Below are positions 1 to 48,770 of a DNA stretch of 48,770 nt, in pieces. Each line of letters opens with the position of its first letter. The stretch's first letter is position 1. The stretch spans positions 32,001 through 80,770 of IMG/VR virus record IMGVR_UViG_3300006802_000085. The stretch is one strand, 5' to 3'. Both the position numbers and the translations under genes were made by a program. A model generated the notes under the pieces. The model made no database searches. It saw nothing but the letters and a program-made list of their open reading frames with translations, and was not told the DNA's origin. The DNA is from a virus.

Positions 1-2
1 CG

Positions 3-2804
3 ATGTCATGGCTCTCGCGATACTTCGACGTCAGCGGATGGGACGACGAGAAGGCGATGGCGGCGCTCAAGATGAGCGAGATTCTCAACGGGCTCAACCG
101 CCATGAGGAGGCTGGGGTCTGGGGGCACCGCGCGATCGGTGTCATGGAGGAGTGGGGCGAGGGCTACTTCGCGATCGCGAGGTCCTTCTACCACCGCGCG
201 ATCGCGGGGCAGAAGGGCGGCGACGTGCGGCGCAATTGGCAGCGGTGCGCGCACTTCGCGCGCGTCGGGCTGTCGATGCCGCCGACGAAAACGATGCTCT
301 TCGTCAACCCGCTGGAGCGCGAGGTCGACGCTCACGTCTATCTGACGATGGCGTACTCGCAACTCGGCGACGCGCGCAACGCGCTCAAGCACGCGAAGGA
401 AGCGCGCAAGGCCAACCCCGACGATCCGAACCTGGTCTACAACATGCGCACGTTCGAGCGTGCGGTAGCGGTCGATGATGTGTCGGCGGTGCTCGGGCGA
501 CTCGTCGCCATGGAGTTGCTGGCACCCGTGACGCGTGACCAAGTCCTCGCTGCGATCAACAACGGCGGCGGTGAGGCCGTCGGCGGGCACATGGTCGTCG
601 CGAAGCCCGCAACGTACCCGCGCGGTGTCCAAGAGCACCACTTCCCCCGCGCCCACGTCGCGCCCACGCCCCGCTCGTTCTCGATCCCCGAGCATGTGGA
701 CATCGACGACCTGCCCGTGCGCATGACCGACGGGCAGGTGGAGGCGGCAACCATCCTGCTCTGGAAAGAGATGCTGCTACACGATGAGGTGCTCGCCGCC
801 GAGCGCCTTCTCGCCGACGCCCCCTACCGCGTGAAGCACTCGCCCATCATCGAGAACGCGCTCGCGCGCACGCGTCGCATGACGGCGTGGATGGACAACG
901 CCGAGACCGAGCAGAAGTACAACGGACCCGAGGACCCGACGATCGAGAACGGTGTACCCATCGGCGAGCCGCTCGCGGGTCAGCTCCTCGATCGAAGCGA
1001 GATGGCGATCGCGGGCGTCGAGAAGGGCACGCGCGTCCTCGACCTCGGCTGCTTCGACGGCGGCATCGTCAACCGTTGGGCGCTCGACGGTCACGACGTG
1101 ACGGCGGTGGACCTCTGCGAGACCTCGATCGCGATGGCGCGGCGCGTGGCGGAGAAGCACAAGACCGGGGCCCGCTTCGTCTGCCGCAAGTTCGACGCGC
1201 TCACGATCGACGATCTCGGCAGCAGGCTCTTCGACCTCGTCACGTCGACGGACACGTACGAGCACCTGCGCGACCCCGTGAAGGACATGTTGCGCCCCGC
1301 GCGCAAGTGGCTTCGCCCCGGCGGAGTCATGCGCGTGTGTACGCCGCACGGGTCGTGGATGCGTGGCGAGTTCGTCGAGTGGGCGCATCCGTGGCGGTGG
1401 GCAGACGACGAAGGCAAATCGTGGAACTGCGATCTGCCGCACGCGCACCTCGTCGCGCCGACGCCGTGGACGGTGGCGGCGAACATGCGCGCCGCGGGCT
1501 TCCGCGTGCGCGACTGCTACGTGCGCCTCAACTCCGTCGCCGACGTACCCGGCCAGGGCAACGTCTTCTGCGAAGCCATCAACGCGCCCGCGCCCGCCGT
1601 CACCGATGGCTCGACGCGACTCGACATCGTTTTCGCTTGCGGCGACGCTTGGCAGGCGTGGAACCCGGAGATCATGCGCGCCGAGGGCATCGGCGGGAGC
1701 GAGACGATGGTGGTGCACATGGCGCGGCGCCTCGCCGCGCTCGGCCACCGCGTGCGCGTGTACACGAGCACGGGCCCGCACGGCGATGGCATCTTCGACG
1801 GCGTCGAGTACCGGCAGACCGAGCACCTGTTGAACGCGGGCGCGTGCGATGTCTTCGTCGCGTGGCGTAACGCCGCACTCTTCGACGCGCCCGTTGTTGC
1901 CGGGCTGCGCCTGCTCTGGGTGCATGACATCTTCGCGGGCGGCGGCGCGCACAAGAACTTGCTCCGCGCCGACCGTGTGCTTGCGCTGTCGCAGTGGCAC
2001 GCGGGCTTCGTCGTCGACCACCACAATTTGCCCAAGTCGCAGGTGCTCGTCACCCGCAACGGCATCGACTTCTCCCGCTTCACCCCGCGCGCCGAGATCG
2101 TGCGCGATCCCCACCGCGCCGTGTACTCGTCGAGCCCCGACCGCGGCTTGGCGGTGCTGCTCCAGGTGTGGCCGAAGATCCGCGAGCGCGTGCCCGACGC
2201 CAGCCTCGACGTCTACTACGGCTTTTTCAACTGGAGGAAGGCGGCAGAGGCGCGCAAGGACACGGAGCAGCTCCAGGTGATCGACGCCTTGGAGCAGATG
2301 CTCGTCGACCTCGCGCCGCACGGCGTGCGCTCACACGGGCGCGTGGACCAGGCCACGCTCGCGGACGCGTTCATGGGCGCGGGTGTGTGGGCGTACCCGA
2401 CGTGGTTCTCGGAAACGTCGTGCATCACCGCCATGGAGGCGCAGGCGGCGGGGCTCCGCATCGTCACGTCGTCCATCGCCGCGCTCAACGAGACCGTCGG
2501 CGCCGAGCGCCATGCCGTCGCCTACAACCACGCCGGGTACGGCGTGCTCATCGACGGCGACTGGATGAGCGACGAGTATCAAGCGCGATTCGTCGACGAG
2601 GTCGTGCGCGCCATGACCGCACCCGAAGGCGAGTGGCTCAAGACGCGCGAGGAGATCAAGGCGCGCGCCTTCCGCGACTTCGACCTCGACGAGTTGGCGG
2701 AGGCGTGGGTGGAGATGATGCGCGCGATGTTGGCCGAGATGCACGTGCACCCGCTCGTCCCCTACCAGCCGCGCGCGGACTTCGTGCGAAAGGAAGTGGC
2801 GTGA
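3..2804 (+). CDS. TPR / SAM-methyltransferase / GT4 glycosyltransferase fusion (5' end probably outside window)
   Basis: Predicted to build or modify a glycan. Residues 1-180 are helical and TPR-like, the kind of repeat that follows a GT2 domain in other glycosyltransferases. Residues about 340-520 form a class I methyltransferase with VLDLGCFDGG at 345-354. Residues about 540-920 form a GT-B fold GT4 glycosyltransferase, with GGSET near its start and an EX7E motif (E804, E812). The ATG at position 3 is at the window edge and the protein begins inside repeat-like sequence, so the true start probably lies upstream. It heads a six-gene sugar module. Domain calls are by motif recognition; the acceptor and donor are unknown. 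Confidence 0.85.
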   Translation: MSWLSRYFDVSGWDDEKAMAALKMSEILNGLNRHEEAGVWGHRAIGVMEEWGEGYFAIARSFYHRAIAGQKGGDVRRNWQRCAHFARVGLSMPPTKTMLFVNPLEREVDAHVYLTMAYSQLGDARNALKHAKEARKANPDDPNLVYNMRTFERAVAVDDVSAVLGRLVAMELLAPVTRDQVLAAINNGGGEAVGGHMVVAKPATYPRGVQEHHFPRAHVAPTPRSFSIPEHVDIDDLPVRMTDGQVEAATILLWKEMLLHDEVLAAERLLADAPYRVKHSPIIENALARTRRMTAWMDNAETEQKYNGPEDPTIENGVPIGEPLAGQLLDRSEMAIAGVEKGTRVLDLGCFDGGIVNRWALDGHDVTAVDLCETSIAMARRVAEKHKTGARFVCRKFDALTIDDLGSRLFDLVTSTDTYEHLRDPVKDMLRPARKWLRPGGVMRVCTPHGSWMRGEFVEWAHPWRWADDEGKSWNCDLPHAHLVAPTPWTVAANMRAAGFRVRDCYVRLNSVADVPGQGNVFCEAINAPAPAVTDGSTRLDIVFACGDAWQAWNPEIMRAEGIGGSETMVVHMARRLAALGHRVRVYTSTGPHGDGIFDGVEYRQTEHLLNAGACDVFVAWRNAALFDAPVVAGLRLLWVHDIFAGGGAHKNLLRADRVLALSQWHAGFVVDHHNLPKSQVLVTRNGIDFSRFTPRAEIVRDPHRAVYSSSPDRGLAVLLQVWPKIRERVPDASLDVYYGFFNWRKAAEARKDTEQLQVIDALEQMLVDLAPHGVRSHGRVDQATLADAFMGAGVWAYPTWFSETSCITAMEAQAAGLRIVTSSIAALNETVGAERHAVAYNHAGYGVLIDGDWMSDEYQARFVDEVVRAMTAPEGEWLKTREEIKARAFRDFDLDELAEAWVEMMRAMLAEMHVHPLVPYQPRADFVRKEVA

Positions 2805-2832
2805 CCGTCACCGCCCCGATGGCGGTCACGGT
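2804..2832 (+). other. stem-loop after the first CDS
   Basis: Two 12-base arms (2804-2815 and 2821-2832, one mismatch) flank a 5-base loop, starting on the stop codon. There is no T-run, so it is a weak terminator or an RNA processing/stability element. The rest of the 76-base gap to the next gene shows only GGCGTGAG just before the ATG. Confidence 0.4.
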
Positions 2833-2880
2833 GCACCAACCTTCGGCGGCTCGGCGCCGTCGCTTCGCGAAAGGCGTGAG

Positions 2881-4083
2881 ATGAAGATCGCATTCCTGTA
2901 CGGTAAGTTCTCGGTGGGCGGGCGCCCGCTCGACTTCGACAACCTGTTCACGTCCTCGCGCGGGCTCACGGGCTCGGAGCTGAGTTGCCTGGAGTACGCG
3001 CGCGGGATGAAGGCGCGCGGTCACGACGTGATGCTCGTCGTCGGCCAGGAGATGGAGCCGCGCGAATGGGAGGGGATCGCCGTGCACCCGCTCCGCAACC
3101 CGCACATCGTCGACGGGTGCGACGTCGTCTACTCGTGGAATGAGCCAGACCTCCTGCGCGAGATCAGCCCCGGACCGGTGCGCGTTGTCAACCAACAGCT
3201 CAACGACTTCGACTACTGCCGCCCGGGCTGGGAAGAGTTCGTCGACGTCGTCACTAGCCCTTGCGATCACCACCGCGTGTATCTCACCCGTCACGCCCCG
3301 GGCGTGCGCGCGTGGGCGGTGGTGCCGAACGGGTGCGACCCCACGCAGTACACCGCCGACGACAGCACGCGAGTCGAGGGGCGCGTCGTCTGGGCGTCGA
3401 GCGCGGACCGCGGACTTCACCGGTTGCTGGAGGTGTGGCCGCTCGTCAAGGAGTACGTTCCGCACGCGACGCTCAAGGCGTTCTACAACTTTCAACCCGC
3501 GCACTTCGACGAGTACGAGCAGGCGGGCGGCAACGTACACCCGGACTTGTTGGAGATCGCGCAGCGCAAGCGGTACATCCGCTATGCCATCGACAAGCTG
3601 AGTAACCCACGGTGGGGCGTCGAGCATGTGGGTTCGGTGAGCCGCGAGCGCATGCGCGAGGAGTGGTCGCGCGCGCAGGTGCTCGGCTACTCCTGCGAGA
3701 CCATCCGCTACACCGAGGGCTTCAGCGTCACGTCGATGGAGGCGTGCGCGAGTGGGTGCTTGCCCGTGCTCACCGACGTCGATTCGCTCGGCACCATCTA
3801 CGGCGCCGCCGCGCCGATGGTGAAGCTCAAGGGCGGGCAGTTCGACCGCACCACGCTCCGCGTCTTCGCCGACTTCGTGGTGCGTGGGCTCACCGACGCC
3901 GACTGGCGAGCGAAGCAGGTGGCGAAGACGCGCGCGCTCGCCGACGAGTACGCATGGCCGGTGCTCTGCGAGCGTCTGGACACGATGCTCTCTACGCTCG
4001 TAACCGGGCACCGCCTGCTGCCGACGACCGACAACAACCGAGCGACCGACAACACGTTCCGCCAGGAGGAGGCTTCGCAATGA
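2881..4083 (+). CDS. GT4-family glycosyltransferase
   Basis: A 400-residue GT-B glycosyltransferase. The N-terminus MKIAFLYGKFSVGG with a GLTGSE segment is the usual first Rossmann unit of GT4 enzymes, and the C-terminal domain carries an EX7E motif (E279, E287 in TEGFSVTSMEAC) for the nucleotide-sugar donor. VVWASSADRGLHRLLEVWPLV parallels SSSPDRGLAVLLQVWP in the preceding fusion protein, so the two are probably paralogous transferases acting on one glycan. The stop overlaps the next start (ATGA at 4080). Confidence 0.85.
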   Translation: MKIAFLYGKFSVGGRPLDFDNLFTSSRGLTGSELSCLEYARGMKARGHDVMLVVGQEMEPREWEGIAVHPLRNPHIVDGCDVVYSWNEPDLLREISPGPVRVVNQQLNDFDYCRPGWEEFVDVVTSPCDHHRVYLTRHAPGVRAWAVVPNGCDPTQYTADDSTRVEGRVVWASSADRGLHRLLEVWPLVKEYVPHATLKAFYNFQPAHFDEYEQAGGNVHPDLLEIAQRKRYIRYAIDKLSNPRWGVEHVGSVSRERMREEWSRAQVLGYSCETIRYTEGFSVTSMEACASGCLPVLTDVDSLGTIYGAAAPMVKLKGGQFDRTTLRVFADFVVRGLTDADWRAKQVAKTRALADEYAWPVLCERLDTMLSTLVTGHRLLPTTDNNRATDNTFRQEEASQ

Positions 4084-4544
4084 CCATGACCCATGAGGAC
4101 TACATCGCCGCGGTCGAGCGCGGCGACTTCGCCGACCTACCCGCGCGCGTGCCCATGCGCGAAGACGCGTTCGGCGACAGCCGCGGCGCGATCGAGAACG
4201 TGCTGGTCACGCCGGTCTCGCACGTCTCCTTCATCCACAGCGTCCGCGGCAGCGTGCGCGCGAACCACTGGCACCGCACCGACTGGCACTTCACGCGGGT
4301 GTTGCGCGGCGCCGTGCTCTACTTCCACCGGGCCGTCGGCTCCGCCCGCCTGCCCGAGGGCGAGTTGTTCCTGCCGGGGGCGATGTTCTTCACGCCCCCG
4401 AACCGCGAGCACGCGATGCTCTTCACCGCCGACTCGGAGATCATGACCTTCGCCCGCAACGTGCGCACGCACGACGAGCACGAGGCCGACGTCGTCCGCG
4501 TCGACTTCGTCACCCCGGAAGTCGCAGCGCGATGTCTGCCGTGA
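4080..4544 (+). CDS. cupin-fold sugar-module protein
   Basis: 154 residues. The start at 4080 overlaps the upstream stop as ATGA. The centre reads RGSVRANHWHRTDWHFTRVLRGAV, then PEGELFLPGAMFFTPPNREHAMLF: a small cupin barrel with clustered histidines (HWH, H, H). Cupins beside sugar dehydratases are often epimerases or isomerases (RmlC or WxcM/FdtA types). Which reaction applies here cannot be read from the sequence. Its 3' end overlaps the methyltransferase start by 13 bases, so the two are translationally coupled. Confidence 0.7.
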   Translation: MTMTHEDYIAAVERGDFADLPARVPMREDAFGDSRGAIENVLVTPVSHVSFIHSVRGSVRANHWHRTDWHFTRVLRGAVLYFHRAVGSARLPEGELFLPGAMFFTPPNREHAMLFTADSEIMTFARNVRTHDEHEADVVRVDFVTPEVAARCLP

Positions 4545-5845
4545 GCTACACCGAGCGCGCGACGTGTCGGTTGTGCGGCACCGAGTTCGCGCCGGGGCTA
4601 CCGCACCCGCAGGCCGCGGCCCTCCTCGACTTCGGCTGCACCCCGCTCGCGAACGCGTTCCTGCGTGAGCCCGGTCCGGCCGAGACATACCCGCTGTACA
4701 TCGTCGCGTGCCCATCGTGCGACCACGTGCAGCTCCCGGTCGTCGTCGACCCCGAGAAGCTCTTCGGCGACTACGTCTACGTCAGCGGCACGAGCCCAGT
4801 CTTCGTCGAGCACTTCCGCACGTTGTTCGGGTCTCAGGTTCCGTTCGTGCGTAGGGGCGACCTCGTCGTCGACATCGGCTCGAACGACGGCACGCTGCTC
4901 AAGATGTTCAAGGGCGTGGGTGCGCGCGTGATCGGTGTCGACCCCGCCCGCGACATCGCCGCGCGCGCGACGTCCGAGGGCGTCCCTACCCTGCCCATGT
5001 TCTTCAACGCCGTGGTCGCGCAGTCCGTACTTCGCGACCACGGCTGCGCGCGCCTCATCACCGCTAACAACGTCTTCGCGCACGCCGACGATCTCGCCGC
5101 CATCGCGACGGCGGTGCACGAGCTACTCGCGTTCGACGGCCGCTTCGTCTTCGAAGTCCAGTACCTCGGCGATCTCATCGACCGCGGGCACTGGGACAAC
5201 ATCTACCACGAGCATACTTCCTACCATCACATCGCTCCGCTCACGCGCTTTCTCTCCGCGCACGGGCTCACGCTCACGCGCGTCGAGCGAGTAGAGACGC
5301 ACGGCGGATCGATCCGGTGCACCGCCGTGAAGTCGATCGCGTTCGGCGTGCGACCGCTGCACGCGCAGCCTTTGCGGTTGCCGGAGATGAGCGACGAGCT
5401 GCGTGCGCGCGACGCCCGCCTGACCGGCACCGCGCTTCGCGACGAGCTGCGTGCGATCGCCGACGACATCGGGGAGAAGCGTATCGCGTTCGAGTCCGCG
5501 TTCAGGCCCGGCGAGACCGTGGTGGGGTACGGCGCGCCCGCGAAGGCGACGACGCTCCTGTACGCGCTCGGCATCGCCGCCCGCTTCGCGTACATCGTCG
5601 ACGACTCGGCGTTCAAGCAGGGGCGGTTCATGCCCGAGGGGCGCATCCCCGTGGGGCCAAGCACCGCGATCTTCGGCGACGGCGTGTTCGCGCCGCACGT
5701 CGTCGTCGTCCTCGCCTGGAACTTCGCCGACGCGATCGTCAAGCGACTCGCGCCCTTCCTCGAAGGAGGCGCCGGGCGGCGCGTGATCGTCCCTGCCCCG
5801 CACTTCAAGACCATCGAATCGCCTCTCACCGAGAACGAGGACTGA
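4532..5845 (+). CDS. nucleotide-sugar C-methyltransferase
   Basis: 437 residues with the three-part layout of sugar C-methyltransferases such as TylC3 and NovU. There is an N-terminal zinc site (CRLCG at 12-16 and CPSCDHVQLP), a central SAM-binding domain with VVDIGSNDGTLLKMF and GVDP, and a C-terminal domain with VGYGAPAKATTLL and FAYIVDDSAFKQGRFMPEGRIPV, typical of the Methyltransf_14 region. It probably adds a methyl group to a keto-sugar nucleotide, giving a branched sugar, together with the epimerase and oxidoreductase downstream. Confidence 0.85.
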   Translation: MSAVSYTERATCRLCGTEFAPGLPHPQAAALLDFGCTPLANAFLREPGPAETYPLYIVACPSCDHVQLPVVVDPEKLFGDYVYVSGTSPVFVEHFRTLFGSQVPFVRRGDLVVDIGSNDGTLLKMFKGVGARVIGVDPARDIAARATSEGVPTLPMFFNAVVAQSVLRDHGCARLITANNVFAHADDLAAIATAVHELLAFDGRFVFEVQYLGDLIDRGHWDNIYHEHTSYHHIAPLTRFLSAHGLTLTRVERVETHGGSIRCTAVKSIAFGVRPLHAQPLRLPEMSDELRARDARLTGTALRDELRAIADDIGEKRIAFESAFRPGETVVGYGAPAKATTLLYALGIAARFAYIVDDSAFKQGRFMPEGRIPVGPSTAIFGDGVFAPHVVVVLAWNFADAIVKRLAPFLEGGAGRRVIVPAPHFKTIESPLTENED

Positions 5846-5849
5846 CCCC

Positions 5850-6929
5850 ATGCTCGACACCGACATCGACGAGATCATCGACCTGCTCCCGCGCGCGCTT
5901 TGGGACAGGTTCAGCGGTAAGCGCGTGCTCATCACCGGCAGCCGCGGCTTCCTCGGCCGGTACTTCGTGCGCACGTTCGTGCGCCTCAACGAGCGCACAC
6001 CCTACGGCAAGCCGCCGGTGGAGGTGCTGTCGATCGACAACCTCGTGAGCGCGGGCCCGTACGGCGAGGCCGAACACGACTACCCGCACATCGCCTTCGT
6101 CAACCACGACGTGACCAAGTCGTTCAAGCCTGAGAAGCCGGTCGACTTCATCCTGCACTGCGCGGGCATCGCCTCGCCCGCGTGGTACCGCAAGTACCCG
6201 GTCGAGACATACTCGGTGTCGATCGCGGGCACGCGCAACGTGCTCGACATCGCCAACGCCAGCCGCGACGCCGGGCGCGACTGCCGCATGCTCTTCTTCT
6301 CGTCGAGCGAGATCTACGGCGACCCCGACGCCGCGCACGTGCCGACAGCCGAGAGCTATCGCGGCAACGTGGCGTGTCATGGCCCGCGCGCCTGCTACGA
6401 CATCGGCAAGCGTGCGGGTGAGATGATGGTGCACGTCGAGCATCAGCTCCACGGCACGCACGCGATGTGCGTGCGCCCGTTCAACTTCTTCGGCCCGGGG
6501 ATGCAGCGCACCGACTACCGCGTGCTCCCGAACTTCGCCGCGCGCTGGGTGGACGGGCAACCGCTCCACGTCTACGGCACGGGCAAGCAGACGCGCACGT
6601 ACTGCTACGTGACCGACGGCATCCGCGGCTGCATCCAGGCGCTACTCGAAGGCGTAGCGGGCGAGCCCTACAACATCGGCAACCCCACGCCCGAGATCAG
6701 CGTGCTCGACCTCGCGCAGAAGGTGGCGGAGATCACGGGTACGCCGCTCGTCAGCGACACCGTCGAGCACCCGGATACGTACCCCGCCGACGAGCCGCAG
6801 CGGCGGTGCCCCGACATCACCAAGGCGCAGGCGCAGCTCGGGTACGCGCCGCAGGTCAAGCTCGACGACGGCCTGCGCCGCTTCTTCGGTTGGGCCGAGA
6901 CCGCGTTCCGCGAGCAGGCGCGGCGATGA
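5850..6929 (+). CDS. NAD-dependent nucleotide-sugar epimerase/dehydratase
   Basis: A 359-residue extended SDR enzyme. The NAD-binding glycine motif is GSRGFLG (30-36), and the catalytic Ser-Tyr-Lys set is seen as SSSEIYGD and YDIGK (Y183, K187). RPFNFFGPGMQRTDYRVLPNF and the GTGKQTRTYCYVTDGI segment resemble UDP-glucuronate decarboxylase (UDP-xylose synthase) and GDP/dTDP-sugar dehydratases. The substrate is not certain. Four bases separate it from the methyltransferase. Confidence 0.85.
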   Translation: MLDTDIDEIIDLLPRALWDRFSGKRVLITGSRGFLGRYFVRTFVRLNERTPYGKPPVEVLSIDNLVSAGPYGEAEHDYPHIAFVNHDVTKSFKPEKPVDFILHCAGIASPAWYRKYPVETYSVSIAGTRNVLDIANASRDAGRDCRMLFFSSSEIYGDPDAAHVPTAESYRGNVACHGPRACYDIGKRAGEMMVHVEHQLHGTHAMCVRPFNFFGPGMQRTDYRVLPNFAARWVDGQPLHVYGTGKQTRTYCYVTDGIRGCIQALLEGVAGEPYNIGNPTPEISVLDLAQKVAEITGTPLVSDTVEHPDTYPADEPQRRCPDITKAQAQLGYAPQVKLDDGLRRFFGWAETAFREQARR

Positions 6930-7903
6930 CCACGTGCCCGCCGCCCCCTTCGTTCGTGGCGCCGTCGCCGCCCGTACGCCTCGGCCTCATCGGCGCCGGG
7001 GCGTGGGGGTGGCGGTACGTGCCCGCGGCGGAGGCGAGCGGTGTGGCGCGCGTCACCCACGTCGCGCGGTGGGGCGGCGCACCGCCGGAGGCGACGTCGC
7101 ACCTCACCCCGCTCACGCGCGTGAGCGACTGGCGCGAGATGCTCGGCGCACCCGTCGATGCCATCGTCTGCGCCGCGCCTCCGCACGCGCACGAAAGCAT
7201 CTGCACCTTCTTCCTGAACAACATGCGCCCGGTCATGTGCGAGAAGCCGATGACGCTCTCGCGCGCCGCTGCCGACCACGTGACCGCGTGCGCGCGTGAA
7301 TCGGGCGTACCGTTCTTGGTCAACCATCAGCACCTGTTCTCGGCCGCGTACGAGGAGCTGTTCGAACGCACTGCCCACGACTCCTCGCTACACGTGGTCT
7401 CGTACGGTGGCGGCGACGTCACCGCCCCGCGCTCGTACTCCGCGCTCTGGGACGTGGGCGCGCACGACGCCGCGATGGCGGTCGGTCTCATCGGTTCGCT
7501 CGCGGGCGAGGTGCGCGTGGTCTCGGCGTCGCTCAACGGCGGGCTGTTTCGCTTCGCGCTCGAAGGCGCGCAGGGGCAGTCGATGTCGCACGTCTGGCGC
7601 GGACCCCCGCGGCGCCGCCGTCTCTCGGTCACGACGTCGCAGCGACACTACGTCTACGACCCCCTGCGCGAGGGCGCGACCTTGAGCGTGGCGCAGTGCC
7701 TGCGCGACCTGGTCGACCCCACGCCGGTACCGCTCGCGTATGAGCCGCCGCTCACGCGCGCCGTCCGCGTCTTCGCCACGGCGGTGCGTACGGGGCGTGA
7801 GGATTGGCGATTCGTTCCCGAGTTCGCGTACCGCGTCGTCGACGTACTTGCCCGCGTCGAAAGTGCGTTTGGGTTGGAGGGGTTGGAGGGGTCGGTGCGG
7901 TGA
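6926..7903 (+). CDS. Gfo/Idh/MocA-family sugar oxidoreductase
   Basis: 325 residues from the ATG at 6926, which overlaps the preceding stop. The Rossmann motif is RLGLIGAGAWG (about 18-28) and the family's EKP motif is present as MCEKPMTLSRAA; NHQHLFS follows. Enzymes of this family reduce keto-sugars of nucleotide sugars or oxidise the C3 position. Last gene of the sugar module; a 46-base gap with an AAGGAG ribosome site leads to the lysin gene. Confidence 0.85.
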   Translation: MTTCPPPPSFVAPSPPVRLGLIGAGAWGWRYVPAAEASGVARVTHVARWGGAPPEATSHLTPLTRVSDWREMLGAPVDAIVCAAPPHAHESICTFFLNNMRPVMCEKPMTLSRAAADHVTACARESGVPFLVNHQHLFSAAYEELFERTAHDSSLHVVSYGGGDVTAPRSYSALWDVGAHDAAMAVGLIGSLAGEVRVVSASLNGGLFRFALEGAQGQSMSHVWRGPPRRRRLSVTTSQRHYVYDPLREGATLSVAQCLRDLVDPTPVPLAYEPPLTRAVRVFATAVRTGREDWRFVPEFAYRVVDVLARVESAFGLEGLEGSVR

Positions 7904-7949
7904 GGTGATGGGGGCGCATACGTTGCGGTAACGAAGGAGAACTCAGACG

Positions 7950-9083
7950 ATGGGCGACAACGGAGACAAGTTGGTACCGGCGAAGCAGACGCTACTCACG
8001 CCCGAACAGTTCGCGCGGGCGGCGATCTCAAACTGGCACGTGGTCGGCGAAGGCGTGCCGAGCAAGCGCGCGCTCGCCGTGCTCTGGGCGCAGTACATGA
8101 TCGAGACCGGGAACCGCTACGTCTGGAACTACAACCTCGGCAACACCAAGGACGTGCCCGGCGACGGCATCGACTTTCACGCGCTCCGCGGCACATGGGA
8201 GGGTGTCTCACAAGCCGAGGCGAACCGCTTGATCTCGGCAGGGCTCGCGACGCTCGACACGAACGCGAACCACATCAAGGCCGTGGCTCCGCGCATCGCC
8301 GTAGTCTTCCAGCCGCCGCACCCCGCCACGCGCTTCTCCGCGTTCCCCGACCTCGACGCTGGGATGTCGTACTACCTCAAGCTCTTGGCCACGACGAAGT
8401 TCCGCACGGCGTGGCCGCTCGTGCTGCTCGGCGACTACCGCGGGTTCGCCAACGCGCTCAAGGCGCGCGGGTACTTCACGGCGTCGGCGAAGGCGTACGC
8501 CGACGGCATGAGTGGGCCCTTCAACGTCTTCATGAAGTCAGGTGCGTACGAGGCCGCGATGGCAGCGACACCGTCGGCCGTGCTCGCCGTGGCCGAGAGC
8601 GCAACCGCGGGCCTGAACCACTGCGGCCTCGTCGACGTGACCGATGACGACGGCGTGGTATGGGAGGTCGCGCCCATCTACGTCGCGCCCACCGCCATCG
8701 GCGACGCGAAGAAAGCCGTCGTCGCACTCGGCTACGAGCTGCCGACGCCCGCGCTCGTCGACGCGATCTGGCGCGCTGCCGATCTGAAGATCAACGGATG
8801 GGACATCGCGGGCGCGGTCCACCACAACGGACGCCCGGAGACGATGGACTCGGCCGACGCGCATGCCGCGGTCGCTGCGAAGATCGAGTCGTTGGTCGGA
8901 GCGCATGGGCCTTACCGCCTGCTCGCGGGCGCGTTCAAGGACGTGGTCGAAGTCGATGGGAAGCTTGGGCTCTACGGCTGGCACGACGTGAAGGGTACGC
9001 CGATTCAGAGTCTCTACACCAAGCACGCGCTGACGTGGCGCGACTACTCGCAGGGCTACCGCCTCGTGCGACGGAAGCCGTGA
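7950..9083 (+). CDS. peptidoglycan hydrolase (lysozyme/glucosaminidase-like), two-domain
   Basis: 377 residues; the start is supported by GAAGGAG 10-15 bases upstream. Residues about 15-210 look like a lysozyme-superfamily hydrolase: LWAQYMIETGNRYVWNYNLGN places a candidate catalytic Glu, and FSAFPDLDAGMSYY...YFTASAKAYADGM matches the pattern in glucosaminidase-type domains. Residues about 215-377 form a second domain I do not recognise (LGLYGWHDVKGTP, TWRDYSQGYRLVRR). It may be the endolysin or a virion-associated lysin. No signal peptide is seen. Confidence 0.7.
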   Translation: MGDNGDKLVPAKQTLLTPEQFARAAISNWHVVGEGVPSKRALAVLWAQYMIETGNRYVWNYNLGNTKDVPGDGIDFHALRGTWEGVSQAEANRLISAGLATLDTNANHIKAVAPRIAVVFQPPHPATRFSAFPDLDAGMSYYLKLLATTKFRTAWPLVLLGDYRGFANALKARGYFTASAKAYADGMSGPFNVFMKSGAYEAAMAATPSAVLAVAESATAGLNHCGLVDVTDDDGVVWEVAPIYVAPTAIGDAKKAVVALGYELPTPALVDAIWRAADLKINGWDIAGAVHHNGRPETMDSADAHAAVAAKIESLVGAHGPYRLLAGAFKDVVEVDGKLGLYGWHDVKGTPIQSLYTKHALTWRDYSQGYRLVRRKP

Positions 9084-9994
9084 TGCTGGCGATGACCATC
9101 TCGTCCGGAGAAGAGAAGCTGTATCGGCTGCCGCAGACGCATGTGGCCGTGCTGCAGTACGTCGCCACGGGGCAGACCGAGAGTGACGCCGGGGTGCGCT
9201 GCCGCGACTTCGAGGACTTCACGCTCTCGGCGAGCGCGCCCGACATCGACGTCGACGGCTACGTGCATCATCTGCACGTGCTAGAGCGATGGTGCGACCG
9301 CGCTGAGGTGTGGGCCGGGCTCGACCCCACGCGACCGAAGTGGGCTCGCCGCGTAGGCCGGTGCCGTCGTGCGCTCGCGCGCATGCGCGAGCGTGGGGTG
9401 GGGAGGTCGGCGGACGTGCTCATGGTCGCGCATGGGTACCCCGATGCTATCGTTCGCCAGATCCCGGAGCTGGCGCAGATGCGCGAGGCGCCGATCGCTT
9501 CCTTGGTCCGGTACACCGACGTCGTCGAACGCCATCGGCAAGCGATGGTCGATCGCGAAGTCGGGGTCGAGATGCGGTGGCACATGACCCGCGCCGCGCT
9601 CCGCCCCGAGCAAGGGCCAGCCACGCCCCCTGGTTGGCGCGTGGTGGCGTTTTCGCGCCCGGCGGCGGGGGCGGGCCCTGTCGTGGACATTGCCGCCTAC
9701 AGCGGGCGGCTACGCGCCGCCGCGGCCCGGCGCCGGCACCTAGACCTCGTCGTCAGTAGCGCCGACGCCCTACGCGATGCGCTCTCACCAGCCGATGAGA
9801 GCATGCCCGTGCAGGCGCCGGGGGAGCCCGCGCACGAGTACCATGCCCGAGTCGCCGAGCGTGGCGAGCGCCGCCGACGCTCGCGCGAGGCCCGCGCCGC
9901 GTTCGTGACTCAGGCGCGCATCGAAGCTATGCGCATGTTGTCCGCTGCCGAAGCGGACTATTACACGGCGTGGTCTGCGGTGGGGTGGCGATGA
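9083..9994 (+). CDS. hypothetical protein, Arg-rich C-terminal half
   Basis: 303 residues, start coupled to the upstream stop (TGATG at 9081-9085). The N-terminal third (LPQTHVAVLQYVATGQTESDAG, then a segment ending LHVLERWCDRAEVW) may contain a helix-turn-helix, and RRVGRCRRALARMRERG follows. The C-terminal part is charged and helical (EYHARVAERGERRRRSREARAAF). I recognise no family. It is co-directional and overlapping with the lysin and with the next gene. Confidence 0.65.
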   Translation: MLAMTISSGEEKLYRLPQTHVAVLQYVATGQTESDAGVRCRDFEDFTLSASAPDIDVDGYVHHLHVLERWCDRAEVWAGLDPTRPKWARRVGRCRRALARMRERGVGRSADVLMVAHGYPDAIVRQIPELAQMREAPIASLVRYTDVVERHRQAMVDREVGVEMRWHMTRAALRPEQGPATPPGWRVVAFSRPAAGAGPVVDIAAYSGRLRAAAARRRHLDLVVSSADALRDALSPADESMPVQAPGEPAHEYHARVAERGERRRRSREARAAFVTQARIEAMRMLSAAEADYYTAWSAVGWR

Positions 9995-10425
9995 GCGACG
10001 ACGACAAGACGGCGACGAAGCCGAAGAACAAGGGCGGCAGGCCCAAGGGCGAAGGCCGACCCCGGGGCGCGTGGTCCAAGCCCGTGTACATCGACGGTAC
10101 GAGCGACTACCTCGTGGGCACGCATCGGTTCGCGCGGCTGTACGGGCGCAACGAGCACTGGGCGCGCAACCTGCTGCAGGAGTGGTACACGGAGCAGCTC
10201 AAGGGTGGGCCCGTGCGCGTGCTCGTCCGGTACACGATCGTGAAGGGCAAACGGCAGCGACGGCTGTTCACTACCATCGGCGTCATCGAGCAGTCGATGC
10301 CGCGCGGGCGCGACATGGAGCTGGAGCGTTGGCGCAAAGAAGTCGACGCCGACATCGACCGCGCGTTCCGCCGCATCGTCGAGTTGGAGTTGCGGCTCGG
10401 CATCCGCAAGATGGGCACGCGCTAG
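9991..10425 (+). CDS. small basic protein with AT-hook-like N-terminus
   Basis: 144 residues from the ATG at 9991 (ATGA overlap). The N-terminus KNKGGRPKGEGRPRGAW carries two GRP cores like AT-hook minor-groove binders. The segment GTHRFARLYGRNEHWARNLLQEWY could be a helix-turn-helix. The C-terminus is a charged helix. A DNA-binding role is inferred from composition only. Confidence 0.65.
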   Translation: MSDDDKTATKPKNKGGRPKGEGRPRGAWSKPVYIDGTSDYLVGTHRFARLYGRNEHWARNLLQEWYTEQLKGGPVRVLVRYTIVKGKRQRRLFTTIGVIEQSMPRGRDMELERWRKEVDADIDRAFRRIVELELRLGIRKMGTR

Positions 10426-10482
10426 AACGCGCGCGCGGGGAGTTCGCGCTCGGCGCGAGCATGCGCTAGCGAACCGTGGCCG

Positions 10483-10500
10483 CGTTTACCCGGGTAGACG
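10483..10500 (+). repeat. dispersed palindrome, copy 1
   Basis: CGTTTACCCGGGTAGACG. One mismatch in the right arm, so this is the inverse orientation of the common form. It lies in the 147-base gap before the 10573 gene, 47 bases upstream of a CATTAC box. Confidence 0.9.
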
Positions 10501-10546
10501 CCGGCGGCGTCGGGGGCGGTGCGCGCGCTGATAAACCCCTTTGCGC

Positions 10547-10552
10547 CATTAC
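10547..10552 (+). promoter_or_regulatory. -10-like box, type C variant (CATTAC)
   Basis: GCGCCATTACCCTAG resembles the recurrent CGCCATAACC box. Here the start codon is 20 bases away behind a GAGGA ribosome site, so the mRNA would have a short leader. Confidence 0.5.
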
Positions 10553-10572
10553 CCTAGAACGAGGACACCTAC

Positions 10573-11055
10573 ATGATGAACGCACTCACCCTTGCCCTGC
10601 TCGCGTCGGTCACCGTCGCCATGAACCGGCTCGCGCCCAAGCGCGACAACCGCGCGCTTGCCGAAGCCGTCGCGCAGGTGGTCGCGGCGGAGCCACCGAT
10701 CTTCCAGGACGACGCCGACCGCAAGCGTACGGCGGCGCTCGTCGTCGCCGTCGCCTACCGCGAGAGTGGGCTCGACGCCGCGGCGCTCGGCGACCGCGAC
10801 AAGGCGGGGCGCCCGCACTCGTTCTGCGCGATGCAGATCCACGAGAGCGCCGGCGGCACGCACGCGCTCACGACCGACCCCAAGGCGTGCGTCGCGAAGG
10901 GGTTGACGATGCTCCGTGTGAGCGTGCGCACGGACCCATCGCACCCGGTGGCGTGGTACGCGCGCGGCCCGCGCTTCCGCTCGTCGACTGCGCAACGGAT
11001 CTCGAATGACCGCATGTGGCTCGCGCGCAAGGTGTACGCGTGGTGGGGCAGATGA
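10573..11055 (+). CDS. lysozyme-like/transglycosylase-like protein
   Basis: 160 residues. The N-terminus MMNALTLALLASVTVA is hydrophobic and could be a signal or membrane anchor. AYRESGLDAAALGDRDKAG followed by SFCAMQIHES is the pattern of lytic transglycosylase (SLT/GH23-type) domains, in which the Glu of RESGL is catalytic and a Q-x-H/N segment follows. The rest is short for the family. It is a candidate secreted endolysin or a lysis-accessory protein, separate from the larger hydrolase at 7950. Confidence 0.65.
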   Translation: MMNALTLALLASVTVAMNRLAPKRDNRALAEAVAQVVAAEPPIFQDDADRKRTAALVVAVAYRESGLDAAALGDRDKAGRPHSFCAMQIHESAGGTHALTTDPKACVAKGLTMLRVSVRTDPSHPVAWYARGPRFRSSTAQRISNDRMWLARKVYAWWGR

Positions 11056-11291
11056 CCAATCCGCGCCCGGACACGAGGCTATCGTGCGCGCTCCTTGTGC
11101 AGTTCTCCGACGGGTTGGGTTGGCGCGAGATTCTCGCGCTCGACACCCTGCGCTCGCGCGGTTGGTGGCGCGACGCCGTCGCCGAGGCCGAAGCCAACGG
11201 AGAGATCGAATGGTCGGGCGATGCGTGGCGACTGACCGATGAGGGGCGGAGGCGAGTGGCGCGGACGTTGATGACCACAGGGAGGTTGTAG
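11052..11291 (+). CDS. small winged-helix-like protein
   Basis: 79 residues; ATG overlaps the upstream stop. LGWREILALDTLRSRGWWRDAVAEAEANGEIEWSGDAWRLTDEGRRR has the helix-turn-helix plus wing look of small DNA-binding domains. No family named. Confidence 0.6.
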   Translation: MTNPRPDTRLSCALLVQFSDGLGWREILALDTLRSRGWWRDAVAEAEANGEIEWSGDAWRLTDEGRRRVARTLMTTGRL

Positions 11292-11294
11292 CCG

Positions 11295-12203
11295 ATGATG
11301 ATCACGGGGAAGAGCGACGACAATGGGGTGGTGCGTGTGGACCCGAAATCGCGGCGCGGGTGTCGCCGATGGACCGAGGCCGAGGACCGGCAGGTGGTTC
11401 TCGGTTGGGGGCACGTGCCGTTGCGCGAGGTGGCGGCGGCGATTCGGCGCACCGAGTTGTCGGTGTACCTCCGCGGCACGCGCGTGCTCGGTCTCGACAC
11501 CTCGGTGCCGCAGGGGTTCGAGAGCTTGAGCGGTGCCGCGCGCCGCTTGGGAGTGAGCGAGCGACAGCTCCGCGAGATGAACGCCATCGTCGGGAACTCG
11601 CGCTACATCCGGCGCGCGGTCACGATGCCGATGCCCGGCAAGGCGCCGCGCAGGTTCATCATCGAGGCGGACAAGGCCGACGAGGTGATGCGGCTCTGGT
11701 CCGCGACGGAGACGCCTGCGATGGCGGCGCGCCGCTACGGGTTCGCCGAGTCGACGGTGCGCGCCGCGCTCCGACTATCCGCCGCACGGGGCGCGGTCGA
11801 GGGTATCCCGCGCGAGCCAAAAGGCACGAAACATTGGAGGGTGCCGAGCACGGTGATCGACGCCGTGCTCACGCGGTGGGTACGCGCGGAGACGGCAGCA
11901 GCGGCGGCTGCCCGTCACGGGGTCTCGCCGCACAAGGTTGCGCGCGCGCTCCGCAAGCACGGACTCACCACAGGCACGCATGCGATGCGCGACTATCTCC
12001 GGTCCGTTGCCGGTGGAGTGCGTGAGCAGTACCCGGGCGCAGAGCGTGAGATCGTCGGCGAGGCGTTCGACATGTTCTTCGACGCTCTCGCGCATCTGCG
12101 CGGTGTAGCGGCGTGGCGAGCGTGGCCGATGCTGCCGGAAGAGATCGACGAGGTACTCGTTCGCGAGCGAGTGATTGATGCGAGGGCACGTGACGGTGGA
12201 TGA
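11295..12203 (+). CDS. multi-helix-turn-helix DNA-binding protein
   Basis: 302 residues. Three to four HTH-like units can be seen: WTEAEDRQVVLGWGHVPLREVAAAIRRTELSVYLR (Myb/SANT-like), SLSGAARRLGVSERQLREM, ETPAMAARRYGFAESTVRAAL, and ETAAAAAARHGVSPHKVARALRKHGL. Repeated HTH units suggest recognition of a repeated or long DNA site. The gene sits directly before the AT-rich inverted-repeat block at 12236-12350. Whether it binds that block or the dispersed palindrome is not known. Confidence 0.7.
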   Translation: MMITGKSDDNGVVRVDPKSRRGCRRWTEAEDRQVVLGWGHVPLREVAAAIRRTELSVYLRGTRVLGLDTSVPQGFESLSGAARRLGVSERQLREMNAIVGNSRYIRRAVTMPMPGKAPRRFIIEADKADEVMRLWSATETPAMAARRYGFAESTVRAALRLSAARGAVEGIPREPKGTKHWRVPSTVIDAVLTRWVRAETAAAAAARHGVSPHKVARALRKHGLTTGTHAMRDYLRSVAGGVREQYPGAEREIVGEAFDMFFDALAHLRGVAAWRAWPMLPEEIDEVLVRERVIDARARDGG

Positions 12204-12235
12204 GGTCCTCGACACCGTACGCCACCCCGCCCCCC

Positions 12236-12350
12236 GCCTATACTTCGCTACGCGAAGTATGCTTCTTGGTTACAACCAAGGACCGATCTCTTAACTAGTT
12301 TAAGATCATTAAGTCAAACAAAAAGTTTAGACCCTAGTTCAGACCGTGCC
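12236..12350. other. AT-rich intergenic block with inverted repeats
   Basis: The 192-base gap between genes holds the only clearly AT-rich stretch of the window. It contains ATACTTCGC-TAC-GCGAAGTAT (9-base perfect arms), CTTGGTT-AC-AACCAAG (7-base arms), CTTAA-CTAGT-TTAAG, then an A/T-rich tail. It could be an origin, an attachment site or a regulatory/termination region. No gene is seen in it. Confidence 0.6.
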
Positions 12351-12395
12351 CCCACACGCGCCATAACCCACCGACGACGAGGAGGCGACACACCG

Positions 12396-12680
12396 ATGAC
12401 GACGCGCAGCAAAGCAAGCAAGCACCCGATCACCACACGCCGCTCATGGTTCGGCACCGGCAAGGGGCGACAGCTCGTGATCACGGTGCGAGATTGGTAC
12501 GACTTCGATCGGGTTCGGTCGGTGCTGCCGCCCATGTGGGGGCTGTCGGCGGCGCCGGCGGGTGCGGCCGAGCGCGTGCTCGGTGTGGAGCTTGCGGCAC
12601 TCGTCGCGCAGGAGGCGGCGCGGGGGCGGCAGCCGCAGATCGCGATCGACCCCGCGGCCTTCTCGCGTTTACCCGGGTAA
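12396..12680 (+). CDS. hypothetical protein with RSK-type N-terminus and LPG* end
   Basis: 94 residues; GAGGAGGCGAC lies before the ATG. The N-terminus MTTRSKASKHPIT resembles the M(K/R)xRSE start shared by four other proteins of the window. The last codons (R L P G stop) are supplied by the dispersed palindrome, whose GGGTAA gives Gly-stop. Function unknown. Confidence 0.6.
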   Translation: MTTRSKASKHPITTRRSWFGTGKGRQLVITVRDWYDFDRVRSVLPPMWGLSAAPAGAAERVLGVELAALVAQEAARGRQPQIAIDPAAFSRLPG

Positions 12681-12685
12681 ACGCG
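12664..12685 (+). repeat. dispersed palindrome, copy 2 (perfect, 22 bp)
   Basis: Perfect symmetric core CGTTTACCCGGGTAAACG with extra CG/CG pairs outside. It contains the stop codon of the 12396 gene and ends 8 bases before the CATAAC box of the helicase gene, so it covers the -35 position of that promoter. Confidence 0.92.
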
Positions 12686-12693
12686 CCGCGCGC

Positions 12694-12699
12694 CATAAC
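12694..12699 (+). promoter_or_regulatory. -10-like box, type C (CATAAC)
   Basis: CGCGCCATAACCCC with the helicase ATG 9 bases after the box; no ribosome site between. Predicts a leaderless or near-leaderless mRNA. Confidence 0.65.
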
Positions 12700-12707
12700 C
12701 CCAGGGC

Positions 12708-14165
12708 ATGACCGTCGCCATCACCGTCGACAACCGGATCCGCATCGCGCTGCGCGGGTTGCCCGACGACGCGGCGGAGGCGCTGCGCCGAGCGTGCACG
12801 CACATGAACCCGGAGTTCCTCAAGCGCAAGCGCATGGGCTACGCCACGTGGAAGGTGCCGGCGGAGATTCGCACTTGGTCGTCGACGGAGCACGAGCTGT
12901 CGCTACCGCGGGGCGTGATGGCGCGGGTGCGCGCGATCTTCTCCGAGCACGGCCTCCGCTTCCGCGTCGTCGACGCGCGCGTGGAGGGGGCGCCGCTGCT
13001 TCGGCCGCCCGTGTACGTGGGGCACGAGCCGCGCGACTATCAACACGCGGCGACGTCTGCCATCCTCGCCCGTGAACAGGGGGTGGTGCGCGCGAGCACG
13101 GGGTCGGGCAAAACCACGACGATGCTGTACGCGGCCTCGCGCATCGGGCTCAACACGTTGGTGGTGCTGCCGTCGGTGAAGCTGTTGGACCAGACGGTCG
13201 AGGTGGCGGAGAAGCTGCTGCGGCTCGACGGCGGTGTGGTGGGCGTCGTGCGCGGCGGCACCAAGCGCCTGCGCCCGCTCACGGTCGCGACGCAGCAGAC
13301 GCTGTGGCGCCGCACCGTGGACGAGGACGTGCGCGCGTACTTCGGCGCGGTCATGATCGACGAGGCCCACCACGCGGCGGCGTCCACGTTCCAGGACGTG
13401 ATCGATCAGTTCCCGTGCCGGTACCGGGTCGCGTTCACCGCCGACGAGAGACGGCGCGACCGCAAGGAGTTCCTGGTCTACGACGCGTTCGGCGACGTGC
13501 TGCACGAGACCACGCGCGCGGAGTGCGAGGCCAAGGGCGCGATCGTCGACGTGGAAGTGCGGGTGGTGCTCACGCGCTTCCGCGACGGGTTGTATCAGCG
13601 CGACGCGAACTTCGGCGCGCTCGTGGATCGGATGGCGGCGGACCCAGACCGCAACAGCACCATCCTCGACATCGTCCGGGAGGAGGTGTCGGCGGGCGAG
13701 CAGGTGATCGTGTGCACGCACCGGCGCGAGCACGCGCGCGAGCTACAGGTGCGGCTCATCGAGATGGGCGTGAGCAGCGGGCAGATGCTCGGCGGCGCCG
13801 CCGCCGGCGACGTGCGCGACTTCGCCGCGACGCGCGCCGGGCTGAGGAGCAAACGCACGAGCTGCGGCGTGGGCACGTACGAGGCGCTGGGCGAGGGTAT
13901 CGATTTGCCGGCGGTCGCGGTCGGGATTGCGGCCACGCCCATCACCGCGAACAAGCAACGCTTCAACCAGTACCGCGGCCGGTTGTGCCGACCGTCGGCG
14001 GGCAAGACCCACGGGCGGCTGTACGTGATGCTCGACCACCACGTGCTCGGCGAGCGCGCGCTCGCGAACGTGCTTGCGTGGAACCGCACCGTACGCGTGC
14101 GCAGGGGCGGCCGGTGGGTCGACGCTCGCGCGTTGGGTGTGCGCGCCATAATCCGGGGTGCATGA
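12708..14165 (+). CDS. SF2 DNA helicase (UvsW/XPB-like)
   Basis: 485 residues. Walker A STGSGKT (130-136), DEAH box (218-221), a Q-like DYQHAATSAIL segment before motif I, and later motifs VIVCTHRREHARELQ and EGIDLPAVAVGIAATPITANKQRFNQYRGRLCRP (motif V/VI with Arg finger). This is the arrangement of phage UvsW and XPB-type helicases, which unwind branched recombination intermediates and R-loops. Start chosen at the ATG placed by the type C promoter. Confidence 0.85.
   Translation: MTVAITVDNRIRIALRGLPDDAAEALRRACTHMNPEFLKRKRMGYATWKVPAEIRTWSSTEHELSLPRGVMARVRAIFSEHGLRFRVVDARVEGAPLLRPPVYVGHEPRDYQHAATSAILAREQGVVRASTGSGKTTTMLYAASRIGLNTLVVLPSVKLLDQTVEVAEKLLRLDGGVVGVVRGGTKRLRPLTVATQQTLWRRTVDEDVRAYFGAVMIDEAHHAAASTFQDVIDQFPCRYRVAFTADERRRDRKEFLVYDAFGDVLHETTRAECEAKGAIVDVEVRVVLTRFRDGLYQRDANFGALVDRMAADPDRNSTILDIVREEVSAGEQVIVCTHRREHARELQVRLIEMGVSSGQMLGGAAAGDVRDFAATRAGLRSKRTSCGVGTYEALGEGIDLPAVAVGIAATPITANKQRFNQYRGRLCRPSAGKTHGRLYVMLDHHVLGERALANVLAWNRTVRVRRGGRWVDARALGVRAIIRGA
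14147..14152 (+). promoter_or_regulatory. -10-like box, type C variant (CATAAT)
   Basis: GCGCGCCATAATCC lies inside the last codons of the helicase gene. ATG 14162 is 10 bases after the box; GTG 14158 is 6 bases after. Confidence 0.6.
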
Positions 14166-14901
14166 AAACTCGATCCGAAGTCCTACGCGAGAAGAAGCAG
14201 AAGAACCCCGCGCCCGAGCCGGCGAGCGCCGAGCCGCTACCGTCAAGGCGAAGTGCAGCGAGTGCGCCGAGGAGATGGACGCAGCCGCGTGCACGACGCG
14301 CGCGGATGGGACCCTGGAGTGCGTGCACTGCGGTGGCCCCGTCGAGGCGGCGGCGTTCACCGCGGCGCCGAAACCAGACGCGCCGTTGCCGCGCGCTGCG
14401 GCTGTCGGGTGGGTGGACCCGCCGCCGGCACGTAGCGTGTTCTGCGGGGTGTGCGGGTCGAAGTGGCCCTTGGTCAACGGCAAGGTGTTTCCCAACTGCG
14501 GGCACAAGGTGTCGGAAGCGACGGATGACCCGCGGCACGCGACGGCGTTTGCTCCGCCGGCAGGGCTCAATACCGTGTCTGAGCGCGAGGTCGAACGGCG
14601 CAACGCTGCCGACGCCGCGAAGGCTGTACCGACGCCGCTGGCCAACGTCAGCGGCGGCACCGGCGTCGTCGTCGCCGGTGCGAGCAACCGATTGAGCATC
14701 GCGTGGGGCGAGTCGCGCTTCCCCGTCGATGCCTACAACTACTTCAAGGTCGGGAGTCACATCGTCACCGTCGACGTGCCCGAGGGTGAGGACAGGCTCG
14801 CGGTCGCGCGCGCAATCGCTGCCGATCTAGAGCGAATCGCAGACGAACTTTTCGAGCGTCAGCGCGCGTGGTACGAAAAGAAGCTTGCCTCGGTCAAGTG
14901 A
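14158..14901 (+). CDS. zinc-ribbon protein, probable frameshift near its start
   Basis: 247 residues if read from GTG 14158. Two zinc-binding cysteine sets are visible: CSECAEEM...CVHCGGP and CGVCGSKW...CGHKV, followed by a linker and a C-terminal domain (YNYFKVGSHIVTVDVPEGEDRLAVARAIAADLERIADELFE). The first 30 residues look non-native in this frame. The ATG at 14162, one frame over, reads MKTRSEVLREKKQKNPAPEP, which matches the N-terminus of other genes here. A frameshift at about 14220-14255 (error, or programmed) would join the two. Function unknown; lies between helicase genes. Confidence 0.6.
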   Translation: MHENSIRSPTREEAEEPRARAGERRAATVKAKCSECAEEMDAAACTTRADGTLECVHCGGPVEAAAFTAAPKPDAPLPRAAAVGWVDPPPARSVFCGVCGSKWPLVNGKVFPNCGHKVSEATDDPRHATAFAPPAGLNTVSEREVERRNAADAAKAVPTPLANVSGGTGVVVAGASNRLSIAWGESRFPVDAYNYFKVGSHIVTVDVPEGEDRLAVARAIAADLERIADELFERQRAWYEKKLASVK

Positions 14902-14930
14902 TCGGTGGGCGAGGGAAAGGGCTGAGGGAT

Positions 14931-15488
14931 ATGGGGCGTCGCACCGTGGACTTGAACGAGTCGCTGTTTGCTGCCGGCGAGGAGGACGACGACGGAGGCG
15001 GTGAAGCGACCGATGACGATGGCGGCGACGACGCCTTCGCCGCCATGGTCGCGACCACGCGTGCGAAGATGCACCGGCGCAAGACGAAGCCGAAGACGAT
15101 CGCCGCCGCGGTGTTCAACCGCGCGCTGACGGAAGCGGACGAGATGCTTCGGAGCGGGAACTGGGAAGGCGCCGGCGTGCGTCACCTCGTTGCCGCCTAC
15201 GACCGATGCCACACCCGCTGCTACGGAGTCGAACCCGCGGAGCTGGGGCCGAGCGAGCGATTCAACGCGAGCATGCTCGCGGCCACGATGCTCAAGCGCG
15301 AGTTCAACGGCGACCTCGTGGGCATGGTCGAGTACATGCTCTGGGCCTGGGAGCGGGAGCTTGACCGAGAGAAGTGGCGCCGCGAGAACGGTCGCGACGG
15401 CGGGCGCATCGGCGTGCGGCTGATGTTCTCGGGCGCGCTGCTCACCGACTACCGGCTGCACCTAGCGCGCCGGGGTCGGAGCGCGTAG
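14931..15488 (+). CDS. hypothetical protein with acidic N-terminus
   Basis: 185 residues from ATG 14931, chosen for the GAGGGAAAGG just upstream. Residues 13-38 are acidic and glycine-rich (GEEDDDGGGEATDDDGGDD). The rest is a compact helical domain (NRALTEADEMLRSGNWEGAGVRHLVAAYDRCHTRCYG...). It lies between the zinc-ribbon gene and the DnaB-type helicase and may be a helicase loader or accessory by position only; no family recognised. Confidence 0.65.
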   Translation: MGRRTVDLNESLFAAGEEDDDGGGEATDDDGGDDAFAAMVATTRAKMHRRKTKPKTIAAAVFNRALTEADEMLRSGNWEGAGVRHLVAAYDRCHTRCYGVEPAELGPSERFNASMLAATMLKREFNGDLVGMVEYMLWAWERELDREKWRRENGRDGGRIGVRLMFSGALLTDYRLHLARRGRSA

Positions 15489-15501
15489 ACTGGGTCGGGA
15501 G

Positions 15502-15720
15502 ATGAAACGGTTCTTGGTCACCCTGCGCACGCACGCGTGCGGCCCCTCTGACGAGTTCTTCGTCGAGGTGCGGTCGGCGTCGGTCGTGTCCGCGATCCGC
15601 GACGCCGTCGGCGTGTGCAGGGGCATGGGGCCGTTCGCGCTCATGCGCGCGCAGCCGTGGCCGCGCGGGGTGCGTTGCGCCGAGCACGCGGCGCGCCGCG
15701 CCGCCGCCGCTGCAGGGTGA
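15502..15720 (+). CDS. small hypothetical protein
   Basis: 72 residues, MKRFLVTLRTHACGPSDEFFVEVRSASVVSAIRDAVGV: a beta-strand then helix pattern like a small ferredoxin-type fold. GGGAG precedes the ATG closely. The alanine-rich C-terminus is probably disordered. Six bases after its stop begins the next type C promoter box. Confidence 0.5.
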   Translation: MKRFLVTLRTHACGPSDEFFVEVRSASVVSAIRDAVGVCRGMGPFALMRAQPWPRGVRCAEHAARRAAAAAG

Positions 15721-15726
15721 GCGCGC

Positions 15727-15732
15727 CATAAC
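15727..15732 (+). promoter_or_regulatory. -10-like box, type C (CATAAC)
   Basis: GCGCGCCATAACCCC with the DnaB-type helicase ATG 9 bases after the box and no ribosome site between. Confidence 0.65.
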
Positions 15733-15740
15733 CCCCTCGC

Positions 15741-17279
15741 ATGAGGACGCGTTCAGAAGCCAAGCGAGACCGGCAACGCCGTCGCCGCGGTGGTGATGGC
15801 GGCGGCGACGAGTTCCTGCCGGCGCGGTCTGCGACGGAGGAGGCGTGGCAGGTCGAGGTCCCGAACGACCCCATCAACGAGCAGGTTCTTCTCAGCGCGA
15901 TGACGCTGGACGCGGAGACGCGCAAGCGGTTGTTGCGCAGGCTCAAGCCCGACCACTTCTTCGCCGAGCGACACCGCGCCGTCTTCGCAGGGTTGCAGGA
16001 GATGACGGCGCGCGGGCTAGAGTTCGACCCCGCCGTGCTCGCGAGGTACGCGCCCGACGTCGACGTGCGGTTCCTGGAGCAGATCGCGGAGTCGCGCGGG
16101 GAAGCGCCGCCCAACCTCGACCACCACGTCGACACGCTGCTCTGGGATCACAAGCGGGCGCAGGCGGCGGAGGGACCGGTGGCCGCGTTCCTCGCCGGCC
16201 TGCAGAACCCGCGCGAGTCGCCGGCGCGCATGCGCGCGCTCGCGCGCTTGGTGGGGCAAGCCTTCGAGGACGCGCAATCGAAGGCGCCGTTCCTGCGCGA
16301 CACCGACGCCGTCGTCGGCGAGATGATGGCGACGCTCCGCCGTCGCGTGGAGGGCGAAGCCTTCTTTCCCTTCGGCATCGAGGGGCTGGATGCGGGCGAG
16401 GACGGGGTGCGCAGGCTCCGGCCGGGCGCGGCGCCCGGGCTCGTGACCGTGTTGACGGGGATGAGCGGCGCGGGCAAGACCACGACGGCGGGTCACATGA
16501 TCCTCGGGCAGGTACGGCAGCGACGGCGCGTGCTCGTTGGTGCGTGGGAGGTGCGCGCGCCCATGACCTTGGAGTTGGTGACGACGTTGTCGCTGGGGTG
16601 GTCGCGCTCGCGCATTCTCGACGGGCGCAACCAGCGCGTGGACACGGCGATGACTCGCGAGGAGATGGAGGTGTTCGAGCAGCGCGCGCGTGAGCTGGCG
16701 CCATACATCGTCTTCGTCGACAACCCGTTTCGGCGCGGCAGCGTGCGCAAGAGCGGCCGCGTCACCAACGACGACTACCTCGACATCCTGGAGGAGCACG
16801 TGGAAGCGAGCGGCGCCGCGGTCGCGCTGTTCGACTTGTTCGATCGGTGCCTGCGCGACCGCCGACCCGACGACGAGCAGGAGGCGTTGTGGCGGTTGCT
16901 GGAGATGACGGACGCGCATCAGATCCACACCGTCGTCGTGCATCAGCAGAACCTCAAGGGCGACCACGTGCGCCGCGACAACAGGCCGTCGCTGCCCGGG
17001 CTCAAGGGGTCGAGCGCGTACGTCGACGTCGGCGCCACGATCGTCGCCCCGCACATCCCCGCCAGGTTCAAGAACGTTCCCGACGACAAATTCGAGCTGC
17101 ACGTGCTCAAGACCCGGTTCGGTCCACCGTTCGGGCTGGAGTTCGATTGGGACCCGGACACGGGGCAGGTATGGGGCGGACGCGACTTCGGCCGCGACGA
17201 GTTGTTCGACGACGGCGCCGACGGCGCCACGACTCCGCGCATGGGCAAGAAGCCGCAGCGCAAGGGGCCGCGGAGTTGA
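15741..17279 (+). CDS. replicative DNA helicase, DnaB family
   Basis: 512 residues. Residues about 38-150 match the DnaB N-terminal domain (INEQVLLSAMTLDAETRKRLLRRLKPDHFFAERHR...), and the RecA-like motor has Walker A GMSGAGKT (240-247). HTVVVHQQNLKG and the SAYVDVGATIV segment correspond to the later DnaB motifs. The first residues (MRTRSEAKRDRQRRRR) are basic and share the M(K/R)xRSE start. It unwinds the fork ahead of the polymerase and presumably contacts the primase encoded immediately downstream, whose start overlaps its stop. Confidence 0.88.
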   Translation: MRTRSEAKRDRQRRRRGGDGGGDEFLPARSATEEAWQVEVPNDPINEQVLLSAMTLDAETRKRLLRRLKPDHFFAERHRAVFAGLQEMTARGLEFDPAVLARYAPDVDVRFLEQIAESRGEAPPNLDHHVDTLLWDHKRAQAAEGPVAAFLAGLQNPRESPARMRALARLVGQAFEDAQSKAPFLRDTDAVVGEMMATLRRRVEGEAFFPFGIEGLDAGEDGVRRLRPGAAPGLVTVLTGMSGAGKTTTAGHMILGQVRQRRRVLVGAWEVRAPMTLELVTTLSLGWSRSRILDGRNQRVDTAMTREEMEVFEQRARELAPYIVFVDNPFRRGSVRKSGRVTNDDYLDILEEHVEASGAAVALFDLFDRCLRDRRPDDEQEALWRLLEMTDAHQIHTVVVHQQNLKGDHVRRDNRPSLPGLKGSSAYVDVGATIVAPHIPARFKNVPDDKFELHVLKTRFGPPFGLEFDWDPDTGQVWGGRDFGRDELFDDGADGATTPRMGKKPQRKGPRS

Positions 17280-18307
17280 GCCGGCGGTCGTGGGTGGAGG
17301 GCGTCGTCGCCGCGCTGGGGATGACGACGGGTGAGCGCGGTCGCGATCGGGTGTGGGTGATCTGCCCTTGGCATCAGGCGCCGGATTCGCCCGCGGCGTG
17401 GGCCACGAGTTTCTTCGTGCGCACGGCGGGCACGCGCCGCACGCGGGACGGCGGTACGTACAGCGCCGCCGGTCAATACCATTGCTTTGCGTGCGGCGTC
17501 GGCGGATCCATCCGCGACCTCGTGCGCCGTGTGCGCCGTTGCTCGGAAGCGGAGGCGGACGCGTTCGTGCTCCGGCGCGGCGGACGCGCCGGCGCGAAGG
17601 TGGAGGAGCTGCGCCGGCGCGTCGGCGTCGTTCGCGTCGAGCGACCGGGGCGCGTCGGCTTCGTGCTCCCGCGCGAGGTCGTGTTCGAGCCGTTGCCGCG
17701 GTGGCCGTCGGGCGCGCGCGCGGAGCTAGAGCGACGAGGCGTGACCGCCGAGGAGGTGGAGCGGTTCGGCATCGGCTACGCCGTCGACGGCGCGAAGCTT
17801 GGCGGACGCATCGTCATTCCGTGGCGCGACGGCTCCGACCGCATCGGGAGCTACAGCGCGCGCACGTTCGTCGACGCCGCGCCCAAGTACACGACTCCGG
17901 GACCGAACGACCACCCCGATCGCGACATCGTGTTCGGCGAGCACCTATGGCCCGCGAGCGGTCGCGATCTCGTCGTCGTCGCCGAGGGCGCGCTCAACGC
18001 CATCGCCGCCGCGCGCGCGTGTCCAGGCGTGGCCGTGGGAGCGGTCGGCGGCGCAGACAACTACAGCGCGGGGCAGGCGCGGCGTCTGGCGACGTTCGCG
18101 CGTGTGCTCATCCTCTCCGACCCCGACCCCGCCGGCGACAAGCTAGCGGCCGCGATCGCGGGCACGATCGGCCGCTACGCGCAGACGGAGCGTGTGCGGT
18201 TGCCGCGCGGGCAAGACGCCGAGGACGTGGGGACGCAACGGCTACGGCAAGCGATCGACGACGCGCTGGAGCGCATGACGGTTGCGCGCGGCGCGTTCGC
18301 GCTATAA
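17276..18307 (+). CDS. DNA primase, DnaG type
   Basis: 343 residues from TTG 17276 (TTGA overlap with the helicase stop); GTG 17294 is the alternative. A CHC2-type zinc site is formed by CPWH (30-33) and CFACG (70-74). The Toprim domain is seen as VVVAEGALNAIAAARA followed by LILSDPDPAGDKLA, with the acidic Glu and DPD residues that bind magnesium. It synthesises RNA primers at the fork. The stop codon TAA lies inside the TATAAA box of the next promoter. Confidence 0.85.
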   Translation: MSRRSWVEGVVAALGMTTGERGRDRVWVICPWHQAPDSPAAWATSFFVRTAGTRRTRDGGTYSAAGQYHCFACGVGGSIRDLVRRVRRCSEAEADAFVLRRGGRAGAKVEELRRRVGVVRVERPGRVGFVLPREVVFEPLPRWPSGARAELERRGVTAEEVERFGIGYAVDGAKLGGRIVIPWRDGSDRIGSYSARTFVDAAPKYTTPGPNDHPDRDIVFGEHLWPASGRDLVVVAEGALNAIAAARACPGVAVGAVGGADNYSAGQARRLATFARVLILSDPDPAGDKLAAAIAGTIGRYAQTERVRLPRGQDAEDVGTQRLRQAIDDALERMTVARGAFAL

Positions 18308-18308
18308 A
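18303..18308 (+). promoter_or_regulatory. -10-like box, type C variant (TATAAA)
   Basis: GCGCTATAAACC contains the primase stop codon. The HTH gene starts 33 bases later behind an AAGGAGA ribosome site. Confidence 0.5.
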
Positions 18309-18341
18309 CCTATATGCACAGCAAGCAAGGAGATCTGAACC

Positions 18342-18650
18342 GTGAACACGACACACCCCGACCACGTCATCGCCGCACTCATCGTCGCCGACCCGAAGCA
18401 GGCGCGCGCCCGGCTCATCGAGCGATTGCGCAAAGCGAGGATGCACAAGGGCGACTGCGCCGCGGCGATCGGGTGCGCGCACTCGACCTTGCTCAGGTGG
18501 ATCCGCAAGCTGCGGCTGGAGCCCGAGATCGAGAAGTTGGAAGCGCGCGCTCGGCGTGAGGGCTGGCACCACGGACGCGTCGGCGGCAGGCCCGAGGGGT
18601 CGACGGTCGCGAACGGAGCCGCCCCAAGGGGCTCGCGTCTACCCGGGTAA
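18342..18650 (+). CDS. Fis-type helix-turn-helix protein ending in LPG*
   Basis: 102 residues from GTG 18342 (AAGGAGAT upstream). RLRKARMHKGDCAAAIGCAHSTLLRWIRKLRLEPEIEKLEARAR is a helix-turn-helix of the HTH_8/Fis kind, so a small transcription factor is likely. The C-terminus RLPG* is encoded by the dispersed palindrome. It closes the replication block before a strong terminator, a sensible place for a regulator of the repeated elements. Confidence 0.65.
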   Translation: MNTTHPDHVIAALIVADPKQARARLIERLRKARMHKGDCAAAIGCAHSTLLRWIRKLRLEPEIEKLEARARREGWHHGRVGGRPEGSTVANGAAPRGSRLPG

Positions 18651-18658
18651 ACACGAGC
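18631..18658 (+). repeat. dispersed palindrome, copy 3
   Basis: Core GTCTACCCGGGTAAAC within 28 bases of near-perfect inverted repeat (GCTCG / CGAGC outside). Supplies the stop codon of the HTH gene and stands just before the terminator. Confidence 0.9.
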
Positions 18659-18678
18659 CGACGTCGGCACACAGGAAA

Positions 18679-18719
18679 CGCCCTATCCCCACGCCCTGGG
18701 GGTGGGGCGTTTTTTTTTT
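18679..18719 (+). terminator. strong rho-independent terminator
   Basis: A 12-pair stem (CGCCCTATCCCC with GGGGGTGGGGCG, two G-U pairs) with a 7-base loop, followed by ten T residues. It ends transcription of the helicase-primase-HTH block and isolates the small-gene array that follows. Confidence 0.92.
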
Positions 18720-18739
18720 GCCCCGAGGGCAGAAAAGGT

Positions 18740-18768
18740 TTGCGCGTCGGCGCGCGACGGTTCATAGT
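18740..18768 (+). promoter_or_regulatory. promoter cassette type B, copy 1
   Basis: TTGCGC, 17-base spacer, CATAGT. The spacer contains the inverted repeat GCGCG-TCGG-CGCGC overlapping the -35. ATG 18775 is the seventh base after the -10, at the expected +1: leaderless. Confidence 0.8.
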
Positions 18769-18774
18769 CTTCTC

Positions 18775-18945
18775 ATGACGACGACACACAACAACACGGA
18801 AACGGTGTCCGACATCCACGGCAACAAGGTCGGCGTCGTTGAGTGCGACGGCGGCGAGTGGGTCGCCTACAACCTCAGCGACATCGAGGTCTACCGCGGC
18901 CCCTCGTTCACCGCGGCGTGCGACGCGGCGCGGGGTGAGTCGTGA
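18775..18945 (+). CDS. small hypothetical protein
   Basis: 56 residues: MTTTHNNTETVSDIHGNKVGVVECDGGEWVAYNLSDIEVYRGPSF, a short beta-rich protein. The start is set by the type B promoter, not by a ribosome site. First gene of an array joined by GTGA overlaps. Unknown; early host- or defence-interacting role is a guess from position and size. Confidence 0.6.
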   Translation: MTTTHNNTETVSDIHGNKVGVVECDGGEWVAYNLSDIEVYRGPSFTAACDAARGES

Positions 18946-19178
18946 AGCCCCGCTCCTGGACGTCCAACGGGTACCGGTACTGGAGCCTGGTCACCGCGGA
19001 GGCGGAGGTCGTGGCCTCGGTTCCCGAGGGGTACACCCCGCACTTCCCGCCGATGCACGCGACGTACGAGGTGTACACGATCAAGAAGGGGCTCGCGAAG
19101 TTTGAGGGGTACGCGGAGGGCGAGCAGCGGGCGCGCCTGCACCACGCGTTCGGGTGCGCGTTCGGGAGGCAGTCGTGA
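18942..19178 (+). CDS. small hypothetical protein
   Basis: 78 residues from GTG 18942 (GTGA overlap). Aromatic-rich: YRYWSLVTAEAEVVASVPEGYTPHFPPMHATYEVYTIKKG. No family recognised. Coupled at both ends. Confidence 0.55.
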   Translation: MKPRSWTSNGYRYWSLVTAEAEVVASVPEGYTPHFPPMHATYEVYTIKKGLAKFEGYAEGEQRARLHHAFGCAFGRQS

Positions 19179-19420
19179 GCGGCTTTGACAAGTGGTTCGT
19201 GACGTTCCTGAACGAGAAGGGCGTCGACTTCGAGGAAACCTTCGAGGTCATGGGGCCGAGCGGGGTGAACTTCATCCCCGTCGGCTGCATCGTGGAGCTT
19301 GCGGCGTCGGCACCCGACCACGAGCAGCGCGCCATCAAGTCGACGTGCGTGAAGATCGACTTCGTGAACGGCGACGTACGCCACTTCCTGAAACACCTCG
19401 CGACCGCGGTGGCACGGTGA
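19175..19420 (+). CDS. small hypothetical protein
   Basis: 81 residues from GTG 19175 (GTGA overlap): FDKWFVTFLNEKGVDFEETFEVMGPSGVNFIPVGCIVELAASAP. Mixed alpha/beta, unrecognised. Confidence 0.55.
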   Translation: MSGFDKWFVTFLNEKGVDFEETFEVMGPSGVNFIPVGCIVELAASAPDHEQRAIKSTCVKIDFVNGDVRHFLKHLATAVAR

Positions 19421-19968
19421 AGCGCCGCCGACAAACGGCGCGGACGCCGGAGCAAGAGGCGAAGCGCGCGGCCGAGCGTGAGGCGCACGAGGCGAGCAAG
19501 CGCGAGTGCCAGATCTGCGAGCGCCACCAGTGCGTCGACGCTCGCGGCAACATGGTCCTGCACGGCTACACCCGGCCAGGCTACGGCTTCATCCAGGGGA
19601 GCTGCTTTGGGGTCGGGCATGTCGACTACGCGCGCGGGACGGACGCGCTGGAGGCGTACGCGGCGCAGCTCGAAGGCTTGCTCGCGGACGCAAACGAGAA
19701 CGTGCGTCGCTACGTCGCCGGGGAGGTCACGCACTTCACGACCTCCGCGCTGGCTTACGACTTGGACGAGCGCGGCTGGATCATCTATGACGGCAGGAAG
19801 CCGCGGATGAAGACGGTGTTTACGTCGTGGGCGCCGGGCGTGTCGCACCCGTCGAAGTACTCGGCACAGCTCCAGTCGGCGCATGCGTCTGCGGCACAAC
19901 ACGCGAGGCTACTCGCGGCAGAACTGGGGCGGGTCCGGGCCCGTATCGCGGCGTGGGTGGCGCCGTGA
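19417..19968 (+). CDS. hypothetical protein with Cys/His cluster
   Basis: 183 residues from GTG 19417. A charged N-terminal helix leads to CQICERHQCV, a possible metal site, then GYTRPGYGFIQGSCFGVGH. The C-terminal half is a long helix (SAQLQSAHASAAQHARLLAAELGRVRARI). Unknown function; overlaps both neighbours. Confidence 0.6.
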   Translation: MKRRRQTARTPEQEAKRAAEREAHEASKRECQICERHQCVDARGNMVLHGYTRPGYGFIQGSCFGVGHVDYARGTDALEAYAAQLEGLLADANENVRRYVAGEVTHFTTSALAYDLDERGWIIYDGRKPRMKTVFTSWAPGVSHPSKYSAQLQSAHASAAQHARLLAAELGRVRARIAAWVAP

Positions 19969-20090
19969 GGCGCGTCCGGTGGGTCTGCCCGGCCGGGGCG
20001 CACGCGGCCGTTCTCGGGTCCTCTAGGCCCCGGCGCGACGAGGCGGCGCACGCCGAGGCCGCGTTTTTCTGGGGGCTCGAAAAAAAGTAG
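19965..20090 (+). CDS. 41-residue ORF ending AAFFWGLEKK
   Basis: GTG 19965 overlaps the upstream stop. The last residues AAFFWGLEKK* recur at the end of the 40988 gene, where the DNA is also nearly identical. The A-run giving the Lys codons belongs to the block that precedes type B promoters, so the peptide may be an incidental reading of a DNA element. Confidence 0.4.
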   Translation: MRRVRWVCPAGAHAAVLGSSRPRRDEAAHAEAAFFWGLEKK

Positions 20091-20110
20091 GGGTCGGGGC
20101 AGAAAAAGTG

Positions 20111-20139
20111 TTGCGCGTCGGCGCGCGATGGTTCATAGT
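20111..20139 (+). promoter_or_regulatory. promoter cassette type B, copy 2
   Basis: TTGCGC-N17-CATAGT with GCGCGTCGGCGCGC in the spacer. ATG 20146 is 7 bases after the -10: leaderless. Confidence 0.8.
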
Positions 20140-20145
20140 CTTCTC

Positions 20146-20349
20146 ATGACGACGCCGATTGCAAAACTGATTGTGACCGAGATCGTGATGGAGACCCGTC
20201 GCGCGATGGTACCCGGACACGAGTACGTGTACATCACCGGCTGCTGCGGCGGGGTGACGTCGAACCGCCGCCGCGCCCCGCACCCCCCGGCCAAGTGGGT
20301 CAAGTGCCCGTGCTGTGGCGGTCGGAACGGCGTGGATTGGTGGTCATGA
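20146..20349 (+). CDS. small zinc-ribbon-like protein
   Basis: 67 residues. TGCCGG and later VKCPCCGGRNGVDWW make a CC...CxCC metal-binding pair. Start placed by the type B promoter. Unknown role. Confidence 0.6.
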   Translation: MTTPIAKLIVTEIVMETRRAMVPGHEYVYITGCCGGVTSNRRRAPHPPAKWVKCPCCGGRNGVDWWS

Positions 20350-20350
20350 A

Positions 20351-20378
20351 CCCGGGGAGCCGAGTAGGGCTCCCCGGG
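20351..20378 (+). other. GC-rich stem-loop
   Basis: Eleven-pair perfect stem (CCCGGGGAGCC / GGCTCCCCGGG) with a 6-base loop, two bases after the upstream stop. It is followed by CTGACTG and an A-run rather than T residues, so termination would be weak. Confidence 0.6.
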
Positions 20379-20417
20379 GGCTGACTGAAAAAAAAGACGC
20401 GCCGACGCGAAAAAGTG

Positions 20418-20446
20418 TTGCGCGTTGGCGCGCGATAGTTCATAGA
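20418..20446 (+). promoter_or_regulatory. promoter cassette type B, copy 3
   Basis: TTGCGC-N17-CATAGA; spacer GCGCGTTGGCGCGC. This copy has a leader of about 54 bases. Confidence 0.8.
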
Positions 20447-20455
20447 TAGATCACC

Positions 20456-20470
20456 GGGTCGCGGTGACCC
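20456..20470 (+). promoter_or_regulatory. 5'-leader hairpin of the 20507 gene
   Basis: GGGTC-GCGGT-GACCC, starting three bases after the predicted transcript start. The same GCGGT loop occurs in the leader at 41891. Confidence 0.55.
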
Positions 20471-20506
20471 AAACCAAAGCCAACCGGCAGAAGATCGGAG
20501 ACCACC

Positions 20507-21244
20507 ATGAGCTACGAGAACGCCCCCGCCACCAAGCTCCTCGCCACCAACTGCGCCTGCTGCGGCCGCGCCCTCGTCGACGCCATCAGCGTCGAGACGG
20601 GTGTGGGCCCGGACTGCCGCGCGATGCACGGCTACGACGACGCGCAGGGCGAGCCGGACTGGGAGCGCGCGATGGCGCTGCTCGACGGCTGCGTGCCCGT
20701 GGCCGAGGTCAACCCGACGATGGCGCCGCGCGACGCCGTGAACGTGCTCGTGCACCGGGTCGCGCGGCGTGGCGCGAGCATCGACCGCGAGGCGGCAGCC
20801 GCGATCTTCCGCGCGATCGACGCCCTCGGCTTCGCCGTGCTCGCGGCGCGCATCGCCAAGCGTTTCCGCATGACGGTGGAGGAGCCGGTGGTCGAGGCGC
20901 CGCAGGGCCCGAGCATCGACGACCTCCGCCGCGAGTACGCGCGCATTCGCCACGTCCGCTGCTACGACGGCGTCGAGCCGCGCGAGTTCGACGCCGTCGT
21001 GAGGGCGTACCTCGGCGACGCCGCCGGGCCCGCCGACTTCGTCGCGGCGGCGTCGACCGTCGCCTGCCCGTGCAAGCGGTGCCGCGGCACGGGTGAGTAC
21101 GTGTTCCGCGCCAACGACGGTGACACCCGCCGCGCCGAGTGCTTCCGCTGCGGCGGCAAGGGCACCCAGGACCTCTCGGACGCGCACCGCAACCGCGCGT
21201 ATGATGCTCACCGCCGTGCGCCGCGTGGTGCGGTCGCTGCGTGA
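20507..21244 (+). CDS. zinc-finger protein (DUF6011-like N-terminus, DnaJ-like C-terminus)
   Basis: 245 residues; CGGAG ribosome site. The N-terminus CACCGRALVDAISVETGVGPDCRAM fits the short zinc motif of DUF6011-type phage proteins. The C-terminal CKRCRGTGEYVF...CFRCGGKGTQ is a CxxCxGxG pair like the DnaJ zinc centre. The middle (DAVNVLVHRVARRGASIDREAAAAIFRAID) is helical. Role unknown; perhaps nucleic-acid or protein binding. Confidence 0.7.
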   Translation: MSYENAPATKLLATNCACCGRALVDAISVETGVGPDCRAMHGYDDAQGEPDWERAMALLDGCVPVAEVNPTMAPRDAVNVLVHRVARRGASIDREAAAAIFRAIDALGFAVLAARIAKRFRMTVEEPVVEAPQGPSIDDLRREYARIRHVRCYDGVEPREFDAVVRAYLGDAAGPADFVAAASTVACPCKRCRGTGEYVFRANDGDTRRAECFRCGGKGTQDLSDAHRNRAYDAHRRAPRGAVAA

Positions 21245-21252
21245 GTTGACCC

Positions 21253-21296
21253 CTGAGGTTCCGCCCCGACTGCGCGCAGTCGGGGCGCCTCCTCAG
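21253..21296 (+). terminator. long perfect inverted repeat, possible terminator
   Basis: A 24-base perfect palindrome (21263-21286, GCCCCGACTGCG arms) nested inside CTGAGG/CCTCAG. No T-run follows, so intrinsic termination is uncertain. Confidence 0.5.
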
Positions 21297-21320
21297 CGGC
21301 CGACGAAAGGGAAAAGGGAG

Positions 21321-21770
21321 ATGACCATGGGATCGAACGGAATGACGACGTCACACGATGATGGCGAGCCCGCCGCGAAGGCGCGGGTCTTCAAGGGCGC
21401 GGGTTGGAAGTTCTCGCGCAACGGTCCGGTCGTGACCGGCGAGAACATGCGGTACACGTACACGGCAACGATCTGCGAGGTGTACGCGCCCGTGGGCACG
21501 TACACCGGGGGCCCAAAACGCCTCGTCGATGTCGCGCTGATCTCCGGGAAGTGGCACGCGCTCACGCAGGCGACGGCGGGCGGGGGGCGCAATCGGGTGA
21601 TGCCGCTGGAGACGTTCCTCGCCCGGTACACGCACGGCGCCCGCAAGGGCACGGCGAAGCCCGGGGCGAAGCCCGGGGCGAAGCCGTCGGCAGGGGACCT
21701 CGACCGAATCGAACGCAAGCTCGACGCGCTACTCGCGGCGCTCGGCATCGTGGTGGAGGGCGGGTCGTGA
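21321..21770 (+). CDS. hypothetical protein with PGAK repeat
   Basis: 149 residues from ATG 21321 behind AAAAGGGAG. VFKGAGWKFSRNGPVVTGENMRYTYTATICEVYAPVGTYT is beta-rich. A linker of tandem 12-base repeats encodes AKPGAKPGAKP, then a short helix (GDLDRIERKLDALLAALG). Unknown. Confidence 0.6.
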   Translation: MTMGSNGMTTSHDDGEPAAKARVFKGAGWKFSRNGPVVTGENMRYTYTATICEVYAPVGTYTGGPKRLVDVALISGKWHALTQATAGGGRNRVMPLETFLARYTHGARKGTAKPGAKPGAKPSAGDLDRIERKLDALLAALGIVVEGGS

Positions 21771-22021
21771 ACGCGCGCGAAGAGGACAAGGCGATCGAGG
21801 ACGTGATCCGGCGCGGAGTGGCGTCGCCGCTGACGCGCTACCGCGTGACCCTCGTGTGCGACTGCTACGCCGACGCCGCGTACGGGTACGGGCCGACGCG
21901 CGAGAGCGCGCTCAACCGGGCGGTGCGTCACTTCCGCCGTGCGCACGGGCCCCGGGCGAAGGTGGGGGAGACCATCGTGGAGGAGGCGCTCACCGGCCAC
22001 TACGAGGAGATCGAGTCGTGA
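21767..22021 (+). CDS. small hypothetical protein
   Basis: 84 residues from GTG 21767 (GTGA overlap): YRVTLVCDCYADAAYGYGPTRESALNRAVRHFRRAHG, a strand-helix pattern resembling small dsRNA- or ferredoxin-like folds. Not recognised. Confidence 0.55.
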   Translation: MNAREEDKAIEDVIRRGVASPLTRYRVTLVCDCYADAAYGYGPTRESALNRAVRHFRRAHGPRAKVGETIVEEALTGHYEEIES

Positions 22022-22311
22022 AGCTCACGGTGACCATCGACGGGGCCGAGTACACGCTCGACCCCGAGGCCGAGAGCGCGCGCGTGCGCGGGCTCGACGT
22101 GTGCCCGCGGTGCGGGCGCAAGCCCCACCCCGAGCAGGGCGTGCACGTGCAGGGGCGGGGCAGGCGCATCGCCGACCACGACGTCTACGAGGCGGACGGG
22201 TACGCCTACTGCTGCGGCGCCGCGCTCGGTCTCATCCGGGCGCGGGTGTCCACGATCTTCGGCTTGGAGGAGGACGAGCGCGTGCTCTATGGTCGCGCGC
22301 GGGTGTATTGA
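22018..22311 (+). CDS. small zinc-binding hypothetical protein
   Basis: 97 residues from GTG 22018. CPRCGRKPHPEQG and a later YAYCCGAA suggest a metal site. Its last six codons (GRARVY*) lie in the first copy of a 106-bp direct repeat. Confidence 0.55.
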   Translation: MKLTVTIDGAEYTLDPEAESARVRGLDVCPRCGRKPHPEQGVHVQGRGRRIADHDVYEADGYAYCCGAALGLIRARVSTIFGLEEDERVLYGRARVY

Positions 22312-22316
22312 CCGGG

Positions 22317-22334
22317 CGTTTACCCGGGTAAACG
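22317..22334 (+). repeat. dispersed palindrome, copy 4 (perfect)
   Basis: CGTTTACCCGGGTAAACG, followed by GGATAATTCC. It lies 31 bases upstream of a type B -35. Confidence 0.92.
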
Positions 22335-22364
22335 GGATAATTCCCCGAGCGAGAAAAAAAAGTG

Positions 22365-22393
22365 TTGCGCGTTGGCGCGCGATAGTTCATAGA
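22365..22393 (+). promoter_or_regulatory. promoter cassette type B, copy 4
   Basis: TTGCGC-N17-CATAGA, spacer GCGCGTTGGCGCGC. ATG 22400 is 7 bases after the -10: leaderless. Confidence 0.8.
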
Positions 22394-22399
22394 TAGATC

Positions 22400-22621
22400 A
22401 TGATCATCGCTACCGCATACGTACACGTCGTGGGCAAGGGCTGGTTCCGGGCCGAGATGACCGATCGATGGGTGCCGTCGTACGTCGGCGCCGCGCGTCA
22501 GACCAAATACTACGAGCGCCGCGGGCGGGAGTACGTCGAGATCGCCTACTCCGACGTGCCCCGCTCTGCCTACCGCGCTCTGCGCCGCGCTCTGCGCCGC
22601 GAAACCGCGCCCGGCGAGTGA
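22400..22621 (+). CDS. small hypothetical protein
   Basis: 73 residues: MIIATAYVHVVGKGWFRAEMTDRWVPSYVGAARQTKYYERRG. Near its end the DNA has a tandem GCTCTGCGCCGC duplication (RALRRALRR). It is the only gene inside the 331-base repeated unit. Unknown. Confidence 0.6.
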   Translation: MIIATAYVHVVGKGWFRAEMTDRWVPSYVGAARQTKYYERRGREYVEIAYSDVPRSAYRALRRALRRETAPGE

Positions 22622-22647
22622 GGTCGCGCGCGGGTGTATTGACCGGG

Positions 22648-22665
22648 CGTTTACCCGGGTAAACG
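22648..22665 (+). repeat. dispersed palindrome, copy 5 (perfect)
   Basis: CGTTTACCCGGGTAAACG inside direct-repeat copy B. Confidence 0.92.
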
Positions 22666-22695
22666 GGATAATTCCCCGAGCGAGAAAAAAAAGTG

Positions 22696-22724
22696 TTGCG
22701 CGTTGGCGCGCGATAGTTCATAGA
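22696..22724 (+). promoter_or_regulatory. promoter cassette type B, copy 5
   Basis: TTGCGC-N17-CATAGA; ATG 22731 is 7 bases after the -10: leaderless. Confidence 0.8.
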
Positions 22725-22730
22725 TAGGAC

Positions 22731-23018
22731 ATGACGACGGCGACGACAAAGGCTCTGGTGGCGGACGTGGTGATCGAGGCGAAGTTCCCGCGCGTCAGCG
22801 GTGGTGACGAGTGCGAGGGTCGGCTCATCAGCCGCGGGGCTGAGCGGCTGGGGCTGATCGCCCGGGTCTTCGAGGCCAAGGACATCGGTTTCGCGACCGC
22901 GCGCTACCAGAACATGACGGTGGGGTACCGGTTCGAGAATTGGGTGACCGAGGAGGATCGCGAGTACCCGACCCTGCGCGAAGCGATGGCTGCGGCACGA
23001 GCCGCGTTTTCGAAGTGA
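22731..23018 (+). CDS. small hypothetical protein
   Basis: 95 residues: TTKALVADVVIEAKFPRVSGGDECEGRLISRGAERLGLIARVFEAKDIGFATARYQ, then a C-terminal helix (TLREAMAAARAAFSK). Compact alpha/beta, unrecognised. Last gene of the first small-gene array. Confidence 0.6.
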   Translation: MTTATTKALVADVVIEAKFPRVSGGDECEGRLISRGAERLGLIARVFEAKDIGFATARYQNMTVGYRFENWVTEEDREYPTLREAMAAARAAFSK

Positions 23019-23068
23019 GTGAAGTGTGTGCGCGCCCGGCAGACGACCGGGAGAAAAAGGAGGACGAC

Positions 23069-25129
23069 ATGAGGAAGCGAAGCGAAGCGGTGGCGAAGAA
23101 GTCGGCGACGAAGTCGGCGACGAAGTCGGCGCAGCAGAAGATGCCGGTGACCGCCGAGACGTTCACGGCCGGGCTCAACCCGGAGCAGGTCGCGGTTGTG
23201 ATGCACGACGACGGGCCCGCGCGCGTGTTCGCCCTCGCGGGGTCGGGCAAGACCGAGTCGTTCGCGCGACGCGTGGCGCGACTCGTCGCCGTGCGCGGCG
23301 TCGACCCCGAGCGCATCCTCGCCGTCACCTTCTCGAAGAAAGGGGCGGACGAGATGCAGACGCGCATCGCGAAAAAGTTCGGGGTCGCCGGTGCGCGGAT
23401 CGGCACGTGGCACTCGCTCTGCCTTCAGATCCTGCGCGAGGACAAGACCGAGCAGGCGACGTGGTCGATCCAGGACTCGGGCCCGGGCACGAGCCCGAAG
23501 ATCGTGCTGAAGGACGTGCTCGGCTGGAAGGGCATGGACTGGAAGGGCGCCGACCTCGCCGCGGTCGAGTCGTTCATCGGCCGGTGCAAGGCGAACCTGT
23601 ACACGCCCGACTCGCCCGAGGCGGCCGACCTCGCCAAGCGCGCGTTCGGCTGGCAGGCGGGGCAGGCGACGCGCGCGTTTCGCCTCTACAACGAGGCGCT
23701 CCGCGACCGGATGATCCTCACCTTCGACGACTTCCTCGTCTTCGCCGCCGAGCACCTGTCGGCCGACGAGAACGCGCGGCGCTCGTGGGCGTCGCGCTGG
23801 GACTACGTGATGCAGGACGAGGCGCAGGACGCGAACCGCGCGCAGGCGCGCATCGGCACCCTGCTCGCGCAGGACCACCGCAACTACATGGTCATCGGCG
23901 ACTGCTACCAAGCCATCTACGGCTTCCGCGGTTCGTCGCCCGAGTACCTCGCGCAGTTCGATCGCGAGTGGCCGGACGCGCGCACGTACGTGCTCCCGCG
24001 CAACTATCGCAGCGGGCGCACCATCATCGCCGCCGCCAACGCCGTCGTCGCGCTCGCCACCGTCGACGGCATCGACGTGCCCACGCAGATGATCGGTGAG
24101 CGCGACCTCGACGGCGCCGTGAGCATCACCTGCACCGAGAGCCTCGACGACGAGGCCAACGTCGTCGCCGACGCCATCGTGTCCAGCACGCGCACGGGCG
24201 AGAGCGTGCTCAGCGACCACACCATCCTGTTCCGTACCAACGCGCAATCGCGCGCGCTGGAGGAGGCGCTTCTCGCGCGCCGCGTCCCCTACGTCGTCGT
24301 CGGCGGCGTGAGCTTCTACGAGCGCAAGGAGGTGCGCGACCTCCTCGCCTACCTGCGGCTCGCGGCGCGCCGCGGGCGCGTCGAGGACATCAAGCGCAGC
24401 ATCAACACGCCGTTCCGGTTCCTCGGCGCGCGCTTCGTGGACAAGGTCATGGCCGCTGCTGAAGCGTACGGGGAAGCGGGCGTGAACTGGGCGGAGGTGG
24501 TCGAGGATGTGTGTGAGCGCGAGCGGGTCCAATCGCGTCAGCGCGCGAGCGCGCGCGACTGGGTCGGGCTCATCCGCTACATGCAGGGCGCGATCGACGG
24601 CGGGTCGGCGGACGAGGCGCGGCCGGCGGCGTTGCTGGAGCACGTGGTGTCGACGACGCGTTACATCGACTACCTCAACAAGGAGGAGGGCGGCGAGACC
24701 ACCGAGAACAGCGGCGCCGCGAACGTGCGCGAGATGGTCCGTGTCGCGGAACGGTTCGCCACCGCGGCGGAGCTGCTCGACTACATCGACGAGACCATCG
24801 CGAGCGCGCGCCGTCAGCGCGAGGACAAGCAGGCGGGCGGCGAGCGCGTGCTGCTCATGAGCGTGCACCGGTCGAAGGGGCTGGAGTGGCCGCGCGTCTA
24901 CGTCGTGGGGATGAACGAGATGATTCTGCCCCACGCCAAGGGCGACGACCAGGAAGAGCGGCGGCTCGCGTACGTCGCGATGACGCGCGCGCGCGACCAC
25001 CTGTACCTGTCGCACGTGCGCCGCATCGCGGTGCGCGCCGGCATCCGCGATGCGGAGCCGAGCCGGTTCTTGCTCGACACCGGGCTGCCGCTCGACGCGC
25101 CCCGCGCGGTGGCGATGGGCGCGGAGTGA
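23069..25129 (+). CDS. UvrD/Rep-family SF1 helicase
   Basis: 686 residues from ATG 23069 behind AAAAGGAGG. Walker A ALAGSGKT (55-62), motif Ia LAVTFSKKGADEM, motif II as QDEAQD, motif III GDCYQAIYGFRGS, motif IV NYRSG, and motif V/VI SVHRSKGLEWPRVYVVGMN with EERRLAYVAMTRARDHLYL. This is a full 3'-5' SF1A helicase for repair or fork restart. The N-terminus MRKRSEAVAKKSATKSATKSA is basic with a tandem 12-base repeat and belongs to the shared M(K/R)xRSE group. Confidence 0.9.
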   Translation: MRKRSEAVAKKSATKSATKSAQQKMPVTAETFTAGLNPEQVAVVMHDDGPARVFALAGSGKTESFARRVARLVAVRGVDPERILAVTFSKKGADEMQTRIAKKFGVAGARIGTWHSLCLQILREDKTEQATWSIQDSGPGTSPKIVLKDVLGWKGMDWKGADLAAVESFIGRCKANLYTPDSPEAADLAKRAFGWQAGQATRAFRLYNEALRDRMILTFDDFLVFAAEHLSADENARRSWASRWDYVMQDEAQDANRAQARIGTLLAQDHRNYMVIGDCYQAIYGFRGSSPEYLAQFDREWPDARTYVLPRNYRSGRTIIAAANAVVALATVDGIDVPTQMIGERDLDGAVSITCTESLDDEANVVADAIVSSTRTGESVLSDHTILFRTNAQSRALEEALLARRVPYVVVGGVSFYERKEVRDLLAYLRLAARRGRVEDIKRSINTPFRFLGARFVDKVMAAAEAYGEAGVNWAEVVEDVCERERVQSRQRASARDWVGLIRYMQGAIDGGSADEARPAALLEHVVSTTRYIDYLNKEEGGETTENSGAANVREMVRVAERFATAAELLDYIDETIASARRQREDKQAGGERVLLMSVHRSKGLEWPRVYVVGMNEMILPHAKGDDQEERRLAYVAMTRARDHLYLSHVRRIAVRAGIRDAEPSRFLLDTGLPLDAPRAVAMGAE

Positions 25130-25140
25130 AGGAGGGGATG

Positions 25141-25806
25141 ATGGCGAATCTCGACAAGCTCATGCACGCGCTGCGCGACGGCGCGATCGACTTCGGCGCG
25201 TACGTGGCGCAGACGCGGAGGGAGTACGGCTCGATGGCGCGCTACCTGCTCCGGCGCTGGCGCGTGCCGGAGTGGGTGAACGAGCACGACGTCGAGCAGG
25301 AGCTGTACTTGGAGACGTGGCGCATGGTGGTGGACGGTGGGTGTTCGTGGGAGTCGGGACGAGGGCCGACGCTCGCGCGGTGGGTGGTGTTCGGCGCGAT
25401 GTCGGCGGCGAAGCGCAAGCTGCACCGCGCGCGGGGAGTGAGCGTGAGCGGCAACCCCGACCGCTTGCCCTCACCTCGCCACGAGCGGCCGATCTCCCAC
25501 ATCGAGGATTCGGGCGAGTCGCTTCTCGACACGCTTCACTCGACGGAGCCACCGGCCGATGCGGCGCTGGAACGGGCCCAAGAAACGCGCCGCGCCGCAA
25601 CGGCGGCGCTCCGTGCCTGCACCACGCGTGCGGAACGCTATGCCGTGCTGGCGGTCCGTGAAGCGGGCTCGGTGGACGGAGCGGCGGCGGTGCTGTACGA
25701 GGACATAGACCATCGCATTGCGCTCCGGCTCGGGGACGAGGTCGCGGCGGATCGTTTTGTGCGCCGGCGAGCGGCGGCGGTGGCGCGGAGGATGATGGGG
25801 GCGTAG
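25141..25806 (+). CDS. sigma-factor-like protein (region 2 only)
   Basis: 221 residues; AAGGAGG fits ATG 25141 better than ATG 25138. Residues about 30-98 match sigma-70 region 2: YLLRRWRVPEWVNEHDVEQELYLETWRMV (compare the region 2.2 pattern DLVQEVFLRAW) and LARWVVFGAMSAAKRKLHRARG. The C-terminal half shows at best a degenerate region 4, with no clear helix-turn-helix. Phage T4 gp55 is a known sigma that reads only a -10 box. This protein is a candidate reader of the CATAACC boxes, which lack a -35; that link is inference. Confidence 0.55.
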   Translation: MANLDKLMHALRDGAIDFGAYVAQTRREYGSMARYLLRRWRVPEWVNEHDVEQELYLETWRMVVDGGCSWESGRGPTLARWVVFGAMSAAKRKLHRARGVSVSGNPDRLPSPRHERPISHIEDSGESLLDTLHSTEPPADAALERAQETRRAATAALRACTTRAERYAVLAVREAGSVDGAAAVLYEDIDHRIALRLGDEVAADRFVRRRAAAVARRMMGA

Positions 25807-25873
25807 GGGCGAGGGTTGACGCGGCCAGTGGGCCGCGGTGATGTGTTGGACCAAGTAGCAGGAGGATAGAGCG

Positions 25874-27187
25874 ATGGCGACGACGACGGTGCAGGCGGCG
25901 GTCAAGGGACGGCGTAACGGCATTGGGGGGTTCTACGTGGGGCGTGTGGACGCGGCGGTCATGCGCCGGTGGGTGAGCGCGCACGGGCTCGATCTCGGGC
26001 TCGACATCGCGACGGCCGGTTCGGAAGAGATCGCGCTCGCGCTCGCGCTTCACTTCGGCAAGACGGTTGCGATGACCGACCAAGTCCGGTGCGACAACTG
26101 CAACGGCATCAGCAGCAGCAGTGAGGAGGCGTGCCCGTTCTGCGGCGACGAGGGCGAGGTCGACACCGAAAGCGCCGACGAGGACGAGGGCGACGCCGAC
26201 GAGGGCGACGCCGACGACGCCGACGAGGACGAGGACGAGGAGGACGAGGACGAGGAGGACGAGGGCGACGCCGACGAGGACGAGGACGAGGGTGACGCCG
26301 ACGCCGACGAGGACGAGGACGAGGGCGACGCCGACGAACTGGTTGCCGCTGCGGCACCGGTGACGGCGGCGAAGAAGCCCGCGGCGAAGAAGCCCGCGGC
26401 GAAGGAGGAGGGCGACATGGGAACGAACGGGGCGATGACGGTGGCGGCGAACGGGGCGATGACGGGGTCGGCGAAGGCGCTCGACAAAGCGGTCGCCGAC
26501 GTCAAGCGTCTCCTCAGCGACAGCCACGAACGCTACTACGAGTTCGCACAGAAGGTGCTGGAGATCCAGACCAAGCAGTTGTGGAAGCTGCGACGTGGCG
26601 ACGACGGCAAGGCGCAGAAATACAAAAGCTGGGAGTCGTTCGTGCTCGCCGAGCTGGGAATGAGCGTCGCGCATGCTTGGAACGCGATCGAGACCGCGAA
26701 CCACTACAAGAGCGCGGCCGAGATCAACGAGGTGGGCGGGAAGACGAAGGCGGCGCTGCTGCTCCGGGTCGTGCCTCAGGAGCGCGAGAAGTTGAAGGAG
26801 AAGGCGAAGGCGGGCGCGACCAAGCGTGAGCTGCAGAAGGCCGTCGACGAGAGCCGGAAGAAGTACGGCTCGCCCAAGACGTCGCAGCAGGCGAAGGCCG
26901 GCGCGAAAGCCGGCGAGAAGAAAAAGGCGGCGGCCGAAGCGAAGGCGGCGAAGTCGGCGGAGCGGATCACGGTCGCGAACATCACTGGCTCGCGGGCGAT
27001 CAAGCTGTACAAGAAGCCGGCGTCGTTGAAAGGCCTGCAGTGGCCGCCGGACACGCGCGCGACGCGCATCGGCGATCAACCCTTCGGCCGACTCGAACTG
27101 CAGCCGGGGGTGGTCCAGTACTTCAGCGTCGTCAAGCGCGAGAGCGGCGAGTGGGTGCTCAACGTGCAGACCGTTCGCGAGGATTGA
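25874..27187 (+). CDS. zinc-ribbon protein with long acidic tract
   Basis: 437 residues; AGGAGG ribosome site. Zinc ribbon C73/C76...C87/C90, then about 60 residues of almost only Asp/Glu with Gly and Ala (26157-26336), a basic AAKKPAAKKPAAK stretch, and a helical domain with LLSDSHERYYEFAQKVLEIQTKQLWKL and SWESFVLAELGMSVAHAWNAIETA, which looks like a helix-turn-helix of phage DNA-binding proteins. The end has a beta-rich segment. The acidic tract could mimic DNA or contact basic partners. Family unknown. Confidence 0.65.
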   Translation: MATTTVQAAVKGRRNGIGGFYVGRVDAAVMRRWVSAHGLDLGLDIATAGSEEIALALALHFGKTVAMTDQVRCDNCNGISSSSEEACPFCGDEGEVDTESADEDEGDADEGDADDADEDEDEEDEDEEDEGDADEDEDEGDADADEDEDEGDADELVAAAAPVTAAKKPAAKKPAAKEEGDMGTNGAMTVAANGAMTGSAKALDKAVADVKRLLSDSHERYYEFAQKVLEIQTKQLWKLRRGDDGKAQKYKSWESFVLAELGMSVAHAWNAIETANHYKSAAEINEVGGKTKAALLLRVVPQEREKLKEKAKAGATKRELQKAVDESRKKYGSPKTSQQAKAGAKAGEKKKAAAEAKAAKSAERITVANITGSRAIKLYKKPASLKGLQWPPDTRATRIGDQPFGRLELQPGVVQYFSVVKRESGEWVLNVQTVRED

Positions 27188-27198
27188 GCCGGACGCGC

Positions 27199-27204
27199 CA
27201 TAAC
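27199..27204 (+). promoter_or_regulatory. -10-like box, type C (CATAAC)
   Basis: GACGCGCCATAACCCC; the polymerase GTG is 9 bases after the box with no ribosome site. Confidence 0.65.
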
Positions 27205-27212
27205 CCCTTGGC

Positions 27213-30185
27213 GTGACCGCGCCCGCCACCAAGCTCCCGATCGTTAACGCGTTCGTCGACGATGATGGGAGGCACATCCAACTGTTCGAGCTACACCCCG
27301 ACGGCGTCGTGCGACGCCGTCGGGAGCGCGCGACTTACGCTACCTACCATCGGCGGAGCGACATCAGCCTGCAGACGCTGCGCGCGCTCAAGTCCTCGGC
27401 CCACGTCGCACACGTCGCCTACGAGGGCAACGGTCGCGAGTGGGTGCGCGTAGGCTGGGCCGACGAGTCGCTGCGGCGTATCGCGCGACACAAGTTTCGC
27501 GACATGGGCATCGGGTGCTACGAGGGCGACGTCGACCCGGTGATGTGGTGGCTCGTTCACCACGATGCGGCGATCGCTAAGCCGCGCCGGTGCTACCTCG
27601 ACATCGAGACCGACTCGCGGGTGTCGCTCACACGCAAGCAAGACATGCGCGTGCTGACATGGGCGATGACGGCGCACGACACCGGCGTGACGTTGTCGGG
27701 GGTGCTCGAACGCGACGACGACGACGCCGAGGCGGACTTGCTTCAACGCCTCGCTGACGCGCTCGCCGACTACGATCAGGTCTGTGTGTGGGAGGGCGAT
27801 TGGAAGGGTGGCGAGTTCGACAGCTTCGTCGTGCCGGCGCGGATGCAGCGCACGGGTGTCGACGCGGACGCGCGGCGGTGGGTGTGGCTGAACCAACTCG
27901 CGGTCTGGAAGAAGATGAACATGCACTCGGCCGAGAGCGGCGCCGAGAAGGAATCGTTCAAGCTCGACGACATCGCGTTCGAGCAGTTGCGCATGGGCAA
28001 GGAGCCAACGCCGGAGTGGGTGCGCGAGCGTTTCGGCGAACGCGCAGATCGCGGGCTCGGCGCGCTCGCGTGGGATCTATGGGAGGCCGGCGGCCGCTTC
28101 CGCGATCTGCTCCTTCGCTACAACATCCGCGACGCGGAGCTCCTCCACAAGTTGGAGCAAAAGAAAGGATACATCACGCTCTTCCAAGCGACGGCGGAGC
28201 TATGCGGGATCCCACCCGTGACGCAGAGCCTCATGCCGACGCGGCAGATGGACGGCTACATCCTTCGTCTCGGACGACGCCGCAACCACCGCTTCCCGAC
28301 GAAGGTGTTTCGCGAGGACGAGGGCGAGCGCAAGAAGTTTCGCGGCGCCGTCGTCTTTCACCCGAAGTCGGTGCCGGACCCGGGCGAGAACTGGACGGCG
28401 GAGGACGCGGCGGCGTGGCGGCGCACGCACGGGTTCGCCAACGGGATCTTGCGCAACGTGCACGTGTGCGACTTCAAAAGCCTGTACCCGTCGGTGATGC
28501 GCACATGGAACCTCTCGGGCGACGCCGTCGTCGGCAAGATGTCGGCGGCCGAGTTCGAGCGCGCGGGTGCAGGCGAGGGCCGGTGCTGGAGTCCGGGCAC
28601 AGGTGTGGTTACGCGCGTTGAGCCCGAGGGGTTCTTACCGTTGGCGCTGCGCGATCTCATGGCGCAGCGCCAGCAGTACGCCGACGCCGCGGCGAAGCTG
28701 CCATATGGCACGCCGGAGTGGCTCGACGCCATGAGCAAGTCGACCGCGTGCAAGGTTACCGCAAACAGCTTCTACGGCGGCGGCGGCTCGCCGGGCTCGC
28801 GTTACTACGACGTGGACGTGAGCGAGTCGTGCACGCAGAACGGCGTGCACTTCCTCCGGTTGACGGCGTCCGAGGGTGAGCGGCGCGGAATGGTGCTCGT
28901 GTACGGCGACACCGACTCGAACATGGTCATCGGCCCGACGATGCAGGGCTTCGACCGGTTCGTGCGGTGGATGAACGCGAAGCGGATTCCTGAGGAGGTC
29001 GCGCGCTACGGCTGCCGCGAGAACTACATCGAGAACGCGTTCGAGAAGAGCTATGACCGCGTCGTGTTCGTGCGTGCGAAGGCGTACGTGGCCTCGTTGC
29101 TCCATTACAAGTGGAGCACGACATGCAACCGGTGCACGAAGCCGAGCGGCGGCCCCGGGTCCGTCGACGCCCGCACGCTGACGTGCCGCGACTGCGGCTA
29201 CGTCTACGACAGCATGCCGAAGAACTTGGGCGAGCCCGAGATCAAGGGCGTGGCGTACAAGCGCGGGGACAAGGGCAAGCTCGCGCGCGAGCTACAGGGG
29301 AAGGTCATCGACCTGCTCGTCGGTGGGCTCACGGTGAAGGGCGCCGACGGTAAACGTAGGTCGGCCAACGAGGGGTTGCGCATCGGTGCCGACGTTGATG
29401 GAGCCGTTGTCGTCGAGGATCCGAGCGCGCCCGCGCGCGTCGTGGAGACGCCAACAGACGACGTCGACGTCTACCGCGCCGTCATCCGGCGCGCGCGCGA
29501 TCACGTGCTCTCGGGGCCGCTCACATTGGAAGAAGTGCGGTTCTCGAAAGGGATCAACAAGCGCCTGCGCGAGTACGCGAAGCGCGGCGCGAACGGCAAG
29601 GAGTCGGTGCCGGCGCACGTCGGGGTCGCGCGCGTGCTGGAGTCGCGCGGTGAAGTCGTTGGGGTCGGCTCGCGGATCGAGTACGTGGTCGTCGACGGGT
29701 CGACGACGCCCCAACGTGTCATCCCCGCGAGCGACTACGCGGGGGAGTGCGATCGCTACTACTTGTGGGAGCGCGTGTACGAACCCTCGAAGTCGCTGCT
29801 CACGGCGGCGTTTCCGGATGAGGACTGGGAGCAGTGGGGCGACGTTCGCCCCAAGGTCTCGCGGCACAAGCAGAAGGTGCCGGAGGGTCAGCTTGGGCTT
29901 GACCTCGTGCCGGCGTCTACCCGGGTAAACGCCGCCGACGAGATCGCGCTGCCGGCGTTTCGCGCCGCGCCTTTGATCGTCGAGGTGCCGGAGGACGCGG
30001 GCGAGGCCACGTTGTCGCGGTTGCGCGATTGCTTCCGGCGCAACCCCGGCGCCCGTGCCGTCGAGGTGCACATCATCACGCGCGCGGGCGGGCGCGCCGT
30101 ACAGGCGATCGACGCCAGGGTGTCGACCGGCCCCAAGCTGATGGACGAAGTCACGCGTGTGCTCGCGGGCGACAACGCGCCATAA
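27213..30185 (+). CDS. DNA polymerase, family B
   Basis: 990 residues from GTG 27213. Exonuclease motif I is YLDIETD (D130, E132). Polymerase motif A is DFKSLYPSVM (D420), motif B KVTANSFYGG (K514) and motif C YGDTDS (D566, D568). A four-cysteine zinc ribbon (C638, C641, C658, C661) sits between palm and thumb, an unusual place. A late segment ASTRVNAAD is encoded by the dispersed palindrome. The stop codon TAA lies inside the next CATAAC box. This is the replicative polymerase with proofreading. Confidence 0.92.
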   Translation: MTAPATKLPIVNAFVDDDGRHIQLFELHPDGVVRRRRERATYATYHRRSDISLQTLRALKSSAHVAHVAYEGNGREWVRVGWADESLRRIARHKFRDMGIGCYEGDVDPVMWWLVHHDAAIAKPRRCYLDIETDSRVSLTRKQDMRVLTWAMTAHDTGVTLSGVLERDDDDAEADLLQRLADALADYDQVCVWEGDWKGGEFDSFVVPARMQRTGVDADARRWVWLNQLAVWKKMNMHSAESGAEKESFKLDDIAFEQLRMGKEPTPEWVRERFGERADRGLGALAWDLWEAGGRFRDLLLRYNIRDAELLHKLEQKKGYITLFQATAELCGIPPVTQSLMPTRQMDGYILRLGRRRNHRFPTKVFREDEGERKKFRGAVVFHPKSVPDPGENWTAEDAAAWRRTHGFANGILRNVHVCDFKSLYPSVMRTWNLSGDAVVGKMSAAEFERAGAGEGRCWSPGTGVVTRVEPEGFLPLALRDLMAQRQQYADAAAKLPYGTPEWLDAMSKSTACKVTANSFYGGGGSPGSRYYDVDVSESCTQNGVHFLRLTASEGERRGMVLVYGDTDSNMVIGPTMQGFDRFVRWMNAKRIPEEVARYGCRENYIENAFEKSYDRVVFVRAKAYVASLLHYKWSTTCNRCTKPSGGPGSVDARTLTCRDCGYVYDSMPKNLGEPEIKGVAYKRGDKGKLARELQGKVIDLLVGGLTVKGADGKRRSANEGLRIGADVDGAVVVEDPSAPARVVETPTDDVDVYRAVIRRARDHVLSGPLTLEEVRFSKGINKRLREYAKRGANGKESVPAHVGVARVLESRGEVVGVGSRIEYVVVDGSTTPQRVIPASDYAGECDRYYLWERVYEPSKSLLTAAFPDEDWEQWGDVRPKVSRHKQKVPEGQLGLDLVPASTRVNAADEIALPAFRAAPLIVEVPEDAGEATLSRLRDCFRRNPGARAVEVHIITRAGGRAVQAIDARVSTGPKLMDEVTRVLAGDNAP
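29914..29931 (+). repeat. dispersed palindrome, copy 6 (inside polymerase gene)
   Basis: CGTCTACCCGGGTAAACG, flanked by CGG/CCG that extend the symmetry to 24 bases. Read in frame as STRVNA near the polymerase C-terminus. Confidence 0.92.
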
Positions 30186-30186
30186 C
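30181..30186 (+). promoter_or_regulatory. -10-like box, type C (CATAAC)
   Basis: AACGCGCCATAACC overlaps the polymerase stop codon. A GTG is 8 bases after the box and opens a 13-codon leader ORF. Confidence 0.6.
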
Positions 30187-30193
30187 CTAGAGC

Positions 30194-30235
30194 GTGGAGG
30201 GTGCGACGATGGTCCTCGCGTCGGAAGCTTTGTGA
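30194..30235 (+). CDS. 13-residue leader ORF
   Basis: GTG 30194 sits at the type C start position and reads MEGATMVLASEAL*. Its stop overlaps GTG 30232, the first possible start of the next protein. Could be a translational-coupling leader or chance. Confidence 0.3.
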   Translation: MEGATMVLASEAL

Positions 30236-30996
30236 TCGCGGGCGCGCACTACTGCGTTGTTTGCGGTGAGCCGATGTGGCCCGGCGACGAGCATGCGCGC
30301 GACGACGTGGGGGCGTGGTGTGAGACGTGCTGTAACTTGCCCGAGGAGGCGACGGCGATGAAGACGAGAAGCGAGGCGAAGAAGGCGAAGGTGGAACCGC
30401 GCGAGCCGACGGAGGTGGAGCGCATCAGCGACGACCTCAACGAGGCGATGGGCAAGGTGCGGCAGATCCCTGCGAACCCGTTCCGTTGGCCGAGCGCGCA
30501 CCGGCGCGCGGAGGAGACGGAGCTGCGCGACGACCTCAAGCGGGTGGTCGAGACCATCTTCGTCGACGACATCCACGGCGAGTGGGCGGAGCTGGAGAAG
30601 GGGCTCATGCTCGGGGCGAAGCGCACGGAGCACGCGCACGTCATCGCCGCGCTCGACCGCGCAGCGCGCCGCGCCGACCGCGCGCACCGGCTCTACCTTA
30701 CGGCGAAGCTCGCACGCGAGAAGTGGGAGGCGGAGAACGAGGCGGTGTGGGGCGGGATGTGGACGGCGGCGACCAACGCGTTGCAAGCGGAGAAGGACGC
30801 GGGCACGCGCTCGAAGCAGATCACGGACGCGGACGTGAAGGCGCGCGTGGGCGTGATGTTCCCGGACGAGCACCGGGCGCAGGAGGAGCGGCGGCGGTCG
30901 GTGGAGCTGACGGTGCGCGCGCTCGAACGCTTGTCCGATCTATGGTTCGCGCGCATGCGCAACCTCGACGCCATGGTGTCGAAGCTCCGCGGTTGA
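30232..30996 (+). CDS. zinc-finger/helical protein with probable internal start at 30358
   Basis: From GTG 30232 the product is 254 residues, with CVVCGEPMWPGDEH...CETCC as an N-terminal zinc finger. The ATG at 30358, with GAGGAGGCGACGGCG before it, gives 212 residues beginning MKTRSEAKKAKV, the shared N-terminal motif. The body is long charged helices (EVERISDDLNEAMGKVRQ..., AEETELRDDLKRVVETIF..., EERRRSVELTVRALERLSDLWF), probably coiled coil. Both forms may be made. Unknown function, between polymerase and SSB genes. Confidence 0.6.
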   Translation: MIAGAHYCVVCGEPMWPGDEHARDDVGAWCETCCNLPEEATAMKTRSEAKKAKVEPREPTEVERISDDLNEAMGKVRQIPANPFRWPSAHRRAEETELRDDLKRVVETIFVDDIHGEWAELEKGLMLGAKRTEHAHVIAALDRAARRADRAHRLYLTAKLAREKWEAENEAVWGGMWTAATNALQAEKDAGTRSKQITDADVKARVGVMFPDEHRAQEERRRSVELTVRALERLSDLWFARMRNLDAMVSKLRG

Positions 30997-31007
30997 CGCG
31001 TCCGCGC

Positions 31008-31013
31008 CATAAC
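31008..31013 (+). promoter_or_regulatory. -10-like box, type C (CATAAC)
   Basis: CCGCGCCATAACCC. A GTG occurs 8 bases on, but the SSB-like gene starts at 31085 behind GAACGAGG, so this mRNA seems to carry a leader of about 65 bases. Confidence 0.6.
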
Positions 31014-31084
31014 CCTAAACGTGATCGGTCCACCCGGCGGAAGCCCGTCGGCGGACGTCTACGAAAGAAGAACGAGGCAAGACG

Positions 31085-32584
31085 ATGAGCAGAGGCGTGA
31101 CCCAACATTCGAGCATGCAATCGTGGCTAAGGTCGAAGTCGCCGGGGGCGGGAGGTGGCGGTGGGAAGAAGTTGTCGGGGTGGAAGGGCGGTGCCGCGGG
31201 CAAGGGTGAGATCGACACCTGGCTCCACACCAAGTGCCTGCCGCTGACGGTGTGGCGGCACCCGTTCCCGATGATCGTGGTCATCGAGGACAAGCAGACC
31301 AAGGCCAAGGTCGCGCACGTGTGGAGCCGCAACCACACTTGTCATGAGACCGAGTCGGTGCTGGAGACGATGTACTGGCGGGAGACCAAGGGCGACCCGT
31401 CCTCGCCGCGCAAGTCTCCGCCGGAACGGTGCGGGCTCTGCAAGTCGGCCGAGTACATGTGGCAGGCGTGTTGGCGATGGCTCGCCACGCACCGGTGGGC
31501 CAAGGACAAGGAGAACCCCAAGGCGGGCAAGTGGGTGCTCAACGCGCACGGCAAGGAGCTGAAGGCGGCGGGGCAGAGCGGGCCGGCAACGTTCGGGCTC
31601 GACCCGTGCGCCGTGCTCTTCAAGTTCGTATCCGAGGCGGAGGAGTACGAGAACACCACCATCCACGTCGGCGGGTTCTGCGGCATCTTCGGCCGCGACG
31701 ACTTGCCCGAGGACCTGCTCAAGGCGATGGCGCAAGCGCGCATCAGCCCCAAGGAGGCGTGGAAGGAAACGGGGATGGTCAAGCCCCGCTCGGTGATGTG
31801 CGTCGTCGACAACGACAAGCCCGAGCGAGGGGTTCAGGTCTCGGAGGAAACCAAGGACCTCGGCGAGAAGGTGAAGGAGAAGATCACGGAGGTGCTCGAC
31901 GGGTCGCAGATCAACATCATGAAGCGACCGTATTGCATCAAGTGGAAGTACGACCGATCGAAGCCGATGGGCAAGCAGTACGCGGTCACGGCCATGCTCA
32001 AGATCAAGCCCACGCCGCGCATCCTCGAAGTCATTCGCGGCGACGCGCCCGACCTCTCCGACATCGTCACGCCGTTCAACCAGCAGCAGATGCTCGCGAT
32101 CGTGGAGAAGCACTCACGCATCGAGGGCATCCCGTGGGCGACCTTGTTCCCGACGAAGGAGCAAGAGAAGCAGTGGGCGAAGGAGGACGCGACAGCGGCG
32201 AAGCGCGCGGCCGAGATCGCGGACGAGTACGAGCGCGACGACACCGACGATGACACCGACGATGACGGCGGCGAGGAGGAAGTGGTCGGGTGCGACGCGT
32301 GCAACAAGCCGCACCCGATCAGCGCGAACAAGTGCCCGCACTGCGGCCACGTCTACGACGTCGAGGACGAGCCCGACGACGAGGACGAGGAGGAAGAAGA
32401 GAAGCCGGCGCCGATCCGTCCGCGGAGTCAGGCGAAGGGTGGTGGCAAGGGCGGAGGCGGCAAGCCTGCGCCGGCACCCGAGCCGGACGACGACACCGAC
32501 GACGCCGACGACGACGACGACGACGACGCCGACGACACCGACGACGCCGACGACGACAACCAAGACGACGACATCCCATTCTGA
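31085..32584 (+). CDS. single-stranded DNA-binding protein with SSB-type acidic tail
   Basis: 499 residues. The centre has a His/Cys-rich set (HTCHETE...CGLCKSAEYMWQACW) comparable to the zinc-binding DNA-binding domain of T4 gp32. After a second zinc ribbon (CDACNKPHPISANKCPHCGH) comes a Gly/Lys/Pro linker and a very acidic tail ending DDDIPF*, identical to the tip of bacterial SSB, which recruits recombination and replication proteins. It lies directly before the RecA-like recombinase. The zinc-fold match to gp32 is by pattern only; the tail is unambiguous. Confidence 0.75.
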   Translation: MSRGVTQHSSMQSWLRSKSPGAGGGGGKKLSGWKGGAAGKGEIDTWLHTKCLPLTVWRHPFPMIVVIEDKQTKAKVAHVWSRNHTCHETESVLETMYWRETKGDPSSPRKSPPERCGLCKSAEYMWQACWRWLATHRWAKDKENPKAGKWVLNAHGKELKAAGQSGPATFGLDPCAVLFKFVSEAEEYENTTIHVGGFCGIFGRDDLPEDLLKAMAQARISPKEAWKETGMVKPRSVMCVVDNDKPERGVQVSEETKDLGEKVKEKITEVLDGSQINIMKRPYCIKWKYDRSKPMGKQYAVTAMLKIKPTPRILEVIRGDAPDLSDIVTPFNQQQMLAIVEKHSRIEGIPWATLFPTKEQEKQWAKEDATAAKRAAEIADEYERDDTDDDTDDDGGEEEVVGCDACNKPHPISANKCPHCGHVYDVEDEPDDEDEEEEEKPAPIRPRSQAKGGGKGGGGKPAPAPEPDDDTDDADDDDDDDADDTDDADDDNQDDDIPF

Positions 32585-32602
32585 GGGGGCGAGGGCTAGA
32601 GA

Positions 32603-33793
32603 ATGCGAAGGCGCGTACATACCAAGCGCGCCGCTCAGACCCAGCAGATGAACGACCTCCACGCGGTGGCGGCAGCCTTCACTGGCTTCCGCCCCGCGGG
32701 GGAGGTGTTCCTCAAGGTCAAGGCGGTGCCGACGATCTTCCCCGACTTCGATCACGGCGTGCGCGTCGGCGGGTTGCCGACCGAGCGCATCGCGCTCGTG
32801 CACGGACCCTCGGGCGAGGGCAAGACGATGTTCACGCTCGGGCTCGTGCGATCGTTTCTTACGGTCGGCAACCCCGTCTTCTTCGTCGACGCCGAGCGCA
32901 CGCTCGAACGCGGGTTCATCCGGCTCACGCTCCAAGACCAAGCCGACTCGCCCCTGTTCATGGGCGCGCGACCGACGTCGTACGAGCAGACGCGCGTGGA
33001 CGTCCGCACGTTCTGCAACCGCGTCGCCGAACTACGGAAGCGCGGCAAGGTGCACCCGGACGCGTGCGGACTCGTGGTCGTCGACAGCATCCGTAAGCTC
33101 GTGCCCAAGGACCAGTGGGAGAAGCTGCTTGAGTTGGCGAAGAACGCCAAGGACGAGAAGGCGCGCGACCGTGCGAACCAACACAAGGCGCAGATGAACG
33201 CGGCGTGGTGCGACGAGTTGATCCCACTGCTGGAGCAGACGGGGTGCACGATGGTGATCATCGCGCGCGAGATCGAGGACGCGGACGCGCCGCCGCCGCG
33301 CGCGATGCCGGGTCGGCCGCCGCCGCGCAAGCGCACGAAGACGGGCGGTGGCTCCGCGCTCTACTACGACGCGAGCCTCGACCTAGAGATCACGCGCGCG
33401 GCCTACGTGCAGAAGCCGGGCAAGACCGAGGGGTCGCGCCCGGTCGTGTACGGGGAGCGGCACCGGGTCACGATCAAGAAGTCGAAGGTGTCGGGCAAGG
33501 AGGACAAGGTCACGATCTGCCACTTCCACAGCTCGAACGGCAAGCTCGTACCCGAGGGGTTCGACCACGCGCGCGACCTCGTCGACCTCGGCGTGCGCCT
33601 GGGCGTGATCAAAGGCGGCAAGTCGACGAAGGGCGGCGGTGGGTGGATGCAGTGGCAGGGTCGGAAGTGGAACGGAGCCCACGCCGCCGTCGCCGCGCTG
33701 ACGAAGGACGCGCCCGCGCTCGCGAAGCTGGAGTCGGCGGTGCGCGCGAAGTTCGCGAGCGCGAGCCCGGTGGACCTGGACACGGAGGGGTGA
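32603..33793 (+). CDS. RecA/UvsX-like recombinase
   Basis: 396 residues. Walker A GPSGEGKT (68-75), PVFFVDAERTLERGF after it, Walker B CGLVVVDSIRKLVP, then QTGCTMVIIAREIED. The C-terminus is a helical/basic domain (GGGGWMQWQGRKWNGAHAAV). This core fits phage UvsX and RecA strand-exchange proteins. ATG 32603 is 18 bases after the SSB-like stop. It forms an evident recombination group with SSB, SbcCD-like and RuvC-like genes. Confidence 0.85.
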   Translation: MRRRVHTKRAAQTQQMNDLHAVAAAFTGFRPAGEVFLKVKAVPTIFPDFDHGVRVGGLPTERIALVHGPSGEGKTMFTLGLVRSFLTVGNPVFFVDAERTLERGFIRLTLQDQADSPLFMGARPTSYEQTRVDVRTFCNRVAELRKRGKVHPDACGLVVVDSIRKLVPKDQWEKLLELAKNAKDEKARDRANQHKAQMNAAWCDELIPLLEQTGCTMVIIAREIEDADAPPPRAMPGRPPPRKRTKTGGGSALYYDASLDLEITRAAYVQKPGKTEGSRPVVYGERHRVTIKKSKVSGKEDKVTICHFHSSNGKLVPEGFDHARDLVDLGVRLGVIKGGKSTKGGGGWMQWQGRKWNGAHAAVAALTKDAPALAKLESAVRAKFASASPVDLDTEG

Positions 33794-33797
33794 CCGC

Positions 33798-34529
33798 GTG
33801 CGATACCTTGTCACCTCGGACTGGCATGCGGACTGGACCACGCTCGGCCGAAGCCGCTACATCGAGATCGCGGAGGCGGTCGAGCGCACGATCGAGGTGG
33901 CGCTGAGCGAGCGCGTGGACGCGTACCTGTTCCTCGGCGACCTCACCGACCCGGACACGGGCGGCGACTCCTACCGCGCGGTAACGCTCGCGCTGATGAC
34001 GGCGACGCGGCTCGCGGCCAAGGGCGTGCGGTCGATCTGGGTCGCGGGCAACCACGACGTGTGTGAGGACGGGACCGGCACGACGACGCTCGCCCCCCTG
34101 CTCGCGGTGTCGTGGATGTACCCGGGGCGGGTGTGGGTGGCGACGCAACCGTGTGCGGTGCCGATGAGCGAGGACGAGTGGGTGCTCTGTCTCCCGTTCA
34201 CGCCCGCGAGCCATGGCGCGGATGCGGCCGAGGCAGTGCGCGCGCACTGGCCCGCGCGCGGGCGCGTAGTCGTCGCCGCACACCTGATGCTGCCGGGCAT
34301 TCACCCCGGCAGCGAGGAGGACATGCCGCGCGGGCGTGAGGTCGTGTTCCCGGCGGGGTTGACGCGCGCGGCGTCGGTGCGGCTCAACGGTCACTACCAC
34401 GCGCGGCAGACCGTCGACCTCGGCGACGGCGGCCCCGCCGTCATCGTACCCGGGTCGATGGCGCGGCTCGGGTTCGGCGAGGAGCAGAACGAGCCCGGGT
34501 TCCTCATCGTCGACACCGTCGCGCCATAA
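33798..34529 (+). CDS. SbcD/Mre11-like metallophosphoesterase nuclease
   Basis: 243 residues from GTG 33798. Calcineurin-type metal motifs are in order: SDWHADW (D8, H10), FLGDLTDP, AGNHDVC, AAHLMLPG and LNGHYHARQ. Mre11/SbcD partners pair with an SbcC/Rad50 ATPase, found three genes downstream. It is short for SbcD (no C-terminal capping domain), as in phage T4 gp47-type nucleases. Its stop lies in the next type C box. Confidence 0.85.
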   Translation: MRYLVTSDWHADWTTLGRSRYIEIAEAVERTIEVALSERVDAYLFLGDLTDPDTGGDSYRAVTLALMTATRLAAKGVRSIWVAGNHDVCEDGTGTTTLAPLLAVSWMYPGRVWVATQPCAVPMSEDEWVLCLPFTPASHGADAAEAVRAHWPARGRVVVAAHLMLPGIHPGSEEDMPRGREVVFPAGLTRAASVRLNGHYHARQTVDLGDGGPAVIVPGSMARLGFGEEQNEPGFLIVDTVAP

Positions 34530-34530
34530 C
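34525..34530 (+). promoter_or_regulatory. -10-like box, type C (CATAAC)
   Basis: GTCGCGCCATAACCCC overlaps the nuclease stop codon; ATG 34539 is 9 bases after the box. Confidence 0.65.
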
Positions 34531-34538
34531 CCCTGGGC

Positions 34539-34775
34539 ATGACGATCTCGTTCGCCGACGCCGCCGCGCAAGCGGTCGCGCTGTTCCGCCGAGCCGGCTA
34601 CCCCGGCGCCGACATCACCGTCGCCGTGCCCGCCGTGGACGTGCTCGCGCTCCAACGCGAGCCCGAGGTGGCGCGCGCGATCGTGGACCACGCCATGGCA
34701 CCGCCTGTTGCCGCGCCTAGGGGGCGCGTCCTGGGCCTCGTCGCCGGGGTCCGGGTGGTCGTGGGGGGAGAATGA
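34539..34775 (+). CDS. small hypothetical protein
   Basis: 78 residues: FADAAAQAVALFRRAGYPGADITVAVPAVDVLALQREPEVARAIVDHA. No ribosome site; start set by the type C box. Between the nuclease and ATPase genes. Unknown. Confidence 0.55.
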   Translation: MTISFADAAAQAVALFRRAGYPGADITVAVPAVDVLALQREPEVARAIVDHAMAPPVAAPRGRVLGLVAGVRVVVGGE

Positions 34776-35146
34776 GAAGGCGCGTCCACCGCCGTCCTAG
34801 CGCGAGCGTCCGCGTGTTCCCGGTCGAGGGGGCGCGGCTGGTCACGCTGGAGGACCCGGGCGGGGACTTGGGTGCCGTCGCCGGCGCTTACGCCCGGCTG
34901 CGCCCGCCCGAGGGGACGACGCCGGACGCGGTCGGTCAGTGGCGCGAGCGCGTGGCCAAGGTCGCGCTCGCGGTCAAGGTGCTGTCGGCGTCCCGCGCCG
35001 CCGACGTGCCCGACGCGTCTACCCGGGTAAACGCCGCCGACGTCGTCGGCGACTTGCGCGAGGAGGCGACGGCGCTCGCGCGCGAGAACGGCGACGAGCG
35101 CGTGGTCGCGATCGTCGCCGAGGTGCTGGACGAGGTGGGGGTATGA
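34772..35146 (+). CDS. hypothetical protein carrying the STRVNA insert
   Basis: 124 residues, ATGA overlap with the upstream gene. VRVFPVEGARLVTLEDPGGDLGAVAGAYARLRPPEG leads to a helical C-terminal half in which PDASTRVNAADVV is encoded by the palindrome. The same ASTRVNAAD peptide occurs in the polymerase. Unknown. Confidence 0.6.
   Translation: MRRRVHRRPSASVRVFPVEGARLVTLEDPGGDLGAVAGAYARLRPPEGTTPDAVGQWRERVAKVALAVKVLSASRAADVPDASTRVNAADVVGDLREEATALARENGDERVVAIVAEVLDEVGV
35016..35033 (+). repeat. dispersed palindrome, copy 7 (inside gene)
   Basis: CGTCTACCCGGGTAAACG, read as STRVNA in the 34772 gene. Confidence 0.92.
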
Positions 35147-37059
35147 TCCGGGCAATCATCTTGCGCAACGCCGGGCCGTTCCGCGGCGACCACGTGGTGG
35201 AGCTAGGGCCGGTGGCGTACGCGCTCACGGGCAGGTACGACGCCGACCCGGGCCGAAGCAACTGGTCAGGGAAGTCTTTCTTGCTGGAGATGGTCGAGTA
35301 CGCGCTCACGGGCAAGACGGCGGCGAGCCGCGCCTTCGACGCCGACGGATGGATCACGCGTGGCGAGACCGCGGGCAGGGTCGAGCTGGTGCTGGAGGAC
35401 GGGGCGGCGATCGTGCGCGAGCGGCGACGGGGCAAGCCCACACAGTCGGCGTTCACGGGCGCGGCCGGCAAGGCGACGCAGGCCGAGGCCGACGCCGCCG
35501 TGCTCAATCACATCGGATTCAGCGCCGACGACTTCCGCAACGTCGCCTACTTCGAGCAGGGGATGATGACTCGGTTCGTCCGCACCGAGCCCTCGCACCG
35601 GATGGAGATCGTGCGCGGGTGGTTCGGGATGGAGACGGCGGAGCAGGCGGTGGCGGTGGCGTCCGCGCGCGTCCGCGTCATCGTCGACGAGCTGGAGCCG
35701 TTGCGGGCTCGGCGCACCGCCATCGTGGGCATGCTGGAGGACGTGCCGGCGCTTGCCACGGAGCCGCTGGTCGCGGCGCGGGACGCGCTCGCGCAGAAGC
35801 TTGCGTACGAGCGCGAGCGGGCCGGCGAGGCCGAGGCCGTGGCGGCGGCCGAGGCCGCGATCGCCGAGTACAACGGCGTCGTGCGCGCGGGCAAGCAAGC
35901 GACGGCGACGCTTGCTGGCTTGCCCGACGGCGTGGACGCTGCTGCCGCGAGCGCGCGCGAGGCGTCGATACAGGCGATGGCCGCCGCCGCGCTCGCGCGC
36001 CGCGAGGTTGGCGAGCGCGCACGCGTCGCCCGCGGCGAGTTCGATGGCCGGTGCCCGGTCGCCGACATCGAGTGCCCGGCGCGAGCGCGCATCAACGCCG
36101 ACCGAAGCGGCGCCGCGTCGGTGCTTGCCCGTGCCCGCGAGAAGCACGGCGCGCTCGCGAACAAGGCGGCGGCGGCGGCGGAGGCGGCCGAGGAGTTGGC
36201 GGCGCTAGCGGGGGCGAAGCGCGACGCCGAGCACACGGTGGAGCGGCTACGCGCGAGTGCGCGCGAGATGTTGCCCAAGGTGAAGGCGGCGCAGGCGTTG
36301 CTCAAGCACCAACCCCAAGCACCCGCGCTAGACGCGCTCGCGCTCGCGTCGCTGGAGGAAGAGCATGCGCGCGCGGTGCGGGCGGTGGCCGACGCGGAGG
36401 CGGCGCGCGACCACCGCGCGCGGTTGGAGTCGAAGCTGCTCAAGCTGAACGAACGCGTGCGCTGGTGCGAGTCGGAGATGATGGCGGCGGCTGCGGCCGC
36501 GTCCGTGTTCCGCGCCGCGCAGCGACGCATCGGCGAGCGCGCCCTCGCCGGCATCGTCGACGCCGCGAACGCGACCATGGCCGGGTCCGGGATCGACCTG
36601 TCGGTGGCGGCGCGCTGGGAGCGGTCGGGCAAGTCTGCGGCGCGCGCGTGCGAGGTGTGCGGCCGCGCGTTCCCGGCCACGCTCCGGGTCAGGGAGTGCG
36701 CGTGCTGCGGCGCGGAGCGCGGCGCCGCCGTCGTGCGCCGGCTCGACTTCGAGCTGTCGGACCGGAGCGGGGCCGCGGACGGGATCGCGGGCGTGGCGCT
36801 GCAGCTCGCGGCCGGGGCGTGGCTGCTCCGCAAGCGGCAGTCGCCGTGGGCGACGGCGATGCTGGACGAACCCCTGGCCGCGTGCGACCGTACCAACAGG
36901 CGCGCGCTCGCGGGGCAGCTGGTGCGGCTCTTGGGCGCGGGCACGTGGAGGCAAGCGATCGTGGTCAGTCACTCGAACGATGTCGTCGACATGTACCCGG
37001 GCCGCATCGAGGTCGTGGTCGGTCGCGACGGCGCGCGCGCGATCCGGGTGACGGCGTGA
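35143..37059 (+). CDS. SbcC/Rad50-like SMC ATPase
   Basis: 638 residues from ATG 35143 (ATGA overlap). The N-terminal half-ATPase has the P-loop variant RSNWSGKS followed by FFRG-like and YFEQGMMTRF segments. Two Ala/Glu-rich coiled coils flank a cysteine turn CPVADIEC, a hook-like C-x6-C rather than the usual CxxC. The C-terminal half includes a four-cysteine ribbon (CEVCGRAF...CACCG), then the signature-like region, AMLDEPLAACD (Walker B) and VVSHSND (H-loop). It should pair with the 33798 nuclease to process DNA ends. Confidence 0.82.
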   Translation: MIRAIILRNAGPFRGDHVVELGPVAYALTGRYDADPGRSNWSGKSFLLEMVEYALTGKTAASRAFDADGWITRGETAGRVELVLEDGAAIVRERRRGKPTQSAFTGAAGKATQAEADAAVLNHIGFSADDFRNVAYFEQGMMTRFVRTEPSHRMEIVRGWFGMETAEQAVAVASARVRVIVDELEPLRARRTAIVGMLEDVPALATEPLVAARDALAQKLAYERERAGEAEAVAAAEAAIAEYNGVVRAGKQATATLAGLPDGVDAAAASAREASIQAMAAAALARREVGERARVARGEFDGRCPVADIECPARARINADRSGAASVLARAREKHGALANKAAAAAEAAEELAALAGAKRDAEHTVERLRASAREMLPKVKAAQALLKHQPQAPALDALALASLEEEHARAVRAVADAEAARDHRARLESKLLKLNERVRWCESEMMAAAAAASVFRAAQRRIGERALAGIVDAANATMAGSGIDLSVAARWERSGKSAARACEVCGRAFPATLRVRECACCGAERGAAVVRRLDFELSDRSGAADGIAGVALQLAAGAWLLRKRQSPWATAMLDEPLAACDRTNRRALAGQLVRLLGAGTWRQAIVVSHSNDVVDMYPGRIEVVVGRDGARAIRVTA

Positions 37060-37580
37060 GCCGGCGCGTCGTGGTCGGGCTCGACCTGTCGCTGCGCGCG
37101 GCGGCGGCGGCGCGGGTGACGTTGCCGTGGGACGGTGACCTGGAGGACGTGATCACGCGCGTGGTCGGTCAGGACCTGAGCGCGGGCTCGGAGCCGGAGG
37201 CGTACGCGCGCCGGCTCGATCTCATCGCCACCGCCATCGCCGACTTCTGCGAGGGCGCCGACGCCGTCTACGTCGAGGAGTACGCGTTCTCGTCGATGAG
37301 CAAACGCGCGCACTCGCTCGGTGAGGTCGGGGGCGTGGTGAAGTTGGAGCTGTTCCGGCGCAGCGGCCGATCGCCCACGCCTGTGACGGCGTCGACCGCG
37401 CGCAAGACCATGTTGCAGAAGCTGCCGCGCGCGGGCGTGAAGCCGTTCACGATGCGCAACGTGCGCCGGCTCGGACCGCCGGCGAACAAGTGGACCGAGG
37501 ATCAGATCGACGCCTTCGTGACGATGAACCACGGTGTCATGCTAGAGGGCGGTGTGGCCCTCACGTTTTTGGGGGAGTAG
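37056..37580 (+). CDS. RuvC-like Holliday junction resolvase
   Basis: 174 residues from GTG 37056. VVVGLDLSLRA gives the first acidic residue (D10), VYVEEYAF the second and DQIDAFV the last, the RNase H-fold acidic triad of RuvC-type nucleases. Phage members resolve recombination junctions and trim branched DNA before packaging. Overlaps the SbcC-like gene by GTGA. Confidence 0.75.
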   Translation: MSRRVVVGLDLSLRAAAAARVTLPWDGDLEDVITRVVGQDLSAGSEPEAYARRLDLIATAIADFCEGADAVYVEEYAFSSMSKRAHSLGEVGGVVKLELFRRSGRSPTPVTASTARKTMLQKLPRAGVKPFTMRNVRRLGPPANKWTEDQIDAFVTMNHGVMLEGGVALTFLGE

Positions 37581-37584
37581 GAGG

Positions 37585-38310
37585 ATGGTGAACGTGCACG
37601 ACGACGAGGATGGGGCGATCATTCACAAGCCGACGATGGTGAGCGCGGCAGCGCTCGCGCCCGCGGCGTACAACCCGAACAAGATGCGCCCGGAGGAATA
37701 CGAGGCGCTCAAGGAGAGCATTCGCGAGCACGGGTTCGCGGAGTCGGTGACGGTGCAGAAGACGGGGATGCGGATCATCGCCGGTCACCACCGGGTCCGC
37801 GCGGTCAGGGAGATCGCGATCGAGAGCGGCGCCGCCATCCCCGAGATCCCGTGCATCGTCCTCGACGTGGACGACGCCGCGGCCAAGCGTCTCAACCTCA
37901 AGCTGCAACACATCCACGGCTCGCCCGATGCGCACATGATCGGCGAGCTACTGCTCGACATCCACCGCGAGCACGCGTTCGACCCCGACGAGTCGCTGCG
38001 CTACGGGTTCGCGCTCGACGACGTCATGAAGTACATGCGTGTGATCGAGCCCGACCTCGGGCAGATCGTGGACGCGGGCGCGCGCGACCCCGTGCCGTCC
38101 TTCGGGCGCAGCCCGACGCTGGCTCTGGAGTTCGAGACCGAGGCCGGGCGCGATGCGGTCAAGAAACTCCTCGCCGAGCGCACCGACGTCGAGAAGAAGA
38201 AGAGCGGGGACGTCGTCGCTTTCGCGCTTGGTCTTGGTGTGAAGCGTAAGCCGGCGGCTACTACCAAGCCGATTCCCGGTTCAAACAAGAAGAAGCGCGC
38301 AAGACGGTAA
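37585..38310 (+). CDS. ParB/Srx-domain protein
   Basis: 241 residues from ATG 37585 (GGAGG-type site just before). Residues about 14-110 are a ParB N-terminal domain: LAPAAYNPNKMRPEEYEALKESIREHGFAESVTVQ, then MRIIAGHHRVRAVREI with the GHHR signature and LDVDDAAAKRLNLKLQH. The C-terminus is basic (KRKPAATTKPIPGSNKKKRARR). In phages such proteins commonly sit beside DNA methyltransferases, as here, so partition is not implied. Whether it binds the palindromes is open. Confidence 0.8.
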   Translation: MVNVHDDEDGAIIHKPTMVSAAALAPAAYNPNKMRPEEYEALKESIREHGFAESVTVQKTGMRIIAGHHRVRAVREIAIESGAAIPEIPCIVLDVDDAAAKRLNLKLQHIHGSPDAHMIGELLLDIHREHAFDPDESLRYGFALDDVMKYMRVIEPDLGQIVDAGARDPVPSFGRSPTLALEFETEAGRDAVKKLLAERTDVEKKKSGDVVAFALGLGVKRKPAATTKPIPGSNKKKRARR

Positions 38311-38311
38311 C

Positions 38312-39664
38312 GTGATGGGCAAGAGCTGGGACATCATGCACGGCGACGTGCGGCGCGTGTGCAAGACGCAGTTGGAGGCGGAGAGCTTTGACGCATGCTT
38401 GTGCGATCCTCCCTACGGTCTTTCGTTCATGGGCAGGGCGTGGGATTACCAGGTTCCAAACGCGATGCTATGGGCAGAGGTGTTGCGCGTACTTCGTCCC
38501 GGCGCGCACGCGATGATCTTTGGCGGTTCGCGCACGTTTCATCGAGTGGCGTGCGCGGTTGAGGACGGGGGCTTTGAGCTACGCGATTGTCTGATGTGGA
38601 TGTACGGGTCGGGGTTTCCGAAGTCGCTCGACGTGAGCAAGGCGATCGATAAGGCTGTGGGTGCGGCGCGGAAGGTAGTGGGACAAAAGCACGTGACCAA
38701 CGCGGCGCAGGGCAAGGGTCTAGGTCACGGCAACCTGATCGGCGGCAAGGTTCGGGCGGGGTTCATCGACATCACAGCGCCCGCTACCGACGCCGCACGC
38801 GTGTGGCAAGGCTACGGCACCGCGCTCAAGCCAGCACACGAGCCCATCGTGCTCGCGCGCAAGTCACTCGACGGCACCGTCGCAGAGAACGTGCAACGGT
38901 GGGGGTGCGGCGCGCTGGCGATTGATGCGTGCCGTATCGAAAAACAGCCCGGGGACACGAGCGGTTGGTCCTCGTCAGGTAGCAAGGCCAGTGAGAATAT
39001 TGCGATGTCCGGCGCGAACTACGCGCGCGACCCGAAGCCAGACGCGGTCGGCCGCTGGCCCGCGAACGTCATCTTAGACGCGGAGGCCGCCGCGGCGCTC
39101 GACGCGCAGACGGGGGACCGGCCGAGCACGTTGTTCGGACGCGCGGACCCACTCACATCCCACACGCACCCGGCCAGTCCAGACCGAACGCGCGGTTCCA
39201 TGTTCGGAAACAAGCGGGCGGGTGGCGGCGTCTACGCAGACAGCGGTGGCGCTTCCCGTTTCTTCTACACGGCTAAGGCCGATGCGTTCCAACGTGAAGC
39301 GGGATGCGATGAGCTTGCGCCCGCCGTCGCGAAGGGCACCGACACCCTTCGCGACGGCGGGCGCGGGAAAGCCACGCGAGCCAACACACACCCGACGGTC
39401 AAGCCCATCGATCTAATCCGCTACCTCGCGACACTCATTCTCCCACCACCGAATCCGAATCGGCCGCGCAGGATCTTGGTCCCGTTCTCGGGGTCGGGGT
39501 CGGAGATGATCGGGTGCCTGCAAGCGGGATGGGATGAGGTCGTGGGCATTGAACGGGAAGCTGAGTACATCACGATCGCGAGGGCGCGCATCACTCGCGG
39601 CGGTGTGCTCTCGCGACTCGATCGCAAGAAGAAGGCGGTCCCGACGCGCCGGCGCAAGCCATAG
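38312..39664 (+). CDS. site-specific DNA methyltransferase (N4/N6 type)
   Basis: 450 residues from GTG 38312 (ATG 38315 close by). The catalytic motif DPPYGLSF is at 32-39 and the SAM motif FSGSGSEMIGCLQAG at about 392, so this is the beta-type order. The middle is long (HPTVKPIDLIRYL before the SAM motif). The gene uses less GC-biased codons than its neighbours, with more AT in third positions, a hint of recent transfer. Its last 30 residues (RARITRGGVLSRLDRKK...) have a relic copy at 45767. Probably protects phage DNA from host restriction. Confidence 0.87.
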   Translation: MMGKSWDIMHGDVRRVCKTQLEAESFDACLCDPPYGLSFMGRAWDYQVPNAMLWAEVLRVLRPGAHAMIFGGSRTFHRVACAVEDGGFELRDCLMWMYGSGFPKSLDVSKAIDKAVGAARKVVGQKHVTNAAQGKGLGHGNLIGGKVRAGFIDITAPATDAARVWQGYGTALKPAHEPIVLARKSLDGTVAENVQRWGCGALAIDACRIEKQPGDTSGWSSSGSKASENIAMSGANYARDPKPDAVGRWPANVILDAEAAAALDAQTGDRPSTLFGRADPLTSHTHPASPDRTRGSMFGNKRAGGGVYADSGGASRFFYTAKADAFQREAGCDELAPAVAKGTDTLRDGGRGKATRANTHPTVKPIDLIRYLATLILPPPNPNRPRRILVPFSGSGSEMIGCLQAGWDEVVGIEREAEYITIARARITRGGVLSRLDRKKKAVPTRRRKP

Positions 39665-39687
39665 CTGGGCAGGCGTAAAGAAAAGTG

Positions 39688-39716
39688 TTGCGCGTCGGCG
39701 CGCGATGCTTTATCGT
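39688..39716 (+). promoter_or_regulatory. promoter cassette type B, copy 6
   Basis: TTGCGC-N17-TATCGT with the GCGCGTCGGCGCGC spacer. The first 23 bases after the methyltransferase stop hold nothing else. Confidence 0.78.
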
Positions 39717-39725
39717 ATCTCTAGT

Positions 39726-39746
39726 GGGGCGGCACTGAGTCGCCCC
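39726..39746 (+). promoter_or_regulatory. 5'-leader hairpin of the 39763 gene
   Basis: GGGGCG and CGCCCC around a 9-base loop, beginning three bases after the predicted transcript start; TAGGAGG ribosome site follows. Confidence 0.5.
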
Positions 39747-39762
39747 CGGTAGGAGGTGCGAG

Positions 39763-40053
39763 ATGGGGATCGAGATCAACGAGAGCCGGTACGGTAACCC
39801 GCAGCCCGTGTACGCGCTCAACCGTGACTGGGTGCGGTCGGCCCACCACCGCGAGGTCGCGGCGGCGGTCTACGACCTCGCCGCGCGCATCGAGCGACGG
39901 ACCCCCACCGGGGCAAGCTGGGTGGTCGTGCCCGACGTCCACCGCGCCCTCGTGCGCATCGAGTTGAGCGAGGGCGGCGATTCCAAGACCGAGCAGGACG
40001 CGGCGATGGCGACCCTCCGCGCCGTGGCGTGGGCAACATTGGCGTCGACGTAG
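39763..40053 (+). CDS. small hypothetical protein
   Basis: 96 residues behind TAGGAGG. NRDWVRSAHHREVAAAVYDLAARIERRTPTGASWVVVPDVHRALVRIEL: helical, then a strand. First gene of the second small-gene array. Unknown. Confidence 0.6.
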   Translation: MGIEINESRYGNPQPVYALNRDWVRSAHHREVAAAVYDLAARIERRTPTGASWVVVPDVHRALVRIELSEGGDSKTEQDAAMATLRAVAWATLAST

Positions 40054-40112
40054 GCGTCACGGGGCGTCGAGTACGTGCAGGGACAGCGGCGAGAAGAGGA
40101 AGGGGTGACGCG

Positions 40113-40373
40113 ATGACGAGGCAGGAAGCGAATGCGATCTTGTGCGCGATCTTGTGCGCGGCCGATTCGACGCCGGGCGGCGCGCCCGAGGGCGTCATGT
40201 ACGCGGCGCTGATGAACCGGTGTGATCTCCCCACGTTCCGCGCGGTGCTCGACATCGCGCGCGGCGCCGGGCTGGTGACGAGCAGCGGCTTCGTTGTGCG
40301 CACCACGCCCAAGGGGCACGACATGGTGCAGTCGATCGAGGCCGCGATGCGGAAGGCTGGGGCGGCGCTGTGA
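40113..40373 (+). CDS. small winged-helix-like protein
   Basis: 86 residues from ATG 40113 behind GAGGAAGGGG. GVMYAALMNRCDLPTFRAVLDIARGAGLVTSSGFVVRTTPKGHDM is a winged-helix pattern (helices, then wing, then last helix), like small phage or archaeal regulators. The 59-base gap before it holds no other signal I can name. Confidence 0.6.
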   Translation: MTRQEANAILCAILCAADSTPGGAPEGVMYAALMNRCDLPTFRAVLDIARGAGLVTSSGFVVRTTPKGHDMVQSIEAAMRKAGAAL

Positions 40374-40540
40374 ACGCCGCCGGCAAGGTGGACGTGGACC
40401 GCGTGAAGGTGCCGTGCCTCGGGCTGCGCGTGGTGCGCGAGCGCACGCTCACGCTGCCGGCGCGCAAGGCGGCGGACGCGCAGATCGCCGCCGAGAAGAA
40501 GGCCGCGCGCAAGGCCGCGCGCAAGGGGGTGTCGCGGTGA
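40370..40540 (+). CDS. 56-residue Lys/Arg/Ala-rich protein
   Basis: GTG 40370 overlaps the stop before it. MNAAGKVDVDRVKVPCLGLRVVRERTLTLPARKAADAQIAAEKKAARKAARKGVSR. The basic C-terminal helix suggests nucleic-acid contact. Coupled to the next gene by GTGA. Confidence 0.5.
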   Translation: MNAAGKVDVDRVKVPCLGLRVVRERTLTLPARKAADAQIAAEKKAARKAARKGVSR

Positions 40541-40797
40541 GCGCTTATACGATCATCCGCCCCGACGTCGCCACGCGCGCGCATGCGTGCGCCCGCGGCG
40601 TCTACCAGGCCGCGCTGTTGCGTGGCGAGGAAGCATGGAGCGGCTCCACGCTCAGGGGCAAGGCCGCGCGCTACAGCGCGCGCTACAAGGCGTCACGCGA
40701 GGCGCTGCTCGCCCGGCTGCGCGAGGCCGGCATCACGGTCGACGTCGAGCGCACGCGCCCGCACGGGCGCATCGTTGTCACGATCGGGGCGTCGTGA
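40537..40797 (+). CDS. small basic hypothetical protein
   Basis: 86 residues from GTG 40537. RAHACARGVYQAALLRGEEAWSGSTLRGKAARYSARYKASREALLARLREAGITVDVE, mostly helical and Arg-rich. Unknown; overlaps both neighbours. Confidence 0.55.
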   Translation: MSAYTIIRPDVATRAHACARGVYQAALLRGEEAWSGSTLRGKAARYSARYKASREALLARLREAGITVDVERTRPHGRIVVTIGAS

Positions 40798-40991
40798 GGA
40801 CGCACACCCGCAACACCATCCCCGCGCTCGTCGTCGGTCGAGCGGGGGCTCGCGTCTTCGGCAGCATCGCCGAGGCCAGGCGACACGCGGCCGCGACCGA
40901 GGGCGCGACCGTGTACGTGCCCGCGCACGCGCACGAGCCCGGCGCGATCACGGTCGACGGCGAGACGTGGCGACCCGAGGCGTGGGCGTGA
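40794..40991 (+). CDS. small hypothetical protein
   Basis: 65 residues from GTG 40794. TIPALVVGRAGARVFGSIAEARRHAAATEGATVYVPAHAHEP, a strand-helix-strand pattern. Unknown. Confidence 0.5.
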   Translation: MRTHTRNTIPALVVGRAGARVFGSIAEARRHAAATEGATVYVPAHAHEPGAITVDGETWRPEAWA

Positions 40992-41392
40992 GCGCGCTCT
41001 CCCATGACGTGCCGTCCCGCCCCTGCACCGGGTGCTGGGGGCGCGGTTGCTACGCGCAGCGGGGCCGTGGTGGGCCTCGCCGCCCCTACGACCCCCGCAC
41101 CTTCGACCAGGGTGCGGGCGACGTCTACGAGGCGTCCTGCGCCGACTGCCGGGGGTTGGGGCGGGTGTTCATCAGCGCCGAGGAGGCGGCGGCAGACGCG
41201 CGGCGCGAGGCCGATGGCGCGCGCGCGAGCTACCGCGGGTATCGGTGGGAGATCTGCAACGAGTACGGCATCGGGCGCGAGGAGTTCGACTCGTTCGCCG
41301 CGCGGCGGCTCGGGCGCGACCGCTCGCCCCGGGCGTGGGTCGCTGCCGCGCGCGCCGTCGCCGCGTTTTTCTGGGGCCTCGAAAAAAAGTGA
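40988..41392 (+). CDS. DnaJ-like zinc protein ending AAFFWGLEKK
   Basis: 134 residues from GTG 40988. CTGCWGRGCY and CADCRGLGRV resemble the paired CxxCxGxG motifs of the DnaJ zinc centre, also seen in the 20507 protein. A helical middle (EEAAADARREADGARASY) follows. The end AAFFWGLEKK* is shared with the 19965 ORF and runs into the A-tract before the next type B promoter. Confidence 0.6.
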   Translation: MSALSHDVPSRPCTGCWGRGCYAQRGRGGPRRPYDPRTFDQGAGDVYEASCADCRGLGRVFISAEEAAADARREADGARASYRGYRWEICNEYGIGREEFDSFAARRLGRDRSPRAWVAAARAVAAFFWGLEKK

Positions 41393-41412
41393 GGGGTCGG
41401 GCAGAAAAAGTG

Positions 41413-41441
41413 TTGCGCGTCGGCGCGCAATAGTTCATTGT
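41413..41441 (+). promoter_or_regulatory. promoter cassette type B, copy 7
   Basis: TTGCGC-N17-CATTGT, spacer GCGCGTCGGCGCGC. Confidence 0.78.
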
Positions 41442-41447
41442 TGACTT

Positions 41448-41468
41448 GTCGGACGGGATGACCCGGAC
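41448..41468 (+). promoter_or_regulatory. 5'-leader hairpin of the 41490 gene
   Basis: GTC-GGA(bulge)-CGGG-ATGA-CCCG-GAC starts exactly at the predicted first transcribed base. Confidence 0.5.
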
Positions 41469-41489
41469 GCGAAAAGGAGCAAGCAGACC

Positions 41490-41765
41490 ATGAGCATCCC
41501 CGCCTTCGCCACCGTGTCCGCCACCGCGTCGGTCGTCCCCGTCGCTAAGTTCCGCGATGCGGTCGAGCACGTCGAGCGCCTGCTCACCGTCGACCGCCAC
41601 GCGTGCGTGACCGCGGGCGAGGTCGCGCAGTGGCGTGACCGCCTGCGCGCCGCCGGCGCCGATCTCATCGCCACCACGTGCAAGCGCGCGCTCATGTCGG
41701 ACTGGGAACGCCGCGAGCGCGCCATCGACCGGTCGGCGAGCGTGCTCGCGGCGGTGGCGTCGTGA
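41490..41765 (+). CDS. small helical hypothetical protein
   Basis: 91 residues behind AAAAGGAG. FRDAVEHVERLLTVDRHACVTAGEVAQWRDRLRAAGADLIATTCKRALMSDWERRERAIDRSASVL is all-helical. Unknown. Confidence 0.6.
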   Translation: MSIPAFATVSATASVVPVAKFRDAVEHVERLLTVDRHACVTAGEVAQWRDRLRAAGADLIATTCKRALMSDWERRERAIDRSASVLAAVAS

Positions 41766-41836
41766 GCGGCGCCGGCGCCAACCACACCACCACCATGCCC
41801 TCGGGCCGCGTTTGCGGGCGCCTGAAAAAAAAGTAG
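41762..41836 (+). CDS. 24-residue ORF ending LKKK*
   Basis: GTG 41762 overlaps the upstream stop; MSGAGANHTTTMPSGRVCGRLKKK. Like the 19965 ORF it ends in the A-tract block preceding a type B promoter. May be a coincidence of the block. Confidence 0.3.
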   Translation: MSGAGANHTTTMPSGRVCGRLKKK

Positions 41837-41855
41837 GGGTCGGGGCGAAAAAGTG

Positions 41856-41884
41856 TTGCGCGCCGGCGCGCGGTGGTTCATTGT
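41856..41884 (+). promoter_or_regulatory. promoter cassette type B, copy 8
   Basis: TTGCGC-N17-CATTGT; spacer GCGCGCCGGCGCGC makes the inverted repeat fully palindromic here. Confidence 0.8.
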
Positions 41885-41890
41885 TGTTTT

Positions 41891-41909
41891 GTCGGCGGCG
41901 GTCGCCGAC
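41891..41909 (+). promoter_or_regulatory. 5'-leader hairpin of the 41929 gene
   Basis: GTCGGCG-GCGGT-CGCCGAC, 7 perfect pairs, starting exactly at the predicted +1, with the same GCGGT loop as the 20456 hairpin. Confidence 0.6.
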
Positions 41910-41928
41910 GGAAACGGAGAAAGTCGCC

Positions 41929-42291
41929 ATGAACCTCGCCCCGAACTTCTGCCCGGTCAGCCTCCAGGACGCCTACCACTACGCGCTCTGCGCCGCCGGC
42001 AGCTCGGACAGCGTGTTTAGCTGCCCGAAGGGCGGCCGCGACCGCGAGCACGGCTGGACGCGCCGCGAGTTCATGACGCAGGCGCACGCGATCCTCGTCT
42101 CGCTCCGCATCGAGCTGGCGAAGCCGCGGACGCTCGCCGGCGCCGAGGACTTCGCGAAGGCCATCCGCGAGCTGGCGGCGGCGAACGGCGTGAACGCCTT
42201 CCAGGGCCGCTACGCCTGCAAGGCCTGCGGCTCCTGCGAGCACCCGAGCGAGGACCACGCCTACGCCGTGGGCGCCAAGGTGGTGTCGTGA
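41929..42291 (+). CDS. small zinc-binding hypothetical protein
   Basis: 120 residues from ATG 41929 (CGGAG upstream). LQDAYHYALCAAGSSDSVFSCPKGGRDREHGWTRREFMTQ, a helical middle, and CKACGSCEHPSEDH near the end form a plausible metal site. Unknown. Confidence 0.6.
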   Translation: MNLAPNFCPVSLQDAYHYALCAAGSSDSVFSCPKGGRDREHGWTRREFMTQAHAILVSLRIELAKPRTLAGAEDFAKAIRELAAANGVNAFQGRYACKACGSCEHPSEDHAYAVGAKVVS

Positions 42292-42686
42292 TGGGCGCCG
42301 GCGACCGCTACGTCGAGGTTCCCGCCGAGGCGCTGTTCGCGTTCCTGGAGTCGAAGGGGTTCGAGCGCACGTGCCCGCGCCGTGAGGTCGTGTACCGGCG
42401 CGCGCACGCCTCCGACCCCCGCTACGTCGTGCTCGTGTACACGAGCGTGCGCGAGGGCGCGGCGCGAGCGCGGGCGCGGGGTGCGGACGCGATCCGGGTC
42501 TGCGCCGTCTACGAGCCCGGCGGTGGCGCGCCGGGGCGCGGCGTGTGCAAGCTCCCGAAGGTGCTCCGCACCGGGAGCGTGGATGCGGTGATGGGGCGCG
42601 TGCTCGACCGCATGCGCGACGCTTACGCGTCCTGCACCGATCGCATCCGACGCGACCGCGCGACACGCGCGCGTCTACCCGGGTAA
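42288..42686 (+). CDS. hypothetical protein ending in LPG*
   Basis: 132 residues from GTG 42288. RYVEVPAEALFAFLESKGFERTCPRREVVYRRAHASDPRYVVLVYTSV is a helix followed by a three-strand sheet. The C-terminal RLPG* is encoded by a dispersed palindrome. Unknown. Confidence 0.6.
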   Translation: MMGAGDRYVEVPAEALFAFLESKGFERTCPRREVVYRRAHASDPRYVVLVYTSVREGAARARARGADAIRVCAVYEPGGGAPGRGVCKLPKVLRTGSVDAVMGRVLDRMRDAYASCTDRIRRDRATRARLPG

Positions 42687-42689
42687 ACG
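42672..42689 (+). repeat. dispersed palindrome, copy 8
   Basis: CGTCTACCCGGGTAAACG; gives the stop codon of the gene before it and lies 27 bases before the next ATG. Confidence 0.92.
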
Positions 42690-42716
42690 TGACGAGGAGA
42701 AAGAGGAAGGCGAACG

Positions 42717-42911
42717 ATGGAGACGAAGCAGCAGCGGTACCGGATGGACACGCTCACGCCCGGGCAGAAGTTCACGTGCGCGAGCGGGAACATGTACACC
42801 TACGTCCGACGCGATGGTGCGCTTAGCGGTGTCCACCACGTGCGGAGCGCGAGCGGCCGCGATACCATGTTCGCGGGGTGCGCCGAGGTAACGCTGGGGT
42901 GGGAGTCGTGA
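42717..42911 (+). CDS. small hypothetical protein
   Basis: 64 residues behind GAGGAAGGCG. RMDTLTPGQKFTCASGNMYTYVRRDGALSGVHHVRSASGRDTMFAG, a small beta-barrel-like pattern. Unknown. Confidence 0.55.
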   Translation: METKQQRYRMDTLTPGQKFTCASGNMYTYVRRDGALSGVHHVRSASGRDTMFAGCAEVTLGWES

Positions 42912-43135
42912 AGCCGTACGTGGTCCTCCTCCGCGCCGACGACGGCACCACCATTGCCCGACACGTACGCGCGCGCGACGACGGGCACGCACGCGAGCAG
43001 GGGGCGGTGATCGCTGGCGCGCTCGCGCGCGTGCCCCTCAGCGACGTCGAGCGCGCCGTGCTCGGCGCGCCCGCGGGCACGACGTGGACGCGCGGGGTGG
43101 AAGTGTGGATGGTGATGGAGGTGGTGACACCATGA
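42908..43135 (+). CDS. small hypothetical protein
   Basis: 75 residues from GTG 42908. PYVVLLRADDGTTIARHVRARDDGHAREQGAVIAGALARV: strand, turn, helix. Unknown; coupled by GTGA. Confidence 0.5.
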   Translation: MKPYVVLLRADDGTTIARHVRARDDGHAREQGAVIAGALARVPLSDVERAVLGAPAGTTWTRGVEVWMVMEVVTP

Positions 43136-43329
43136 ACCGACTCAGCAAGGGAGTGCTCCGTTACGGGCCGCTGATGGTCGAGCCGCGTCTCGACGGTGGC
43201 TACTGCGAATGGCGGGCGTGGTTCGGGTGGCGCCGGGCCGCTGCGTCGCCCGTCGGTCGCGGCTCGACGTCCGACGAGGCGGTCAAGGACTTGTTGGACC
43301 GTTGTGACCGCCGGGACGAATGGTCATGA
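43132..43329 (+). CDS. small hypothetical protein
   Basis: 65 residues, ATGA overlap region. LRYGPLMVEPRLDGGYCEWRAWFGWRRAAASPVGRGSTSDEAVKDLLDRC. Pattern of strand-strand-helix seen in small dsRBD/HicB-like folds; not assignable. Confidence 0.5.
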   Translation: MNRLSKGVLRYGPLMVEPRLDGGYCEWRAWFGWRRAAASPVGRGSTSDEAVKDLLDRCDRRDEWS

Positions 43330-43718
43330 CCCGCCACGACTACGCGGTCGTGATCGAGGGGGCGTACGGCACCGAGACCGTCGCCACCTACGACAACCTC
43401 GTCGACGCGGAGTGGCATGCGGACGCGGTCCCGAAGTCGCGGGTGTGGCGGCTCTCGGATGAGACGTGGCCCGGGCACCCCCAGGGCGCCCTGTACGCGG
43501 CGATCAGGGGTACGGCGTGGGTTCGCCCCCGGGAAAAGATTCGACGCCGTACGAGGGCGCTCAGGCGCCGCATCGTGGGGTGGACGCGGTTGGTCCCGGT
43601 CTACGCCGGGAACCTCTGGTGGCGACTGGAGACGCGGGAGAAGCGGGAGTGCTTCCCCGGGGAGGTGGTCGTGGGCATCGAGTTCGGGGGGCGGATTCGG
43701 TGGGGCAGAACGGGATAG
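43326..43718 (+). CDS. hypothetical protein
   Basis: 130 residues from ATG 43326 (ATGA overlap). HDYAVVIEGAYGTETVATYDNLVDAEWHADAVPK then a basic stretch (REKIRRRTRALRRRIVGWTRL). Unknown. Confidence 0.55.
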   Translation: MTRHDYAVVIEGAYGTETVATYDNLVDAEWHADAVPKSRVWRLSDETWPGHPQGALYAAIRGTAWVRPREKIRRRTRALRRRIVGWTRLVPVYAGNLWWRLETREKRECFPGEVVVGIEFGGRIRWGRTG

Positions 43719-43737
43719 AGCGAAGGAGGGTGTGACG

Positions 43738-43986
43738 ATGGTGATGACGGACGGACAGCGGAAAAAGATCGCGGAGGTGTTCACGCACATCGGCGCGGGC
43801 GCGCGGGCGGGCAAACGGCTCATCGACGCGGGGGCGACGTCGCAGGAGGTGCTCGACCATCTCCGCGCGTTGGAGGAGCTAGTGAGCGGGGTGAGGCTCG
43901 TGGTCGACGACGCCATCGGCGCCGCGGCGGTGCTCGGCCACGTGCAGCGGGCGAAGACGCTCACGCGACCGAGGACGCCACGCTGA
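43738..43986 (+). CDS. small helical hypothetical protein
   Basis: 82 residues from ATG 43738 behind AAGGAGGG. QRKKIAEVFTHIGAGARAGKRLIDAGATSQEVLDHLRALEELVSGVRLVVDDAI is all-helical. Unknown. Confidence 0.6.
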   Translation: MVMTDGQRKKIAEVFTHIGAGARAGKRLIDAGATSQEVLDHLRALEELVSGVRLVVDDAIGAAAVLGHVQRAKTLTRPRTPR

Positions 43987-43997
43987 CGCCCGCGCGC

Positions 43998-44003
43998 CAT
44001 AAC
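43998..44003 (+). promoter_or_regulatory. -10-like box, type C (CATAAC)
   Basis: CGCGCGCCATAACCC; ATG 44012 is 9 bases after the box, no ribosome site. Confidence 0.65.
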
Positions 44004-44011
44004 CCTCGGGC

Positions 44012-44179
44012 ATGAACGGCGACATCGCGAGCAGGCGCAGGTTCCGGGCTCGGGACCTCGACGGGGTGGTGGTGGGCGTGAGCGCGGCGGGGCTGCTCGC
44101 GGTGTGGTTTTTCTTGGCGCGGCACGCCGACGTCCGAGCCTACGTGCGCGTTGTCGAGGACAAGGAGGATGCACGATGA
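44012..44179 (+). CDS. 55-residue single-span membrane protein
   Basis: A basic N-terminus (ASRRRFRARD) precedes one hydrophobic segment, VVVGVSAAGLLAVWFFLA, then a charged tail. One membrane span with a positive N-terminal side. It could be a holin-like or accessory lysis/exclusion protein; the position away from the lysins argues against certainty. Stop overlaps the next ATG. Confidence 0.5.
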   Translation: MNGDIASRRRFRARDLDGVVVGVSAAGLLAVWFFLARHADVRAYVRVVEDKEDAR

Positions 44180-44427
44180 TGGCCGATGATCCGAAGCAAC
44201 CGCCACCGAAGAAGATCGTGTGGCGGCAGATCGTGAAGGTGTCCGTGGACGACGACGGCGGTGCCGTGGTCACCGACAAGCGCGGCGCCGTGGTCGCGCT
44301 CACCGGCGCGGCGTCGAAGCGGTTCGCGCGAGGCGAACGGCGCACCGGTTACTTCCGCGCGGAGCAGAGCGCCGACGGCATCCTGGAGATCGGCGACCGT
44401 GTGCCCGACCCCGAGGTGGAGTGGTGA
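44176..44427 (+). CDS. small hypothetical protein
   Basis: 83 residues from ATG 44176 (ATGA). WRQIVKVSVDDDGGAVVTDKRGAVVALTGAASKRFARGERRTGYFRAEQ, beta-rich. Unknown. Confidence 0.55.
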   Translation: MMADDPKQPPPKKIVWRQIVKVSVDDDGGAVVTDKRGAVVALTGAASKRFARGERRTGYFRAEQSADGILEIGDRVPDPEVEW

Positions 44428-44921
44428 GTGCGTCTACCCGGGTAAACGCGGGCGAGCTACTGCTCGACGCCGGCGCCGCGCCAGGCATCGCCGGCGCGTT
44501 GTCGCGCGCGTTCGACTGCATGGCCATCGCCGAGGAGGAGATCGCTCGCGCGATCGCGAGCTGCCCGCGTCGGCGCAAGTCGCTCAACGCCGCGTTCAAG
44601 GACCTCTACCCCGGGGAGCTATCTGCGTTCTCCGAGGACGTGTACCGGAGCCACTGCCGGGAGCTGCTCGGGCGCGTGAAGCGGCGCGAGTGCGTGCGCG
44701 CGGGGACGGATGCGGAGGTGTTGGCGGCGCTCAGCGCGGCGTCGCTCAAGGCGCCGCTCGCCTCCGACTACGCCCACGCCATGACCACGGTGTTTATGCG
44801 CGTGTTGCCGCGCGCGGCGGCTGCGATCGGGGACGCGGGCGCGGAGCCGTGGCCAGGCCGGACCGAGGAGATCATCACCGAGCTACGGCGCAAGACGGCG
44901 CGAGACCGAGGGGGCGAGTGA
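44424..44921 (+). CDS. hypothetical protein with palindrome-encoded N-terminus
   Basis: 165 residues from GTG 44424. The first residues MSASTRVNAGELL are encoded by the palindrome, the third case of this in-frame reading. The body is helical with two CR-type cysteines (SHCRELLGRVKRRECVRAG). Overlaps the Dam-like gene by TGATG. Unknown. Confidence 0.6.
   Translation: MSASTRVNAGELLLDAGAAPGIAGALSRAFDCMAIAEEEIARAIASCPRRRKSLNAAFKDLYPGELSAFSEDVYRSHCRELLGRVKRRECVRAGTDAEVLAALSAASLKAPLASDYAHAMTTVFMRVLPRAAAAIGDAGAEPWPGRTEEIITELRRKTARDRGGE
44431..44448 (+). repeat. dispersed palindrome, copy 9 (inside gene start)
   Basis: CGTCTACCCGGGTAAACG, 7 bases after the GTG start; reads STRVNA. Confidence 0.92.
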
Positions 44922-45757
44922 TGCCGAAGATCCCGGACGTGGACGCGCGCCCGTTCGTGAAGTGGGCGGGTGGCAAGCGTTCGCTCTTGCCGCGGCTCGT
45001 CGAGCACGAGTACGTGCCCGCGCACTTCGGCACCTACTACGAGCCGTTCGTGGGCGGGGGCGCGCTCTTCTTCTCGCTCTACAACAGGGGGCGGATCCGG
45101 CGCGCGCACCTGAACGACGCCAACGCCCGGCTCATGACGACGTACGCGGCCGTGCGCGACGACGTGGAGGCGGTCGTGCGCCGGCTGAGGCGCAAGCGCA
45201 ACGACGAGGCATGCTACCTGCGCGAGCGCGCGCGACCGCGCACCGAGGACCCGGCGACGGTCGCGGCGTGGATGATCTACGTCAACCACGTCTGCTTCAA
45301 CGGGCTCTACCGCGTGAACAAGAGCGGCGACTTCAACGTGCCGTTCGGGCACTACGCCAACCCGACCATCTGCGACGCCGACAACCTGCGCCGGGCCGCG
45401 GCGGCGCTCGCCGACGCGAGCATAACGAGCCTCGACTTCGAGGCGGCGCTGTCGATAAGGCCACGGCCCGTCGCCGGCGACTTCGTCTACTTCGACCCGC
45501 CCTACCTCACGCGCACGGGCGCGGAGTTCACGGCGTACACGAGCGACGGGTTCGGGCTCGGCGACCACCAGCGGCTCCGCGATCTTGCGCTCGCGCTCAA
45601 GCGTGAGGGGGTGCACGTGCTCATCAGCAACAGCGACACCGACGAGTCGCGCCGGCTCTACCGCACCGGGTTCCAGATCCGGGAGGTGATGGGTCAGAGG
45701 AGCGTGGGCGGTCACGCCGCGAGGAAGGGTCGCGTCGGCGACTTGCTGGTGTGGTGA
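44921..45757 (+). CDS. Dam-like adenine-N6 DNA methyltransferase
   Basis: 278 residues from ATG 44921. N-terminal PFVKWAGGKRSLLPRL (SAM motif, 12-27), YYEPFVGGGALFF, NDANARLMTTY, and the catalytic FDPPYLTR (D192-Y195) are the Dam/alpha-class order. VCFNGLYRVNKSGDFNVPFGHY is also family-typical. Dam enzymes act on GATC, but the target here is not shown. After its stop lies the relic tail of another methyltransferase. Confidence 0.9.
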   Translation: MPKIPDVDARPFVKWAGGKRSLLPRLVEHEYVPAHFGTYYEPFVGGGALFFSLYNRGRIRRAHLNDANARLMTTYAAVRDDVEAVVRRLRRKRNDEACYLRERARPRTEDPATVAAWMIYVNHVCFNGLYRVNKSGDFNVPFGHYANPTICDADNLRRAAAALADASITSLDFEAALSIRPRPVAGDFVYFDPPYLTRTGAEFTAYTSDGFGLGDHQRLRDLALALKREGVHVLISNSDTDESRRLYRTGFQIREVMGQRSVGGHAARKGRVGDLLVW

Positions 45758-45766
45758 CGGGTAAGA

Positions 45767-45862
45767 ATCGCCAAGGCGCGCATCACCAAAGGCGGCGTGC
45801 TCTCGCGCCTCGACCGCAACAAGCGCAAGTCGGTGACAAAGAAGAAGGGGCGACGAACATGA
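45767..45862 (+). pseudogene. relic 3' end of a DNA methyltransferase gene
   Basis: An open run of 31 codons reads IAKARITKGGVLSRLDRNKRKS... and ends at TGA 45860. It aligns with IARARITRGGVLSRLDRKKK at the C-terminus of the 38312 methyltransferase, at both DNA and protein level. No start or catalytic part is present, so it is the leftover of a replaced or deleted gene. Confidence 0.75.
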
Positions 45863-46254
45863 GCAAGGCGAAGGCGAGCGGTGAAGGCAAGAAGTTCGAC
45901 GAAAACAAGCTACGATACGACCTCGTCGACGCGCATGCGCACGCGGAGATGGTGGCGGTGCTCACGTACGGCGCGGAGCTGTACGGTGACGGCAATTGGC
46001 GCGGCGTGTCGACGAAGCGGTACATGGACGCGCTGATGCGTCACGTGGAGGCGTGGCGCGTTGGTGAGATCGTCGACCCGGACACGGGCCTTCACCACCT
46101 CGCGCACGCCGCCTGCTGCGTCCACTTCCTGCTCGGGCTCGCGATAGACGAGGCGGAGGTCGACACGGTGTTCGCCAAGCCGGTGCGACTCCGGTACGCG
46201 CTAGAGCGCGCGCGCGAGATCAAGCGGAGGCGAGATGGCGCCGACGACGCATGA
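45859..46254 (+). CDS. DUF5664-type dATP/dGTP diphosphohydrolase-like protein
   Basis: 131 residues from ATG 45859 (AAGGGGCG upstream). KKFDENKLRYDLVDAHAHAEMVAVLTYGAELYGDGNWRGV, DALMRHVEAWRVGEIVDPDTGLHHLAHAACCVHFLLGL fit the DUF5664 domain, found with phage nucleotide-pool enzymes. In some phages related enzymes help exchange adenine for 2-aminoadenine, but no PurZ-like gene is seen here. It probably alters the dNTP pool. Confidence 0.75.
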   Translation: MSKAKASGEGKKFDENKLRYDLVDAHAHAEMVAVLTYGAELYGDGNWRGVSTKRYMDALMRHVEAWRVGEIVDPDTGLHHLAHAACCVHFLLGLAIDEAEVDTVFAKPVRLRYALERAREIKRRRDGADDA

Positions 46255-46774
46255 GCAGATGGTCGCGCTCGCGGCGCGGTGGCTCCGTCGCACGGGTCAC
46301 CGCGTCGTGCTCTCGGACGTGCGCACGCTCGCGACCACGGAGCAGCCGGACGCCATCGGCTGGCGGGGCAACGGCACGTCGTCGCTCGTGGAGTGCAAGG
46401 TCTCGCGCGCCGACTTCCTGCGCGACCGCGCCAAGTGGTTCCGGCGTCGGCGCGAGCAGGGGATGGGTCAGATGCGTTGGTTCGCGGCGCCGGCGGGGAT
46501 GCTCACGCGCGACGACGTTCCCACGCGATGGGGCGTGTTGGAGCTGCACCCACGCGCGCGCTCGCTTCGGATCGCGTTCGCCGCCGTGCGCGTGGACGAG
46601 TACGCCGAGCACGCCGAGCGGATGCTGCTCGTGACCGCGCTCGCGCGCGCGACCGAGGGGTGGGGCCGTCGGATGTTCTTCGAGGACGGAGACCCCGGCC
46701 CGGCGACGTCGCGGGTGCTGCGCGATCTACGGGCAGAGAACGCGCGGCTGCGCGAGGAGCTGAAGCGACGATGA
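46235..46774 (+). CDS. PD-(D/E)XK nuclease-like protein
   Basis: 179 residues. PDAIGW (D39) and LVECKVSR (E53, K55) make the PD...ExK active-site pattern of restriction-like nucleases (MmcB/VRR-like). Its 5' end overlaps the previous gene by 20 bases. The C-terminus is a charged helix. It may act in repair, host DNA degradation or genome processing. Confidence 0.7.
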   Translation: MAPTTHEQMVALAARWLRRTGHRVVLSDVRTLATTEQPDAIGWRGNGTSSLVECKVSRADFLRDRAKWFRRRREQGMGQMRWFAAPAGMLTRDDVPTRWGVLELHPRARSLRIAFAAVRVDEYAEHAERMLLVTALARATEGWGRRMFFEDGDPGPATSRVLRDLRAENARLREELKRR

Positions 46775-46848
46775 TCGGGCAACCGCCACGAGCGGCGCTG
46801 ACGCGCGGCGAGACGACGCCGCGGCCGCTGACGCGTCTACCCGGGTAA
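46771..46848 (+). CDS. 25-residue ORF ending TRLPG*
   Basis: ATGA overlap with the nuclease; MIGQPPRAALTRGETTPRPL, then RLPG* from the palindrome. Very small; perhaps not translated. Confidence 0.35.
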   Translation: MIGQPPRAALTRGETTPRPLTRLPG

Positions 46849-46851
46849 ACG
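46834..46851 (+). repeat. dispersed palindrome, copy 10
   Basis: CGTCTACCCGGGTAAACG, at the start of the 121-base gap before the terminase genes. Confidence 0.92.
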
Positions 46852-46879
46852 TCGGCGCCACCACACCCCAAAACGCGAG

Positions 46880-46915
46880 AAACCTCACGCAGGGTTTACT
46901 GAGGTTTATCCCTGC
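46880..46915. other. interleaved inverted repeats upstream of terminase genes
   Basis: AAACCTCA (46880-46887) pairs with TGAGGTTT (46900-46907) and GCAGGG (46889-46894) with CCCTGC (46910-46915). The two pairs interleave, so a pseudoknot or alternative folds are possible. Terminase small subunits often bind DNA near their own gene, so this is a candidate packaging site, or a promoter/operator. Confidence 0.4.
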
Positions 46916-46969
46916 CCAGCACACGAGCGTAACCCCCCTCCCGACCCCATCAGGGTAGGGACGTGCGGA

Positions 46970-47722
46970 ATGGTTGGTAGGCGGTTGGTCGGCACGATGC
47001 CGGCACCGGATAGAGAACGAGCCGAACGCGACGACGAGGAGCGTAGAGCCCGAGAGTTGGAGCGACGAGTGGCGAAACGTGTACGCCGGGCCGTCGCGGA
47101 CAAGCTCGCGCCAGACCCTCCGCCGCGCCGCAAGCGAAGGGCGGCGGCGCTGCACAACGACCGGCAGCAGATCGCCACGGCGGAGCGCGCGGCCGAGGCG
47201 CTCTTCCTGAGGCGCAACGGCGCGAGCTACGACGCCATCGCGAAGCGGCTCGGGGTCTCGCCGGCGACGGCGGCGAAGGTGGTGCGCGACGCCATCGCCG
47301 CCATCCCCCGCGACGACGCCGAGCAGCACCGGCAGCGGCAGATCATGGCGCTGGAGTCGCGGGAGCTGGACGCGCACACGATCATCGGCGACCTGAAGCG
47401 CCGACTGTCGCAGCTCTCGCCGGACGACCACCGGCACGCGGTCGCGTACACGAACGCGATCCGGGGACTGCACGATCTGCTCACGCGCATCGGCGAGTCG
47501 CTGGCCAAGCTCACGGGCGCGAACGCTCCCATCCGACACGAGGTCTCGGTGCCGCCAAACGCTGCGGCCGTGCGCGACATGACCGATGACGAACTACGGA
47601 AGATCGCGAGCGGGGACTTCTCGCCTATCGCCCGAGGAGGAGCAGTGGCAGTGGATGGCGCTCGCGCGCTCGGAGATGATCCGGCGCGCGACGGCGAACG
47701 AGATCGCGAGCGAACGCACTAG
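46970..47722 (+). CDS. terminase small subunit (probable)
   Basis: 250 residues. A helix-turn-helix is clear: RRNGASYDAIAKRLGVSPATAAKVVRDAIAAIP. It is flanked by charged N-terminal helices (RRARELERRVAKRVRRAV) and a C-terminal helical region (LKRRLSQLSPDDHRHAVAYTNAIRGLHDLLTRIGESLAKL). A HTH protein immediately before the large terminase is the usual place and fold for a TerS. Its 3' end overlaps the large subunit by at least 68 bases. Confidence 0.7.
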   Translation: MVGRRLVGTMPAPDRERAERDDEERRARELERRVAKRVRRAVADKLAPDPPPRRKRRAAALHNDRQQIATAERAAEALFLRRNGASYDAIAKRLGVSPATAAKVVRDAIAAIPRDDAEQHRQRQIMALESRELDAHTIIGDLKRRLSQLSPDDHRHAVAYTNAIRGLHDLLTRIGESLAKLTGANAPIRHEVSVPPNAAAVRDMTDDELRKIASGDFSPIARGGAVAVDGARALGDDPARDGERDRERTH

Positions 47723-48770
47723 GCTCATCGACCTCCCGCTGCTGGACTTCATCCCCGCGCTCACGCCCTCGGTCATGGGCGAGGCCACGGAGCGGCCCGA
47801 GCATCTTCGCCCCATCGCCAAGCTCTTCGACCGCATCACTCAAGGCGAGGAAGTGCGCGCGCTCGTGAGCGTGCCGCCTCAGTTCGGCAAGACGTTCACG
47901 ATCTTGCACGGCATCGCGCAGCTTCTCGGCAGGCGACCGCACACGCCCGTCATCTACACGAGTTACGGCGACGCCGTCGCGCGGGACAAGAGCCGCGAGT
48001 GCCGCGACTACGCGCGGCGCGCGGGCGTGAGCACCCGCAAGGACGCCGACGCTATGAGCGCGTGGCTGACGGCGGAGGGCGGTGGCCTTCGCGCGCGAGG
48101 CGTAGGCAGCGCCGTGACCGGTAGCCCAGCAAAGCTCCTCATCGTCGACGACCCGCACAAGGACCGGCGCGACGCCGAGAGCCCGCTGCAGCGCGCGCGA
48201 GTGCGGGACTGGTTCACGAGCACTGCGATGACGCGCGTGCATCCGGGCGCGAGCGTCATTGTCAACGCCACACGCTGGCACCCCGACGATCTCATCGGCA
48301 CGCTGGCGAAGGAGCGACGCGAGGACGGTACCCCGCGATGGGAGCACATCAACCTCCCCGCGATCTTGCCCGACGGTCGACCGCTATGGCACCGGCGACC
48401 GCTCTCCTTCTTGGAGCAGCACCGCGCGAACGAATACGATTGGTGGAGCCTCTGGATGGGGCAGCCGCGCGGCCGCGGCAACGCCGTCTTTCGCGCGGAC
48501 ATGGTTCGGTTCTACGACCGCCTCCCTGCGCGTTACCGCGTGGGCAAAGGAGTTGACCTCGCGTACACGAGCAAGACGAGTGCGTGCCACAGCGTCGGGC
48601 TCACGCTGTTGGAGGACGAGGGACTCTACTACGTCGTCGACGTGCGGCGCGCGCAGCAACGCACGCGTGAGTTCGCGGCGTTGCTCCGAACCGTCGCCTA
48701 CCCGGGGTCGTGGCACTGGTTCGCGAGCAGTACCGAGCGCGGTCTCGCCGACTTGATGGGTGAGATCGAC
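47655..48770 (+). CDS. terminase large subunit (3' end beyond window)
   Basis: 372 codons inside the window and still open. Start taken at ATG 47655; ATG 47586 in the same frame would add 23 residues and a longer overlap. Walker A-like VPPQFGKT (73-80), Walker B LLIVDDPH (D165), then VIVNATRWHPDDLIG motor motifs. The nuclease domain begins with KGVDLAYTSKTSACHS, whose Asp is the first metal ligand of the RNase H-like fold. It drives DNA translocation and cutting at packaging. Confidence 0.85.
   Translation, partial: MALARSEMIRRATANEIASERTRLIDLPLLDFIPALTPSVMGEATERPEHLRPIAKLFDRITQGEEVRALVSVPPQFGKTFTILHGIAQLLGRRPHTPVIYTSYGDAVARDKSRECRDYARRAGVSTRKDADAMSAWLTAEGGGLRARGVGSAVTGSPAKLLIVDDPHKDRRDAESPLQRARVRDWFTSTAMTRVHPGASVIVNATRWHPDDLIGTLAKERREDGTPRWEHINLPAILPDGRPLWHRRPLSFLEQHRANEYDWWSLWMGQPRGRGNAVFRADMVRFYDRLPARYRVGKGVDLAYTSKTSACHSVGLTLLEDEGLYYVVDVRRAQQRTREFAALLRTVAYPGSWHWFASSTERGLADLMGEID

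Follow-up and report, generated by a model that had tools for sequence, protein, structure and literature searches.

The window analyzed here is the 48,770-nucleotide stretch covering bases 32001–80770 of the 80,770-bp virus record IMGVR_UViG_3300006802_000085. The phage's head and tail module is Mu-like, with a contractile tail, and a search for a tyrosine integrase found none. Eight near-identical promoter-like cassettes, P1 to P8, lie in two regions of the window. P1–P5 sit among small genes without a known function, and the replication block that follows them encodes a UvrD-type helicase, a family B DNA polymerase, a UvsX-like recombinase, an SbcD-like nuclease, a RuvC-like resolvase, a ParB-like protein, and a DNA methyltransferase. 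A second array of small genes, located ahead of the terminase, opens with P6–P8. Both strands were examined; around the cassettes, the strong candidates for coding regions shared the cassette direction (+). The phage also carries a separate dispersed palindrome besides the promoter block.

All features described below are on the + strand. A 102-aa helix-turn-helix-like protein (18342–18650) is encoded directly 5′ of P1, and an intrinsic terminator with a GC stem and a T run (18691–18720) just 5′ of P1 closes the preceding operon. P1 occupied 18731–18768 (−44 to −7), and its predicted start, 18775, is the A of the ATG of a 56-aa ORF (18775–18945). P2 (20102–20139) showed the same arrangement, with the predicted start at 20146 on the A of the ATG of a 67-aa ORF (20146–20349). 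P3 (20409–20446) has its predicted start at 20453, followed by a 5′ hairpin, a Shine-Dalgarno sequence, and an ATG at 20507 that opens a 245-aa gene with a DUF6011 domain. P4 (22356–22393) and its recent duplicate P5 (22687–22724) again start on the A of an ATG, at 22400 for a 73-aa ORF (22400–22621) and at 22731 for a 95-aa ORF (22731–23018), and the gene after the latter is the UvrD-type helicase. In the second region, P6 (39679–39716) has a predicted start at 39723, a strong 5′ hairpin, GGAGG, and an ATG at 39763 (96 aa). P7 (41404–41441) has a predicted start at 41448, a 5′ hairpin, AAGGAG, and an ATG at 41490 (91 aa), and P8 (41847–41884) has a predicted start at 41891, a 7-bp 5′ hairpin, a Shine-Dalgarno sequence, and an ATG at 41929 (120 aa).

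Positions within a cassette were counted from the predicted start, placed seven bases past the −10. An A-run was present at −43 to −39 in 8/8 copies, beginning one base later in one of them, and GTG (GGT in P1) stood between the A-run and the −35. The −35 hexamer TTGCGC occupied −35 to −30, the spacer G[TC][CT]GGCGCGCRRYRSTT measured 17 bp in 8/8 copies, and the −10 hexamer CATWGW (TATCGT in P6) occupied −12 to −7. The sequence-only reading had listed eight TTGCGC-N17-CATAGT-type copies. All eight were present at the places it gave, with −35 hexamers starting at 18740, 20111, 20418, 22365, 22696, 39688, 41413, and 41856, all on the + strand and with a spacing of exactly 17; dinucleotide shuffles gave 0 cassettes against the 8 observed, and the −10 variants (CATAGT, CATAGA, CATTGT, and TATCGT) were those it had listed. 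Sigma70-type promoter spacers are normally free to vary. Here the spacer is nearly fixed, as had been claimed: it carried 1.63 bits per column, close to the 1.96 and 1.84 bits of the two hexamers, compared with 0.37 bits for random columns. The earlier 29-base cassette is indeed conserved, but the block is longer, unbroken from the A-tract to the −10 (−44 to −7). A G-rich or A-run block had also been placed 5′ of each copy; the A-run was found in 8/8 and G-rich sequence only in some. By its position, the A-run occupies the proximal UP-element subsite, which, numbered likewise, extends from −45 to −37 (PMC2613000).

The 38-bp block GAAAAAGTG-TTGCGC-G[TC][CT]GGCGCGCRRYRSTT-CATWGW occurred eight times in the 80,770-bp record, always on the + strand. 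A weight matrix built from the eight copies and scanned over the whole record gave scores of 63–76 bits for the cassettes and 5 bits for the next best site. This gap makes the cassette family all-or-nothing, without weak relatives or free-standing palindromes. Mean pairwise identity was 86% over −44 to −7, against 29% for random pairs. At the block edges it dropped immediately to flank values of 29–38% (38% just upstream and 32% downstream of the block), and these edges match the functional edges of the cassette.

The start-site register is, to judge from the sequence, the best evidence for the cassettes being promoters. The seventh base after the −10, within the 6–8 bases at which sigma70-type transcription begins, was a purine in 8/8 copies. 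In P1, P2, P4, and P5 this predicted +1 was the A of the ATG opening a small ORF (56, 67, 73, and 95 codons, respectively). Leaderless genes are marked by a −10 element roughly 12 bp ahead of the start codon (PMC3160421), and these four copies fit the leaderless (TA-led) class: the −10 hexamer lies 12 to 7 bases before the ATG, and there is no Shine-Dalgarno sequence. This suggests that they give leaderless mRNAs whose first base would be the A of AUG. In P3, P6, P7, and P8 a hairpin had its first base between +1 and +4, and a Shine-Dalgarno sequence and the ATG came after it; folding energies were −8.5, −16.4, −10.8, and −13.6 kcal/mol, respectively. The leaderless starts were nearly unstructured (0 to −3.8 kcal/mol), and 5′-terminal hairpins were found only in the four copies with leaders. 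The hairpins of P6, P7, and P8 were stronger than most shuffles; that of P3 was not. This register is new here, as the sequence-only reading had given only the predicted start distance. Its view of the cassettes as promoters was strengthened by the 17-bp spacing, the A-tract at the proximal UP position, and the fixed start on an ATG or a 5′ hairpin.

The inverted repeat was placed by the earlier reading next to the −35. It is present, but it overlaps the −35 (TTGCGCGYYGGCGCGCRA, −35 to −18) and does not merely touch it; for that reason, the spacer string given earlier includes part of the hexamer. The cassette dyad scored 6–8 of 9 pairs. Among random 29-mers of this GC-rich genome, 26% reached at least 6/9 dyad pairs and about 6% reached 7, and because the copies share descent the dyad score counts as one observation, not eight. 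Dyad symmetry was not beyond chance in this genome, and symmetry of the repressor-operator kind was not found. The palindrome did not occur away from the −35 and −10, with no copy outside the eight promoters in the whole 80.8-kb record, so a stoperator-like distribution was not seen either. The spacer had been proposed to be an operator built into the promoter; it is conserved, but its dyad lies within chance and no copy lies outside promoters, which leaves the operator a conjecture. It is plausible that a protein recognizes a box overlapping the −35, which could be a repressor operator, an activator box, or an extended polymerase element. The 102-aa protein at 18342–18650, for which the DNA-binding match was weak and the helix-turn-helix-like structure model of low confidence, is the sole nearby regulator candidate and is a candidate only. 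It is a reasonable inference that one regulator would switch both small-gene arrays together, and activation, as at T4 middle promoters, is slightly favored over repression, given the poor fit of the hexamers to the sigma70 consensus (7/12).

Scanning IMG/VR with a relaxed 29-base cassette pattern gave 0 matches, and a scan of bacterial and archaeal genomes with the cassette pattern also gave 0; these absences may reflect sampling, and near-identical records may be missing from the sets searched. A looser 22-base pattern returned 3 unrelated sites in IMG/VR, without a −10 or the start-codon register. Relatives of the phage in IMG/VR were found through the capsid and tail sheath; these head and tail relatives lacked the cassette, and their early and other regions were unrelated. 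No relatives were found via the DNA polymerase, the helicase, a 489-aa protein, or UvsX, and the tail sheath search in genomes found no prophage or host.

Two hexamers 17 bp apart were present upstream of genes in 8/8 cases, within the 16–18 bp of sigma70-type promoters. Compared with the sigma70 consensus TTGACA/TATAAT, the cassette hexamers matched at 7/12 positions at best, and a sigma70 consensus scan gave zero promoters in either cassette region. High-GC hosts use looser hexamers, and the poor match lowers the sigma70 claim without excluding it. A sigma54 promoter (GG at −24 and GC at −12, with ten bases between) was rejected, as an invariant TT lies ten bases past the conserved GG. A search of the phage for a sigma70 region 2 domain found none. 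Among the + strand gene models, only four exceeded 680 codons (the tape measure protein, a large protein with an adjacent paralogue, the UvrD-type helicase, and the family B DNA polymerase), and none is a plausible RNA polymerase. A search for PF00940 (T7-like polymerase) was silent, as were its controls. As neither a sigma70 region 2 domain nor, among the + strand models, a plausible RNA polymerase gene was found, the host polymerase is the likely enzyme.

We consider it probable that the cassettes form one sigma70-type phage promoter class, used coordinately by the host polymerase and carrying a protein-recognition box that overlaps the −35. All eight cassettes would be read by the host's RNA polymerase, carrying a sigma70-type factor, through the A-tract (−43 to −39), TTGCGC (−35 to −30), the 17-bp spacer, CATWGW (−12 to −7), and a purine start. 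Half of the promoters would give leaderless mRNAs, and the other half mRNAs in which a hairpin at the 5′ end precedes a Shine-Dalgarno sequence. The cassettes would be transcribed and act early; the position of the small genes at the heads of the arrays suggests such early expression. The near-invariant box at −38 to −20 would be bound by one protein, leading to joint expression of the two small-gene arrays. That some phage or host factor reads the GC-rich box and so switches two distant arrays, with a leaderless or protective-hairpin mRNA according to the gene, is a more tentative proposal that we rate as possible but rather doubtful.

The nearly fixed spacer could be explained in other ways. 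The holoenzyme, whether or not modified by the phage, may recognize it as an extended −35/spacer element or through an RNA polymerase-recruiting co-factor, with no separate switchable regulator involved, which would make the set simply strong and phage-specific. This explanation is unlikely, though it is to be taken seriously: the palindrome never occurred without the −35 and −10, conservation was continuous from the A-tract to the −10, and phiC31 promoters likewise conserve the −35 and the adjoining half of the spacer. However, a sigma70 region 2 domain was not found in the phage, and host sigma70 is not known to contact most of the spacer specifically (PMC2613000); this reading would therefore call for an additional factor as well. 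The spacers might instead be alike only through recent copying, duplication, or recombination, with no function of their own. P4 and P5 (22365 and 22696) are indeed a recent duplication of 113 bp at 98%, which leaves about seven independent copies, and upstream sequence is common to P2, P7, and P8. Against such copying, identity fell at once to 29–38% outside −44 to −7, at edges that are the functional edges, and the genes downstream of the cassettes showed no detectable homology among one another; we regard it as improbable.

It is more improbable still that the inverted repeat works in RNA or single-stranded DNA, as a read-through stem-loop (a terminator or stability hairpin) inside the next promoter. 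The arms TTGCGCG and CGCGCRA, with YYGG between them, pair in all copies when G-U is allowed, and the variable arm columns differ only by transitions that preserve pairing, although few columns vary. Read on the − strand, the structure looks like a terminator hairpin whose T run is displaced. The coding strand, however, has no T run after the hairpin, and a stem-loop leaves the fixed spacing to the −10 and the start codon unexplained. A minus-strand terminator was rejected, as there are no convincing − strand genes nearby to terminate. Near-invariance over 38 bp also resembles the promoters of a phage-encoded RNA polymerase, either T7-like or of the N4 virion type with a hairpin promoter. N4-type promoter hairpins lie near −12, whereas the cassette hairpin is centered at −26.5, and no candidate gene was present among the + strand ORFs of more than 680 codons; such an enzyme is highly improbable here.

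The closest analogues of the favored promoter class, by organization, appear to be the early promoters of Streptomyces phage phiC31 and the leaderless promoters of Cluster O mycobacteriophages. In the phiC31 sequence, on which the comparison rests, a promoter block GGGTTGCCGACTCCCTT occurs in about ten copies upstream of genes and extends over the −35 into the spacer. About 15 copies of a palindrome (the CIB repeats, CCTACTCACGTGAGTAGG) are dispersed in the same genome. The phiC31 CIBs are repressor sites. Both phages thus have a conserved promoter block plus a separate dispersed palindrome, and several near-identical, phage-unique promoters heading gene groups. The phiC31 block, in contrast, is not palindromic and ends mid-spacer, while the spacer of the present phage is more completely fixed. 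Its genes begin about 40–70 bp past the block start, compared with +1 in the present phage; an integrase and a repressor are annotated in phiC31, whereas no tyrosine integrase was found here, and the two sequences are unrelated. The cassette palindrome was never found away from a promoter, unlike phiC31 CIBs or stoperators.

In Cluster O mycobacteriophages (the Corndog group), SigA-like promoters are predicted to give leaderless mRNAs, the first codon base being +1, and a dispersed 17-bp palindrome whose function is unknown occurs separately from them (PMC4351075). The pairing of predicted leaderless promoters with a dispersed palindrome is shared with the present phage; the passages on the Cluster O promoters do not present them as near-identical copies that share a conserved spacer, and the palindrome lies outside the promoter (PMC4351075). 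By analogy, the present phage works like phiC31 and Cluster O and by sequence is a member of neither. In T4 middle promoters, a MotA box replaces the −35 and is combined with a sigma70 −10, which likewise gives a phage-specific box overlapping the −35 region (PMC2988021). The MotA box is about 9–10 bp, non-palindromic, and tolerant of change, whereas the present box hardly varies across about 19 bp. The operators and stoperators of Cluster A mycobacteriophages are similar in being repeated repressor-type sites at promoters and across the genome, but those sites are asymmetric and dispersed (PMC4351075; PMC9283540), and the present box lies only inside promoters.

Overall, the cassettes appear from their sequence to be a real, well-defined promoter family, and we treat the operator interpretation as a hypothesis. 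Eight near-identical promoters suggest a coordinated gene set under their control. With eight copies, a nearly fixed spacer, and a start register, the family is a clean natural experiment on the reading of spacer DNA, and it yields precise start-site predictions for a phage lineage that has not been cultivated. The split between leaderless and 5′-hairpin transcripts from one promoter design could let the phage set translation independently of transcription.

The near-perfect palindrome GCGTYTACCCGGGTARACGC was found in 13 dispersed copies over the whole 80.8-kb record. Ten of these were located in the window, at 10485, 12668, 18638, 22319, 22650, 29916, 35018, 42674, 44433, and 46836, and the remaining three lay in the record upstream of the window start. 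Its sites were intragenic and intergenic alike. The palindrome is similar to the CIBs of Streptomyces phage phiC31, a dispersed palindrome family of about 15 copies. It also resembles a ParB-type site, an alternative likeness, and a ParB-like protein was present among the products of the same phage.

A related phage contig, G012, carried a dispersed palindrome as well (TCATAAATCGATTTATGA; L053 and L054), with seven copies spaced 3–10 kb apart at contig positions 1439, 4475, 10773, 15418, 20189, 25021, and 34690. TCATAAATCGATTTATGA and GCGTYTACCCGGGTARACGC were unrelated in sequence. At the end of another related virus contig, G011 (L051, 1–470), a 117-bp unit was repeated head-to-tail about four times.

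Two large adjoining genes were located at −705 to 2804, beginning before the window, and at 2881–4083. Their products were related to each other, with 25% identity over 350 aa, and are probably receptor-binding or tail fibre paralogues.

The intergenic stretch 12204–12395 was unusually A+T-rich for a genome of 69% GC. It directly preceded one copy of a second promoter-like element, CGCGCCATAACCC, and a weak D5-like regulator match was detected upstream of it; this stretch is a possible origin or regulatory region. The CGCGCCATAACCC element occurred seven times in the window (12357, 12689, 15722, 27194, 31003, 34520, and 43993), and the genes headed by its copies included those for a helicase, a DnaB-like helicase, and a family B DNA polymerase. 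Five of the seven copies showed an ATG or GTG exactly six bases 3′, without a Shine–Dalgarno sequence, against 0 expected. CGCGCCATAACCC is possibly a second class of leaderless promoter, one lacking a −35 box.
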